In this document: positions 1 through 64,000 of the stretch, one piece after another
Layout: every line of letters starts with the position of its first letter
Position numbering within the stretch: position 1 is the first letter of the stretch
Source of the DNA: Styela clava
Lineage: Eukaryota > Chordata > Ascidiacea > Stolidobranchia > Styelidae
NCBI RefSeq assembly: GCF_964204865.1
Contig: NC_135252.1
Coordinates: 21,535,383-21,599,382, forward strand
Length of the DNA stretch: 64,000 nt
Reading direction: 5' to 3'
Position numbers and translations under genes: made by a program
The notes under the pieces: generated by a model
Databases searched by the model: none
What the model was told of the DNA's origin: nothing
Seen by the model: only the letters and a program-made list of their open reading frames with translations

Positions 1-1409
1 TTTGCAGTCATCTAACGTAACTCTCGCGACCAAATCTTTTTTGTTTTGTATGGCATCGTCTTGGCGAAATTTATTGCCTACTGAATTTTAATTGTGTTTT
101 AGGATAAGTTATTTTCTGTTTGTTGGTTTCTAAACTTGGGTAGCAATTACTATTAATGTGAGATTTGTGCATATGAACGATTGAATATCGCGACTGGATG
201 TCCGATATCTGAGAATGCGTACTTCTCTTTCAACATTAATTTTCAGGATATCAGCGTTCATGTGGTCGAATCAAAATTATTTATCAAATGGATTGTTATT
301 TCGAGACACTCTCAAAAAATATTTGGGATCCACTATCATATCATTCGTTTATTTTTTATATTCATGTTTTTTTCAAGAATCACCCTCGTTATATTTCGTG
401 TACCTTCGCAAAAGAAAACTCTTTGGTGTCATCGTTCCTATTAGTGTAATTGAAATATATAGAAACCTCGCAAGTGGCGTTGTGATGCGAATATTTGATA
501 CTAGGTCAGCAGCATTACAAAGAGTGCTATTTATGAATGCTGAAAGTACATGGCATTACTAAACTTTTTTGCCAATATATGATGTTTTCTGCCCGATTTA
601 AACTAACTCCCACGCAAACCAAGGTATGTCGATATTTAAAAATTACTTGTCTTTGGGTAAGCTCTGAAATAGTATGATATAAATGTAAATGAGAAATTAG
701 GTCACGCTATGGAGGATTTTCAAAGTGATCTTGTGTAATATTTCGGAGAAAAAAGTTTGAAAGGAAAGTAGGTCAACCTATCTCCTAAAACAGGGGAATA
801 TCCTGCGTAATATTTCGGAGGGAACGTAGGTGTAGGTTAACCTATCTTTTAAAACAGCGGGTGGCGACTTTCAAAGTGGTTCAAAATCACAAATTGGGGG
901 TTGGGGGGAATTATTTTGCACGAGATTTGTACAAATGATCCACCCTGTAACTAATATGGTTTCCAGCCTGCATGTATCAATCCTTGTCTGTTAGATGGAA
1001 AGAGTAACAAATGTGGAAGCCTTTGCTGTTCACGCCAGTAAGCAACTGACACCGTGATACATTGAATGAAAGTTTTGTCCGCGGCGGGTGTTAGCAGATG
1101 TCCTTTCGTTGCCGATGAATTCGCTTGTTTTAATTAAACATGAATTCGCTTAAAGGGAACTGGGTTAACGGAAAGGCTTCTCTTTAATTCATAATATTAA
1201 CCGGAGGAGCGCTTTTTCGAGTATTTATGCCGTTTTGAATGGGTTATATGAAAGGCTAGGGCACCTAACTTGTTAAAATCGGCAAAAGCATTTTCGCACT
1301 TTTTTTTTCACTGCGAAGCACTTTCGCACTCAAAATTCGCTTAGAGTTAACACTGCAGTGTGAATGCTTAATCATATTTTTATTATTGTCCAACAAGCAG
1401 CGAGAACTG
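1..1409. other. Non-coding stretch left of the tRNA
   Basis: I see no supportable gene here. Short open frames near 181-562 have no recognisable domain and no splice-linked partner. A two-copy direct repeat of about 72 bp starts at 734 and 806; each copy opens with gtaatatttcggag and contains a version of aacctatct and taaaacag. Around 1284-1345 the motif ttcgcact recurs three times in AT-rich DNA. Confidence 0.5.
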
Positions 1410-1482
1410 CATCTCCGCTGGGACTCGAACCCAGAACCTCTGGATTAGAAGTCCAGCGCGCTATCCATTGCGCCACAGAGAC
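1410..1482 (-). tRNA. tRNA-Arg (anticodon TCT)
   Basis: This is a complete 73-nt cloverleaf on the minus strand. The 7-bp acceptor stem pairs with two G-T wobbles. The D-arm carries the box A sequence tggcgcaatgg, and the T-arm carries the perfect box B ggttcgagtcc. The anticodon loop cttctaa places TCT at 1447-1449, reading AGA (Arg). There is no intron. I see no clear T-run terminator just downstream on the minus strand (plus-strand positions below 1410). Confidence 0.95.
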
Positions 1483-2039
1483 AACGTTCCGACCCCCCTC
1501 TCATTATCCATCCATTTGGCAATAAATCAAAACATCTGATGAAGCAGGTCGTATTGTGAGGGCCATGGTTTATTTTGAATGTGGCCACTTGAAAGTGGAG
1601 GGTCTGGACGCGTGAGGTAGTTTTACTTTTAATGCCGTAGTTTGAAATATCAAGTTATTCGGCTGTGGATATTTTCAGGGCCAGTAAATGTTCCTGAACA
1701 AAAATTGGATAAATAAATATACGATTTTGTCAAAAATTGTCCCACTTCTGGGATTTGCATCATCTATTCTGACATCACCACCCCTGACAAACCGATTATG
1801 TAACCGCAACGATTGGGACCATTTCATAAATTCGGTAGTTTCCAACAATTGAGTGTCTGCTTATTAACGGAAAGTAGTAGAAACTACCCACGTCACTGAT
1901 GGTACGTACAATCGATTAATTAGTTTATATCTAACCGCAAAGATTACGAAAATTTTCATAGTTTTTAAAGCTAATTGTTCACAGTCTTATGCGAAGCCTG
2001 GATCAACCGACAAGTGAAACGGTTCGTTCCAGAAACAAG
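1483..2039. other. Non-coding spacer
   Basis: AT-rich spacer between the tRNA and the first dispersed repeat. I see no gene, RNA or structured repeat in it. Confidence 0.4.
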
Positions 2040-2160
2040 AGAGTGATACTCAAATATTTGGACACGAAGACCAAAACGAGTACGAGAACTAAATTGATTG
2101 AGTCGTTAAAGAGTAAAGTGAATTTTTCACACATTTTGTGTCCAATAAATCATCTTCAAA
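2040..2160 (+). repeat. Dispersed repeat W, short derivative
   Basis: This begins near gagagtgatactcaaatatt, has tggacac at its left part, and ends with gtgtccaataaatcat. It matches both ends of the longer W copies at 4008-4254 and 30137-30425 but lacks most of the interior, so it looks like an internal-deletion derivative. Confidence 0.45.
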
Positions 2161-2409
2161 AGCAATAAATCATCTTCGAGCAAAACATGGAATCCCGAGT
2201 TTCATTGTGTTTACAAACAAATCGTTCAAAATTGCCTTCAGAAATTGAATTGGCATTCTGTGCACGTAATTTTATTTTTGTTATCACAATTACGAAACAG
2301 TTGATTGATTATAATAGTTACACCCAGCCAACTAATCCTATTTTCCAAACGCCAATACATATGTAGATGCAGCGCGTGAGACATGTTTATTGCGCTATAA
2401 TTTTGTATC

Positions 2410-2726
2410 ATGTCAAATTTTCAAAGCGGAGTGGCACCATGCACATTCAAGAATCAGCGCAGGAAATGGATAAGCCAAAAGATGAGACTCTTTTTGACGG
2501 AATTATTTACGATAAAATTTACGGATTTTAATAACAGCATAACATTCAATCTTTGCGAAATTATTCATATGAATAAGATAACCCACATTTGCTTTGTTCA
2601 TAGTACGGAGTAAGCTATTCCTAGCTTTTACTGGAGTAATTACATTCACGGGGAACAATTACACAGAATCTAGAAAACAAAGAAAATTGCTAAAGCCAAA
2701 TATGATTTGACAATCACTTACAACAG
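2410..2726. other. Non-coding spacer with a spurious 67-codon frame
   Basis: There is an open frame from 2410 to 2613, but its composition is low-complexity, it has no domain and no paralogue in the window. I annotate no gene here. Confidence 0.35.
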
Positions 2727-2775
2727 GGGTCGGCAACCTACGGCCCGCGGGCCGAACTTACAATATACTTTTAAA
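2727..2775 (+). mobile_element. hAT-type element, left-end fragment
   Basis: The sequence caggggtcggcaacctacgg followed by cccgcgggcc is the usual left end of a non-autonomous hAT element. No matching right end (gccgacccctg) was found nearby, so the element is truncated or its right end has diverged. Confidence 0.5.
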
Positions 2776-2971
2776 ATTAGCAATCAGTAGACACAGGTGG
2801 TGCTCGAGAGCCAAGATTGTGCAATTATTCTAACAAAATAGGATCCAAACAAAAAATTACTTTTTTCTCGCGACTGTCGCATGAGCGTTATGCGAGGTTA
2901 TGCATGATAAGTTTTAAATATTTTCTATTTCTGTGTCACTTTAAAGCATATTTCGAACGTCAGCCATAAAC

Positions 2972-3256
2972 CAGTGGTTCTCAGACTTTTTAGGCCGCGC
3001 CTCCTTTTTAGAATTGGGCAAGTCCCCCTCCACCTCAAATATAACTAGCTAACAATAAGCTTCAAATAACAGATAGTAAGGCGGAAGTAATATAATATAT
3101 ACCAAAAATAACAACAAGCACAATAGCACTCCGCAATCTCTAAACAATGAAGAAATGTAAATATATATCCAAAATAATGCGGTCAAGATCAAATCTAACA
3201 AATATTTTTAATTAGTTTCTCTTGTGGGGAGGGGCCCTTTGTTTTGAGAATCACTG
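2972..3256 (+). mobile_element. Non-autonomous hAT-type element (285 bp)
   Basis: The left end cagtggttctca and right end tgagaatcactg are inverted repeats. The interior shares ataactagctaacaa and agatagtaag with the elements at 28161-28431 and 62901-63319, so all three belong to one family. The 8-bp flanks match only partly (both end taaac). There is no transposase frame. Confidence 0.6.
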
Positions 3257-3460
3257 TTCTAAACAATGTATTTTAGAATAAGCTGCATTTTAAAGAATCT
3301 TAGTATTTACTATACGACTTGACCCATCCATTAGGTTATGTCCCATTCACCATTTGAATGACCTCCTTCATAGCGAGCAGTTTATCGGGTAAAGTTACAA
3401 ATAGGAATGGATATATGGGCCCGACTGCGATATTATTGGTTATCAAGCCGCTATATAGAC

Positions 3461-3942
3461 CAGCGGCTCAATCTTTTTTTCAAGCCACCCAAATTTAAAA
3501 AAAAATTAGGTTTTGTGAAATCTTGCGTCCCAAGGATATACTCGAATCTAAGGCGGTATGTAATGCTAATGACCTATTTGATCACAAAATTGACTGACTA
3601 ATATGAAACAGCCATTTTTACGTAAAATTTTATCTTCCCAAAAATTAGTCGTAAGTGAGGAAGCTGCGCTTATTTGCCACAAGCAAGTTTTGAAGTCGTT
3701 GCTTTACTTAGAAAAACAGCAGATGCCAAGTTTTTACGCTGTAACACTTCCCACACATACAATCAATACTGAGAAACTTCACTTCAATACAAACGTAAAT
3801 GAAACAATAAAATTTACTAAATAATAAAAGCAGTAGAAGTTTTGTTGGAACTTTTTTAGGTATTTGTTGAAAAAACAAGCGACCTAAGAATATTTTCAGG
3901 CGACTCAATTTCGGGTTGCGCTCCATAGATTGGGAAACACTG
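3461..3942 (+). mobile_element. Non-autonomous hAT-type element (482 bp)
   Basis: It starts cagcggctcaatc and ends gattgggaaacactg. It is flanked by atatagac (3453-3460) and atatagat (3943-3950), an 8-bp target duplication with one mismatch. Open frames inside encode nothing recognisable. Confidence 0.7.
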
Positions 3943-4007
3943 ATATAGATAGCAGGTTTAATTCTTAGGGCCACGCACAGTCGCGGGCTGCCAATCAAGT
4001 GCAGTGA

Positions 4008-4254
4008 TTTGTTGGACACGTTTAGTGGCCATAACGGTCGTTTCAAAATTTTGTTGTTATTGTTATTTTCTTTCGTCATTATCATTAAAAAATCGCTTTT
4101 CTCTTCGAATACTGGACCAATTGCTTTGAAATGTCCAGTGGTTAAAGATAAAATTTTTCTCCAGAAGGCTATTACTTTTTTTTTGCTATGACGTCATCAA
4201 AATTATTGCCATTGGATGACGCTGCGTGTCCATATATTTGAGCATAGCTCTCTT
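4008..4254 (-). repeat. Dispersed repeat W, long copy
   Basis: This has the reverse orientation of the copy at 30137-30425. Shared landmarks, read here on the plus strand, are ttggacacg, a tract of ttgttattgttatt, gaaatgtccagtggttaaag, ccttctgg (in the other copy) versus ccagaagg (here), and gtccatatatttgagc. It is non-coding, and its class is unknown to me. Confidence 0.55.
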
Positions 4255-4308
4255 GTTCCCTAATTGATTGTAAATTCTGTACACTGACAAAGAAGATTGG
4301 CTCTAGCC

Positions 4309-4625
4309 CACTTGTTCTCAACCAGTAGGCCATGGCCCACAGAAGCATTTTCAGATGGGTCACAACAAGCCTTGAGTTGTTGAAAAATTAGATTTTATTT
4401 GTGTCACTATAGCTAAATTTTGATTGTAGTGGCAATGTACGCTAATACTTTTTTTGTAGCTGAGGGGTAATTTTCATTCTAATTGTTAAAGTGAAAGTGT
4501 CTATTTTTGTGGACTCAATTTTTTGCTTGAGTTGTAGTTTACCCCTTGCATGATAAAGTAAATGGGCCACGGAGTTTTTGTGCAATAAAAATGGGCCAGG
4601 GAAGAAAAAAGGTTGAAAACCACTG
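4309..4625 (+). mobile_element. Non-autonomous hAT-type element (317 bp)
   Basis: The left end cacttgttctcaacc and right end ggttgaaaaccactg are imperfect inverted repeats. The perfect 8-bp duplication ctctagcc flanks it at 4301-4308 and 4626-4633. The interior is non-coding and contains ggccatggccc and gggccac motifs. Confidence 0.85.
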
Positions 4626-4889
4626 CTCTAGCCTGACTTTAATAGGAGACTGAATAACCGAGCGCCCAAGCGTATATGAAACAAGGATAATGTAAAAAAA
4701 ATATTCTCACTACGTGACCAAGCGCATGTTGCATACCGTTAAAATTATCTCTTCTAAACAAGAATCCATATTTAAAAAAATATTCTCTGTTGGTGGAATT
4801 CCCCTTATATGAAACAAAAATATCGTCTCGATCAAAGCAATAATCAATACAATAATTGGCTGACCTGAGGCTATTTCTCGTTTAACTTT

Positions 4890-5005
4890 TCATGTGTAAT
4901 TTCGAAATAATATAAGGTTGTATTAAATTGCAGAAAAATTACACTGCGTCGAAGAAACATTAAATTAACTAGAATTTTACTGTTGTTGAAATCTTCTACA
5001 ATACT
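4890..5005 (+). repeat. Two-copy repeat, copy 1
   Basis: About 115 bp sharing gcagaaaaattac, gtaatttcg and aacatta with copy 2 at 6209-6325. Both are in the same orientation and non-coding. Confidence 0.5.
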
Positions 5006-5272
5006 TCGGTAACTACGCCGGTAGTTGGCGATCAATTCTCAAAAACACGCCAAACAGCTTCTTATCTATATCCTCGTTTTTGGATAACATGGCAATGAAA
5101 ATTTTTCAAGAAATATTCTTTTTTTAATTTACACTAAATTAGAGAAATTTTGCTGCTGCTTTTTAATGATATTGATCACGAACTACCACCACAATGTCAA
5201 CCACTCTACAGACTTCCTTATAGCTTCCATTTTGCGCGTCATGGATTATATTAATAAATTGTTTGTAATATA

Positions 5273-5364
5273 TAGGGTGTCCATAAAGTCTTAAAATTTT
5301 TTTGAGAACCGACTTCATTTCAACAAAATTGATATTGTAAAGGGACTTTATGGACGCCCTGTAT
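5273..5364 (+). mobile_element. Mariner-like MITE (short palindromic form)
   Basis: The left end tagggtgtccataaagtc and right end gactttatggacgccctgta are near-perfect inverted repeats bounded by TA dinucleotides, as in Tc1/mariner elements. It is about 92 bp with almost no interior. Longer relatives lie at 7259, 28547, 32884 and 48996. Confidence 0.75.
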
Positions 5365-6208
5365 ATCATAGAATGATTATGTGTCTGACTGTTATTAGTA
5401 TGTCAGTAGTAGCACTTTAGCTCAATGCCCTTCTGTGTGGTCAGATGATTCTCTCAGGTAAGTAAATAGAATTTGATGATGTGTTAAAAGTTATAGAGTC
5501 GCAGAGTTAAAGTAAGCATTGAAGAAAATTCATCGTTCGCCAATGTTTTATTGCAAAACGAAACTGACTTTTGAAATCCTTGTTGAATTGTTGTATCGTA
5601 GTTCACATTGGTTTTAAAAACAGCGCATTATTATGAAATTCTTTCTTCAAGTTACACTATCGGTAGAAGTTACGCGAGACCAACTCCCAATCCTTCCTTT
5701 TTGATCCGAATGCGCATAATGCAAGGATGCTGAAGCTAGAATAGACATGGCCATACTGTACTGTGTAATTCAAGAGTCCTGCTGCGCACTAACACAAATG
5801 TAATTCTGTTTGTCTGGCCAAAACCTACTTCCTCAGACAAGCAGTCGACAATGACAAGGAAGGGATCAACGTTGAATTGCATAGTCCTTTAAAATTTGTT
5901 TTGTTTAATTGAGGGTTTACGAGGTTATTTGATTACAATATGCATAATGTGTTGAACCCAAAAAGTTCATGCCTTTGCTCAAAACCTCAACCTGGTTGTA
6001 ATAAACTTGTTTGTGTGAAATCGGGAACGTCACGGTTCTTTCAAAAACATGGCATCGTTCTATGCATTAGTAGCTGCTGGTATCAAGCTTTTTACCGAGA
6101 GGACGATTTATGCAAGGAACCACCGATGTGCGAAAATTTATTTATGACCAGAAAACACTATAGTTTATCGGAATTTCTAAAAATTTCGATCAGTAAAATG
6201 CTTCTTGC
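5365..6208. other. Non-coding spacer
   Basis: I see no supportable gene. The 95-codon frame at 5940-6227 is cysteine-rich near its start but has no signal peptide, no family match, and runs into the repeat at 6209. Confidence 0.35.
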
Positions 6209-6325
6209 AAATGTAATTTCGGAATAATAATAGGTTGTAATAAATCGCAGAAAAATTACGACACGTCTAAAAAAACATAATGTTGACTGGAATTTCACTG
6301 TCGTTAAAAATACTTCGTCATTGAA
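6209..6325 (+). repeat. Two-copy repeat, copy 2
   Basis: A diverged direct copy of 4890-5005, sharing gtaatttcg, gcagaaaaattac and the tail gttaaaaatacttcg-like sequence. Confidence 0.5.
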
Positions 6326-6479
6326 GTGTAGTCGAGTTTTAATTGTCAGGTAGTTGAGCAGATGCAACTGATGCTATAATTTGTTTGTGAGCGAGGAATA
6401 ACAGTTAATAAAAAGAATTTGATAACAAAATAACCATGACGTCATAGCGTAATTTTCGCATCGCCCCAATCAGTTTAGC

Positions 6480-7570
6480 CATGCGTAATCGACATCGTGC
6501 CACGTCTTGCAACATTGCTTCGTGCATGAGAATTTCTTATGGGAGAATTACTGGTCATACCCGTTGGCGCATATACGTAATACCTAAGTAGATTGTATAC
6601 AGACCCAACGGTATTGTCGCGACATGAAATGCAGAACGTCATCGCAGATATTACGTCACTGAAATCTTAGTATGGCGTTAATCAATTAATGCAAGCGTCT
6701 TCGACATAGAACGTGACGGTGTCTTGTGACATTAGACATTCATGAGAACTTGTTATAAAATTATACTATATTATCATATCCAAATTTCGCGCATGTGAGA
6801 AATCGGTATGCAAGTTGTATACAGACCCAACACATACGGGTATTGCCATCACGTGAGCGTATACCGCAAAAATGGAGTCATCACCGAGTTTGCGCCATTT
6901 TACCTCTAGTATCGTCTTAATAGATTTATCCAAGTGTCTTCAACATATCACGGGCCGATTTAACATCTCGCCGATGTCTTGTAACATTGGCCATACATGG
7001 GAGCTTGTTATGGGAAAATATTAAATGATCATAACCAGATTTCATGTATACATGTATATATATACAGACCCAACCACGCATATTTTCGTCATGTGAAATG
7101 TAGAACTCCAAAAAATATATAATCGTACAAATTCGATGTCGCCCAATCTGATTCGTAATCTTGTGACATTGGTCATACACGTAATTGGTATGCAAGTTGT
7201 ATACAGACCTCTAACTACGCATATTTTTGTCACGTGAAGTGTTGAACTTCAATAAATGTAAGATGTCCATAAAGTGTTACAAATTTTTAATATTGCAAAG
7301 GGAATTTATCGATACCATATATTGTTTTGGCCTTCACAGATGTATTAATTGAAGTAAAAATACTTGAACAATTACTGATTAAAAACAACAAACCTTGTTA
7401 AGATATATTGAGAACTGACTTCATAACAAAATTGGAATTGTGAAGGGACTTTATGGGGGCACCCTGTATATTCGTGCAAATTCTATGCTGCCCAAGTTGA
7501 TTCGTTAATTCTCGGACAGATCTTGTGACATTGGTCATACCCCTATTTCGCGCTGCGCACATTGTCACGT
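6480..7570 (+). repeat. Degenerate tandem satellite, ~140-245 bp units
   Basis: The motif ttgtatacagacccaac, or close variants, recurs at about 6593, 6815, 7059 and 7197. The motif cttgtgacattggtcata recurs near 6507, 6723, 6975, 7153 and 7523. Unit spacing varies (about 222, 244 and 138 bp), so the array is old and indel-rich. The last unit is split by the mariner-like MITE at 7259-7468. The antisense frames at 6926-7583 simply reflect repeated units. Confidence 0.65.
7259..7468 (+). mobile_element. Mariner-like MITE inserted in the satellite
   Basis: It starts taagatgtccataaagtg and ends gactttatgggggcaccctg ta, with inverted termini like the MITE at 5273. The interior shares gcaaagggaatttat, ttgttttggc and acaacaaacc with the copy at 28547. 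Confidence 0.7.
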
Positions 7571-7956
7571 GAGATGTACGCAAATACTAATGCAAAAAAA
7601 CACAATTTCGCTTCAGGCCAGGACAGAGAAAGTACCGCATATGACGGAGCGTTTATCGTCATTATTGATAATTCACACGGAAATACCTGTCCGCCTACGA
7701 CACTGTTAAAAAATTGGTAAATCCCTTTATTTTTATGCGCTGGCAAGAACAGCTACTTGGATGTATGGGAATCGTTACATGTCGGCAATGTATTATACAC
7801 ACAATGAGCGTCCATTGCGTCAGGCAGGCGGTGGAATTCGTTATTATCATCCAATGAACCTGATATAGTTAGGACAGACTCGTTAACCAACGGGCAATCA
7901 CACCTTTACTTTCGTTTTCCTTGTAATACATTGTTATCAATTATCCTAGCGGAAAT
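7571..7956. other. Non-coding spacer before the tandem duplication
   Basis: I see no gene or structured repeat. This spacer separates the satellite from the start of duplication unit A. Confidence 0.35.
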
Positions 7957-8718
7957 TTTTTATTACATATTTTACATAACTTATACATTTAATAAAGCTA
8001 TGTTGTGTACTTTTCACCCAGGCTCATACGCCTGGCAAATATATGGATGAGGCCTCAGCTAAGCGTTCGTACATATGTAAATGCTTCTTCAATACTAAAT
8101 AGCCTTGAGGCATGTTTGGAAAGTTAGGTCGGTACCGATAATTTCTCTCCTTTTCTCAAATGAAAGAAATATTTTTTTCACGGAAAAACTTGTTTGTCAG
8201 ACGTCGATTTAAGTAGTTTAAGGCGTGTTGCTGTAAGAGTTGAGTCTATATAAGATCTTCCTGTGAGATTGCCTGTCGGAATAATATGAAATGACCTGTC
8301 GGTATAAGACTTGCCTTAGATAAGTTTTCGCCGACTTGATAGATTTGAATAATTCAATTTGTGAGCTAACCTGTAGAATTGGGACCGATAGTGAAAATGT
8401 ATTTTAGAAATTTCATTTGTACAATTTCAATCATTAGTTTGGGTTCCGCGAGGCTAACTACTTTTTCCTGCTTTTCGCAGATGGATCTGTACGCGTATGA
8501 TAAAAGGATGTTGTAACAATAATAAAAATGACACCATTCTTGTCAAAGTTGAAATATGCTTACTTAAAAGGAAGTCGGACGTAATGTTCCAGAACTATAT
8601 TTCTGTTAGTGTGTAGCAAGACTCTTGAATAACATATTAAAAACTTTTCAATGTACCAATACAGTGATTTATTCCGCGGATGTTCAGTTTGAGAGAAAAA
8701 TACTGCTGATTTTTCTAT

Positions 8719-8929
8719 ACTGCCGTAGTATGTCTACAAGGTTAGGGTTAGGTCCTAATTTTATTCCGATTCCCCCTATTTTAGTTCTATTACGAGTTCG
8801 GGGACTGTCTATGTTAGCCAAGTGAATATACCTCCTGCTCACACGTGCCAGCTCCTCTACACAACTTGATGTAAAATAGGCGAACAAAATTAGTTACCTT
8901 CATATTGGTACACATACTTTTGGAGCGCC
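8719..8929 (+). mobile_element. R-family MITE, copy 1
   Basis: This carries the R landmarks: gttagggttagg, attttattccgatt, gagttcggggactgtct, gccaagtgaatatac, aacttgatgtaaa and tattggtacacatac, ending ggagcgcc. The left terminus is eroded. It is not found at the matching place in unit B (near 15900), so it inserted after the duplication or was lost there. Confidence 0.7.
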
Positions 8930-9774
8930 GCTTGTCCGACAGGGATTTCAATTTGTTATCGAGAATTTAGCAGCAAAAACTAACAGCATCTTAGCAATTA
9001 AATGCTTTTTACTTTAAAGACAAATTTAAAATAAAAAGTAACGCTTGTCAGTTGTTTTCAAACTTACTGTCATCGATTAGAATGAATGTGAAGGCTGTGC
9101 AGAAATAGGGTCGAAGTTAAGAACTAGTCAAACTCGGTAATAATATATAGTAATGAATGACTAGGAATGCAGATTGTACTGCAAATCCAAATTTTGAAAT
9201 CATTCCTAACCCGAACCCGAAATGAATAATTACTAGTTTGGTATTTTAAAGCGTGTCGGGTGTGTCTTGTTTTTTTTTCTTTCAAATTTTGCATTAGTGG
9301 CAAGGGATTTATACAGAAGCTCCAAATATAATAATAGAAATCGCTTCATAGTGACTTTTACATCTCAAAATACTGAAACTTTGAATTCGATCGGCCCATC
9401 AATTGTGCACAAAAGAAGTTATTTTCCAAACAACAACCAAACGAAGAATAACAACTGATAGGTCCCCCCCATGTCCGACAATTACTCAATTTCTTATAGG
9501 TTACTTAGGAGTAGGGAGGCATTGGGCCAGCCTAGAGCAGTTTACCGGGAATACGATATCATATCTTAATACCATCTTAAGTGATGTTTTCTACCGTTTT
9601 GCTTATACATTCAATCTTGCAGTACTCGACAAGAATCCCATAACCCACGTTGGGCCGCGCCATTGTGTAATCTAATTTTATTTTATTCGAATTTATTTTT
9701 AATCTGATATCATGGTTTGAATTTCATGTTTTTTAAAATAACAAATAGGATATAAAGAGTAACTTTAAGCCACA

Positions 9775-12700
9775 ATGCATTACTTTGTGACGTCAGTCGC
9801 ATTGTTGGTGGTTTCGATCGCGTCTGCCAACAGTTTAACATGCAATGAAGGCTTTAACGGCAAAATAGGAGGAGTTCCGTTTTATCACTGGACAGATAGA
9901 AAGTGTTCCGGTAAAAGTGATTGCTTCATGCAAGAGCTGTCCTTGAAATTGTTCGAGACAGATATCGAAGGTAAGATATTCACAGCGATGCCAGATATTT
10001 ACAGAAAGCTGTAATTTAAACCGAGTAGTGAATATCAAAGTTGCCCAATTCGTGGGAAGAAATCAAGCAAAATATTTTGCATTCTGTGTGCAAAACACAT
10101 TAAAAAGTTTGGAGTGTCATCTTTGGTGAAAGAATGTATACATATATGAATAAAATGTCATAATAATTAAGTGCAGGGTATACATAGGCCAAACTCACTA
10201 CAATGTACATTGCTCTAATTAGTTGCTATTTATTCGTTATTTCTATCTATTGGCTATTGTTTCATATAAAACTTCATACAACTAGCCGAGTTATATAGAA
10301 CTATCAATTACTTTAATTTTATAACTAAACATGTAATCAAAAGTTATAGAATTTAGGAAATAATCCATTTCAATTTTGGCAAACTAATTTATTTTACGTC
10401 GACTCATTTCGTACTCGACTATATAATCAAGTAAAAACTGCGACTTGCATCTGACTTAAATCATACCTGTGTGTGTACTAGATTAGGGTTAGGCAATAAT
10501 TTTATTCCGATTTTCCTTATTTTAGTTCTATACGAGTTCGGGGACGGTCTGTGTTAGCCGATTGAATATACCCCCTACTACATATTGGTACACACACTTC
10601 TGAGTTCAGTAACACATCCCGGGCAACTCTAACGTATCCTTCTTTGCATTTAGTGACAGCGAAATACGGTGGCTGCATTTCATCTCGCTACGCCCCTCTG
10701 ATGACCTGTGAAAACCTATTTGGTGCGGACAGCACATTCGATCCTGCAAGGTTGCTAAATATGATGCCAGAATTAGAGCAGAAATTCAAAGACTTCTTAG
10801 AAGACATGAGACTAAACACGACCCACCAGTTTCAAATCTTATTCTCAAATGGCAATGGAAGTGAGGAGTTCATAGAAGGCTTGGTTACTTTTACTGAACA
10901 TTTAGGGTTTAAAATGGAAAAAGTGAAACCACTAATTAAGCCAATGGCAGAATGTTGGAATTGGCTATTCGCTTCGCCTTCGCCTTCGCTGGATTATCAA
11001 GATTTCATATCACGACGTATAAATCTCACGGACAATTTGTTAGAAGCTCTTGGAAATCTTGAGAGTAAAAATACGGATATTGCAGAATATATTTTATCAT
11101 TTATCGGTAATTGGGCTGACGAAAAATCTATCAACGAAATACGAGATTCAAAGTATTTACCTTTGCTTGAAAACCTTCCCGAGTTGGTCAAAATGGCACT
11201 ACCAAATTCTTTTAAAGCTTCCAGCTGGTTTGATTCCATGTTTGAACTTCTCGGTGACATCAGGATTTCTGAACCAAAAACGTCTGCTTTTAACACGATC
11301 AAAACTATGAAATCTATGGTTGAAATACCCAAAGAATACAACAAATACCTGGACCCAATACTGAACACCGCTCCTGAACTTGTTCAACACATGGCCGACG
11401 GAGACTACATGTACGCGGGAACATGGTCTGCAGAACTTGTCAAGTCGGAAAGCAAAACAAATTCGGTCACAAAGAAACTTTCAACTTCAATATTCAAGTT
11501 CATCTCAAGCATAAGTCAAGAGCAAGTACCTGCTGATATAAATGTCCTGATCACTTGGCTACCGGGAGTCTTCTACAATTTCTTCCCAGAGGATAGTACC
11601 GGTATTGACCGAGTTTACAACGCACTTTCTGACGGATTCGATGCTACTGATGTTACAAATCCAACGAATACTCTCCCAACCACCAAGATGAGCGATTTTT
11701 TAGTTAAATTCACCGAAAAATTCATTGAGTACCCACCAGGACAACAGGAGCAGTCTGAAGCAGCCAGACAGATAAAGGACTTGCTCGTCATCAATTTCTC
11801 GAAGACATTTTATAACATTATGACGTCAAAATACACGGATAAACTCAATATCATCTTTGATACGTTGGCAGAAGGTTTGAAAAATTATCCCGACTTTGAC
11901 ACGGGAAAAATCGTAGAAAATTTGATCACAAATTTAGGATGGACTGTTCCAACCGAACTCAAGCCCCTTCTAAACACCGCCCAAGGTCTAGTCAAGGCAA
12001 TGATGAACGGCAGTTATGAAGCAATGAGGGAGGCAGCTGAAAATGTCATTCAAGAATACGAAGAAGCATATCCTAAATCAGAATTTCCGGATTTAGTACG
12101 AAGATATATCGATTACTATCATACTGTATTTGTAGAAGCTGAGAAGATAAGACAGGAATCTAGGGATTCATATGATGAGTGCCCTTACACAGACCCAGAC
12201 TGGCTCGAATGTTTCAACAAAATAGACGATGAAAATAGAAAAAAGGATAAAGAATTTGCGCTGAAACTTTATAAAATGTCGAATGATTTGTCAGTTGACA
12301 CTTCTTTTGCTATCTTTCGTTTAATGGATTACGACGATGACGTCATCACATCGGTTGCGATAAAGACTTTCCCTCAATACGCAACTTACATCAGACTGAT
12401 GCGAGTTCTTGATTCTAGCGACATCAAGGACCTGCTTAACGACTTTACTACGTGGTTTGTAGAATCGACCTATGGCCATAACTATACCTTGCTAACGTTA
12501 ACGGAGTTCACTGCAGCGATAAATGCAACTGTTTTCAAAATTACTTCGAAGCTGGGTGACGTCACGAAAGAATTACGTAACATGTTCGCACCTGAGTAAG
12601 TATAGTATTTAGTTTAAGTTGAAATATTTTTGTTGAACGAGAATCGAGTGAAATATTCAATAGAATAATCTGGATAATTTGTTAAAAATAAGCAAACATT

Positions 12701-13855
12701 ATCCAGTAGGCCTACTTCCGTTATCCCGTAGTGTGTGCACCAGGTTAGGGTGAGGGCATAATTTCATTCAGATTTTTCTTATTTTAGATCTATTACGAAT
12801 ACGGGGACTGTCTGTATTAGCCAAGTGAATATACTCATATGTTTTTGTCCAATTAAACAGCTTGATGTAAAGTAGGCGAACAAAATTAGTTACCTCCATA
12901 TTGGTACACACACTTCTGGAGCGCCAAATATACTTGATATATAGCCATATATAGACGTTTGGAACTTGTAACGTGTAACCAGTGACGGGATTCAGGAAGC
13001 ACGCACGGATTTCCGCGAACCTTTTTTGGAAATCTGGGAAGCGATTAGCGAACCCGTTCCTGTGTTTATTCTCGTGTTAGTTCGGCATGGTTTTTTAAAA
13101 TGAATACGAATAGTATTCACCGCTCCTTTACATAAAATTATTCTCCACGTGCAATTTGCTTATTACTCGTGAAACGAAACATTGCGTGGGGCTGTGCTGG
13201 TTTTCTTTTCCCTCCAGCAGGGGCATTAAATATTCGCGCGATGTACAAATTATTACGAGGTTTTTCTCTTTCTACAGAAGTTTTTTTGGTACTCCCCTAG
13301 TTAGTGAACCAAGATGGCGGACACCGAAATGTAGAGTGTGTACCATGTTAGGGTTAGGCCATAATTTCAGGTACAAATACTACGGGAGTCACTTGGCTAG
13401 TCCCCGAACTCGTAATAGAACTAAAATTAGAATAGAATTATAGCCTAACCCCCATCCTGGTACACATACTATATTCTGGTGTCCGCCATCTTGGTTCACA
13501 TACTACGTGAGCGCCATTTTTTTTACAAATTGATTATTTGCGCGTGTAATGAAATTACCAACGTTGCTCATATGTTTTGAATTTCAATTACAGCTCGTGC
13601 AAATACGAACATTGCTCATTCGACGGTTGTAATGCAGATGGATTTCTTGCAAAAATACCGACATTCTCACCACCTCCAAGTGTTGCGACTCCATCAGTGT
13701 TCCCCGACAAGAAATTAGATAATACTGGCAAAGACAAAGTGCTGACCATTACAGATGAACCGCCATCTACCACGTCTGGATCTAATATAGTCAGCGGGAA
13801 CATAATGCTGAGTATGATCTCATTGTGGCTGAGTTACAGAGCGTTTATGGAATAA
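9775..13855 (+). CDS. Family gene A1: secreted Ly6/uPAR-like protein with a ~630-aa insert and GPI-type tail
   Basis: Three exons, 9775-9970, 10654-12595 and 13594-13855, join in frame to 799 residues. Introns are GT-AG, phase 1 (donor gtaaga, acceptor tttag) and phase 2 (gtaagt, ttacag). The start is chosen because it gives a signal peptide (residues 1-18, core VALLVVSIASA) and cacaATG is kept in all copies. Core cysteines are C23, C44, C50, C73, C84, C715, C720 and C725, the last followed by N726. This order, ending C-x4-C-N, resembles a Ly6/uPAR three-finger domain; C720 is not adjacent to C715 as is usual. Between C84 and C715 lie about 630 mostly helical residues with C166, C575, C585, several N-glycosylation sites (for example NTT, NLT, NAT) and imperfect repeats. 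Residues ~727-775 are Pro/Ser/Thr-rich. The end is hydrophobic (IMLSMISLWLSY), so a GPI signal or a short membrane anchor. The fold is inference; the exon model is strong. Confidence 0.88.
10468..10602 (+). mobile_element. R-family MITE, copy 2 (intron 1 of A1, internally deleted)
   Basis: It retains gattagggttaggcaataat, gagttcggggacgg, and the right end tattggtacacacacttctg, but lacks the segment with aacttgatgtaaa. The same insertion sits in A2 intron 1 (18682-18871) with the same ggcaataat variant, so it predates the A1/A2 duplication. Confidence 0.7.
12724..12925 (+). mobile_element. R-family MITE, copy 3 (intron 2 of A1)
   Basis: The left part is cccgtagtgtgtgcaccagg and the right end is cacacttctggagcgcc. 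It is absent from A2 intron 2, so it inserted in A1 after the duplication or was lost from A2. Confidence 0.75.
13288..13515 (+). mobile_element. R-family MITE, fold-back form (intron 2 of A1)
   Basis: It starts ggtactccccta and ends acgtgagcgcc. Both arms hold aagatggcggacacc or its complement, so the element is close to a long palindrome. The 8-bp flanks gttttttt and attttttt differ by one base. It is absent from A2. Confidence 0.75.
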
Positions 13856-13912
13856 TGACTTGGAGACGTTTTGTAGCATATTTTGTTTCATTACCCAGCA
13901 GTTTTTGTATGA

Positions 13913-13918
13913 AATAAA
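13913..13918 (+). terminator. Polyadenylation signal of A1
   Basis: AATAAA lies 58 bp after the A1 stop codon. At the aligned position in A2 (22027-22032) the sequence is AATGAG. Confidence 0.75.
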
Positions 13919-14581
13919 CATTTTCCGTTCTTGAACCAACAGTTCTTTTCTAAACAAAACCATTTATGTATTTTGTAAAACAGGATCTAATGTTGGACAA
14001 ATTTTGCTATTGCCGATGAATTTGATTTGCTTTAACGTATACTATGACATTTATATATAGGTTTTTCATAATTCTACAATGTCGATACTAAGGCAGAGAA
14101 CGAAGCGAAAAAGGTGATATGCGCGATATTCCAAAATATCGATATCCGAAAACAAATTATTATTTGCTTTCCTACTTTCGAATCAAAATAATCTATTGGC
14201 CATAGTTTAATCAAAATGAAATTTGCCATTTTGTTCAATTTTTATTCTATCATGGTATCATGTATTTTGCATAAGTTTGTTAAACGTATTGTTAAACACG
14301 TGTTTGTCAATGAATGATCACCACTTTTAGAATAATTTTTAACTTTCGTTTCAAAAAATAAAGGTTTCAAAAATGGAGTTTATAATTGATATTAGGCCGT
14401 TACATTCGGAATAAGCAATGAATACTTACTTTAATATATTTTCAGTACCTAACAAAGTATCGTTATTTCTTTCAGTTTGTTTATTTGTATGTTCACCTTA
14501 TTTACCCATAAATTTCTATTATGAAAAAAATCAAATAATAAATTACATAAAACGAAAGCTGCTTTTTTTTGAAAAAAAAAA
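13919..14581. other. Downstream flank of A1
   Basis: AT-rich DNA that aligns with 22033-23143 downstream of A2, with landmarks ttgttaaac acgtgt, ggccgttacattcg and cataaaacgaaagttgc split by small indels. I see no gene in it. Confidence 0.5.
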
Positions 14582-14799
14582 GGTACTCCCGTAGTGTGTG
14601 TACCAGGTTAGTTAGGGTTGGGCCATAATTGTATTCCACTTTCTCTTTTTTTAGTTCTGTTACGAGTTCTGTGACTGTCTATGTTAGCCAAGTGAATATA
14701 CCCCCTGCCCGTAGGTTTCAGTCCCTTTACACAACTTGATGTAAAGTAGGCGAACAAAATTAGTTACCTCCATATTGGTACGCACACTTTTAGAGTACC
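14582..14799 (+). mobile_element. R-family MITE, copy 5 (shared by units A and B)
   Basis: It starts ggtactcccgtagtgtgtg and ends ttttagagtacc, followed by agaaaatctta. The orthologous insertion in unit B is 23144-23354, so it predates the duplication. Confidence 0.8.
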
Positions 14800-17065
14800 A
14801 GAAAATCTTAACTAAGCTGGCCTGGTTAAAATGCGGATAGTTACGGACTAGTGACGTACGCAGGAAAAAATATTTGCCTAAAAATCATTTTACAATTTTG
14901 AGGAAGCCTATAATTAATTAAGAAAACGCGTCCAGAGTGGGTTTAAAGTTTCGGACCAAATTGAAAATGCCTCCGTTATTATGAATTGATTAATTGGTTA
15001 AATATTCCGCAACCCGATTTAGACTTTATGTTAACTCACAATATAAAAGATGCGAATTTCGTACTTTTGGCGTTCGAAAAATCGAATGTCTTTTTATTCC
15101 CATCAGTTTATAATTTTAAAATGTATCATTAATCAAAATGGCCGTTTTTTTTATTACATATTTTGCCTAATTTATACATTTAATAAAGCTAAGTTGTGTA
15201 CTTTTCACCCAGGCACATACACGCAGCAAATATATGAATGAGGCCACAGCTAAGCGTTCGTAAATATGTAAATGTTTCTTCAATACCAAATAGCCTTGAG
15301 GCATGTTTGGAAAGTTAGGTCGGTATCAACAATTTCCCTCAATTTTCTCAAATGAAAGAAATAGATTTTTCACTCAAAAACATGTTCGTCAGGCGTTGAT
15401 TTATGCAGATTGAGGCGTGTTGTTGTAAGAATTCAGTCTATATAAGATCTTTCTGTGAGATTGCCCGCCGGAATAATATAGATAGAATATCGAAATGGGC
15501 AGTCTGTATTAGTCTTAGATAAGTTTTCTGTCGACTTGGAAGATTTGATTAAATCAATTTGTGAGCTAACCTGTAGAATTGGGAGCGATAGTGGAATTGC
15601 AAATTAGAAATTTTAAATGTACAGCTTTCAAGTTTTAGTTCGGGTTTCATGAGGCTAACTACCTTGTTTTGCGTTGTGCCTTTTCACGGGAGGAACCCTA
15701 TGCGTATAATACAAGGGTGCTGAAGTAAGAATTAAAAAGAACACCGTTTTGGTAATAGTTTTAATATGCTTGTCTGAAGTCTGACGTTACAGAAATACAT
15801 TTGTGTTAGTGTTTAGCAACACTCTTGAATTACATTTTCAATGTACCAATACTGTGATTTATTCCGCGAGTGTTCTGCTTCAGAGAAAAATATTGCTGCT
15901 TTTCCGACAGTGATTTCTATTTGTTATTGAGAATTTAGCAGCAAAAACTAACAGTACCTCCAAAATAAAATGCTTCTTACTTTGAGGTCAAATTTAATTT
16001 GAGACGTGAAGTTTTTCAGTTGATTTCAAACTTATTGTCATCGATTAGAATGAATGTGAAGACTGTGCATAAATAGGGGAGAAGTTAAGAACGAGTCAAA
16101 CTCGGTAACACTATAATAAACGGCTAAGAAAGCGGATAATTACTAATTTGGTATTTTAAAAACTTAGCGTTATTTTTTTCAAATCTCACATTTTTGAATC
16201 AGTGGCAAGGGCTTTGTACATTAGAAAATCGCTTTCTAGCGACGTTTAAATCTTAAAACACTGAAACTTTGAATTCGATTGGTCCACCAGTTGTGAAAAA
16301 AGGCAATTATTTTCCCTAAACCAAGATTAACAACTCTTAGGATCACCCCATGTTCGCCAATTAGTCAATTTCTTATATGCTCCGCAAGTTTTGTGTGTTT
16401 AAAGAATGAACTTTGGGTTAGTGCAGAACAGTATACCAGGAATACGATATCACACCTTGATGCAGTACTTTATGAGAATCCAAAAACTCACGTTGGGCCG
16501 CGCCATTGTGCAATCTAATTTTATTCAATTTTCATTTGAGCTACATCAAATTTAATTATTAACCTTATACCATGGTTCAAATTTCATCTTTTTTAGATTA
16601 GCAAATATCAGATAAAGAGTAATCTTACGCCACAATGCACTCCATGGTGACGTCACTCGCATTGTTGGTGGTTTCGTTCGCGTCTGCCAAGAGTTTAACA
16701 TGCAATGAAGGCCTTAACGGCAAAGTAGGAGGAGTTCCGTTTTATCACTGGGCAGAAAGAAAGTGTTCCGGTAAAAGTGATTGCTTCATGCAAGAGCTGT
16801 CCTTGAGACTGTTCGAGACAGATATTGGAGGTAACTTATTTTCAGCGATGCCAGATATTTACAAAAAGGTGTATTTTAAACCGCGTAATGATTATCAAAA
16901 TTGCCGAATTAATGGGGAGAAATCGAGCGGAATATTTTGCATTGTGTGTGCAAATCACACTAACAAATTTTTGGTAAATTATATTTCCCAACAAGCCAAG
17001 TATAAAACTACCAACTATTCTAACTTCAAAACTAAACACATTATCAAGAGTTATAGAGTTTAGAC

Positions 17066-17885
17066 CAGGGTGGTCCAGAGTTGTTCGGTTCGCGGGCCAC
17101 AAAATTATTTTTGCATTGTTCGCGGGCCGCAATAGTGCCAAAATTAGGTAAACATTGTAATACAGAACGAACACTTTTATTGTGCACACACATTGATCAA
17201 TCAACAAAGAAAGTGCTCACGCGGATAAAGGTTCTTTCGAACATCGATAAGATTCTCAAAGAAAAACCCCGTACCTTTGAAAAATGCTCATTGCTCACGC
17301 GATTTTAGATTATATTCTTTTGTCACCGACACAACTTACCGACATATATAATATCATTGTAGTATTTTTCCAACCATATACAGTTAAAATCTGTTTGGAT
17401 GAGTCAGCTTTTTCAAAATAACTGCAGATTGATTGATTACCAAATGTGAGGTACAGGAGAGTAATTACTAAATTTTCTGACAAAAAAGCCATATTCTTTG
17501 TAATACAGTACTGTTTAGGCTGACTGAAAAAAAACGGCAGGATTTATAATTTTTAACCTAAGCCAACCTGGACTAATAGACTTTGCATTTGATTTTTAGT
17601 TTTCCATGATGCTTTATTGTTAGCATATATTCTCGACCAAAAAGATAGAAAGTCATTTAACAATTTAGAGTTTAGATAGACTATCAAGCATATCATTCAA
17701 CTTCGCTAGTCATAACACTAGTCAATTCAGTAACATTAGTGATGTAACAGTATTTCAGAAGATTTTTCTGGTTATTTTTAGGACAAAACGACACCAAATG
17801 CGTCTTTATTACCCTTCAGTACGTGCCACAGATAATGAGGCTGCGGGCCACATGTAGCCCGCGGGCCTGGGTTTGGACCACCCTG
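17066..17885 (+). mobile_element. Non-autonomous hAT-type element (820 bp) in A2 intron 1
   Basis: The ends cagggtggtcca and tggaccaccctg are perfect inverted repeats. The exact 8-bp duplication gtttagac flanks it at 17058-17065 and 17886-17893. The empty site is visible in A1 intron 1. It contains cgcgggccac and gcccgcgggcc near the ends and no transposase frame. The 26386-26670 element is a shorter relative. Confidence 0.93.
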
Positions 17886-17963
17886 GTTTAGACAATCTAT
17901 TTCAATTTTAGCAAACTGATTTATTTTAAGTCTACTCATTTCGTACTCGTCTATCCTCTATAT

Positions 17964-18603
17964 CAATGTCGTCCAATCCGTGTCCCGCGGGCCACATGTG
18001 GCCCACCGAGAAGTTTCGGGTGGCCCGCGCTGTATTTTCGGAATTGAATAAAAAAATTGAGTAAAACTTCTATTTTTTGAGTCATGTAGTTAACATGAAG
18101 ATTCAATAAAAACAATTTGTTCATTTTCCTGAAATACGCTCTGCTAGCCATTTCAAACGAGCCATGAGTGCCATCACCAACTGGAAGATTTCGATACATA
18201 AATACTACACACTTGGGCAGAATGGCAGTTTTAATGATCTCATAACTTGGCAGCACGTACTTGTACAAGTAAGTTTTTTCAAACATGAACCATGTCAAAT
18301 CCCCTTTGGGATCACTAATTTCTGACAGTCATATGGAAAATTCGCTTCGCACTTGTTAGCGAAAAACAGTGTCAAACTTCACATTAAAATATCTACGTGT
18401 AGAAAAAACTTTGTTGACTTTACTGTATCTTCTTTTTTTATTGTTCTTATTATTGAGAAAGTTTGGTGCGGGGGTTTTGTTTGTTTTTTCATTAACTTTT
18501 AGTCAATGTACCAAAACTAGAACATAATTACCATGTTAAGTGGCCCGTGCAATTATTAGTAAACTAAATGAGGCCCGTCGGCCAAAAAGGTTGGCCGACC
18601 CTG
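17964..18603 (+). mobile_element. Non-autonomous hAT-type element (640 bp) in A2 intron 1
   Basis: The left end caatgtcgtccaa and right end ttggccgaccctg are imperfect inverted repeats. The exact 8-bp duplication ctctatat flanks it at 17956-17963 and 18604-18611. The uninterrupted site (ctatataatcaag) is present in A1 intron 1. Confidence 0.9.
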
Positions 18604-18681
18604 CTCTATATAATCAAGTGAAAACTGCGACTTGCATCTGACTCATGTCATAACTATAGTAGTTTCAACCCTGCTTTTTTG

Positions 18682-18871
18682 GGTACTCGCGTAGTATATG
18701 TACCAGGTTAGGGTTAGGCAATAATTTTATTCCGATTTTACTTATTCTAGTTTTAATACGAGTTTGGGGACGGTCTGTTTTAGCCAAGTGAATATACCCC
18801 CTGCCCATAGGTTTCAGTAGGCGAACCAAATTAGTTACCTCCATATTGGTACACACACTTATGAAGCGGCG
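18682..18871 (+). mobile_element. R-family MITE, copy 6 (intron 1 of A2)
   Basis: Orthologous to the A1 intron 1 copy (10468-10602), but it keeps more of the left end (ggtactcgcgtag) and the segment cataggtttcagtaggcg. Confidence 0.75.
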
Positions 18872-21000
18872 TTTTTTTTTTGTAGATTTTTGAGTTTAGT
18901 AACCCATTCCGGGCAATTCTAATGTATCTTTCTTTGCATTTAGTGACAACGAAATATGGTGGCTGCATTTCATCACGCTACGCCCCTCTATTGACCTGTG
19001 AAAACCTATTTGGCGCGGACAGCAAATTCGATCCGGCAAGGTTGCTAAATATGATGCCAGAATTAGACCAGAAATACAAAGACTTTATAGGAGATTTGAG
19101 ACTGAACACAACCCAACAGTTTAAAATGCTGTTTTCGAATGTTAATGGAAACGAGGAGTTTATAGAAGGCTTGATTACATTCGTTGAACATCTAGGATTG
19201 AAAATGGAAAAGGTGAAACCACTAATTAAGCCAATGGCAGAATGTTGGAATTGGCTATTCACTTTGCTTATGCCGCCTTGGATGGATTATCAAGATTACC
19301 TTTCAAGAACTTTAAATCTCACGGACAATTTGTTAAAAGCTCTAGGAAATCTTGACACTATGAATACGGATATCGCGGAATATATTTTATCATTTATAGG
19401 TAATTGGGCTGACGAGAAAACTATCAACGAAATACGAGATTCAAAGTATTTACCTTTGCTTGAAAACCTTCCCGAGTTAGGCAAAGGGGCGCTACCAGAT
19501 TCTTTTAAAGCTTCGAGCTTGTTTGATTCCATGTTTGAATTTCTGGGTGACATCAGGATTTCTGAACCAAAAAAGTCTGCATTTAACGCTATCAAAACTA
19601 TGAAGTCTGTGGTTGAAATACCCAAAGAATACAACAAATACCTGGACCCAATACTGGAAACCGCTCCTGAACTTGTTCAACACATGGCCGACGGAGACTA
19701 TATGTACGCGGGAACGTGGTCTGCAGAATTGGTCAAGTCGGAAAGCAAAACAAATTTGGTCACAAAGCGACTTTCAACTTCAATATTCAAGCATAAGTCA
19801 AGAGAAAGTACCTGCTGATATAAATGTCCTGATCACTTGGCTACCGGGAGTCTTATATAATTTCTTCCCAGAGGACAGTGACGGTATTGATAGAGTTTAC
19901 AACGCAATTTCTGATGGATTCGATGCTACAGATGTTACAAATCCAACAAAGACTCTCCCAAACACCAAGATGAGCGATTTTTTAGTTGAATTCACCGAAA
20001 AAATCATTGAGTACCCACCAGGACAACAGGAGGAATATGAAGCAGCCAGACAGATAAAGGACTTGCTCGTCATCAATTTCTCGAACAAATTTTACAATAT
20101 TATGACGTCAAAATACACGAATAAACTCGATATCATCTTCGATACATTGGCAGAAGGTTTGAAAAATTATCCCTACTTTGACACTGGAAAAATCATAAAG
20201 AATTTAATCACGAATATAGGATGGACTGTTCCGACCGAACTCAAGCCACTTCTAAACACCGCCCAAGGTTTATTTAGGGCAATGATGTACCGCAGTTATG
20301 AAGTAATGAGGGAGGAAGCTGAAAATGTCATTCAAGAATAAGCAGAAGCATATCCTAAATCAGAATTTCCGGATTTAGTACAAAGATACATCGATTACTA
20401 TCATACTGTATTTGTAGAAGCTGAGGAGATAAGACAAGAATCTAGGGATTCATATGATGTGTGCGCTCACACGGACCAATACATTTTGAAATGTTTCGAC
20501 GACTATAATAGGAAAAAAGATTTTGCGCTGAAAATGTATAAAATGTGGAATGATTTGTCAGTGGACACATCTTTTGCCATCTTTCGTTTAATGGATTACG
20601 ACGATGACGTCATCATATTGACTGGTTAAAGATATTCCCTCAATACGCCACTTACATCAGAGTAGACTGATGCGAGTTCTTGATTCTAACGACATCAAGG
20701 ACCTGCTTAACGACTATACTAAGTGGTTTGTAGAATCGACCTATAGCTATGGCCGTATTCGTAACTATACCTTGCTAACGTTAACGGAATTCACAGCAGC
20801 GATTAATGCAACTGTTTTCAAAATTACTTCGAAGCTGGGTGACGTCACGAAAGAATTACGTAACATGTTTGCGCCTGAGTAAGTATAGTATATTTTTATG
20901 CTAAATTAGTTTTGTTGAACGGGAATCGAGTGAAATATTCAATAGATTAATATGGATGATTTGATTGAGAATTAACAAAAATTATCCTTGATATATACCT

Positions 21001-21180
21001 GACATGGGCAAACTACAGCTCGCGGGCCAAATCCGGCCCGTTGCGTAATTCAATCTCTCCCGCTTGATGATGTCACAACCACACTAAAACCACATTTTGA
21101 TGTTTTACCTAAAGAAATTTGTTGAGATCGCGATTAAATTTAGTTTTGGCACGAGGCCTATGTTTTCCACACTTGATTTT
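21001..21180 (-). mobile_element. hAT-type relic in A2 intron 2
   Basis: acctgacatgggcaaacta followed by gcgggccaaatccggcccg matches the reverse complement of the right half of the element at 61406-61689, including gcgattaaatttagttt. The other end is missing. Confidence 0.6.
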
Positions 21181-22032
21181 GTAACGTCGTAACACTGTAA
21201 ATATTGTTTAAAAAACATAACATAACGCGCACGGGTTTACACGGAACCGTTCTTGCAATCTAGGAAGCAATCATCGAACCCGTTCCTGTTTTTCTCATGT
21301 TCGGCATGATTTTTTCTGAATACGAATAATATTCACTGCATCCTCACATTAATTTATTCTCCCCGCGATTCTGAAATTCTTCTCACTCATTAGGTTCCTC
21401 AGCTTTTTATTTTTGGGGGTGTTTTGAAATTTGAACCACTTTCTGAACATTTAAATACATTTTCATTTACGTTAACATTTGAAGTATGATGTCAAACCTA
21501 AAATTAGTGGTAGTGTTTGAAATTTTAGAGGAGGTGTTTACACCCTATAGGGCGGAATTGTAGGATAATCACTGTTCTCACTCCAGCAATGCCCCTTGAT
21601 ATTATAAATTATCACGAGGATTTTCTCTTCCTACAGAACTTTAATTTATTATTTGCGCGTGTAATGAAATAACCAACGTTGCTAATATGTATTAAATTTC
21701 AATTACAGCTCATGCAAATACGAACATTGCTCTTTCGACGGTTGTAACGCAGATGGATTTCTCGCAAAAATACCGACATTCTCACCACCTCCAAGTGTTG
21801 CGACTCCAGCAGTGTTCCCCGACAAGAAATTAGATAATACTGGCAAAGACAAAGTGCTGACCATTACAGATGAACCTCCATCTACCACGTCTGGATCTAA
21901 TATAGTCAGCGGGAACATAATGCTGAGTATGATCTCATTGTGGCTGAGTTACAGAGCGTTTATGGAATAATGACTTGGAGACGTTTTGGAGCAAATTTTG
22001 TTTCATTACCCAGGACTTTTTTATGAAATGAG

Positions 22033-23143
22033 CATTTTCCGTTCTTGACCCAACAGTTCTTTTCTAAACAAAACAATTTATGTATTTTGTAGAACAGCAT
22101 CTAATGTGTGACAATTTCTGCTATTGCCCCGATAAAATTAGTTTTTTAACGCATACTATGACACACATATATAATCGTTTTCATATTACTACACACCGAC
22201 CAAATGTCCCAATGTTCACAAACAGCAAAATAAATATATATCGTTTCAGTAAATTTCAGCGCCTTGGTGGAAGGAGGCAACTTTGCTCAAAGATCAGTCT
22301 CTTTTGCTTATGAGCAAAAAACCTTGATTTGAGCAAAATCCCTCAACAAAACCCCAGAGAAAAGATTGAGATTAGGGTTTACATGTATGCGTACCATGTC
22401 CTTTACTGAAACAACTTATTGCTGATATAAATGCATTTTTAATAGTTTCGACAAATTATTCACGGGGGAAGCACTTTATTAACCAAGAATAAAAAAATTC
22501 AAAATGATTGCAATTCATCGATCAACATAGCTAAGTCATATATATTGAATATAACCTACCGATGGGGACGGGCTACAACGGCAGCTAGACCAACAGATTA
22601 TCTGTCTTAGGTGTTTTCATGCTAGTAAATCCATGTGTGTATAATGAATGATTCGATACTAAGGCAGAAAACGAAGCAAAAAAAGTGAATGTGCGCGCCA
22701 TTCCAAAATATTGATATCCGAAATGAAATAATATTTGCTTTCCTACTTTGGAATCGAAATATTCTATTGTCCATCGTAATAATGAAATTTTGCATTTTTA
22801 TTTTATCATATTTTCAAAACGTATCAGTGTTATGGCATGAGTCTTGTTAAACACGTGTTCGTCAATGAATGACCTTTTAATTAAAGAATAATTTTTATCC
22901 CCCGTTTTGAAAAATACAGGTTATAGAAATGGCGTTTATAATTGGTGTTACGCCGTTACATTCGAAATAAGCAATGGATACTTACTTTATTATGTTGTCA
23001 ATACCTAACAAAGTATCGATATTTTTTGAGTTTGTATATTCGTATGTTCACCTTATTTACCCATAAATTTCTTTTATGAAAAAAATCAAACAATAAATTA
23101 CATAAAACGAAAGTTGCCCTGTCGGCGATGTTTGTAAAAAATC
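22033..23143. other. Downstream flank of A2
   Basis: Aligns with the A1 downstream flank. It holds a private stretch around 22200-22620 that the A1 flank lacks. I see no gene or clear element ends in that stretch. Confidence 0.4.
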
Positions 23144-23354
23144 GGTACTCCCGTAATATGTGTACCAGGTTAGAGTTAGGACATAATTTTATTTCGATTT
23201 TCCTTATTTTAGTTCTATTGAGAGTTCGAGGGTTGTCTGTGTTAGCCAAGTGAATATACAGATACACAGGTTCCAATCCCGTTATACAACTCGATGTAAA
23301 GTAGGCGAACAAAATTAGTTACTTTCATAATGGTAGACACGCTTTTGGGGCGCC
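23144..23354 (+). mobile_element. R-family MITE, copy 7
   Basis: It starts ggtactcccgtaatatgtg and ends ttttggggcgcc. Flanks aaaaaatc and agaaaatc form an 8-bp duplication with one mismatch. Ortholog of copy 5 in unit A. Confidence 0.8.
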
Positions 23355-23478
23355 AGAAAATCTTATCTAAGCTGGTCTGGTTAAAATGCTGATGGTTACG
23401 GTGTAGTGACGTACACAGGTAAAAGGAAATATTTTAATAAAAGGAGGTTTTGGCATATTTAGGAACAAAAGTTATTCT

Positions 23479-23913
23479 CAGGCTTGTCCATGGGACATAT
23501 TTCTCTGTCCCATCCAATAGCAATTATGCCTGGGCCATCCCATCTCATGAGATTCCCATTTGAATAAAATTCAATAAAACTTGTTGAATTCTGGTTTAGC
23601 GTCTACTAAATGGGACTATATGTACGAATAGACATGCAAAACAACAAAATTTACGGACTTTGTTAACTTTATATTCATAACTATTATAAATGTGTCCATC
23701 AGCCCCTTTACGAAGTATATTGTTAATGCTGAATATATTTTGTTCTTTATAACTAACAAGAGAGCTATGCTCAAATATATGGACACGAAGTCCATAAAGA
23801 AATGTTTTAACATCATTTCCCCGAAAATCATACGGTTTTCGTGTCTCATGGGAAATATAAAAGTGTGCTGTCCCATCCCATCCCATGGGAATCACATTCA
23901 TTGGACAAGCCTG
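23479..23913 (+). mobile_element. Non-autonomous hAT-type element (435 bp)
   Basis: The left end caggcttgtccatggga and right end ttggacaagcctg are inverted repeats. The exact 8-bp duplication gttattct flanks it at 23471-23478 and 23914-23921. A W-repeat piece (gctcaaatatatggacacg) lies inside near 23766-23786. Absent from unit A. Confidence 0.9.
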
Positions 23914-24243
23914 GTTATTCTGCCTTGGCGCTAAATCATTTTTGCCTAAAATTCATTTTACAACTTTAAGGAAGCCTATAATTAAGAAAGCGCGTCATAA
24001 GTAAGTTCAAAGTTTCGGACCAAATTAAAAATGCCTTCTTTATTATGAATTCTTTAATTGGTTAATTATTCCCATACCTGATTTAACTTTCCGCTCAGAA
24101 CGATAAATATATATTTAAGAATATAGCATCCAAACTGCATCAAAATTGTTTTATATCCTGAAGATCCGCGAGGAATCTAATGCTCATTATTTCCATCATT
24201 TTATCATCTAAAAATTTATCAATAACCAAAATGGCCGCTGTTT

Positions 24244-25317
24244 TGTCAAACTGGAAAAACATACACGTTTTTGGGTTGGATAATTTCAAGATAGCGGTCT
24301 TCTCTCAGTTCCTTCCACGCATACAATAACCTTTGTTTTCTTTTTCACATAAGTTAATACGCCTCAAGCTGAAAGACTTGCAATAAACTCGAAAAGTGAA
24401 CGAGAATAACAGGCAATTAATTTGATAGAGATGGTAGAATTGGATACTTGCCACTGAGCTCAAGAACAGCAGAAAATTGACTAAATGGACATTGTCTGCT
24501 CTCTTGGCTGGATCACAGTGCTGGAAGATGAGACATGTGTTCAGGAGAAATTTTAAAGATACGGCTAACCAATTTCCTTAAGTCCAATTGAGCACATTGG
24601 CGCGAAATTATTCCCCGTACATCGTATATTACACGTTTAATAATACCTATTCCAAATTCAAGATTACAATATAATGCATTTGGTATAATGATGGGGGCCG
24701 TAGCTACATCAGAAACGCGGAAAAAGGTAAACGAATAAAAAAAAAGGTTGAGAAACACTGCGTTGGCATTTTGGGGTTCCAAATCAACATTCTTCAAATC
24801 AGCTTATGCGACTGGCCACTAGATGGCGGTATAGTTTAAATTCAATTCAGTACGCGCCGGTGTCTCGGGACCGTAAAAAGACACGGAGTTGTCACGTGAC
24901 ACATTTTGCCTGGGATCAGGAGAGTCATTTTGTCTTTTGTATACGTTTGTTTTCATTTTATGTTAAACGTGTTGAGTTGATATGTGTTATTTTATAATAT
25001 AGCTGCAGTCTGACACTGCGAACTGCTGATATATAATTGCAGATCGCGTTTGAACGGGGAACGGACAAGTTGACGTGAAAATTATGACTAATTTTGAGTA
25101 AATTAGTAATTTCTCAGCTATTGACGCAATTATTTTCGCTGGAGCCATGAAAACGAAACATAGTTAGTTGGGTGACAGGATAACCCACTTGAAATATTTT
25201 ATCAAGATCGGTCGAGCCAATCACACGCTGCAGCTGGGCACACAGACGAGCGACTGGGAATAAGTTATGTGAAGAATAAGCTGATTGAAATCTTTATTTC
25301 CAAGAGATTTAACAAAG
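24244..25317. other. Non-coding spacer after the A cluster
   Basis: No supportable gene. A hAT-type right end (aaaggttgagaaacactg, ending 24760) is present without a convincing left partner. Confidence 0.4.
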
Positions 25318-25553
25318 GGGGCTCCCGAAGTATGCGAGCCAAGATGGCGGACATCGGAATGTAATATTTGTACTAGGTTAGGGTTAGGCCATAATTTTAG
25401 CTATAAATACTACGGGAGGCCCTTGGCTAGTCTTCGAACTGATAATAGGACTAAAATAAGGAAAATTGGAAGAAAATTATCGCCTAACCCTAACCTGTTA
25501 CCCATGTTACGTTCCGATGTCCGCCATCTTGGTTCGCATACTTCGGGAGCACC
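25318..25553 (+). mobile_element. R-family MITE, fold-back form with exact target duplication
   Basis: Long inverted arms begin gggctcccgaagtatg and end catacttcgggagcacc. Each contains aagatggcggacatcgg or its complement. The exact 8-bp duplication taacaaag lies at 25310-25317 and 25554-25561. This defines the true ends of the family. Confidence 0.92.
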
Positions 25554-26061
25554 TAACAAAGTACCCTCTTTACTTATAACCTAATGTAACTAATCAGAAT
25601 TCCAACTCCGAGGTGTCTGATAAAAGCCTCCGATTCCAGTGAAACATGAGGATCTCGCGACCTCAAAGCCCTGGCCTTTCTAAGCCAATGGCACCTTGCG
25701 TGGTTCTCGCTTGTTCTACTTTCATATAAAAAGCATTCTAGTGCGATTGTAAATTATTCGTCATTTATAAGAATGTCAAACAATTTAAATCTGTTTTGAC
25801 AATTGTAGACAGAATTGAAGAATAGCGTTTGTAAAGGCTCTTATTACGAACAAGGCAGTGTACAAGCAAACGCTGCCGGGCGAAAGGCTATATTTTGAAA
25901 ACACCGGAAACTTCCCGGTTCGAGATCACCCTGTTTATTACACTCCAGGTTAGATTGTGAGCACAGTGTATGATCACCAGATTTATAACCTGCGAACCGA
26001 CAATGTTAGTTCCAACGCTTTCGCCACTGATTTTTCAAATGAAAACGCTATATTATTTTGA

Positions 26062-26260
26062 TAGTCCCGTAGTATGAATACCAGGTTAAGGTTAGGCCAT
26101 AATTTTATTCCAATTTTTCTAATTTTAATTCTATTACGAGTCGGGGACTGTCTGTGTTAGCCAAATAATAGCCATTCCCAAAGTAATCAGTCCCTTTGCA
26201 TAAATTAATGTAAAATGAAATTAGTTACTTCTATATTATTACACATATTTCTAAAGCGCC
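26062..26260 (+). mobile_element. R-family MITE, copy 9
   Basis: It carries cccgtagtatgaataccagg, attttattccaatt, gtcggggactgtctgtg and ends ctaaagcgcc. The left terminus and the gtaggcg segment are eroded. Confidence 0.65.
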
Positions 26261-26385
26261 GAAAAACATGTTTTTGTATCTTTATTTTTTTTTATTGTTG
26301 TCATGGCTGTTTTGTTCTGGTTGACGAAATAAAATCTCTCTTCTCTCTCTAAATTTCCAAATACCAGACGCTGTATTATTTAGAC

Positions 26386-26670
26386 CATAGTGGTCCAAAC
26401 CCAGGCCCGCGGGACACATGTGGCCCGCCACTTCATTATCTGTGGCCCACGTCGCATTCGGAGAGGAATCGAAAAATCGCATTTTGTGTTGTTTCGTCAT
26501 AGAATTAACCAAAAAATCTTTTGACATATTGTTGCATCACTAATGTCACTGAATTGACTAGTGTTATGGCTTGCTGAGGCAGCTAGCGAAGTTCTTGGCA
26601 CTATTGTGGCCCGCGAGCAATGCAAAAGTAATTTGGTGGCCCGCGGAGCTGCCAATCTTGGACCACCTTG
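26386..26670 (+). mobile_element. Non-autonomous hAT-type element (285 bp)
   Basis: It starts catagtggtccaaacccagg and ends cttggaccaccttg. The exact 8-bp duplication atttagac flanks it at 26378-26385 and 26671-26678. Termini match the 820-bp element in A2 intron 1. Confidence 0.9.
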
Positions 26671-26912
26671 ATTTAGACGATGGAAATCCCAAAGCTATAA
26701 TGCGAGTACTCCAAGCATATCGCAATGTAGCTCCAGGCGATTTGGAATTCACCTACCGGCGCCGGATGAATTTGTGAAACGCTTTGATGGATAAGTAATT
26801 GTAAAATGATGATTTATATCTGAAAGAGGTTATTGATGTGTTGATGGGGGTTTTTGAATTCTAATTCAGGACATAAATAAATATTGGCATGTGTGATTCA
26901 AATTGAAATTCC

Positions 26913-27127
26913 GGCACTCCAGGACTGCGTGTACCAATTGGAGATACCTAATTTCGTTTGCCTACATTTCATCAAGTTGTCTAGAGAAGAAGACAGAAAC
27001 CTATGGGCAGGGGTATATTCACTTAGCTAACACAGACAGTCTTCGAACTCACAATAAAATAAAATGAGGAAAATCGGAATAAAACTATGGCCTATCGCTA
27101 AACTGGTACACATACTACGGGAGTACC
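26913..27127 (-). mobile_element. R-family MITE, copy 10
   Basis: Reverse orientation: it begins ggcactccaggactgcgtg and ends acatactacgggagtacc. The flanks gaaattcc and gaattgcc match at 6 of 8 bases. Confidence 0.7.
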
Positions 27128-27439
27128 GAATTGCCCACAAATCTGATTAACTTACATTCTGAGCTGCATTACCAAAATTTATCACATCACCTTACATGGG
27201 TATAATAAAACTGGTACAATGTCGAAATACAAATATTTTATGAAAGTAGCTTTGTATGGATCAGGGACTTTCTGCCGCGTACAAAATGCAAAAATACATA
27301 AACAGAGTGTAATAAATTGAATTGGCAAGCCGAACCGACAAGAGCCGGTTTCATTCAATATATCTGTCGCTTCTTTTGAACGGCCGTGTTTGGAGCTAAC
27401 ACCATCAAATAAGAAACACATTGGATAATTTCGTAGAAT

Positions 27440-27570
27440 TTTCATATAAAAATGGCTAAGTTAACTCATAAACGGCATGGACTGGTAACCGCCCGTAAGG
27501 CCGTTGTTCGTCATATGCCGCTTTATCGGCTTTCCTCTCACCGGGGATCAATATGTAAATCCTGTCCTAT
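27440..27570 (+). repeat. SINE-body fragment
   Basis: It contains ggcatggactggtaaccg, ggccgttgttcgtcatatg and caatatgtaaatcctgtcc. These match the body of the tRNA-derived SINE at 44705-44960 (reverse strand) and the fragment at 37340-37460. Confidence 0.55.
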
Positions 27571-28160
27571 TCTAAAAACAAATCGTGAGAACATAATTAG
27601 AACATTTATTTGAAACAAATACCGTCAGCCTACATGTCGACAATTTTTGATTAATTCAATCTTCAGAAAGAATGTGGGTACACTGGCATAGATCGACCTA
27701 AAACGTGATTATTTGAGGGATCAAAGGAAAATGGCCTATTTTGAATATAGAAATCAATTTTCTTTATATGTGAGATGTATGTTGTTATAATCCCACACCT
27801 TTAACTATGTAACTTCACTGTTTCTTTGCTATATCTGCTGCTTAAACTCATCAATGAGGTGTCGCTGACTGGATGATTCATCAAGTCCTTAGCGACCCCT
27901 CTTCAATTGCTAGATTCAATGTTTTCCGTTGTTATTTTTATGTGGGTTTATTGTTATACATTGATTCTTGCACAATGAAAATGAATACCTGAATCTGAAA
28001 TGGTAATAAAACGTGTAATTTCGCCTTTTCAATGTAATTGTTGCCGTTGCCAAATTTCAATTACTCTATCCTTAATTGGTGATATCATCTGTTCATTTAT
28101 GTCCAGTCATTCTAGAATGAGAGACTTTCAATCACGTTCCGATATTTGGCGAATATATGG
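27571..28160. other. Non-coding spacer
   Basis: No gene or clear repeat found. Confidence 0.35.
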
Positions 28161-28431
28161 CAATGTTCCCACTTTCCCCTTTTTTTAGAATTTGTCAAAT
28201 ATCGAGCCCCACTTCAGAAATAACTAGCCAACAACAAGCTAAAAATAACAAATAGTAAGACGAAAGTATGTTTTATTCAAAAAATACGTGGATGGAACGT
28301 TTATATTCAAAATACGGCGGGCAAGCTTAAATCTTACAATTTATTTTATTTTAATTAGCTTCATGCTTTTTCAAAAAATTCTTTTCGCCCACCTTGTAGG
28401 GCGCGGCGCGCCTCCAGTTTGAGAATCACTG
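28161..28431 (+). mobile_element. hAT-type element, diverged
   Basis: Left end caatgttcccactttcccc and right end tttgagaatcactg. The interior shares ataactagccaacaa and agtaagacgaaagtatg with the elements at 2972 and 62901. No clear target duplication remains. Confidence 0.55.
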
Positions 28432-28546
28432 AATTCTAAACCGAAATGGTTGGGATTCGTGTGAGTTAATAATATACATGACCCGTTTTTTTTCGTCATT
28501 TATTTGTCACGGGATTCAGTTTAGGTTGCCAATTTTCATATAAATA

Positions 28547-28744
28547 TAGAGTGTCCATAAAGTCTTTTTTAAAATCGCAAAGGGAATTTATTGATATCAT
28601 ATATTGTTTTGGCTCTTACACTTTCATTAAAATGGAGTAAAAATTCTTAACAGATATGATTAAAAAACAACAAACCCGGTTAAGATATATAGAGAACTGA
28701 CTTCGTAACAAAATTCTAAAAGAACCTTACGGATACCCTCTACG
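28547..28744 (+). mobile_element. Mariner-like MITE
   Basis: It starts tagagtgtccataaagtc and ends cttacggataccctctacgta. The interior shares gcaaagggaattta and aaaacaacaaaccc with the copy at 7259. Confidence 0.65.
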
Positions 28745-29297
28745 TATAATGTTTTTTTATAAGAAAAGCCGATAAAACGCTGCAATACGCAGAGAAAAGC
28801 GCGGTCTATTGATCGCGTGCCAGTCCATGTTACACATGGAAATAGTTGAGAGTTTGAAATCTTAATGCCGTAGATTCGTCACGACGGTGAACCTAAAACA
28901 AAATGGCGTTCAATTTCAGTACAGAATTCAACTCTTAGGCTTCAGGCAACGCTATTCACAAGATAGTTTGCACTTTTCTCCAAGTAAGTCTCAGTACAAG
29001 CTTTTCACTGTGTTATGAAATATTGGGAGATTGAAAGAATCAAATATGTACTGCAAGCTTGGAGTACCAGAATAGTTAATATCGTCCAATTGAACAAAAA
29101 TATTAATCCTTTTTGACTTTGAGTACTTTTATTTCGGTACTTCGCCAGTAACCCTGGCCTCCCCCACGCAGGAGGGCTAAAACAGTATTTATAAAAATAA
29201 ATACAAATGAGATTTAATCTAAAAAAGAAGAAAATAAAACATGTGATGAAAATAACACGTCAATATAACAGTAAATAATGCGGCTTATCTAACTGGG

Positions 29298-29485
29298 CCA
29301 GCCCTTCAAAGAAATAGGAAATAAATGTCGGATGCTCGTCGAGTGGCTCGCGATCTGGCGGATATATAATTGGAGTGTAACATTTGAGTCAACGCTAGCC
29401 GCGGCCAACTCGCCGAGCAAAACCACACAGACAACAACAAACCAAAAATAACGTAAAACAATCTTGTGCGAAGGGCTGGCCAGCT
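29298..29485 (+). mobile_element. Possible small TIR element (~190 bp)
   Basis: ctgggccagcccttc and gaagggctggccag are inverted repeats 190 bp apart, around a non-coding interior. I found no target duplication, so this may instead be a local inverted repeat. Confidence 0.4.
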
Positions 29486-29788
29486 TGGCAATGGGTTCTA
29501 AAGATGAAAACTACTGTATAATAAGTACCACTCGCCTTTTACTATCAACCAAATTAGGTGATGGGAAGGTGTGAAGTGGTCGGGAAAAAAAATATATATA
29601 GAAGACAATTGATCAAAATTATAAAAAGATACAATAATACAATGCAACCTCGATTTCGAGGCTTGGATACCTTTCGATGTCACTCGCGACTCCTGTCATA
29701 CAATTTAAGTTTTGTTATTTGTAATGTTTTTGATATCTCTTCTACTTCATAACTTCAAACAGACAAATTAGTTACTGTTACTGTAGAT

Positions 29789-30089
29789 CAGTGTTTCCCA
29801 AGCAGTGGCTCGAAACTATTCAAGGTAGGTCGCGAAGTATTTCCAAATGTTACATACAGTTTTCGATTAGATTGTGAAATTGTGGCATTATCATTAGGCA
29901 ACAATGTAACAATTAGCATTATGCGTCATTATCAGACTTTACCTGATAATACCCAAAATGTAAGATCAAGTTTCGCATTAATAGTAAACTCCACATTGTC
30001 TATTTTTTTCATATATTAACATCTCATTGTGGGTCGCACAAAAACGGCAATAAAAGGGGGTTGAAAACTCAAAAAGGTTGGAAGCACTG
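29789..30089 (+). mobile_element. Non-autonomous hAT-type element (301 bp)
   Basis: It starts cagtgtttcccaagc and ends ggttggaagcactg. The flanks ctgtagat and ttgtagat are an 8-bp duplication with one mismatch. The interior contains gtgggtcgcac and no coding frame. Confidence 0.8.
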
Positions 30090-30136
30090 TTGTAGATAAT
30101 TGCACCAGACTCACATTCTGCATATTTGTATAATTA

Positions 30137-30425
30137 AGACAAGAGAGCTGTGCTCAAATATATGGACACGTCACAAGATGTCGCTATTTTTTATTCTGAC
30201 ACATAAAAAACGAATCTCTTAAGGTCCACAGAAATTTTTGAAATAAGTAATATCCTTCTGGCGAAAAATTCAATCTTTAACCACTGAAAATTTCAAAGCA
30301 ATTGGTTTAGTATTCGAAGAAAAAAGCGATTCCGTCATGACGAAAGAGAAGAATAATACTAACAAGAACAGCAACATAATATTGAAACGATCGTTATTTA
30401 CACTGACGTGTCCAATAAATTGAAT
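30137..30425 (+). repeat. Dispersed repeat W, long copy
   Basis: It runs from agacaagagagctgtgctc through tatggacacg, ctttaaccactgaaaatttc and tgacgaaagagaag to gacgtgtccaataaatt. It is colinear with 4008-4254 in the opposite orientation. Confidence 0.6.
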
Positions 30426-31633
30426 GAATCTGTAGCGATACCTAATTCTGGGTCGTGTCGGCCGTTGATTGGCCGCGCGACGCATTACATTTATGGGCGT
30501 TTTTGAGCTTTGAAATGAGACTCTCGGACAGCGCACAGCTCAACCGCCAGGACTTGGCTCCTGCCTCTATCAAATTTGAAGTTAAGTGACCTATTATTAG
30601 AGACCTTGAAGCTGACAGTTGAAAGGAAGCCTAGTCTCGGCACAAGGGAATAGGAAACAACATCCACAAACCCTACAAAACAATTTTTTATTATTGAATT
30701 ATTACTATTAAATCCTTAAAGAACTCTTACGTAAAATTTAACAATTTTGTTATAAAAACGGTAAAATCTTGCCTGGTAGTTTTAGAATCCTCGACAAACT
30801 GCATTCTTTAACCTTATTTGGAATATCAGATATTGTATTATGCGTTTAAAACCTTTTTCTTCGACATGTTGACGCATGCTCCGCCTACGCATACATTCCA
30901 TACGAGTTTTGCTTGTTGGCGGCGATCGTTGAAAAAAATTTTCACTGAAATTGATAATATCTGTTAACACAAGTGTATATACACTTTGCGTCTTCGACCG
31001 TCATTGTACACGTCATTATCCAGAGGAAGAAGAGAATATGGCTATTTGTGGAAAAACAGCATTTGAAAAATATCGAATTTTCGTTTGTATGTCAAAAATG
31101 GCATAAAATTCTATTCATAAAAATTGACACCTTCACTTTAATAAATAAAATGAGAATTACTTCTCAGTAGCAAAAAAGCATCATCATTCATTGCTATTAC
31201 AATAGTATCACGAATTTATCAATAAATCCAGCAATTTTTTTTATAGGTTTGTGGCCAACGTTAGAATGCTTCTGTGTCTCAGCAGTTGACCATGACCCAC
31301 TGGTTGAGTGAACTAAAAAAACCTCATAATGCTAGAAACATCTTGCTTTCTGTCGCATAATTTAGGTAGGAATAACCCTTTACAAATTTTGAGAAATCAA
31401 AATCTATTGCACGCTTTTATTTCTCTAGTATTAAACAGTAACTCGCGATTACTTATTTTGAACAAACGATGTTTATATAAAAAGTTTAACAAAATTTATT
31501 TGAAAATATTTTCTATACCAATAGATAATATTGTTTCAATTAAATATTACAATAAGAATGACTAGACAAATTCCCTCAAGATCCGAGAAAACACGCGCTC
31601 GATTATCAAACAAAATGGCGGGATAAAAGAACT
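30426..31633. other. Non-coding spacer
   Basis: No supportable gene. Open frames at 30973-31170 and 31329-31565 are AT-driven, with no domain or paralogue. Confidence 0.35.
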
Positions 31634-31844
31634 GTACTCCCGTAGTGTGTGTACCAGGTTAGGGTTAGGCCATAATTTTATTCCGATATTCCTTGCTTTA
31701 GTTCTATTACGAGTTCGGGATGTATGTGGTAGCCAAGTGAATATACCCATTTCCTATAGGCTTCAGTCTCTTTACAAAACTTGATGTAAAGTAGGCGAAC
31801 AAAATTAGTTAACTCCATATCGATACATACACTTCTGGAGCGCC
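31634..31844 (+). mobile_element. R-family MITE, copy 11
   Basis: It starts gtactcccgtagtgtgtg, carries gttagggttaggccata, and ends acttctggagcgcc. Near full-length, with no clear target duplication. Confidence 0.8.
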
Positions 31845-32044
31845 AAATAATCTGTTCTGATCAATGCTTTTACATACCTAAAGGTGCGAACCAGAATTCT
31901 ATTTACTTTTTCAATACTTGTTTAATTCAAAAACTTGATCTTATGCAATTTCTAGCCTATTTTTATAAAAATAATGAAATGAAAATATTTGATAGCGGCA
32001 AATTTCAAAATCGAATAGGGTATTCATAAATTGATGGATTATCA

Positions 32045-32830
32045 TGGAAGCCACTAGTTTGTTCGACGCATTTTTCGTGACACATCCGAAAGTCCAAATA
32101 TACTAATCATATTCTCAACGCACGTTTGCGATGCGAACAAAATTAGGTTACAAATAGCATAAACCTTATATGAATAAGGACATTTTCGTATAGTCATTTG
32201 TTGAATTCATTTCATTTGCGAAACATTCCCCGAATGAAATCATGTTCATAGTTTCAGAAATCTACTACTTGAAATATTTGTGTGGGCGTTCTAGGGTAAT
32301 TCCAATTCTGCCTAATATTTATCAATTTTGACTGTTGATAATATTCAAAGTATTGAGCTTATTTAAATGAAACGTAGTTATTTTTCTGTGACAAACATAA
32401 CATCGATGAAGATTGGGGAATAAACACATGTCGATGTTTGCTACCATATCCAGTACGACGGAAAAAACATAAAAAAAGATATAGAAAACATAAAAATAAA
32501 TACTGAAACTAACATAGAAAGAACATCATCAAAAATGACTGCAAAGAATAAACACTTACTGAGGTGCCATATTTGTTACGCAAAAAAAAATAACTAACAG
32601 GAATGAAAAAAAAAATAAAAGAAACGCAATAGGGACATTATTTTTTGTGACCAACAATAACAACAAAAATGACTGGAATGTCGATATGCTACCATATCCA
32701 GTTTTAACGTAAATAACAAAAACGTAGAAAGCAAAAAGAAATATTGACTAGTTTGTTCGACACATTTTCCCTAAAACATTCTAAAGTCCAAATATATCAA
32801 TTCTAATTTTTTTCTACCCGGTCTTGTATG
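32045..32830 (+). repeat. Degenerate ~700-bp direct repeat
   Basis: tagtttgttcgac is followed by aaagtccaaatatat or a close form at about 32054 and 32750. Within the span, gtcgatgtttgctaccatatc and gtcgatatgctaccatatc lie about 260 bp apart (near 32430 and 32690). All copies are AT-rich and non-coding. Confidence 0.5.
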
Positions 32831-32883
32831 TCGTTTTAGCGTCAAATAGTTTAAATCTTGTTGTATAACTATATATATGGTAA

Positions 32884-33058
32884 TATAGAGTACTTGAAGT
32901 CTTAATTTTTTTAAAATTGCAAAAGGAGTTTATTGATACCTGGTATTAGTTTGGCCCTCACAGATGTATTAAATGAAGTAGAATTGCTTAAACAGTTACT
33001 GGTAAAAAACGACAAACCTGGTTATAGGATATATTGCGAACTGACGTCATACCATGTA
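32884..33058 (+). mobile_element. Mariner-like MITE, degraded
   Basis: It contains tagagtacttgaagtctta, ttggccctcacagatg, aaaacgacaaacctgg and gcgaactgacgtcatacc. These align with the interior and right side of the MITEs at 7259 and 28547. Confidence 0.55.
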
Positions 33059-34664
33059 TAAATGATTTATTTCTAGGATTCACTTTGGTACATTATTTTT
33101 AGAAAAATTTCCTGGATTATATCAATTGAAAATTTGGAAATCACCAGTTTGACATATTTGTGTTGGCGTTTCTAGTACTTTTCCAAGTTTGAAGATTAAA
33201 TAATAATCAACTTTGAATGTGATCATGTCAAAAAAATTGATAATATTATTGAGTTTACGTAGAAATGTCTCAATTTTGAAAACTTAGTCATGACAAAATC
33301 GGAGTCAGAATTTAGACTTTTAAAAGTCGTGTTGAAATTTATAACTGATATTGGAAAATCTCCGAAATTGCCCGAGTCAGTTGCCAGCCCGAGAACTGGA
33401 GTGGGAGTTAGTGGATGCTGGGGTTCAAATAATTAATCTTTAACAAACATCGCTTGCATGAAATATTGGCTTGAAAATGACTCATGATACGTTAAAAATT
33501 TCCGTCAACTCAAATTTAAATATTCAAATCGTTTGGACATGCCTTTTTGTTGTTAAATTCTAGTAAATATGTGCTTACGCAATACCATTAATATATTTTT
33601 AATGTTTTATTATTTTAAATGGCTGTGCGTAATTAAAGAATTAGACATCAGTAGAGACAGGCCAAATAGATGAAAAATTTTAATTTCATCGCTGAAATGC
33701 GTGGAACAACCATTTCGCAATAAGTTTGTTTATTTCCCGGAAATTGAGCAAAAGAATAAATTTCTCTTAATTCTAATTCAATAAAATTTGTTTTACTAAA
33801 ATCATGCGAGGATATTAGGGATACTCTCACTCTAAGAGGAGATACCCTGTGTCAAACAGATGCACAATAGACCACAACGTCCTTGCGAAAAAAATGGCGG
33901 CAGAGCGACGTTTCCATTATACGATACGAGTCCTTAGATTTCGAATTTACTAAAGAACAAAACCCGTGAATAGTTTCCGTATTGAATATTATAGTTCAGC
34001 AAAAAAAACTCCCATTGCCATTTATTAAACTTGGCATATACTTTAATCTCATTAAAGGTTCCATAAGTTGGGAAATTAGTGAGAACAAATTGAACTTATT
34101 CTCAATTATAGGTTGAGGGAGGGTAAGCACATATTTATTATTCACGTTCGTCATGATTTTCCCAATGACTTGAAATAACATAGATCTCTAGATGCCTACA
34201 AATATCAATAGCTTTTCTTTGTGAGATGTTTATTAATAAAATTTCCTTCAGAGATCAGGAATTCACAACTCCGAAATATTTGTGTGGGCGTTTCAGGGAA
34301 ATTCCAAGTTCCTCTATCAAAAATAATTATTGACAATGAACGTGAACATATGACGCAAATTATTTGGGTTCGAGTTATTCGATTAAAACAGTGAGCTATT
34401 TTTTCTGCGACAGATAGCAGCATCACTTTTTTGTTTAACAAATTGTGTTTTTACAATTTATTCAATAATGACTATTGAAAGACGCACTGGTGCATAAACC
34501 TCTAAAATGAATCATACTGAAAATGACCAGAATCTCAATATACTCATTTCAAGATGTATATAAAAATCCCTATAAAAATATCAAAATATAGACGAATAAC
34601 AGTAAATGACTCCGCAAATTTATTTTTATAAATATCTTAATTTGCAATTTCTGTAAACGATATT
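33059..34664. other. Non-coding AT-rich region with dispersed short repeats
   Basis: No gene recognised. Variants of gaaatatttgtgtgggcgtt occur near 33153 and 34268, part of a set also present near 32273, 35850 and 41125. See findings. Confidence 0.4.
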
Positions 34665-35035
34665 GAGTACTCCTGAAGTATGTGAACCAAGATGGCGGAC
34701 ACCGGAACGTAGTATGTGTACCAGGTTAGGGTTAGGCCATAATTTGATTCCGATTTTCCTTATTTTACTTATATTACGAGTTTGGGAACTGGCCAAGTGA
34801 CTCCCGTAGTATTTGTACTTGAAATTATGGCCTAACATTAATCTGGTACCTGTACCAGGTTAGGATTAGGCCATAATTTCAAGTAAAAAATACTACGGGA
34901 GTCACTTAGCTAGTCCCCGATCTCGTAACAGAACTAAAATAAGGAAATTTGAAATTAATTATATGGGCCTAACCCTACCTAATCTGGTACAAGTTCCGAT
35001 GTCCACGATATTGGTTCACATACTTCGGTAGTATC
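34665..35035 (+). mobile_element. R-family MITE, composite fold-back copy
   Basis: The left arm holds actcctgaagtatgtgaacc and aagatggcggacaccgg. The middle holds two opposed R bodies, with gttagggttaggccataa twice and a complementary copy. The right arm ends ttcacatacttcggtag. It looks like one element inserted into or fused with another. Confidence 0.7.
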
Positions 35036-35367
35036 ATAAATAGCTTGCGTGAAAATCCCCTTCCGGTACCGAAATAATTCATATCACGCTTTGATGAGAA
35101 AACAATCGAAAAATGATGATTTATATCTGAAAGAAGTCATTTCGATGTGGAATCGGCCTTCGACGAAGAAAATTCAAGCTTTGATGAATAGGATTTGAGA
35201 AATGATGATTTACATCTGGAACAAGTCATTCAGCGGTTAAAGGGGTTTTCTGATTTTATAATTTACGTCATTCGTTTTCTTTTGAGTTAGAATTACGTCA
35301 GTATAATAAACCCGTGAACCTAACACAGAAATAAACAAGGCAGAATCCAAAGCCCCCGTTTACTTGG

Positions 35368-35530
35368 CAGGGTTGTGCAACATTTTTGTCAGTGGGCCAT
35401 ATAACAGACTTTAGACATCACACACAAAAATTTTTGACTCCCATGCACACAACGAATTACCGTAATAAGGGCACCGGGAAAAACGGCGAAAGATTCAACA
35501 GTCAATGAATAATTTTAAATTAAAATAACA
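35368..35530 (+). mobile_element. hAT-type left-half fragment
   Basis: cagggttgtgcaacattttt, gggccatata and cttagacatc-like sequence match the left half of the element at 63463-63777 (caggcgtgtgcaacattttt). No adjacent right end was found. Confidence 0.5.
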
Positions 35531-37339
35531 TGCCATCGTTAGGATTCAGACCGTTAGTCGAATGCCGATGCTGTGTAAGGAGTTTCTAAAGTTTAACACA
35601 GCTTCTATTCAATATACATATCAGTGTGATTGATTCTTGAAGTTTTTTCCAATTACAACGTTATTAGGTAGTCCACAACTAGTTAAAATGTGTTTCTTAG
35701 ATTGTATCCCGCTTAGAATACGAATAAAATATTTCCCAAAACTTACGAGTTACGACAAGAATAAACATTACGACATTATCAACTGTAATTAACGTCTATA
35801 CTTCATGTTGTCAGTGTCGTTGAAAAGTAACAGACTGCTATTCTTGAAATATTTGCGTGAGTGTTTCGGGGACTTCCGATCACAATTACGTTCACAATTG
35901 ACCAAATATGAAACTTATTTGTTTATTACTTATTGTCGAGTTGGAAAAAACCCAACATTACTGCGTTTGCCCAAATTCCATGCTTATCTTCTCATATTCA
36001 TCAAATGAGAGTTGTACGTATAATCGCAATTTTGTATACGCCTGTCATTAAACTACCCGAATCTATTCTGACGTAGTAGACTAAGGATGACATCATTCTT
36101 CTAGTTCAGTTGCTCTAGAGCAGTACTTCTGAAGTTCTTTTTTTCATTTTATCACCAGGACAAAGTTACAAGAGAACGCGCATTTCGATGTCAACTATGG
36201 TGGCGACAAAAAAAACTAGAATTTTAGATTTTCATAAAGGTTTTCACATTATACACTCGCCGAATCTTCCTACAACACGGGATTAATAGCTTAACAAAGC
36301 TTTTGTTAGGTCACGCGATTAATTAAAATTCAAACTTGCAAACCCAGGAAAAGATATCGGAACATGTGACATTTAGTTTTCTCCCGCTTTTTAGTAGGAT
36401 GCGCCCAACCTCGTATTCAACAGGAATTATGAGCAAGCACATCTTCGTACGGTGGTACGGTATTCTCGTGGCTTAAATTTTCTTGGTATATACCAATGCA
36501 AATGTTTAAAGAGGAAACTAATTAAGCGGTATTTATGGGTCTTCTTTACCTATAAGTGAGGGGTGGTGATTTTGCTTCGAACAAATTATTTATATTAAAG
36601 AAAAACTTATTACATTCCTAAAGTCTTACGCAGGGATACCTTCAATATACGAGGGTCATATACAAATAACTGGATGATACCGCGAGCGCACCTTTACTTG
36701 ACATAGGCTTTCTAGTAGTTTCAAACACAAATATTTTGGGTATTGATTTTTGGACATACGTTATTCGCTTTGCACAAGCTCAGATATAGGCCTTGCAACG
36801 CAAAGGAATGCGATTGAATGAAAAAGTCGTTGCGCGGGCCGCACAACATTTAAAAGCGGAGCTTTTCCACAGGCCGCACAAGGAGGATGACGTAGTAGGA
36901 AGATTATAGATGACGCCATCTGCGTAGCGTAAGATTAGGTTTTCAATTTCAGTGTAGACCCGTTAGCTTAATACAGTTAGCTTAAATTTAATACAGAAAC
37001 TCAGGGTTGGCGTTTTTAGCCAAAATTCTTTAAGAGCTATAAAAACGAAATTTATCGGTAAATCGGTTGGTTTCTGAAATACATTCTTGTAAACTATATT
37101 TTGGACCTGATATATCATTTAGTGCGAAGCTTTCATTATGGGAAAAGTATGTTAAAAACAAAATAGATTAATATTAAAATAGTCATTTGCTCCAGTAAAC
37201 TTAATAATACTAAAACAATATTTTCCTGACGATCACTCGTATACTCGGAATTTGCCATAACACCCATACGTAGATTTCCAACTGGAAATCTAAAATTATT
37301 CGGTTGTGATTTCAAGTGAATAGTTTAAGATAAAAACAA
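35531..37339. other. Non-coding spacer
   Basis: No supportable gene. A possible hAT fragment with gcgcgggccgcacaacat and aggccgcacaagg lies at about 36833-36885. Confidence 0.35.
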
Positions 37340-37460
37340 ATAACTGGCTAACTAATCCCATACCCGACATGGGCTCGTAACCGGGCGAGAGACGTGGTTC
37401 GCCTTAAGATATAGCCGTCCTAATCTGTTCTCGCCCCGAGTTAAATATGTAAATACTATC
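37340..37460 (+). repeat. SINE-body fragment
   Basis: acaaataactggctaac, cccatacccgacatggg and gtaaccgggcg match the reverse complement of the SINE body at 44725-44790. No tRNA-like head is present. Confidence 0.55.
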
Positions 37461-39285
37461 CTATCCATGTGAATGGCTTAATAAGATTTAAGCTATTAGA
37501 AGTCTCTGTGAACTATATTAGTTGTAACTGAAATTCTGTGAACGAGATTTTATGGAAAAACAAAAGACGAGTAACAGTAAATTACTCCGCGAATTTTTTA
37601 TTTCACTACTATGTTAACCTGAATATCGAAATTCACGCTATTTTTGTTGATTATCTCTGTGGAAGCAATATAGAAAATCATGAATTACACACAGCATAAG
37701 GTATTTTATTTTGAACTAAAGGGTCATTCAAATTTTAAGCTGTGTTACATAAAGTGTGACAAAAAACTTCTCTCGTGTTTTTTTTATTCTGAACCCGAGG
37801 AATGTTTTTTTCCGGAATTCCCATAAATCCCAGGATTTTCAACATTACCTAAGCGAACGTAAATTTCAGAACTTCCATTTATTAACATTTTCAAATATAC
37901 GCCATTTTCCATTTGTATAATATTTCCGTCGAAAGGCATTATTAAGTAAAACGTAAATTTTAGTGAAGGATGAGTAATATTGTTCATACATTCTCTTAGA
38001 TGTGTCACGTGATATGCAACAAAACAACAATATGTCTCAAGTTTCTTATCACTATTAGTTGTCCCGAACACAGAAATGCATTTTTCTAAGGTTACCAGAA
38101 ACACGTGGAATCCACACAGAATAGCATTCACTTGGACTTCAAGAATGCGTCACGTGGGATGCCACAAACTACAAGCATGTTTATATTGATTTATCAAGGT
38201 TTATGCAAATTATATTTTTCCTTCGTATCGCTCCACAATATTGTCTGATAAAAATCAGACAAAAATTTCACGAAGAATAATATATTTTTAGTTCATGCTA
38301 ACAGTGCTCATTTAAAGTGATACATTTGAATGTGCTACATGAAATATCATAACAATAGATTGTCTCCTGTTTCTTATTACTATTTATTATTCTGGACACA
38401 AGGATGTATTTTTTAAATACTCAGAAATCTTACACAAATACTTTAAAAGTAAAGGCAAAGAGCGATAATAGTGAATAACTAGCGTTTATTTCCATTAATA
38501 TCTTATGCTTTAAGTTATTTCAGTCTTCTCGAAACGATTTTCGCTATTATCTAATCGAACGTGAATTTCAAAATTGCAATTTAGTCGCACATCGGGATTT
38601 ACATTATTTGTTAACTATAAGTATTTTATCCGTATAAATGATTTAAAAAAAAACGTGGATGCCACAAGGCATGTGTTACATGAAAGGCACAAACAAAGAC
38701 ATGTCTTAATTCTTTTCGTTATTATTATTCTGTATACAAAACGAGTGTGCTTTAGGGTGTGAAACTGTTTATCGCAATGAGCTTAAAACCGAAAATTCAC
38801 GGCACCGATAAAGTAAAATCAAGTTATTGAATCCTCGTCTCGCCAAAACAAATTTCATCCAAGAATTACGCAACACAACGTCATAAATGTAGAAAAAAAA
38901 ACTACAAAAATTTGTTTACGTTGGTGTGCAGCAAATTAATTACAAGGTTCCGTTACGAATGAAAAAAAAACACTAGAAAATAGTGGGATACCGTCTGTTA
39001 CGGGTCATGTAAGTAGGTACCACGGGCGAGTCATGGCCCGCGGACCGTATGTTGCACGACTCTGCTTTAACACAATGCAGTCGTCAAATTACTGAGGCAC
39101 AAGATTTTGATCTTTGGCTGTTTTGGACTTTTTGTTATGCGTTTTCTTACCGGTGGATCATTATTTAACCTGGATCAGGATTTATTCAAGAGTTTATCAA
39201 ATGGTTCTTATTGAGTTCAAATTATTCAAATCACAATAGTTTTTCATATTATAATTATTTGTGCGGATAAGTGCCTAGCTGGAAA
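37461..39285. other. Non-coding region with a low-copy repeat
   Basis: Around 37840-37960 and 38540-38600 the sequence shares taagcgaacgtaaatttca or taatcgaacgtgaatttca with 40490-40600. Frames here, including a minus-strand frame at 37784-38131, follow the repeat and match nothing I know. A hAT-like right end (gttgcacgactctg) ends at 39064. Confidence 0.4.
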
Positions 39286-39289
39286 ACAT

Positions 39290-40000
39290 TAGGTGAAACT
39301 GTAAGATTGGGATTTTCGGATTGCTTTCTTGATTGGCTAACATTGAAAAACATTTCAAGCACCATTCACCTCTTTTAATGCCAACAATGTTCAACGATTG
39401 TTTATTTAATTGATCTTTTGAACTTTGAAACCTTTTATAAATATTCAAATGAAGTTCTGGTTGGGAAGTCAAGTTACGGGTTCAGGACGAATCATCTTTG
39501 ATAAGTTAGTTTGCACTCAACCAGAAAACGATGATGATCGACGCAGCGGACTTAATCCTGCCATTTTGTCTGGTACAATAGAAGAGGAGCGAACAATGTA
39601 TTTCAGTTTCTGGATTGTTGCATGAAACTATCTTTATGGTGATATACAGAACGCGTAGTGAAAACATTGAAAAATATTGAATATTGAAAAGAATTCCAAG
39701 CATCTCGCACCTCTATAATGTCAGCGATGTTCAACGATTTTCATTATTCAATTGATCATTTCCACTTTAAACTCTTTACTCAAAATCCCAAATGAAAAAA
39801 TATAATTCGAACTTTAATGTTACAAATTCAGTACGGATCATTTTTTTAAATTGAGATTGCTCACAACTCCGCTGATAAACGGTGACACGGAAATGAATCC
39901 CGCCATTTTGTTTGGCACTGGGAGGTGAATGAATTGTGTTCTTTGATTTTTTATCAGTTCCATGAAACTATCTTTTTAGTGATATAAAACAGAAAGCACA
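39290..40000 (+). repeat. Two-copy ~350-bp direct tandem repeat
   Basis: The two halves share aatgttcaacgattg or gatgttcaacgatttt, then aattgatc, then cgccattttgt or tgccattttgt, then catgaaactatcttt. Spacing is about 345-360 bp. Copy 1 opens a short frame (39425-39625) that copy 2 does not keep, so it is not a conserved gene. Confidence 0.55.
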
Positions 40001-42857
40001 AAGTCTTCTTGTATTATCAGTTTTCTAATCTCAGCGAGCCCATATTTCCCATGTTCGCTAATAACAAACAAAACAAGATTGCATCAAACTTGCAGAATAT
40101 GTGTGTAGGCGGGGCACACGTCAACATGTCGAAGAAAAAAACTTTTTTACCACGCAATCGAATATCTGATCTTCCAAATAAGGTAACAATACGCATTTTT
40201 CAATGATTCTATGATTAAAATAATTTTTTTGCGCTTTTTTCGGCATAAAAAAAATTTGTGGAAATGCGACGACCTGAGAACCAGTTTTCAGTAAATATTG
40301 TAATCTCAAAAATTTACTGAACAATTGAGATTGCGACTAAAATGCCTGGAGTTGCGCATCAAAAATCAATCTAATTGGAAAATAGTTTAGTTAATTACCG
40401 ACATTATACATACGACAAGCTTAATTAAAATGAACAAACCAACCACTTCTTCTTGAAATTCTCAGAAATATCACGATTTTCAATATTATCTAATCGAACG
40501 TGAATTTCAAAACTTCTATTTATTCATATTTTAAAATTTACGCTATTTGTTCATATGTTTAATATTTCCGTCGAAATGGGTTAAAGAGTAAAACGTCAAT
40601 TCCCCAGACAGATGAGCTATTTAATTTCAAACTAAGTTGTTCAAAATAAGTTGTTTGTTTGCGATTCTCTTTAGTTTAAAAAAATGAAATGACATAGCAA
40701 TAGCATCTTGTGCTTCATATTGATTTCGTGACTTCATCTGACTAATTAAAGCATGTTTGTATTCAGAATAGTTAATGAATAATAAAAAAAAAGAAGAGAT
40801 ACTTGTTTATGGCATTGTAAAGTTGCAATGAACATTTTTATCTTAAAATAAAGTTTCTTATCCTTCTGTGGAATTCACGTTTTTCTAAATCGTGTCGACG
40901 ATGACAACAAATAAAACAATCGACAAATAACGTATTTTAGCCCAAACCTCATGATACCACGAAGAATGGATTTCAAAATTCATATTAGATGAACAACAGA
41001 ATGTTTCGGCGTGAAGAGTAAATATAGCATGAATTGAAATTCTCATTAAAAATCGTTAAGTCATTCGCTGTATTTCGTTGCTTTTCAATAAAATCCGGTT
41101 CTGAAATTGCGGATTTACTGTTTGAAACATTTGTATGCTAGTCTCTTGGAAATTTCAAATTCGCAATTAAATGTATATCGATAACAATAACTGATGATTT
41201 CCAAACTGAATCGGATGTTTTTCGAATCAAAATTTTTATTGTACTGATTCTTTCAAAGACACGTATATTACAGAAACATAGAATACATCACTCGGTTAGT
41301 TTGCTGAGTTGTCAGGCACAATAAAAAACGCGTTTCATTGACAACAACTTAATAGGAAGAAAAGAGTCATACGTCAGAGTTGCATTTTGAAAATATGGCT
41401 TCACGAAAAAATTGAAAAATTCAGCTCCAAGCAAGTTAGAGTTGATTCGAATTTTATTTCCAGAACCCCTTCGAATAATTTACTATTCAATACGGTGCCT
41501 CGAAATCAAACTAAATGTCTCTACGTGCGTACATGCTACAAAACAAAATGGCGCAAAAAGTCGCCATTGCTATAGTATAGACAGCAGTTTTTCTGAGGTG
41601 CTAATTGATTTGAATTGATTGCTCTGGGGACTTAATAATAGACTTCAATGATATGTTTTACGTTACGATAGTTACAAAGTGTTAGGAAAATACAAAAAAA
41701 AAAAAAAATATGAAGAGGAATTGATGGTGGAATCAGCATATTGCTTAAGCCACCGTACGCTACATGGGTTCCCTTGTGCGAATCCGGTGGGGAATAATTA
41801 TGTGTGCGAGAGGTTTGCTGGATTCCTCGCCACCCTATTCCTAATTAAGTGGCACCCGGCTCTCCCAAGACGTATAAACGTATGTTAACCGCAGGGGAGC
41901 ACAACTCAAATGAGGATACGTGCCAGAGTTTGCAGAATAATCTTGTCGCGCCGCGCGTTCGAATAATCGCCACGTTTCACCTACCTATAAGCATAACCGC
42001 TCGCTACTGCAGGCTAGTATACTTAATTATTTTCAGCTAGTACCTTCTGGTAACAAGGCTATGAGCTTGCAATGTGTGAACAAACTTGTCGGTTTAAATT
42101 AATTTTGATATAAACGCGAATTATTTGTATTTAATATAAGCCGTTCTCGTGCCACGTTTACCATATAAATCACAGTACTTTGGTTTGGCTATTGCTGAGT
42201 AAAAATGTTATTATTGTATTAACTCTATAACAGTTTTTAATGGGGATAGATATATGTCCCGTATTTCTATTTGAATGGCTTCTTGAATAGAGGGTTTTTG
42301 GTAAGTCATATAAGCCTATGTTGGCAAAAGCGATGGATATAAATATATCAATAATTGACATTTACATGATCTTAGTGTAATTACTTCCAGTGCCTAGTTT
42401 GATTAACATGAAATGAGGAAAACAGCAAGAATGGAAGTATTTAATCAATTATATGTAATGTTTAATTGTTTCCAGTAATTATGCAGAATTTCTTGAAATG
42501 TAATCGCAATAAATCCAGAGGCTGTTGAAATAAATACCTTAGTGGTTATTTAAAATAGATATTACTCTCACGAGTTATATTCGTGATCGAAAATCCCACC
42601 ACTTACAGAATGAAAAGGCTAAGCGTTATTTTTGATTGGCGACAAGTTTAACAACCTTTAAATCAAGCTCTGCGGGAGATGATAAAATGCGCTCCGGGAT
42701 TGAGAATAACTTTATATGACTTTTACACATTAGAGAAAATTCCACTTTCTATATCTAAAAAGATTCGAACAAACTTCAAATTTTTCTCAATGGTTGTATT
42801 GAAATGTTTTAATGCCTAAAAAATAGGAATGCGGAAAAGGCATAGCAGTAATTTTTG
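40001..42857. other. Non-coding region
   Basis: No supportable gene. A GC-richer patch at about 41740-42040 contains cttgtgcgaatccggtgg and gttaaccgcaggggagcac and may be part of an interspersed element, but no second copy is in the window. A poly-A run lies near 41696-41708. Confidence 0.35.
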
Positions 42858-43069
42858 GGCGCTCCAGTAGTATGTGTAATTAATGGAGTTAACTAATTTT
42901 GTTCGCCTACTTTACATCAAGTTGTGTAAAGGGACTGAAACCCATGGACAGGGTTATAGTCACTTGGCTAACACAGACAGTCCCCGAACTCGTAATAGAA
43001 CTAAAAAAAGAAAAATCAGAATAAAATTATGGCCTGACCCTAACCTGGTACACATACTACGGTAGTATC
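42858..43069 (-). mobile_element. R-family MITE, copy 13
   Basis: Reverse orientation: it begins ggcgctccagtagtatgtg and ends acatactacggtagtatc. The flanks aatttttg and aattttag differ at one of 8 bases. Confidence 0.85.
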
Positions 43070-43207
43070 AATTTTAGAATAGGCGCGAAACAACACCAAT
43101 GCCTTATTTTTAAAATGCATAGTTTTTGTCGCACCGCTCACGGAAATAATAGAAAACAGCTAAGCGTCATTTTCGACCGCCAGGAAATGTAAACACCTCC
43201 AAACTGA

Positions 43208-43223
43208 CCCCCCCCCCCCCCCC
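43208..43223 (+). repeat. Poly-C tract (16 C)
   Basis: An uninterrupted run of 16 cytosines in AT-rich DNA. It could be a mononucleotide microsatellite or a length-uncertain sequencing run. Confidence 0.9.
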
Positions 43224-43539
43224 TTTCTCGTGAATAAGTAAGAATTTATAAATCGGATAACAATGTCTGATTTTCTATCAAATTCGTTATTAATGCGATC
43301 TGGTAAACCATATAGCAGGCCCGTGCCCCCAAGAGGGCTCCAGAGCAGTTAGAGAAGGTCCACAATGCTAGGCGCAAAACTGATTTTCTTTACAAAAAAC
43401 TCCTCGTTATTTCCAGTTTCCTTACTTGACAAGGTTATTTTACAGGATGTTTTCGATTTGCTGAGCATGAATTGTTTGAACCTGATGAGATTCGGAATCA
43501 ACCAATAAAAATAACACTATAAATACTACTGCAATGACG

Positions 43540-43731
43540 TTGACCGTCCGTTTGAACCTACGTACATTTGAACCCATGTGTATATCCGCGGGTTCAACTA
43601 TATGCGGGTGCTGAAACCCATCGGTTAGGGTTAGTATGGGTTCAAATATCCGTAAAACAAAAAAATTGCAATAGTATGCAGGTGCAATTGTCGTAGGTTC
43701 AAATGTACGTGGGTTCAAGTGTAATGGAACC
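43540..43731 (+). mobile_element. Small element with internal inverted repeats and 9-bp flanking duplication
   Basis: The exact 9-bp direct repeat gcaatgacg flanks the segment at 43531-43539 and 43732-43740. Inside, tgaacctacgtacatttgaa near the left is inverted as ttcaaatgtacgtgggttca near the right. The motif gggttcaa or its complement occurs several times. Superfamily unknown; a 9-bp duplication is typical of Mutator-like elements. Confidence 0.6.
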
Positions 43732-44704
43732 GCAATGACGAATAGGGCCACGAGTCATAAAAGGTTGGGAACACTGTCATATAGCTTAATCATACTTGGA
43801 GCAGTTTTCGATGTAAAAATCTTCGCTTGGACTTCATGTCACGTGATTATTTCTGTATTAACAAAATGTCCACACCCTACATATATGAGAAATTTTGACG
43901 CATCCCAAAACATTTCTTATTTTTTTCCTATTGGATTGTTTTAAACGATTGAGGAAAAACCACAATAGTGGTTTGAGCTACGCTCCAACTCCAGCTTTAT
44001 ATAAAATTGTAAGTATAGAAATGATTTGCGAGATAATTTTAGCTTTGTGTAATCGTTTTAAAAAAATAAACAATATATTGGGAGTATTCTAATTAGCTCA
44101 TAAGATTTATACATTCAAGTTTCGATACTCTGAAATAAATAATGCTTTCACGGCAACACACGAAACAAACAAATCGCAATGAAAAGAATCGTAAATTAGC
44201 GCTGAAATGAGAAATTCCTCGCTATAGTCTCGAGGGCATATGGAAGCCATCGAACAGAAAACATAATCTTCTGTCTCACGAAGAACAACGCAAATTAATC
44301 CATTTCTCAATTGACCAAATACGTAAGTAGTCGAAGATCACGAGTATTTGCTATCACGAGTGAGGATAATGTAATTTTAAACGTATTATGTATAATCATT
44401 TCTCATTTAGTGTATGCTATAATCAATTATACACAGAAAAAATAAAGCGTACGAATTGACATCGCCCTTTGTTGTTTATTCTAGTGCTATTTCGTGCTGA
44501 ATCTCTAATAATTCTTCAATTTTTGATTTAGTTCAAAAACACGTTTCAGTTTCACACTTTAAACAATAATACACATTGACCTATTTCGTGATTTATTTTA
44601 AACAGAGAAGTATGAGAACTGCAACTTTGTATCAATTCCTCGCTCTGATCAAGAATAGAATTTACGTATTTATTCCGGGTAAGAGGAACATGTTTATCCA
44701 GACT
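43732..44704. other. Non-coding spacer
   Basis: No supportable gene. A hAT-type right end (aaaaggttgggaacactg) ends at about 43777. Confidence 0.35.
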
Positions 44705-44960
44705 TAGTCATATGGCGAATGACGGCCTCTCTTCTGGTTACCAGTCCATGTCGGGTATGGGATTTGTTAGCCAGTTATTTGTTTCATATGAATAAACTTG
44801 AAGGTGGAGGAAGCCGTAACCGCCGGTTACGTGAATCACCATATGGTGGCGTGGCGTCTAGCAATCCTCACTCCACGCGGGATTGGAACCTGCAAACCCC
44901 AATGCTTAGCACGGTGCCACACCGCCGAGTCGAGAATCAAGGATCTATATGCTAATACTA
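44705..44960 (-). repeat. tRNA-derived SINE
   Basis: Read on the minus strand, a tRNA-like head at about 44935-44865 has an A-box-like tggcaccgtgctaagc and a B-box-like ggttccaatcc. A body follows with caaataactggctaacaa, cccatacccgacatgg and actggtaacc. The body recurs without the head at 27440 and 37340. The head lacks a sound acceptor stem, so it is not a working tRNA gene. Confidence 0.65.
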
Positions 44961-47900
44961 TGTATATATATTATTATATTTTAGGTTGAGCAACACCATG
45001 ATTTTATCTACTCGCCACTAGGTGTCCAATTCAATACACTCTGAATTAGTTTCTGGGCGTGATGTCTGAATTCCAAGGTTTTTACCTATGACGCTAACAT
45101 AATCAGTTCAGTCTCGCCCACCATTTCAAGACAATCTGATAAGCTGTTGCATGGTATTCTCTAGTTTGGTAAGAAAACTTTTTCCGTATTAAATGGAATT
45201 TCGCGCATTATAACCGATATAAAATGGTATATTCTTAGTATTTGAATTTACAAGAGGGCTTGATGTGTATTTACTTTTGCGGATGGGGGACAAGCTTACT
45301 TAAGTTGGAATGTCCCGATTATGACATTGATTTTCAAATCAATGCCGTTGTAGAAAACACTCGCATAATCCCGCCACAATTTGATATCGTGAAGGCCATT
45401 TAAAGAAAAGTGTAGGCACTCTAAAAGTTTGTTTTAAATTGTTTCGCGCAAAAGTTTTTACATTATGAAAACGCCGTTTATTTCATACCACACAAACACT
45501 TTTAGAACTCTTATGACCTGATATTCATCCTTAAACAGAATTCGGCTTTTCAAACAGCCCACAAATAATACGAGCATGGTGTTTACGGAGCAGAAATAGC
45601 TTTTTTTTATTTCTTATTTCAATATTAGTCACGCTATTGCGATGCTTGACTTGCCTTCTGGCAAAATGGAAACTCCCTTATCGACCCGACAATCAAACTG
45701 TTTATCGCGCGGGAATTTTCATCCTTATTACGAGATATTGCTTTAAACCGCGACCTCAAGAATTCAGTGCAAAGCTGCAATCTGCCAATTTATTTTTCTT
45801 ATACATGAACTATGTATAAACCTACACACACAAGCAGGGGCGGTCTTCGGCTACTGCAACCGATTCGCCGCGATGGGCCGCGCGCTAATTTCTGGGTGAA
45901 AATTCTTAGTCAGCGTATTTATTCTGTACACACAAGGCTCGCCAAGTCAAGTTTTTGCAATTGTAATTTTATATTTAGTTATATATAATGATGATATTTT
46001 TTCTGGATATTTTATCCATACCTAGATTGGGCACCGCACATTCGGTTCGTTTCAATTCGATTTTTAAAAATCTCGTCGCAAAGAATTCGCCTCTGCTTTA
46101 CTTAAATTCGTTTTGCCCGAATTGAGTCGACCTGAACATAGTATGTATACCAGGTTAAGGTATCAAATTATGCGTCATCTTGATGCACATACTTCTGGGG
46201 CACCCGCGCTAATTCTATAGGTTCGAATTGTTAGATTTATATTAAATTGTAATCACGAAGCGGAGTTATCCTGAAACTCGATTTAGTCTCAGGTAATAAT
46301 ATACAAAGACGAATTTATTCTTCATTAAAAATTATTAATTATCAGGTATTATAGTTATCCCTACCTAAACTGGGCCCCGTGCAACCATTTCGAATAGGGC
46401 CCACAATAGTCAATATCGGCCCTGTATGCCGTTTTTTTGATATTCACTTAAAACGCTGAAGCAGGTTTAACGTTAAATCAACATATTCTGAGAAATCCTC
46501 TTTCAGTGTAACTATAACATTTTATACAAACACGATTTTTGAAAATAAAAGTACAAAGAAAATATACCTTTGTTTAATATAACCTCGAACCTTGTCAATA
46601 CTCTGACTTCGTGTTGACTCAGCTTATAAGTTCACTTCGATTTGCGACGCCCATTCGACTCCATGGGCTAATTTTCTGACATTTTATTGCCTGAAATAAA
46701 TTTATCCGTCCACATGACTTGAGTAATGGGAACTTCTGAACTGATTATGGTGCAATCCAATCCCATTTGATCTCTCCCAATTAGAACCCTTTACCTGCTC
46801 CTTCAATCTCTACAGCCAACTGTTAGGTTGATAGCTAACTTGTTCGAATATCTATTTCAAGAATCCTTCTGTATAAAAAAAGCTCAAAGCAATATTAAAT
46901 GCACTCTACTTTGAAAGCTCACACATCCGTAAATTTCAAAAATACTGAATGTAACTCAACCGCGCTGTTTAGAATGGGCTAACAAACAGGAGTTTCAGAA
47001 AAAACGGTCGAATGTTGAAATTGCAATAAAATTTATTTTCGAAAAAATTACAAAGAAAGGTGTTTTAACCTCGTCATGATGTGAACCGATTGGTATTTAG
47101 TATTAGTATTCAAAACCATAAGTTTTCCAAATTTTCTCAAAACATCTTTTTCAAGCTTCGCTCTTGACTTGAAGCCTCGATAAGCGCTTGTCAAATATAT
47201 ACAATGATTCAGAGTCATACTATACAAAGGGAATTTCTTCATCAAAAATGTAATCGTAATGCCATGTCTAAAATATCTGTCAATGTACTCAAGTTCTAAT
47301 GTTTATAAAATATGTGACTTCGTAAAATTTCCCGAATTTCGCGGGATAAGTTTTCTTGCCTTGCGGTGTATATTTCACATGAGGGTGTTTTTTTCATGAA
47401 TGAACATGTCAAAACAAGATATTTTATTTCAGATGCGTAATTTTAATGGTTTTGCTGTGTTTATAGCGTCTGTGAAAGCACGGCCATTTCTTATACAAGT
47501 ACAAAAATGTTCACTTTTTTGTTACAATTTTTAAGTGTAGTTTTTGTCTTCAAATGAATTTTCCCAAAAACCGATACTTAGAGTGTTTTTTCTCGTGGCA
47601 ATCAGAAACCCCTTCGTGATCCCCAGTAACCACTTACTGCCCCCAATGGACCAAAGGTCCAGTGAGAAACACATTGGCAATTTTCAGTTACATTATACTT
47701 AACGAGCTCGTTTGCTTGAGTGGGCCAATGAAATAAGCAAAGGGCGAGCGATTTGCTCCATGATCACGCGCTCAGTATTGCTGTGAATGATAGAATATCG
47801 GTCTGCTGTACACAATTTCATCGTCTTGAGGGTCTGGTGTATGCCGAACCGGGAAGGCTACAGTCTTTTTGATAGTATTGAAGCTGTGACTATATCAAGG

Positions 47901-47964
47901 CCTACTGGTCTAAAACCTTGCTAGGAATGAGATTCCAAGAATTTTATACTTAAATATTCCGACG
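44961..47964. other. Non-coding region
   Basis: No supportable gene. Possible hAT fragments are gcaggggcggtcttcgg (45836) and actgggccccgtgcaacc (46369), both with gggcc-type motifs. Frames at 45637 and 47048 have no domains. Confidence 0.35.
46130..46203 (+). mobile_element. R-family MITE, short derivative
   Basis: cctgaacatagtatgtatac, caggttaagg, cgtcatcttgatgcacatac and an ending in ggggcacc match the short palindromic form at 63153-63265, with its left arm missing. Confidence 0.6.
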
Positions 47965-48390
47965 CTTACACCACGAGAACAAGGTCTTGCAATAACTTAA
48001 TAATACATGACGTAACTCATTACCTGACCCCCGGACCGGAAGTATCACGGAAGAAAAATACATTCAGGGTTTGAAAAATACTATAACAGTACTATGTCCT
48101 TCAATTTCCCTACTCGACTTACACCACTGGAATGGAGATGTGCAATAAGTTATTAACATGACGTACCATATTAAGTTGACCCCGGATCGGAAGTATCACG
48201 GAAGTAATATACACTCTCGGTTTGAAAAATTATTAACAGTATTATGCACTTTATTATTTTGACGGACTTACACCACTGGGACTAGATTTTGTAATAACTT
48301 AATAGCATGACGTAACATATTGCGTTCACTCAGGACCGGAAGTATCACGGAAGTGAAATACATTCTCGGCATATTTCACAAATACCCATT
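47965..48390 (+). repeat. Tandem repeat, three ~150-bp units
   Basis: Units begin cttacaccac at 47965, 48118 and 48267 (spacing 153 and 149 bp). Each contains a gcaataact or taataactt block, acatgacgta or gcatgacgta, and an invariant core ccgg/tcgg-aagtatcacggaag. The third unit fades after about 48380. Non-coding. Confidence 0.85.
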
Positions 48391-48995
48391 GAATTCCGAA
48401 AACAAATTTGGTCATCAAAGAAGGAAAGTACCATACGTCAATTGTATAACGAATGAGATCATTGTGTAACTGCAAAGCACGAAAAACAAGTAGCCAGTAC
48501 TAGCCTCAGGGCTTATTAGGAAGGAAAATTTACCAGTTTTGCAGACTTAAATACGCGTATCGCGGCCCAAAAATTCATATTTCGACGAGCACCGCTGCGA
48601 GATTACTTTTGGAAGTTGTGGAAGACCTACAGGTGAATTAGAAAAATATATTCTGAACCAAAAAAAAAACTTATAAATAGGCGGAAACTTGAGTAAAAGA
48701 AAAAACTTGTGACGATTTCAAATTTGTGTTATAAGCCGATACCCGTGTAAAGAACTCTTTTAAATTTTCCTAAAATTGAAGTGTTGTTAGTAAGTAGTAA
48801 GCAAGGTGTCTGAGAGGTCATTTTAATATTGTAAAATGTTTTCTTTTTTCGAAATTATTAATGCCGGACAGTAAAGACGAGTTAAAGACATTTGGCGCCA
48901 GTATATAGAAACCGCCGGTGAAATTTAAACTGCTCTGTGTATACTAAATATAAATGGATTTCCTGGGGCTTGTATTCTGAAGGGCGATTGGGATA

Positions 48996-49208
48996 ATACA
49001 GGACGTCCATGAAGTCGTGTTGAAAATTCAAATTTGTTATGAAGTCAGTTTTCAATATATCTTGACCAGATTTATTTTATTTTAATATCTGTTTATTTGA
49101 GTTTTTTTCACTTCATCAAATACACCTTTACATGCTCGCTATCAGTAGCATGAAGCACATCGAAGTTCTTTCTCCTAATTTAATACAGGACTCATGCACA
49201 CCCTGTAT
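48996..49208 (-). mobile_element. Mariner-like MITE, reverse copy
   Basis: It begins tacaggacgtccatgaagtc and ends cacaccctgta. Interior atgaagtcagttttcaatat is the complement of the right-side block in the copies at 7259 and 28547. Confidence 0.6.
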
Positions 49209-49794
49209 ATCCATCCATTATCTGCTAACGAAAATCTATTTCAGCTGACTATTTCGCATGAACTTAATGACCTCAATGATGATGACTTTTCATTAGCTAA
49301 ATTTAAGGAAGCCGGAAAGAAATTTTGCAATAATTCGTGCAAAACGTTGCAACCGAGAATATTATCTCACTTTGCACTTTGCAGAGTCATTTCAGACAAA
49401 ATATTCCATCGAATTAAATCAATTTCAACATAATTAAGTGAATATTTTATCCCAAGAATCGAAAACATAATCTCACTTCCTGGAAATTAAAGAAAAAGTA
49501 TTAAAATGACCATGAAATTATGAGTCATTGGAATTTTTTTCGATTGATGAAATTCAAAACGATGAAATGATTAATAGACCTAAGTTACGCAATTTTCGTT
49601 GTCATTATCATTAGAAATCGTTATATAAAACAAGTATTTAAATAAATCGGAAAACCTAATGTGCGCAATGGCCTATTAAGGCGTTAACTGCGTTGGCATC
49701 GCAGATTACACATTGCGTAAATGAACTTCGTATCAGCGACCGCTTGTGCCGAACCTTGATTGAAAATAAGCATTAATAAATTAATGAGTTATTT
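49209..49794. other. Non-coding spacer
   Basis: An open frame of 79 codons (49194-49433) overlaps the MITE end and has no domain. I call no gene. Confidence 0.35.
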
Positions 49795-50065
49795 GATGGT
49801 TTTCGATTGGTTTCGACGGTATTTTGCACGTTTTATCGGTATTTTTGATGATCTTTACACGTTCTTGCGAGTCTTTTTTTTATGTTTTTTCACGTTTTAG
49901 CAAGTTTTTTGCACGTTTTAGCGAGTTTTTTTTTTGTGTTTTCAACGATTTTTGTACGACTTAGCAAGTTTTATGATGACTTTTGCACGTTTATTGGTTT
50001 TTTCAATAATTTTTGACGGTTTTGAATATTTCATCGAGTTTTGTTGATGGTTTTTGACGGCCATA
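49795..50065 (+). repeat. T-rich degenerate minisatellite
   Basis: Short units of about 20-40 bp built from ttttgcacgttttagcgagt and gatgatttttgacggttt. The same vocabulary (tttttgatgatttttgcgc, catcaagttttcttgatag) appears in intron 1 of B1 (51990-52110) and B2 (56420-56540). Confidence 0.65.
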
Positions 50066-50289
50066 CTTCTGACGGAACTCGAAACTATAAGCCGATGAGT
50101 AAAATAAATTTTTGTAACAGCGTTGTATCCGATGCGTCATCTCAGTCACGTTTCTCGGTGTCATTCGCCGATATATTTTGTAATATAATATTGATTATGA
50201 GCTCAAGTAAATTTCGGCCTTGGAGGTGAATGATTGTAATTAAGCTTGCTTAGCACTTAGACTTAAGTTGTTAACTTGTTACCAGAAAA

Positions 50290-50740
50290 GGAAATTTGGA
50301 TTCAAACGCCATTTTATGACAAAAGTAAATAAATTCTGTGGAATTCACGCCTATTTGTGGCCAACTGTGAAGCGTCCAAAAGAAATTCACGCCATTTTGT
50401 GTCTAAAGCTTTTATTAATTTTAAACATAGCGCATTGCGAAATACATGTATCTTTAAAAAAAAATTGAGCGAAACAACAGAAATAAAAAATTTGGTTCCA
50501 AATACCATTTTGTGTCCAACTGTAAAACGTTTCTGTTTTTACAAAAATTCATGCCCTTCTATTAATCAAATTTTTCGGTAATTTTAATGTAGCGGATTGC
50601 GAAATACATGTTACAATCACTGAAAAAGCCCTTTTTAACAGAGATAGAAAATTTGGGTTCAAATGCCATTTTGCGTCCAAGTGTAGAGCGTTTCAGTGCG
50701 TTTTTACCAAAATTTATGCCCTTTTATCATTCAAATTTTC
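50290..50740 (+). repeat. Tandem repeat, ~2.5 units of ~160-195 bp
   Basis: aaatttgg-ttcaaa is followed by cattttgtgtccaa or a variant at about 50292, 50488 and 50648. gcattgcgaaatacatgt and ggattgcgaaatacatgt lie 163 bp apart. Frames here are repeat-driven. Confidence 0.65.
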
Positions 50741-51457
50741 ACAATAATAAAAAAAAATGTTTATTAAAATAAATCTAAAGTTTTTCTGAGTTTTGTGATT
50801 CGAATATTTTTATTTTGAGATAATTTTCTAATTTTTTATACTTTTGCGTATTTTGCGTTAAAACGATATTTTACGTATCAGCTTGAAGTGTTCCGTTATA
50901 TTTATTCGAATGACATGCAAATTCTGGTAAATTTTATGATTATTTTTTACGCAATACTGTTGATTGACAATCACATGCAAATTGCAATACCGTTTCCTTC
51001 GTCCTTTGGGCGCTCTTGTATGTCACGTGACAATTCGAGTTATAAATAATCGATATTTGACCAGCTTATTCAGTCCAGGCAATCCGTGACTAGAAGATAG
51101 CCGTGGTGTCTGTTTAAATAAGCCGGGACTACTAATGGTGTGACAGTCTTTGCTTGCAATTGTAATCTCGACAGATAAGTAATAATGCAAGCTAAGTTGA
51201 TAAAAATAAAAATGCGGGTTTTGCGTTTCATAGATACATCGCGTATATTATTAATAAAAATGCGAGTTTCTTGGAATACGTTACAAAGTGTGCGTAAATT
51301 AGACTGATAACTGCAGAATATTTCGCGCCTTGTCCGATGTTTTAAGTGTTATTACCTTTTCTTAAATTAAATGAGAACTAACCATATTTATTCATATCCT
51401 TTACAGCTTAATATATATATTCATTATTCATCTGCAAAAGAACATTTTAAAGTCACA

Positions 51458-54400
51458 ATGAATGTGTTTGTGACGTCATTTGTATTGCTGATCGTTTCGG
51501 CAGCGTCCACCAATTCGTTAAAATGCAAAGAAGGTTTCACAGCGAACGCTTTTGGCGTTCCCTTCTATCACTGGAAAGATAGAGAATGCAGTGCCGGGAG
51601 CGATTGTTTCGTCCAAGAATTGAAAACGAGTATGTTCAAAAATGATATGAAAGGTATGGAATTTGTTTTTTTTCTGTCTTCCATGAATTTTTGCATATAA
51701 AGTTTACACCTTTATTTTGTTGTGTCGACCATTTTTTCGTTGTTGAAAGCTTTAGTTGCGTTGTTTGAGAATCAAAAACTTGTCTTACACACACACAAAA
51801 TTAGCTTCAAAAAAGCTTTTCGAATGCGCTCTGCATTAATATCTAAATATGTTTGGCACTATGTTGTATTGATACAAACGACCCATAACTGATGTTAAGT
51901 TTTTCAATATGAAATAACCTCCATAATAAAAAAGTTTTCATTAGGCAAAGTATCTGTAAAAACAATATCCATATATTGATTAAAATTTATTTGACTTTTT
52001 TTTTCACGTTTTTTTTTGATGATTTTTGCGCTTTTCATCAAGTTTTCTTGATAGTTTTTGCCGGATTTTTCAGGTTTGAGCAGGATTTTTGATGATTTTC
52101 CACGTCATATAAAATAATAGACTCAATAGAAAATAATTCCCACTGTTATTTTGCAAAGTATATATAAAATATCACATTATTCATCAAAATCGAACATTGC
52201 AAACCCAAGTCCACTAACATTTTTAAATTAGAAACTTTTTTTGTCCTATTCACTAATTCCTAAAATCGTTATATTTCTTATTCCAGTTGACTTCAAGTTT
52301 GGAGGGTGCATTTCTAGTGCATACTCAGAGATGGTCACGTGTCAAAACCTATTTGGAACCGACAGCAAACTCGACCCTGAAACAATATTCAACATGGTGC
52401 CAGATCTGGACAAAAAATTGCAAGATTTTTCAAACGATCTAATGTTTAACGCCACTGATTCATTGCGCATGATGTTCTCAAATGGCAACGGTAGTCGAGA
52501 ATTCATTCAAGGCTTGGTCACATTCCTGCAACATTTCGAATTTAAGACAGATAAACTAGAACAGCTTGTAGACCCAATTTCCAAATGCTGGGATTCCTTA
52601 ATCGGTGACAGTGAATTTACAACATGGCAAGAATTCATGGAAATGAGAGAAAATGCCACGAATGGACTTCTCTTAGCATTGAGCAAAGTTGACACTGAAA
52701 ACGCTAAAATTTCAGAAGACCTTTATTCTTTCTTCGGTAACTGGGGAAGCGTCGATATGGTTGCAATGATAAAGAACAGTTCCTACTTTCCACTTGTCGA
52801 AAATCTTCCCGGATTGGTAAAATATACTTTACCAGATTTTTTAAAAGCTGACGTATGGTATGACGTCATTTTTGATTTTGTTGGTGACGTCAATGATGAA
52901 AATCCGAAGAAATCTGCACAAGAAATGATCAAAACCTTAAAATCATTGATCCATATTCCCCAGGCATACAAAAAATATTTGGACCCGATCATCGATTCAA
53001 TTCCGGATCTTGTCCAACAAATGTGGGAGCAAGGGAATGCACAATATATCGGAACGTGGATGGCAGAGCTAATGAAATCCCAAAGTAAAACAACCACAAC
53101 GACAATGAAACTTTCGAATTCAGTATCAAATTTCGTCTCTAGTATAATGCCAGGGGAGTTGCCCGCGGATTTCCAAACTGCAATCACCTATGCGCCGGGA
53201 TTGTTTTACAGTTTCTTCCCCGATAACATAAACGATATTGATCGCGTTTACACAGAATTAACAAGTGGATTCGATTCCATTGATATCACAAACCCGACAA
53301 AAACTCTCCCTACCACCAAAATGAGCGATTTTCTTGTCAAATTCACTGATAAAATCATAAGTTATCCATCAGGCCCAGAGCACGATGCCGGTAAACAACT
53401 GAAAGATCTTTTCGTCATCAATTTCTCGAAGACATTTTACAACATTATGACGTCAAAATACACAAAGAAACTCGATGTCATCTTCGATACATTAGCAGAA
53501 GATTTGAAAAACTATCCCGACTTTGACATCGAAAAAATTGTAACTAATGTAATCAAAAACTTAGGATGGTATGTTCCTATCGAACTGAAACCTTTACTAA
53601 ACACCGCCCAGGGTATTTACACTGCAGCACTGAATGGCACTTACGACGCAATAACAAAAGCTATCGATGATACCATACAAGCTTACAAAATCACTTTCCC
53701 AAAATCCGAAATACCATCTCTTATCGGCAGTTGGGTGGACTTCTACCATTTTGTATTTACCGGTCAACGAAGCTTAATGGAAGACCTGAATACCGCATAT
53801 AATGGTTGTGATGCGGATTTAGAATGGGCCGAATGGAACGACTGTTATAACCGCAAACTTTATATATTCTTACAACGCCAGGTAATTTACTTCAAGAAAA
53901 TTGCAACTAAGCAAACCTCTGTTATGATCGATACTTTTGTTGCCGCGTTCCACTTGCTGAACGGAAAAAGTGAAATCATTACCAACGCACTGTTGTCAGC
54001 TTTCCCTGAGTACTCAACTTTGATTCATTTATCACAAACTTGGAACATGGAGGACATAAAAGGACTGGCTACAGAGGTGATGAAATGGGCATACAATTCA
54101 ACCTTAAGTTATCCACAAAAAATCAATATCACAGATCTGGTGGCAAACGTGAATGTAACAATTTTAAAGTTGACTGAAAAATACGTTAAAGACACGCAGG
54201 AGATCCGTTACTTACTGGCTCCCGAGTAAGTATTCTTACATGATTTGATGTTTTCTAGGTATTTTGACAATTTTCACTCTTCTGCTTCTTCTAAGACTGT
54301 GGTTCGGACTCCTGCATCTCTGAAAGTCTTTCGGGTGTTTTGATAAATAAAACAACCACTGCAGAATCTAGACCAGGGGCGTGCAACCCTTTTATACAGG

Positions 54401-54920
54401 GGGCTTCTTACCTATGAATGGCAAGGTAGCTCTTAGTAAAGGGCGTATAAAACGTTCCTTATAAAGATAAAAAAAAATAACTGACTCAAAGTCTTTCTCA
54501 TATCTGAGAACTCGTATCTCCGAGTTCAAAAACCCAACAACTAACTGTTAATTCCTTTTCAGCTCCTGCAAGTACGCTTACTGTCCTAAAGATCTATGCA
54601 ACACAGATGACTTGCTTACAACAGCGAAACAATTTATTAAAACGGTAACAACGTCATCAACTGTGTCGCCTTCGAGTATGCCGTCATCAGCAGTGACGTC
54701 ACCAACATCTCATTCAACCACAATGAGAAACTCTGGCAAAGATAAAGACCGTGTTTTACCGGATGAACCATCCCAAACCACAAAACCCAACTCCAAAGGA
54801 AAATCCCAGGCTACGACCACAGAAACCACCACCCTTGGTTCGGGGTCAGGAACCATTGGTGCCACAATGTTGCTCAATATTGCCACCCTGTGGTTTGCAT
54901 GCAAAGTTATATTTTTGTGA
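51458..54920 (+). CDS. Family gene B1: secreted Ly6/uPAR-like protein with a large helical insert and GPI-type tail
   Basis: Exons 51458-51653, 52287-54225 and 54563-54920 join to 830 residues, with introns of phase 1 (donor gtatgg) and phase 2 (gtaagt). An in-frame ATG lies 29 codons upstream, but 51458 is chosen because it gives the conserved cacaATG and signal peptide (residues 1-20, core SFVLLIVSAAS). Core cysteines C23, C44, C50, C73 and C84 match A1 exactly in position; the C-terminal set is C714, C719 and C724 with N725 (SCKYAYCPKDLCN). The insert has the same repeat motifs as A1, such as YLDPIIDSIPDLVQQM and KPLLNTAQG. After N725 comes a ~85-residue Ser/Thr/Pro/Lys stalk likely to be O-glycosylated, then a small-residue stretch LGSGSG and a hydrophobic end, a good GPI signal. 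Many N-glycosylation sites (NAT, NSS, NGT, NIT). Function unknown. Confidence 0.9.
54370..54480 (+). mobile_element. hAT-type relic in B1 intron 2
   Basis: agaccaggggcgtgcaac resembles a hAT left end. The matching relic in B2 intron 2 begins near 58797, so it predates the B1/B2 duplication. Confidence 0.45.
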
Positions 54921-55214
54921 AAACTTGGTGATTTCAAACGAAATTTTGAACATTTTTCTGCGCCATTTTTGTCTTTTTCTATTATGCAAAAGTTCTCAAA
55001 ATATGTAATCGCCTCATTTTGGCCTGCGATGAAATATGCCAAAACTGTTTTGAGTTTTTACAATAGAATTTGAATCTAGCTTTACACAAAAACCTACTTT
55101 AGCTGTTTTATTTTAATTTATTACTGATTTAAATACATAATTGATTTGTTTTACTTAAGATTTGTTGAAGTGAGAATTGAGATGAAGCGGGCAAGATATT
55201 AGTGTACTTTTTTG

Positions 55215-55450
55215 GGTATTCCCGTAGTATATGAACCAAGATCGCGGGAACATGAGCGTAGTCTGTGTACCAGGCTAGGATTAGGCCATAATTTCAGTTA
55301 GTAATACGCCGGGAGTCACTTGAATAGTCCCCGAACTGGTGATAGAACTAAAATAAGGGAAATTGGAATAATATTATGGCCTAACCCTAACCTGGTACAC
55401 ATACTATATTCAGGTGTCCGGCATCTTGGTTCACATACAACGTGAGCGCC
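55215..55450 (+). mobile_element. R-family MITE, fold-back form, between B1 and B2
   Basis: It starts ggtattcccgtagtatatg and ends catacaacgtgagcgcc. The exact 8-bp duplication cttttttg lies at 55207-55214 and 55451-55458. It sits at the junction of duplication units C and D. Confidence 0.92.
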
Positions 55451-55458
55451 CTTTTTTG

Positions 55459-58400
55459 CATCGGTTCTGTTGTGACATTTTGGCGGTCTCGCATGTCACG
55501 TGACATTTCGAATTATAAATATTCGATATCTGACCAGCTTATTCAGTCCAGGTTATCCGTGACTATAAGATAGCCGTGGTGTCTGTATGAATAATCCGGG
55601 ACTTCTAATGGCGTGAGAATCTTTGCTCGCAAATGTTATTTCGACAGATTAATAATATTTCGGGCTGAGTTGATTAAAATTAAGAATACGCGTTTCGTAG
55701 ATACATCACGTATATTGTTACTATAAATGGATCAACAGTTACGTTTGGTAAATTTTTTTAGGATCTATTTTTCAAACTTTTTATAAACTAAATTATATGA
55801 AAACTAACCATAGTTATTTATATACTTTACAGTTTAATATATATCTTTAACTGCTAACACTGCTAAAAGGCATTGTAAAGTCACAATGAATGTGTTTGTG
55901 ACGTCATTTGTGTTGCTGATCGTTTTGGCAGCCTCCACCAATTCTTTAAAATGCAAAGAAGGTTTTACAGCGAACGCTTTTGGCATTCCATTCTATCACT
56001 GGAACGATAGAGAATGCAGTGCCGGGAGCGATTGTTTCGTCCAAGAATTGAAAACGACTATGTTCAAGAATGATATGAAAGGTATGAAATTTGGTTTTTT
56101 CTGTATTTCATGAATTTTTGCATATAAAGTTTACACCTTCATTTTGTTGTGTTGTCGACCATTTTTTGTTGTTGAAAGCTTTAGTTGCGTTGTTTGAGAA
56201 TCAAAGACTTGTCTTACACACACACAAAATTAGCATCAAAAAAGCTTTTCGAAGGCGCTCTGCATTAATATCTAAATATGTTTGGCACTATTTTGTATTG
56301 ATACAAACGACCCATAACTGATGTTAAGTTTTTCATTATGAAATAACCTCCATAATAAAAAAGTTTCCATTGAGCAAAGTATCTGTAAAAAACAATATCC
56401 ATATATTGATTAAAATTTATTTGACTTTTTTTCACGTTTTTTTTGATAATTTTTGCGCTTTTCATCAAGTTTTCTTGATAGTTTTTGCCGGATTTTTCAG
56501 GTTTGAGCAGGATTTTTGATGATTTTCCACGTCATATGAGATAATAGACTCAATAGAAAATAATTCCCCATTGTTATTTTGCAAAGTATATATAAAATAT
56601 CACATTATTCATCAAAATCGAACATTGCAAACCCAAGTCCACTAACATTTTTAAATTAGAAACTTTTTTTGTCCTAATCACAAATTCCTAAAATCGTTAT
56701 ATTTCTTATTCCAGTTGACTTCAAATTTGGAGGGTGCATTTCTAGTGCATACTCAGAGATGGTCACGTGTCAAAACCTATTTGGAACCGACAGCAAACTC
56801 GACCCTGAAACAATATTCAACATGGTGCCAGATCTGGACAAAAAATTGCAAGATTTTTCAAACGATCTAATGTTTAACGCCACTGATTCATTGCGCATGA
56901 TGTTCTCAAATGGCAACGGTAGTCGAGAATTCATTCAAGGCTTGGTCGCATTCCTGCAACATTTCGAATTTAAGACAGATAAACTAGAACAGCTTGTAGA
57001 CCCAATTTCCAAATGCTGGGATTCCTTAATCGGTGACAGTAAATTTACAACATGGCAAGAATATATTGAAATGAGAGAAAATGCCACGAATGGACTTTTC
57101 TCAGCATTGAGCAAAGTTGACACTAAAAACGATAAAATTTCAGAAGACATTTATTCTTTCTTCGGTAATTGGGAAAGTGTCGATATGGTTGCAATGATAA
57201 AGAACAGTTCCTACTTTCCACTTGTCGAAAATCTTCCCGGATTGGTAAAATATACTTTACCAGATTATTTAAAAGCTGACGTATGGTATGACGTCGTTTT
57301 TGATCTTCTTGGTGACGTCAGTGTTGAAAATCCGAAGAAATCTGCACAAGAAATGATCAAAACCTTAAAATCATTAATCCATATTCCCCAGGCATACAAA
57401 AAATATTTGGACCCGATTATCGATTCAATTCCGGATCTTGTCCAACAAATGGCGGAAGGGAATTCTGAATATATCGGAACATGGATGGCAGAGCTAATGA
57501 AATCCCAAAGTAAAACAACCATAGCGACAATGAAACTTTCGAACTCAGTATCAAATTTCGTCTCTAGTATAATGCCAGGGGAGTTGCCCGCGGATTTCCA
57601 AACTGCAATCACCTATGCGCCGGGATTGTTTTACAGTTTCTTCCCCAATAACATAAACGATATTGATCGCGTTTACACAGAATTAACAAGTGGATTCGAT
57701 TCCATTGATATCACAAACCCGACAAAAACTCTCCCTACCACCAAAATGAGCGATTTTCTTGTCAAATTCACTGATAAAATCATAAGTTATCCACCAGGCC
57801 CAGAGCACGATGCCGGTAAACAACTGAAAGATCTTTTCGTCATCAATTTTTCGAAGACATTTTACAACATTATGACGTCAAAATACACGAAGAAACTCGA
57901 TGTCATCTTCGATACATTAGCAGAAGATTTGAAAAACTATCCCGACTTTGACATCGAAAAAATTGTAACTAATGTAATCAAAAACTTAGGATGGGATGTT
58001 CCTATCGAACTGAAACCTTTACTAAACACCGCCCAGGGCATCTACACTGCAGCACTGAATGGCACTTACGACGCGATAACAAAAGCTATTGATAATACCA
58101 TACAAGCTTACAAAATCACTTTCCCAAAATCTGAAATACCATCTCTTATCGGCAGTTGGGTGAACTTCTATTATTTCGCAATTACCGGACAAAGAAGCTT
58201 AATGAAAGACCTTGATACTACATATAGTGGTTGTGATAACGATTTGGGATATGCCGAATGGAACGACTGTTATAACCGCAAACTTTATGTATACTTACAA
58301 CACAAGTTAACCTACTTCATGAAAATTGCAACTAAGCAAACGTCAGTTATGATCGATACTTTCGTAGCCGCGTTCCACTTGCTGAACGGAAAAAGTGAAA

Positions 58401-59680
58401 TCATTACCAACGCATTGTTGTCAGCTTTCCCTGAGTTCTCAACTTCGATTCATTTGTCACAAACTTGGAACATGGAGGACGTAAAAGAACTCGCTTCAGT
58501 GTTTTTGAAATGGACATACAACTCAACCTTAAATTATCCCCAAAGAAGCAATATCACAGATCTGGTGGCAATGATGAATGTAACAATTATGAGGTTGACT
58601 GAAAAATACGTTAAAGACACGCAGGAGATCCGTTACTTACTGGCTCCCGAGTAAGTATTCTTACATGATTCAATGTTTTCTAGAAATTTTTGACAATTTC
58701 CAGTCTTCTGCTTCCTTCTAAGACGGTGGTTGGGACTCCTGCATCTCTGAAAGTCTTTTGGATGTTTTGATAAATAAAACGACAACTGCAGAATCTAGAC
58801 CAGGGGCGTGCAACCTTTTATACAGGGGGGCTTCTTATCTATGAATGGCAAGGTAGCTCCCTATTAATGTACTGAGACTTGCTCTTAGTAAAGGGCGTAT
58901 AAAACGTTCCTTATAAAGATAAAAATAACTGACTTAAAGTCTTTCTCATATCTGAGGACTCGTATCTCCGAGTTCAGATACCCAACAACTAACTGTTAAT
59001 TCCTTTTCAGCTCCTGCAAGTACGCTTACTGTCCTAAAGATCTATGCAACACAGATGACTTGCTTGCAACAGCGAAAGAATTTATTAAAACGGTAACAAC
59101 GTCATCAACTGTGACGCCTTCAAGTATGCCGTTATCAGCAGTGACGTCACCAACACTTCATTCAACCACAATGAAAAACACTGGTAAAGATAAAGACCGT
59201 GTTTTACCGGATGAACCATCCAAAACCACAAAACCCAACTCCAAAGGAAAATCTCAGGCTACGACCACTGAAACCACCACCCTTGGTTCGGGGTCAGGAA
59301 CCATTGGTGCCACAATGCTGCTCAATATTGCCACCCTGTGGTTTGCATGCAAAGTTATATTTTTGTGAAAACTTGGTGATTTCAAACGAAATTTTGAACA
59401 TTTTTCTGCGCCATTTTTGTCTTTTTCTATTATGCAAAAGTTCTCAAAATATGTAATCGCCTCATTTTGGCCTGCGATGAAATATGCCAAAACTGTTTTG
59501 AGTTTTTACAATAGAATTTGAATCTAGCTTTACACAAAAACCTACTTTAGCTGTTTTATTTTAATTTATTACTGATTTAAATACATATTTGATTTGTTTT
59601 ACCTAAAATTTAATGAGAAATGGAACAAAGAGGGCGGGATATTTGAGCAATGTACTTTCTTATCGCGACCCAATTGGCGC
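55459..59680 (+). repeat. Tandem duplication, unit D (contains gene B2)
   Basis: Second copy of unit C. A 269-bp block spanning the end of the coding region and the 3' flank (54871-55139 versus 59319-59587) is identical by eye, while promoter-side DNA and the C-terminal coding third differ at many sites. Confidence 0.85.
55886..59368 (+). CDS. Family gene B2: recent tandem copy of B1
   Basis: Exons 55886-56081, 56715-58650 and 59011-59368 join to 829 residues, with the same splice phases as B1 (donors gtatga and gtaagt). The signal peptide, eight-cysteine core, stalk and GPI-type tail match B1. One codon is lost where B1 reads QMWEQGNAQY and B2 reads QMAEGNSEY. Over the first ~550 residues the two are almost the same; between about residues 550 and 690 differences cluster, many changing amino acids (for example YHFVFTGQ versus YYFAITGQ, and EVMKWAYN versus VFLKWTYN). 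No AATAAA is visible in the shared 3' flank. Role unknown; the protein is predicted to sit on the outer cell surface. Confidence 0.9.
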
Positions 59681-61021
59681 GGCCAAGTTTTTTTTCTTAC
59701 GCGCCAGAACTAAAATAAAAATAAAGTGAAACTAAATACTACAAAATATATACAAATACGAATTGGCAATGCCTTCAATGAGGCCCGATGTACTTGCATA
59801 TTCTCATTGCACAAAATATCAAATCTTGTCTGTTGTTTGGCAGTAGTGGGTCTCAGTACTGGTTCCAAATTTGATTGATATTTTGTTCTAACACAAGTAA
59901 GTGTTGGAAATTTTTTTACTGTGAGCCCCATTGAGCCCTTTCGCGACTAACCAAGGGTCCCCTTGAATAGCCATGTTTAAAGGTATATTAAATTAATTCC
60001 GACAGATTGGGTTTTACAAATTCAATCTTAAATTACAAGGGATTGCCCCTGCGTGTCATACCAAGATGAAATTCGAGAATATCGGTCAGAGACCGAAGAC
60101 TTATCGATCGAAAGTTAGGGGATCCCCCAAAACAGCGCTCTTACTCCATAGTGACACCTTGTGTCCCCATCACTAATTAATTAATAACTCGCTAATTATA
60201 CTACATAATTCATCCAAAATCAATAGGCTTCTGGTCCGACATATGATAAATGCACATGCGAAATCTGGAGCAGATTCAATCCTGCTTTCGTGAGATATCG
60301 CGTGCATCCAACAGACAAACAGACAAATACCTAAATCTTAAACTTAAAATCGGTAAGTAATAACGCGTTGGCGAATTCCTGTATCGCGAGAAGTTTATTC
60401 CATTGCCTCTGCCATTTCCATCAGTAACGAACAAGTAATAATACTCGGCTAGGATATGATTATAGGATATTGGGTCACTTCAACTGCCTTTAGTTAACAG
60501 TTGTACGTGTCTCAACTTGAAATTGTTTCTAATCTTATGCGAACATTAAAATTGAAACCAAGTCAAGGTAACAAAAACGCGACAATTAGACGACCTTTAG
60601 GCTACAATGATATTACAGCCATCTAATTACCAAAAGAAGTTGATAAATTACCATTTGTTGCAGAGGGATGGCACTAGAACAACTAACGATTAAGGGACTA
60701 ATTTCTACAACTCAGTGTTACTGGTATTTTGCCTGAAATCAAAAGAAGGGGCATAAACCTACGGAAAACAGATTAGAAAATTATTAGCGGGGAAATATCA
60801 TAATGATCCATGAATTGCACACTAACAACTCTTTACGAGCATGTATCCGTAAGGTTCTCTTCGACTCCGGTTAACAAAATTTTTGACTTCTAATATGGCT
60901 CTGATATACACCTATGATTTTATGATTATGAAAACGCTAAGATGGAAGTAAATAGTAGAAACAAAAACAAGAGACCATGTTCAGAGAATAGATATTGTCT
61001 TTATATCGGAGCTCAAACTTC
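59681..61021. other. Non-coding spacer right of B2
   Basis: No supportable gene. The stretch at about 60000-60350 (aagggattgcccctgcgtg, gataaatgcacatgcgaaat, then acagacaaacagacaaa) looks like the 3' part of an interspersed element with a short-repeat tail, but there is no second copy in the window to prove it. Confidence 0.35.
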
Positions 61022-61341
61022 GGTACTCCAGAAGTGTGTGTACCAATATGGAGGTAACTAATATTTTTCGCCTATCTCACATCGAGTTGTATGAAGGAAC
61101 TGAAACCTATGGACAGGGGGTATATTCACTTGGCTAACACAGACAGTCCCCGAATACATCTTAAATAGAATAAATCGGAATAAAATTAGGCCAAATACTG
61201 TGGGAGTCACTTGGCTAGTACCCGAACTCGTAATAGAAATAAAATAATGAAAATTGGAATAAAATAATGGCCTAATCCTAGCCTGGTACACATACAATGT
61301 TCCTGTTTCCGGTATCTTGGTTCACATACTACGGGAGCGCC
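61022..61341 (-). mobile_element. R-family MITE, composite copy
   Basis: It begins ggtactccagaagtgtgtg with a reverse-oriented R body, followed by a second partial body from gtgggagtcacttggctag, and ends catactacgggagcgcc. Flanking bases do not match, as expected for a rearranged copy. Confidence 0.7.
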
Positions 61342-61405
61342 CCTACACCTAATTAAACATAGCACTTCATGAATATTGTGCATAGCAATTTTAAAATGTA
61401 TAAAC

Positions 61406-61689
61406 CAGGGGTGAGCAAGGTTTTGGACCAGGAGCCAAAGATTTTTCCCACCAAGACTGGCGGGCCATGTATAAGTGGGACCTAAAAAGTTTCCTTTTAT
61501 GAACAATATTTACAGTGTTGCAAAAGCAAAAGTGGAAAATAACAAGCATCGTGGTAAACTAAATTTAATCGCAATGTGATATTTGGTTCAAAATTTGATT
61601 TTAGCTTTGCTGTGTAAGCATCAGGCGGGCCAGATTGAATTACCAAACAGGCAGGATTTGGTTCGCGGGTCGTAATTTGCCGGTGTCAG
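61406..61689 (+). mobile_element. Non-autonomous hAT-type element (284 bp)
   Basis: It starts caggggtgagcaagg and ends atttgccggtgtcag. The exact 8-bp duplication gtataaac flanks it at 61398-61405 and 61690-61697. The relic at 21001-21180 is the same family. Confidence 0.88.
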
Positions 61690-61697
61690 GTATAAAC

Positions 61698-62450
61698 TGT
61701 TTAGAATTGTCAAATCCGGATATCTCAAATATTAAAAACGCATATCCAATATTACTAGTTTATTTACTTTTATAACTAGATAATGCAAGTATTAGATATT
61801 CGAAACACACATTAATTTATTACAAATAAAAGTAATGAATGCATTTGAAGACATTGTGAAAATACCAAATAAAAATTACGAGCAAAAATTCCGCCACAAA
61901 ATACCAATAAATATTCATACACGATGCCAAGTATATACACAGATTTAAAATGATAAAAAAAAAATCCTCCAAACACTTAGGGCAGTTTTTTATTCTTATT
62001 TTATCTCTTTCTTGATGGTTTTAAGTCTATTTTGGTTTTCTTTATTTGGATTATATGTTTAGTTTTTTGGTGTTGACCATGAAGTCGAAATAAATCTTTT
62101 TTTTTTTGAAGTTAGGGATGGATTCTTTGCTAAGTGGGATAGACTGTTGCATTCCAAGCCTTTTGCGATATTATTAGTCCAGAAGAAAATTTCGATTCGA
62201 TGCTCTCTTGTTTTTTTTTTCTTGTCTGATAAAAATGGATTCCCATATATTTTTAATGGAAGTCCCTATTTTTACAATGCGATTCAGACAAAACATAATT
62301 TTCCTTCTAGTGAGATATTGATGAAACATTTTCTTATTGTGTATGAAAGCTCAGTTAACTGTCTGGGTGATGGATTCTATCTAAGCATCCCTCAATTACA
62401 CATGTATACGTATATAAACAAAATGACGTCGGTATTCAAAACAACATATT
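61698..62450. other. Non-coding spacer
   Basis: AT-rich; I see no gene. The plus-strand frame that runs from 62147 to 62785 is antisense to the C5 exon and is not credited. Confidence 0.4.
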
Positions 62451-62456
62451 TTTATT
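62451..62456 (-). terminator. Candidate polyadenylation signal of C5
   Basis: AATAAA on the minus strand, 77 bases past the C5 stop codon. Confidence 0.5.
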
Positions 62457-62533
62457 GTTACATTATAGGTGCTATGAAACGAATCTTGCAGTTTAGTTCA
62501 GATTATATTTTAATCTCACAAAAGTCTGTCGTC

Positions 62534-62750
62534 TTATTCAGAGAGTGTTTTGTACGCCAAACACAAGGAGGCGACGTTAAGCAGGACGGTGGTAACGACG
62601 TTTCCAGACCCGCTTGTTGTACTCGTTGGTTCGGAAGTTATGGTTTCATCACCCGTGATCTTTTTACTTGGTCTAGTATACGGAACAATGTTTGTGATAC
62701 GTTCATGACTGTTGCAAAGGTCACTGGAACAGGAAGTGTACTTGCAAGAA
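62534..62750 (-). CDS. Family gene C5: terminal exon only (5' part beyond the window)
   Basis: On the minus strand an acceptor (ttctttatttcag, ending at 62751) opens a 217-nt exon in phase 2, as in the other copies. After the split Asp codon it reads SCKYTSCSSDLCN, the family's C-x4-C-x4-C-N signature. A short stalk (about 30 residues) follows, then STTSGSGNVV and a hydrophobic tail LLNVASLCLAY, ending TLSE. The stop TAA is at 62536-62534. The tail is closest in form to A1, the cysteine block nearer to B (SDLCN, KDLCN). Exons 1 and 2 would lie at higher coordinates; I see no trace up to 64000, so intron 2 exceeds about 1.2 kb or the exon is an orphan. The gene is convergent with B2. Confidence 0.82.
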
Positions 62751-62900
62751 CTGAAATAAAGAATATTAGCATTTATAAACTCTAGTGCTACGTTTTTGAA
62801 CCTGAAAGAAATTTGAGGTACACAAACAAAATTGCTCCGTATTGTGTGTAGTTTTATTAATACTATCCAGTTATTTAGCAATTTCTCACTACAACAACAA

Positions 62901-63319
62901 CAGTGGTTCTCAAAGTTTCCCTTTTTTAGAATTTGTCAAGTCTCGCGCCCCGCCTCAAAAATAATTAGCTAATAAAATCTACAAAAGACAGATAGTAAGA
63001 CGAAAGTATGTTTTATTAAAAAAACACGTTGAAAATACGTGGATGAATAATATCCAAAATAAATAAATGTAGGTGTCTAGAATGAGACGGGCAAGATCAA
63101 CTCTAAACAAATATTTTCTTTTGTAATTAGCTCCACGTCCCATTAGAAAATTGGATGCTCCCAAATTATGTGCACCAAGATGGCGCACAACCTGAACATA
63201 GCACGTGTACCGGATTATGGATATCAGAATGTGCGCCATCTTGATACACATACTTCGGGAGCACCAAATATTGTCTAAGCGCTCCTTGTGAGGCGCGCCT
63301 CGCCGTTTGAGAACCACTG
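62901..63319 (+). mobile_element. Non-autonomous hAT-type element with nested MITE
   Basis: The ends cagtggttctcaaag and tttgagaaccactg are inverted repeats. Interior agtaagacgaaagtatg is shared with 28161-28431. It is interrupted by the R element at 63153-63265. No clean target duplication. Confidence 0.75.
63153..63265 (+). mobile_element. R-family MITE, short palindromic form
   Basis: It starts ggatgctcccaaattatgtg and ends atacttcgggagcacc. Both arms contain aagatggcgcaca or its complement. About 113 bp, nested inside a hAT-type element. Confidence 0.75.
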
Positions 63320-63462
63320 ATTCAGAAGAAACATTCATAGGTCCATTTCGTGTCCAACAAATGTTTAGAATTACTTTATTGGCTGAATTCTGTAACAGCG
63401 TGTTATCGCGAACCCGTTTCATCGTAATTAGCGAACCGGTTCATGTTTGTTTTGTTTTAGAC

Positions 63463-63777
63463 CAGGCGTGTGCAACATTTTTCTTTTTCTGTCGGGGGGG
63501 CCGTATAATCAACTTCAGACATCTAGTTGGGCCACATAAAAAGAAGGGAATGCGGCTATCGCTCAGGCCTAAGGTAATAAAGACATCGGGCAGAACGGCG
63601 AGAGATTTAACACAGCGGAAATATCAAAAATAAAACATTTTATATGTATTTTTACCCATCTGAGCGACTTTTTGAACATTAATTGGTAGATAAAGATTTT
63701 ATGCTTGATGGGGAAAAATCTGAGCGTTCACAAGGGCCACACTAAAAGGCTCAGCGGGCCGGGTTGTGACATCCCTG
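63463..63777 (+). mobile_element. Non-autonomous hAT-type element (315 bp)
   Basis: It starts caggcgtgtgcaac and ends ggttgtgacatccctg. The exact 8-bp duplication ttttagac lies at 63455-63462 and 63778-63785. The fragment at 35368 is the same family. Confidence 0.88.
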
Positions 63778-63785
63778 TTTTAGAC

Positions 63786-64000
63786 GTTAAACGACCACAG
63801 CAAATGGGTTACGTGCAAAAATTTTAGGACTTGGTCGTATATGGGCACCCTATATATTAGAGTTATGTGAAGAATGTCATGTGGATGTAGCTTGCGTTGT
63901 GTCATACTTACATTTTCTGAAATGTGAGATCCTGATGCCAGTGACTGCCATATCAAAGGAATATGTTCTTATTTTGAATACCAGCACTGGCTGTAGTGCG
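63786..64000. other. Right edge, no gene seen
   Basis: gggcaccctatatatt near 63844 resembles a mariner-like MITE terminus. Nothing else is recognised. This stretch should fall in intron 2 of C5 if that gene is intact. Confidence 0.35.

Follow-up and report, generated by a model that had tools for sequence, protein, structure and literature searches.

The window analysed here is a 64,000 nt stretch of the Styela clava genome (NCBI RefSeq GCF_964204865.1, contig NC_135252.1, positions 21,535,383-21,599,382 of the forward strand). It contains five copies of an exon encoding the motif C-x4-C-x4-CN, four of them in the genes termed here A1, A2, B1 and B2 and the fifth on the minus strand at 62746, in LOC120343116. 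The spliced model of A1 is identical over all 799 amino acids (100%) to isoform X1 of NCBI LOC120342692 (P0001), and that of B2 reads the same as NCBI LOC144420998 (P0002). A2 is a pseudogene copy. The features, in positions of the window, are as follows; 'base' denotes the two cysteine-bearing ends of the protein and 'insert' the part between them.

9775-9970, plus strand: A1 exon 1, encoding the signal peptide and C23, C44 and C50, the first three cysteines of the base, and closing with a phase-1 donor; spliced model identical to P0001
10654-12595, plus strand: A1 exon 2, base cysteines C73 and C84, then the insert from 10710; spliced model
11325-11651, plus strand: best-scoring helical-repeat copy of A1, residues 290-398, 106 bits (70.7 bits, residues 297-398, with a profile built only from units of the giant paralogue)
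13594-13855, plus strand: A1 exon 3, C715-x4-C720-x4-C725-N (13598-13633), Thr/Pro/Ser-rich stalk, hydrophobic GPI-type tail and stop; spliced model
16635-16830, plus strand: exon 1 of the pseudogene copy A2; model, motif search
18944-20878, plus strand: A2 exon 2, disrupted by a frame shift and stops; reading-frame analysis
21709-21969, plus strand: A2 exon 3, C-x4-C-x4-CN and tail; model, motif search
51458-51653, plus strand: B1 exon 1; spliced model
52287-54225, plus strand: B1 exon 2, carrying the insert; spliced model
54563-54920, plus strand: B1 exon 3, C-x4-C-x4-CN, stalk, tail and stop; spliced model
55886-56081, plus strand: B2 exon 1; spliced model, reading as LOC144420998 (P0002)
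56715-58650, plus strand: B2 exon 2, carrying the insert; spliced model
59011-59368, plus strand: B2 exon 3, C-x4-C-x4-CN, stalk, tail and stop; spliced model
62534-62750, minus strand: last exon of LOC120343116 (P0003), the remaining exons of which lie outside the window; NCBI protein, motif search

Cysteine frame and gene structure

The original prediction read the products of A1, B1 and B2 as a three-finger (Ly6/uPAR, LU) domain divided by a large insert, with the cysteine order C23-x20-C44-x5-C50-x22-C73-x10-C84 followed, after some 630 residues, by C-x4-C-x4-C-N. The spliced models of all three genes bear out this order, with a gap of 628-630 residues and the last three cysteines at 715/720/725 in A1, 714/719/724 in B1 and 713/718/723 in B2. 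Eleven Styela loci were read: the five in the window, copies at 22.8 Mb, 17.26 Mb, 17.25 Mb and 8.17 Mb, and C13a and C13b on contig C13. Because all eleven keep the eight frame cysteines and the Asn, the frame is not a product of chance; the motif search for C-x4-C-N itself demanded Asn, yet all loci found through similarity also had it. In an alignment of six proteins, among them a further relative, P0004, the eight frame cysteines are the sole invariant cysteines.

The two copies on contig C13 carry both ends and the insert in a single unspliced frame of 720 codons and have five plus three cysteines with none in between. If all eight are paired, one bond must link the two ends. Three further cysteines lie inside the insert of A1, B1 and B2 (166, 572-575 and 584-585); the count is three each in P0001, P0002 and P0003 and five in P0004, and C585 of A1 is invariant in a four-protein alignment. 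Pairing in P0001-P0004 is therefore not simple.

LU domains are regarded as compact units of 60-90 residues, occurring alone or in rows of themselves, and the domain here has about such a length only with the insert left out (86-92 residues when the ends are joined). The cysteine order required for LU pairs 1-5, 4-6, 7-8 and 9-10, and the count of eight, are found at all 11 loci; the 2-3 pair is often lost under the definition given in section 2 of PMC6600238. Spacing differs from the textbook domain at two points: C4 and C5 are separated by five or seven residues, and the adjacent cysteines of the CCxxxxCN signature are absent, all 11 loci having C-x4-C-x4-CN. The separation of these core cysteines (the sixth and seventh in the frame) by four residues had originally been given as a reason for caution. 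It holds throughout, but its weight as an objection is partly reduced by eight Styela LU genes with C-x3-C-x4-CN; the adjacent pair is nevertheless kept by L051 and L052, two further LU matches in Styela.

In all nine spliced loci a phase-1 donor closes exon 1, the acceptor lies exactly 11 nt ahead of YGxC or FGxC, so that an intron separates C5 from C6, and exon 3 is able to start exactly 4 nt ahead of cysteine 8; C13a and C13b have no intron. Phase 1 matches the NCBI proteins at three loci (A1, B2 and LOC120343116) and is consistent with the other six, for which the script listed phase-1 candidates only. In LU domains the intron lies at the tip of loop 2 and is generally in phase 1 (PMC6600238, section 2). 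The C5-C6 intron site coincides with this published position and with that of the intron in the Styela LU genes of contig C16.

The helical-repeat insert

Where measured, the insert ranges from 582 to about 2,447 residues and varies widely among paralogues; the giant paralogue keeps the cysteine frame around the longest of these. It is a tandem array of an amphipathic-helical repeat of about 105-135 residues, present in 17 copies in the giant and four in each of six proteins with inserts of about 600 residues; in the genes of the window there are about four, of which three are incomplete or degenerate. With a profile built from the units of the giant, one copy is picked out in each of seven other members (32.7-81.8 bits). 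Periodicity at the helical angle of 100 degrees is evident in four inserts (z 5.4 to 15.7), with none at 160-180. The insert had been pictured as a head displayed on the base; its helical character agrees with this periodicity, but the single helical domain was dropped in favour of repeats on the strength of the repeat-profile matches. A single predicted disulfide encloses both ends of the array, which is therefore expected to be a closed loop and not a free rod.

Profile searches with the insert alone, as originally proposed, gave no consistent match in Pfam or the PDB. Thirteen Pfam families matched, each in just one of the 21 repeats (lowest E 0.00011, for Big_3_3) and none consistently, and the repeat profile matched 22 PDB chains (lowest E 0.0061), every individual stretch having an E of 9.8 or worse; the repeat fits no curated repeat profile or solved structure, HEAT/ARM or other helical repeats included. 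Curated families were also tried for the full proteins, insert exons, the giant frame and single repeats, and were set aside as scattered and inconsistent, the strays of low E including DUF713 for the giant (0.00078) and FANCI_S3 for P0004 (0.0019). Placement of the whole protein in a known unrelated family, the outcome named at the outset as contradicting the divided domain, was looked for among these and only such scattered matches were found. Compared with solved structures by sequence, the A1 protein gave zero matches and the full alignment seven (best E 0.023).

In two paralogue pairs dN/dS was 0.13 and 0.14 for the N-terminal base and 0.46 and 0.38 for the insert. It may be that the base is a genuine three-finger domain and the insert has no binding role, acting as a spacer or structural coat array in which faster change reflects weak constraint. 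The low-complexity stalks would suit such a role, as would the N-glycosylation sequons of the giant exon, which are about twice the shuffled expectation (67 against 34), the differences in repeat number between paralogues and an insert dN/dS below 1 overall. Against this, many insert residues are invariant across distant members in the alignment, and a repeat copy is still recognised in the seven other members, which goes beyond what a pure spacer would need. We consider a role as spacer possible but rather unlikely, and favour an insert that binds.

Evidence bearing on a proposed single divided domain

Profile searches with the insert removed, also proposed originally, gave a weak match between the joined base and the three-finger family Activin_recp. 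In a Pfam scan this family was matched by two of eight joined bases (E 0.0077 and 0.035, below the cut-off), by none of eight shuffles and by neither half of C13a; the other six joined bases had no three-finger match. One of five longer-join constructs also matched it (E 0.036). No curated profile matched the base at its own cut-off, and in the same scans unrelated families came near the Activin_recp values (UL24 0.16, GDA1_CD39 0.19, DDDD 0.18-0.32), as did LRRNT for one shuffled base (E 0.051). The C-terminal end matched Pfam CD59 weakly (E 0.048 for P0002, 0.5 for P0003), and the one match of the joined base to the PDB by sequence (E 1.4) was taken as chance. Profile-profile comparison of the base with Styela LU domains was weak, aligning nine columns with a score of 15.0 that 6 of 200 column shuffles also attained; in global mode it produced no sensible alignment. 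In the Styela genome the CD59 family found one match (E 0.65) and Activin_recp two, one below the cut-off and not interpretable, the other above it and reading as a normal three-finger exon in which the CC pair is adjacent.

The absence of a curated LU profile at cut-off and the weak profile comparison would both be expected if the five N-terminal and three C-terminal cysteines formed two separate small domains flanking a large helical protein, with the likeness to LU domains due to convergent cysteine spacing; the insert cysteines of A1, B1, B2, P0003 and P0004 could then serve as partners. This explanation appears improbable to us. The conserved count is odd at both ends, so that in C13a and C13b, which have no other cysteines, each end would retain an unpaired one; convergence would not predict an intron at the LU loop-2 position; and the joined C13a base matches Activin_recp where neither half does. 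The same observations bear on the original proposal that the C-terminal cysteines finish the N-terminal domain. On the basis of cysteine parity, the intron at the LU site, the weak match to Activin_recp, seen only with the two ends joined, and the persistence of the same frame whatever the insert length, from 582 to about 2,447 residues, it is very likely that the last three cysteines complete a domain begun by the first five. The predicted location of the insert in the third finger is upheld by the same four lines of evidence, since it lies between LU cysteines 7 and 8. Erroneous models fusing exons of an LU gene with those of an unrelated helical gene, to which the 1 kb between exons 2 and 3 of A1 might point, can be dismissed, given that A1 is modelled identically by NCBI itself, that the arrangement recurs at other loci, that contig C13 twice carries it unspliced and that P0004 unites the two ends with the insert in one protein.

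Proposed architecture and known systems

We favour, with a probability of about 0.76, a single eight-cysteine LU domain in which finger 3 is opened by a helical-repeat array with a surface binding role. The direct evidence is that of gene structures, cysteine frame, repeats, helical periodicity and constraint; fold, disulfides, anchoring and function are predicted from it. The domain would be the eight-cysteine form of LU, which lacks cysteines 2 and 3, with predicted bonds C23-C50, C44-C73, C84-C715 and C720-C725. The array would interrupt it in finger 3, between cysteines 7 and 8, the bond between which would shut the array at its foot, so that the repeats loop up from a membrane-near LU clasp carried on a Thr/Ser/Pro-rich stalk. 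A C-terminal hydrophobic tail is present at eight of the 11 loci (the five in the window and those at 22.8, 17.26 and 17.25 Mb) and absent in the same reading frame of C13a, C13b and the 8.17 Mb copy. We infer that the family is secreted and mostly GPI-anchored, and that its members are surface binding or adhesion proteins. The array, glycosylated and faster-evolving, would be the most likely business end, through which a ligand or an adjacent cell is bound, and may have been lengthened through repeat duplication while the clasp stayed constant. More tentatively still, the whole may represent a tunicate surface-receptor family in which an LU clasp hosts, in finger 3, a looped and expandable extracellular helical repeat that is new, the binding arm growing by repeat duplication with clasp and anchor fixed.

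Among 5.8 billion proteins, the matches listed included as relatives only three Styela proteins and P0004, a 762-residue protein on a contig of 2,489 bases; such searches need shared exact words, and they covered up to 7,994 candidates in two cases and scored 11 in one, so a wider distribution may exist. The family was not found in phage records. The original statement that no named family is known with this layout agrees with the literature searched, in which LOC120342692 is not mentioned under this gene name and no LU domain with such an insert is described, including in the available parts of PMC7053344, PMC6337849, PMC4839075 and PMC6600238. The last of these, in the part available, lists just a few LU domains in a foreign setting, those of GPIHBP1, SP-10 and the TGF-beta receptors, and describes no insertion into an LU finger. 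There appears to be, in a sea squirt, a family of three-finger proteins with helical repeats of hundreds to thousands of residues held in finger 3. If so, this finger can open without loss of the LU domain, even for about 2,450 residues, which would account for profile searches missing such proteins and make genomes worth re-searching for split LU domains. It would also add an undescribed helical repeat.

With single-domain GPI-anchored LU proteins such as CD59, LYNX1 and Bouncer the Styela family shares a signal peptide, an L-x-C start, gene clusters, the cysteine order 1,4,5,6,7,8,9,10, the C-x4-C-N end, the C5-C6 intron and, in most members, a GPI-type tail in the last exon. It differs in lacking cysteines 2 and 3, as is known elsewhere, e.g. 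in elapid toxins (PMC6600238, in part), in the four residues between C8 and C9, in an extra phase-2 intron right before C8 and in the sharing of one exon by the signal peptide and first half of the domain. The C7-C8 gap is 582 to about 2,447 residues, compared with 15 in domain II of human C4.4A (bond positions from the available part of PMC7053344). The Activin/TGF-beta receptor ectodomain (PF01064) is the family that a joined base matches best in Pfam, though under the cut-off and only with the insert left out; unlike these receptors, the Styela family has no transmembrane kinase. The LU genes of contig C16 (14.56-14.65 Mb; eight tandem genes read) share the genome, the C5-C6 intron and the separation of C8 from C9, but have ten cysteines and no insert. 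HEAT/ARM alpha-solenoids are also built of repeated amphipathic helices and gave weak matches (Xpo1 E 0.12, FANCI_S3 for P0004 as above, a designed armadillo at E 0.023), none above cut-off or consistent between Styela members. The HEAT/ARM unit is about 40 residues long, whereas that of the Styela family is about 105-135 residues, sequon-rich and predicted to be extracellular.

Family members in the window and in the genome

The original prediction described a cysteine pattern in which five N-terminal cysteines are followed by a long insert and then by C-x4-C-x4-C-N, and this was found exactly in the spliced models of A1, B1 and B2, three family copies in the window (C3:21535383-21599382). 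The A1 model is identical across 799 residues to the NCBI entry 'uncharacterized protein LOC120342692 isoform X1 [Styela clava]', which identifies the animal as this solitary ascidian, and LOC144420998 has the same reading as the B2 model. Exon 2 of A2 carries a frame shift and stops, marking it as a broken copy. Searches of the 376.6 Mb genome returned at least 25 matches with the A1 exon-2 frame as query and at least 32 with LOC120343116 (P0003), and eleven loci among the matches read carry all three pieces. The eight cysteines and the final Asn are present in all eleven, and in a six-protein alignment these eight were the only invariant cysteines; when the C13 copies were left out (four proteins), insert cysteine C585 of A1 was likewise invariant. 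Among 5.8 billion proteins the only relatives in the matches listed were three Styela proteins and P0004, a database protein with 32-34% identity to A1 that holds both ends and the insert within one protein on a 2,489-base contig.

Family loci and other features (window positions unless a contig is named)
Family loci from genome searches: A1, A2, B1, B2, LOC120343116; C13a, C13b; C3 at 22.83-22.84, 17.26, 17.25 and 8.17 Mb
9775-9970, 10654-12595, 13594-13855: A1 exons, spliced model
62534-62750, minus: last exon of LOC120343116, most of the gene outside the window
L029 2077-4239 and L030 1603-3765, contig C13: C13a and C13b, intact, intronless, 720 codons, ~20 kb between copies
C3:17258651-17267736, minus: giant paralogue (L031/L032), ~7.4 kb coding exon, 17 helical repeats, same eight-cysteine frame
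C16:14.56-14.65 Mb: LU (Ly6/uPAR) cluster, L040-L047 and L050, tandem, ordinary ten-cysteine genes
8718, 10459, 12721, 14588, 18684, 23146, 26062, 31635, 34702: starts of direct copies of a dispersed repeat
1409-1482, minus: tRNA-Arg, anticodon tct (ARAGORN); Rfam RF00005 at 1410-1482, 69.1 bits

C13a and C13b look like a retrocopy that was later duplicated; with an overall dN/dS of 0.37 they appear to be under constraint. A hydrophobic GPI-type tail, as judged by sequence, is present at eight of the eleven loci and is absent in the same frame from the C13 copies. In the divergent 8.17 Mb copy (L035) exon 3 stops shortly past C-x4-C-x4-CN without such a tail, and this copy is possibly secreted or decaying.

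The dispersed repeat, at least ~86 bases long with CCAGGTTAGGGTTAGGCCATAATTTTATTCCGATTTTCC-like sequence inside, has nine direct copies in the window, two of them within A1 introns and one within an A2 intron. Similar sequence was seen by eye near 13281, 25311 and 55208. The repeat is probably a mobile element.

The two ends as a predicted LU domain

The N-terminal and C-terminal ends are predicted to belong together from cysteine parity, intron place, the ordinary LU genes of Styela and a match to the joined ends. Five conserved cysteines lie at the N-terminal end and three at the C-terminal end, both odd numbers. As C13a and C13b have no cysteine beyond these eight in the whole protein, a bond must link the two ends if all are paired. 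This argument rests on the C13 copies, since the inserts hold three cysteines in P0001 (A1), P0002 (B2) and P0003 and five in P0004.

All nine spliced loci have a phase-1 donor at the end of exon 1 and acceptors exactly 11 nt upstream of the codons for YG-x-C or FG-x-C and exactly 4 nt upstream of the sixth of the eight cysteines, only phase-1 candidates being listed for exons 1 and 2. Additional exon 2 acceptors occur at four loci (A1, 22.8, 17.25 and 8.17 Mb); the chosen sites agree letter for letter with the NCBI proteins in the base (the two ends together) for A1, B2 and LOC120343116. As set out in a review (PMC6600238), LU exons generally lie between phase-1 introns, and the tip of loop 2 is where an intron splits the domain. 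The family intron, between C50 and C73, is in the place of this loop-2 intron.

In the Styela genome Pfam UPAR_LY6 has 15 matches, five over the cut-off. In all eight tandem C16 genes that were read, which as duplicates are not independent, an intron separates cysteines 5 and 6 and the domain ends in C-x3-C-x4-C-N; in seven of them the donor of this intron fits phase 1 (only phase-1 acceptors being taken). Caution had been urged because the sixth and seventh core cysteines of the family are four residues apart rather than adjacent. The C16 genes ease this concern, while the adjacent CC of L051 and L052, UPAR_LY6 matches below the cut-off, sustains it; separated cysteines 8 and 9 are thus compatible with LU membership in Styela without being its rule. 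The eight C16 genes also have an extra LU-type second-half exon downstream (CNRTC- or CNRTCTTDGCN-like), suggesting from sequence that they encode two-domain proteins. The exons of L045-L047 are nearly identical.

With the insert removed, two of eight joined bases matched Activin_recp, a three-finger ectodomain family (C13a, E 0.0077; LOC120343116, E 0.035), although both fell below the curated cut-off and the other six had no three-finger match. A longer join matched in one of five constructs (C13a, E 0.036, again below the curated cut-off). No three-finger model matched any of eight C13a shuffles or either C13a half; one shuffle matched LRRNT (E 0.051), and joined bases also gave unrelated families at E 0.16-0.47. 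Pfam CD59 was weakly matched by the C-terminal ends of P0002 (0.048) and P0003 (0.5). Other results speak against an LU base. Comparison of joined-base and Styela LU profiles (eight domains) aligned only nine columns with a score of 15.0, which 6 of 200 column shuffles also reached; global mode gave no sensible alignment. Searched against the PDB, the joined base had a single match, at chance level (E 1.4).

Composition of the insert

The layout of the whole protein had been put forward as that of a possibly undescribed family, and neither the insert alone nor the whole proteins consistently matched Pfam families or, by sequence, solved structures. The measured length of the insert is 582 residues in C13a and C13b, 620-630 in A1, B1, B2, P0003 and P0004, ~705 at 17.25 Mb and ~2,447 at 17.26 Mb. 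In the giant a single exon codes for 2,460 residues, counted from the YG-x-C motif, and the protein resembles itself at offsets of 137 and 274 residues. A profile built up from three giant units, and trained on the same proteins in which it was counted, found 46 stretches: 17 in the giant, five in its 17.25 Mb neighbour and four in each of six shorter proteins. These scored 14.6-106.2 bits, versus at most 9.1 bits for nine stretches in reversed proteins and no stretch in 40 shuffled proteins. When the profile was made solely from giant units, each of the other seven proteins had one clear copy (32.7-81.8 bits; A1 residues 297-398), the remainder, the 17.25 Mb copy excepted, being weak (no more than 14.8 bits, with 5.4 the highest in reversed proteins). 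In the window genes, therefore, one unit is good and about three more are partial or degenerate.

Hydrophobic periodicity was maximal at 95-105 degrees in four inserts (z 5.1 to 15.7 against shuffles over three angles), with none at 160-180 degrees, which indicates amphipathic helix. N-glycosylation sequons number 67 in the giant exon, versus 34 expected by composition and a maximum of 52 in 500 shuffles.

Possible function and comparison with LU proteins

LU domains have bonds 1-5, 2-3, 4-6, 7-8 and 9-10, and loss of cysteines 2 and 3 has happened often (PMC6600238). These two are missing from the family, and the A1 cysteines are numbered C23=1, C44=4, C50=5, C73=6, C84=7, C715=8, C720=9 and C725=10. 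This numbering puts the insert into loop 3, after cysteine 7 and before cysteine 8, in agreement with its earlier placing in the third finger. Strand E, the first of loop 3 in the review's lettering, runs at the edge and can be flexible (PMC6600238). Since the predicted 7-8 disulfide would bring both ends of the insert together, the array must come back to its start, and the protein may be a loop of repeats held on an LU clasp and set on a Thr/Ser/Pro-rich stalk.

By a counting method on two paralogue pairs, with small numbers, dN/dS for the N-terminal base versus the insert was 0.13 versus 0.46 (B1/B2) and 0.14 versus 0.38 (C13a/b). The C-terminal base had no change in B1/B2 and a dN/dS of 0.1 in C13a/b. 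The highest dN fell within the insert's C-terminal third, one B1/B2 window having a ratio near 1. The stronger constraint on the N-terminal base is taken to mean that anchor and clasp stay fixed while the arm changes, an arrangement that would most likely serve binding at the cell surface.

The literature covered, which takes in few subscription papers, gave no description of an LU domain carrying an insert of this kind. In human C4.4A domain II, from the bond positions reported (PMC7053344), the C1-to-C4 distance is the same as the C1-x20-C4 of A1, whereas the C7-C8 gap is 15 residues compared with 582 to ~2,447 in the family members measured. The family shares with the LU kind the order of its cysteines, the final Asn and the place of the intron, while length and the adjacent CC differ, and we file it with that kind as a variant, its fold and bonds being predicted.
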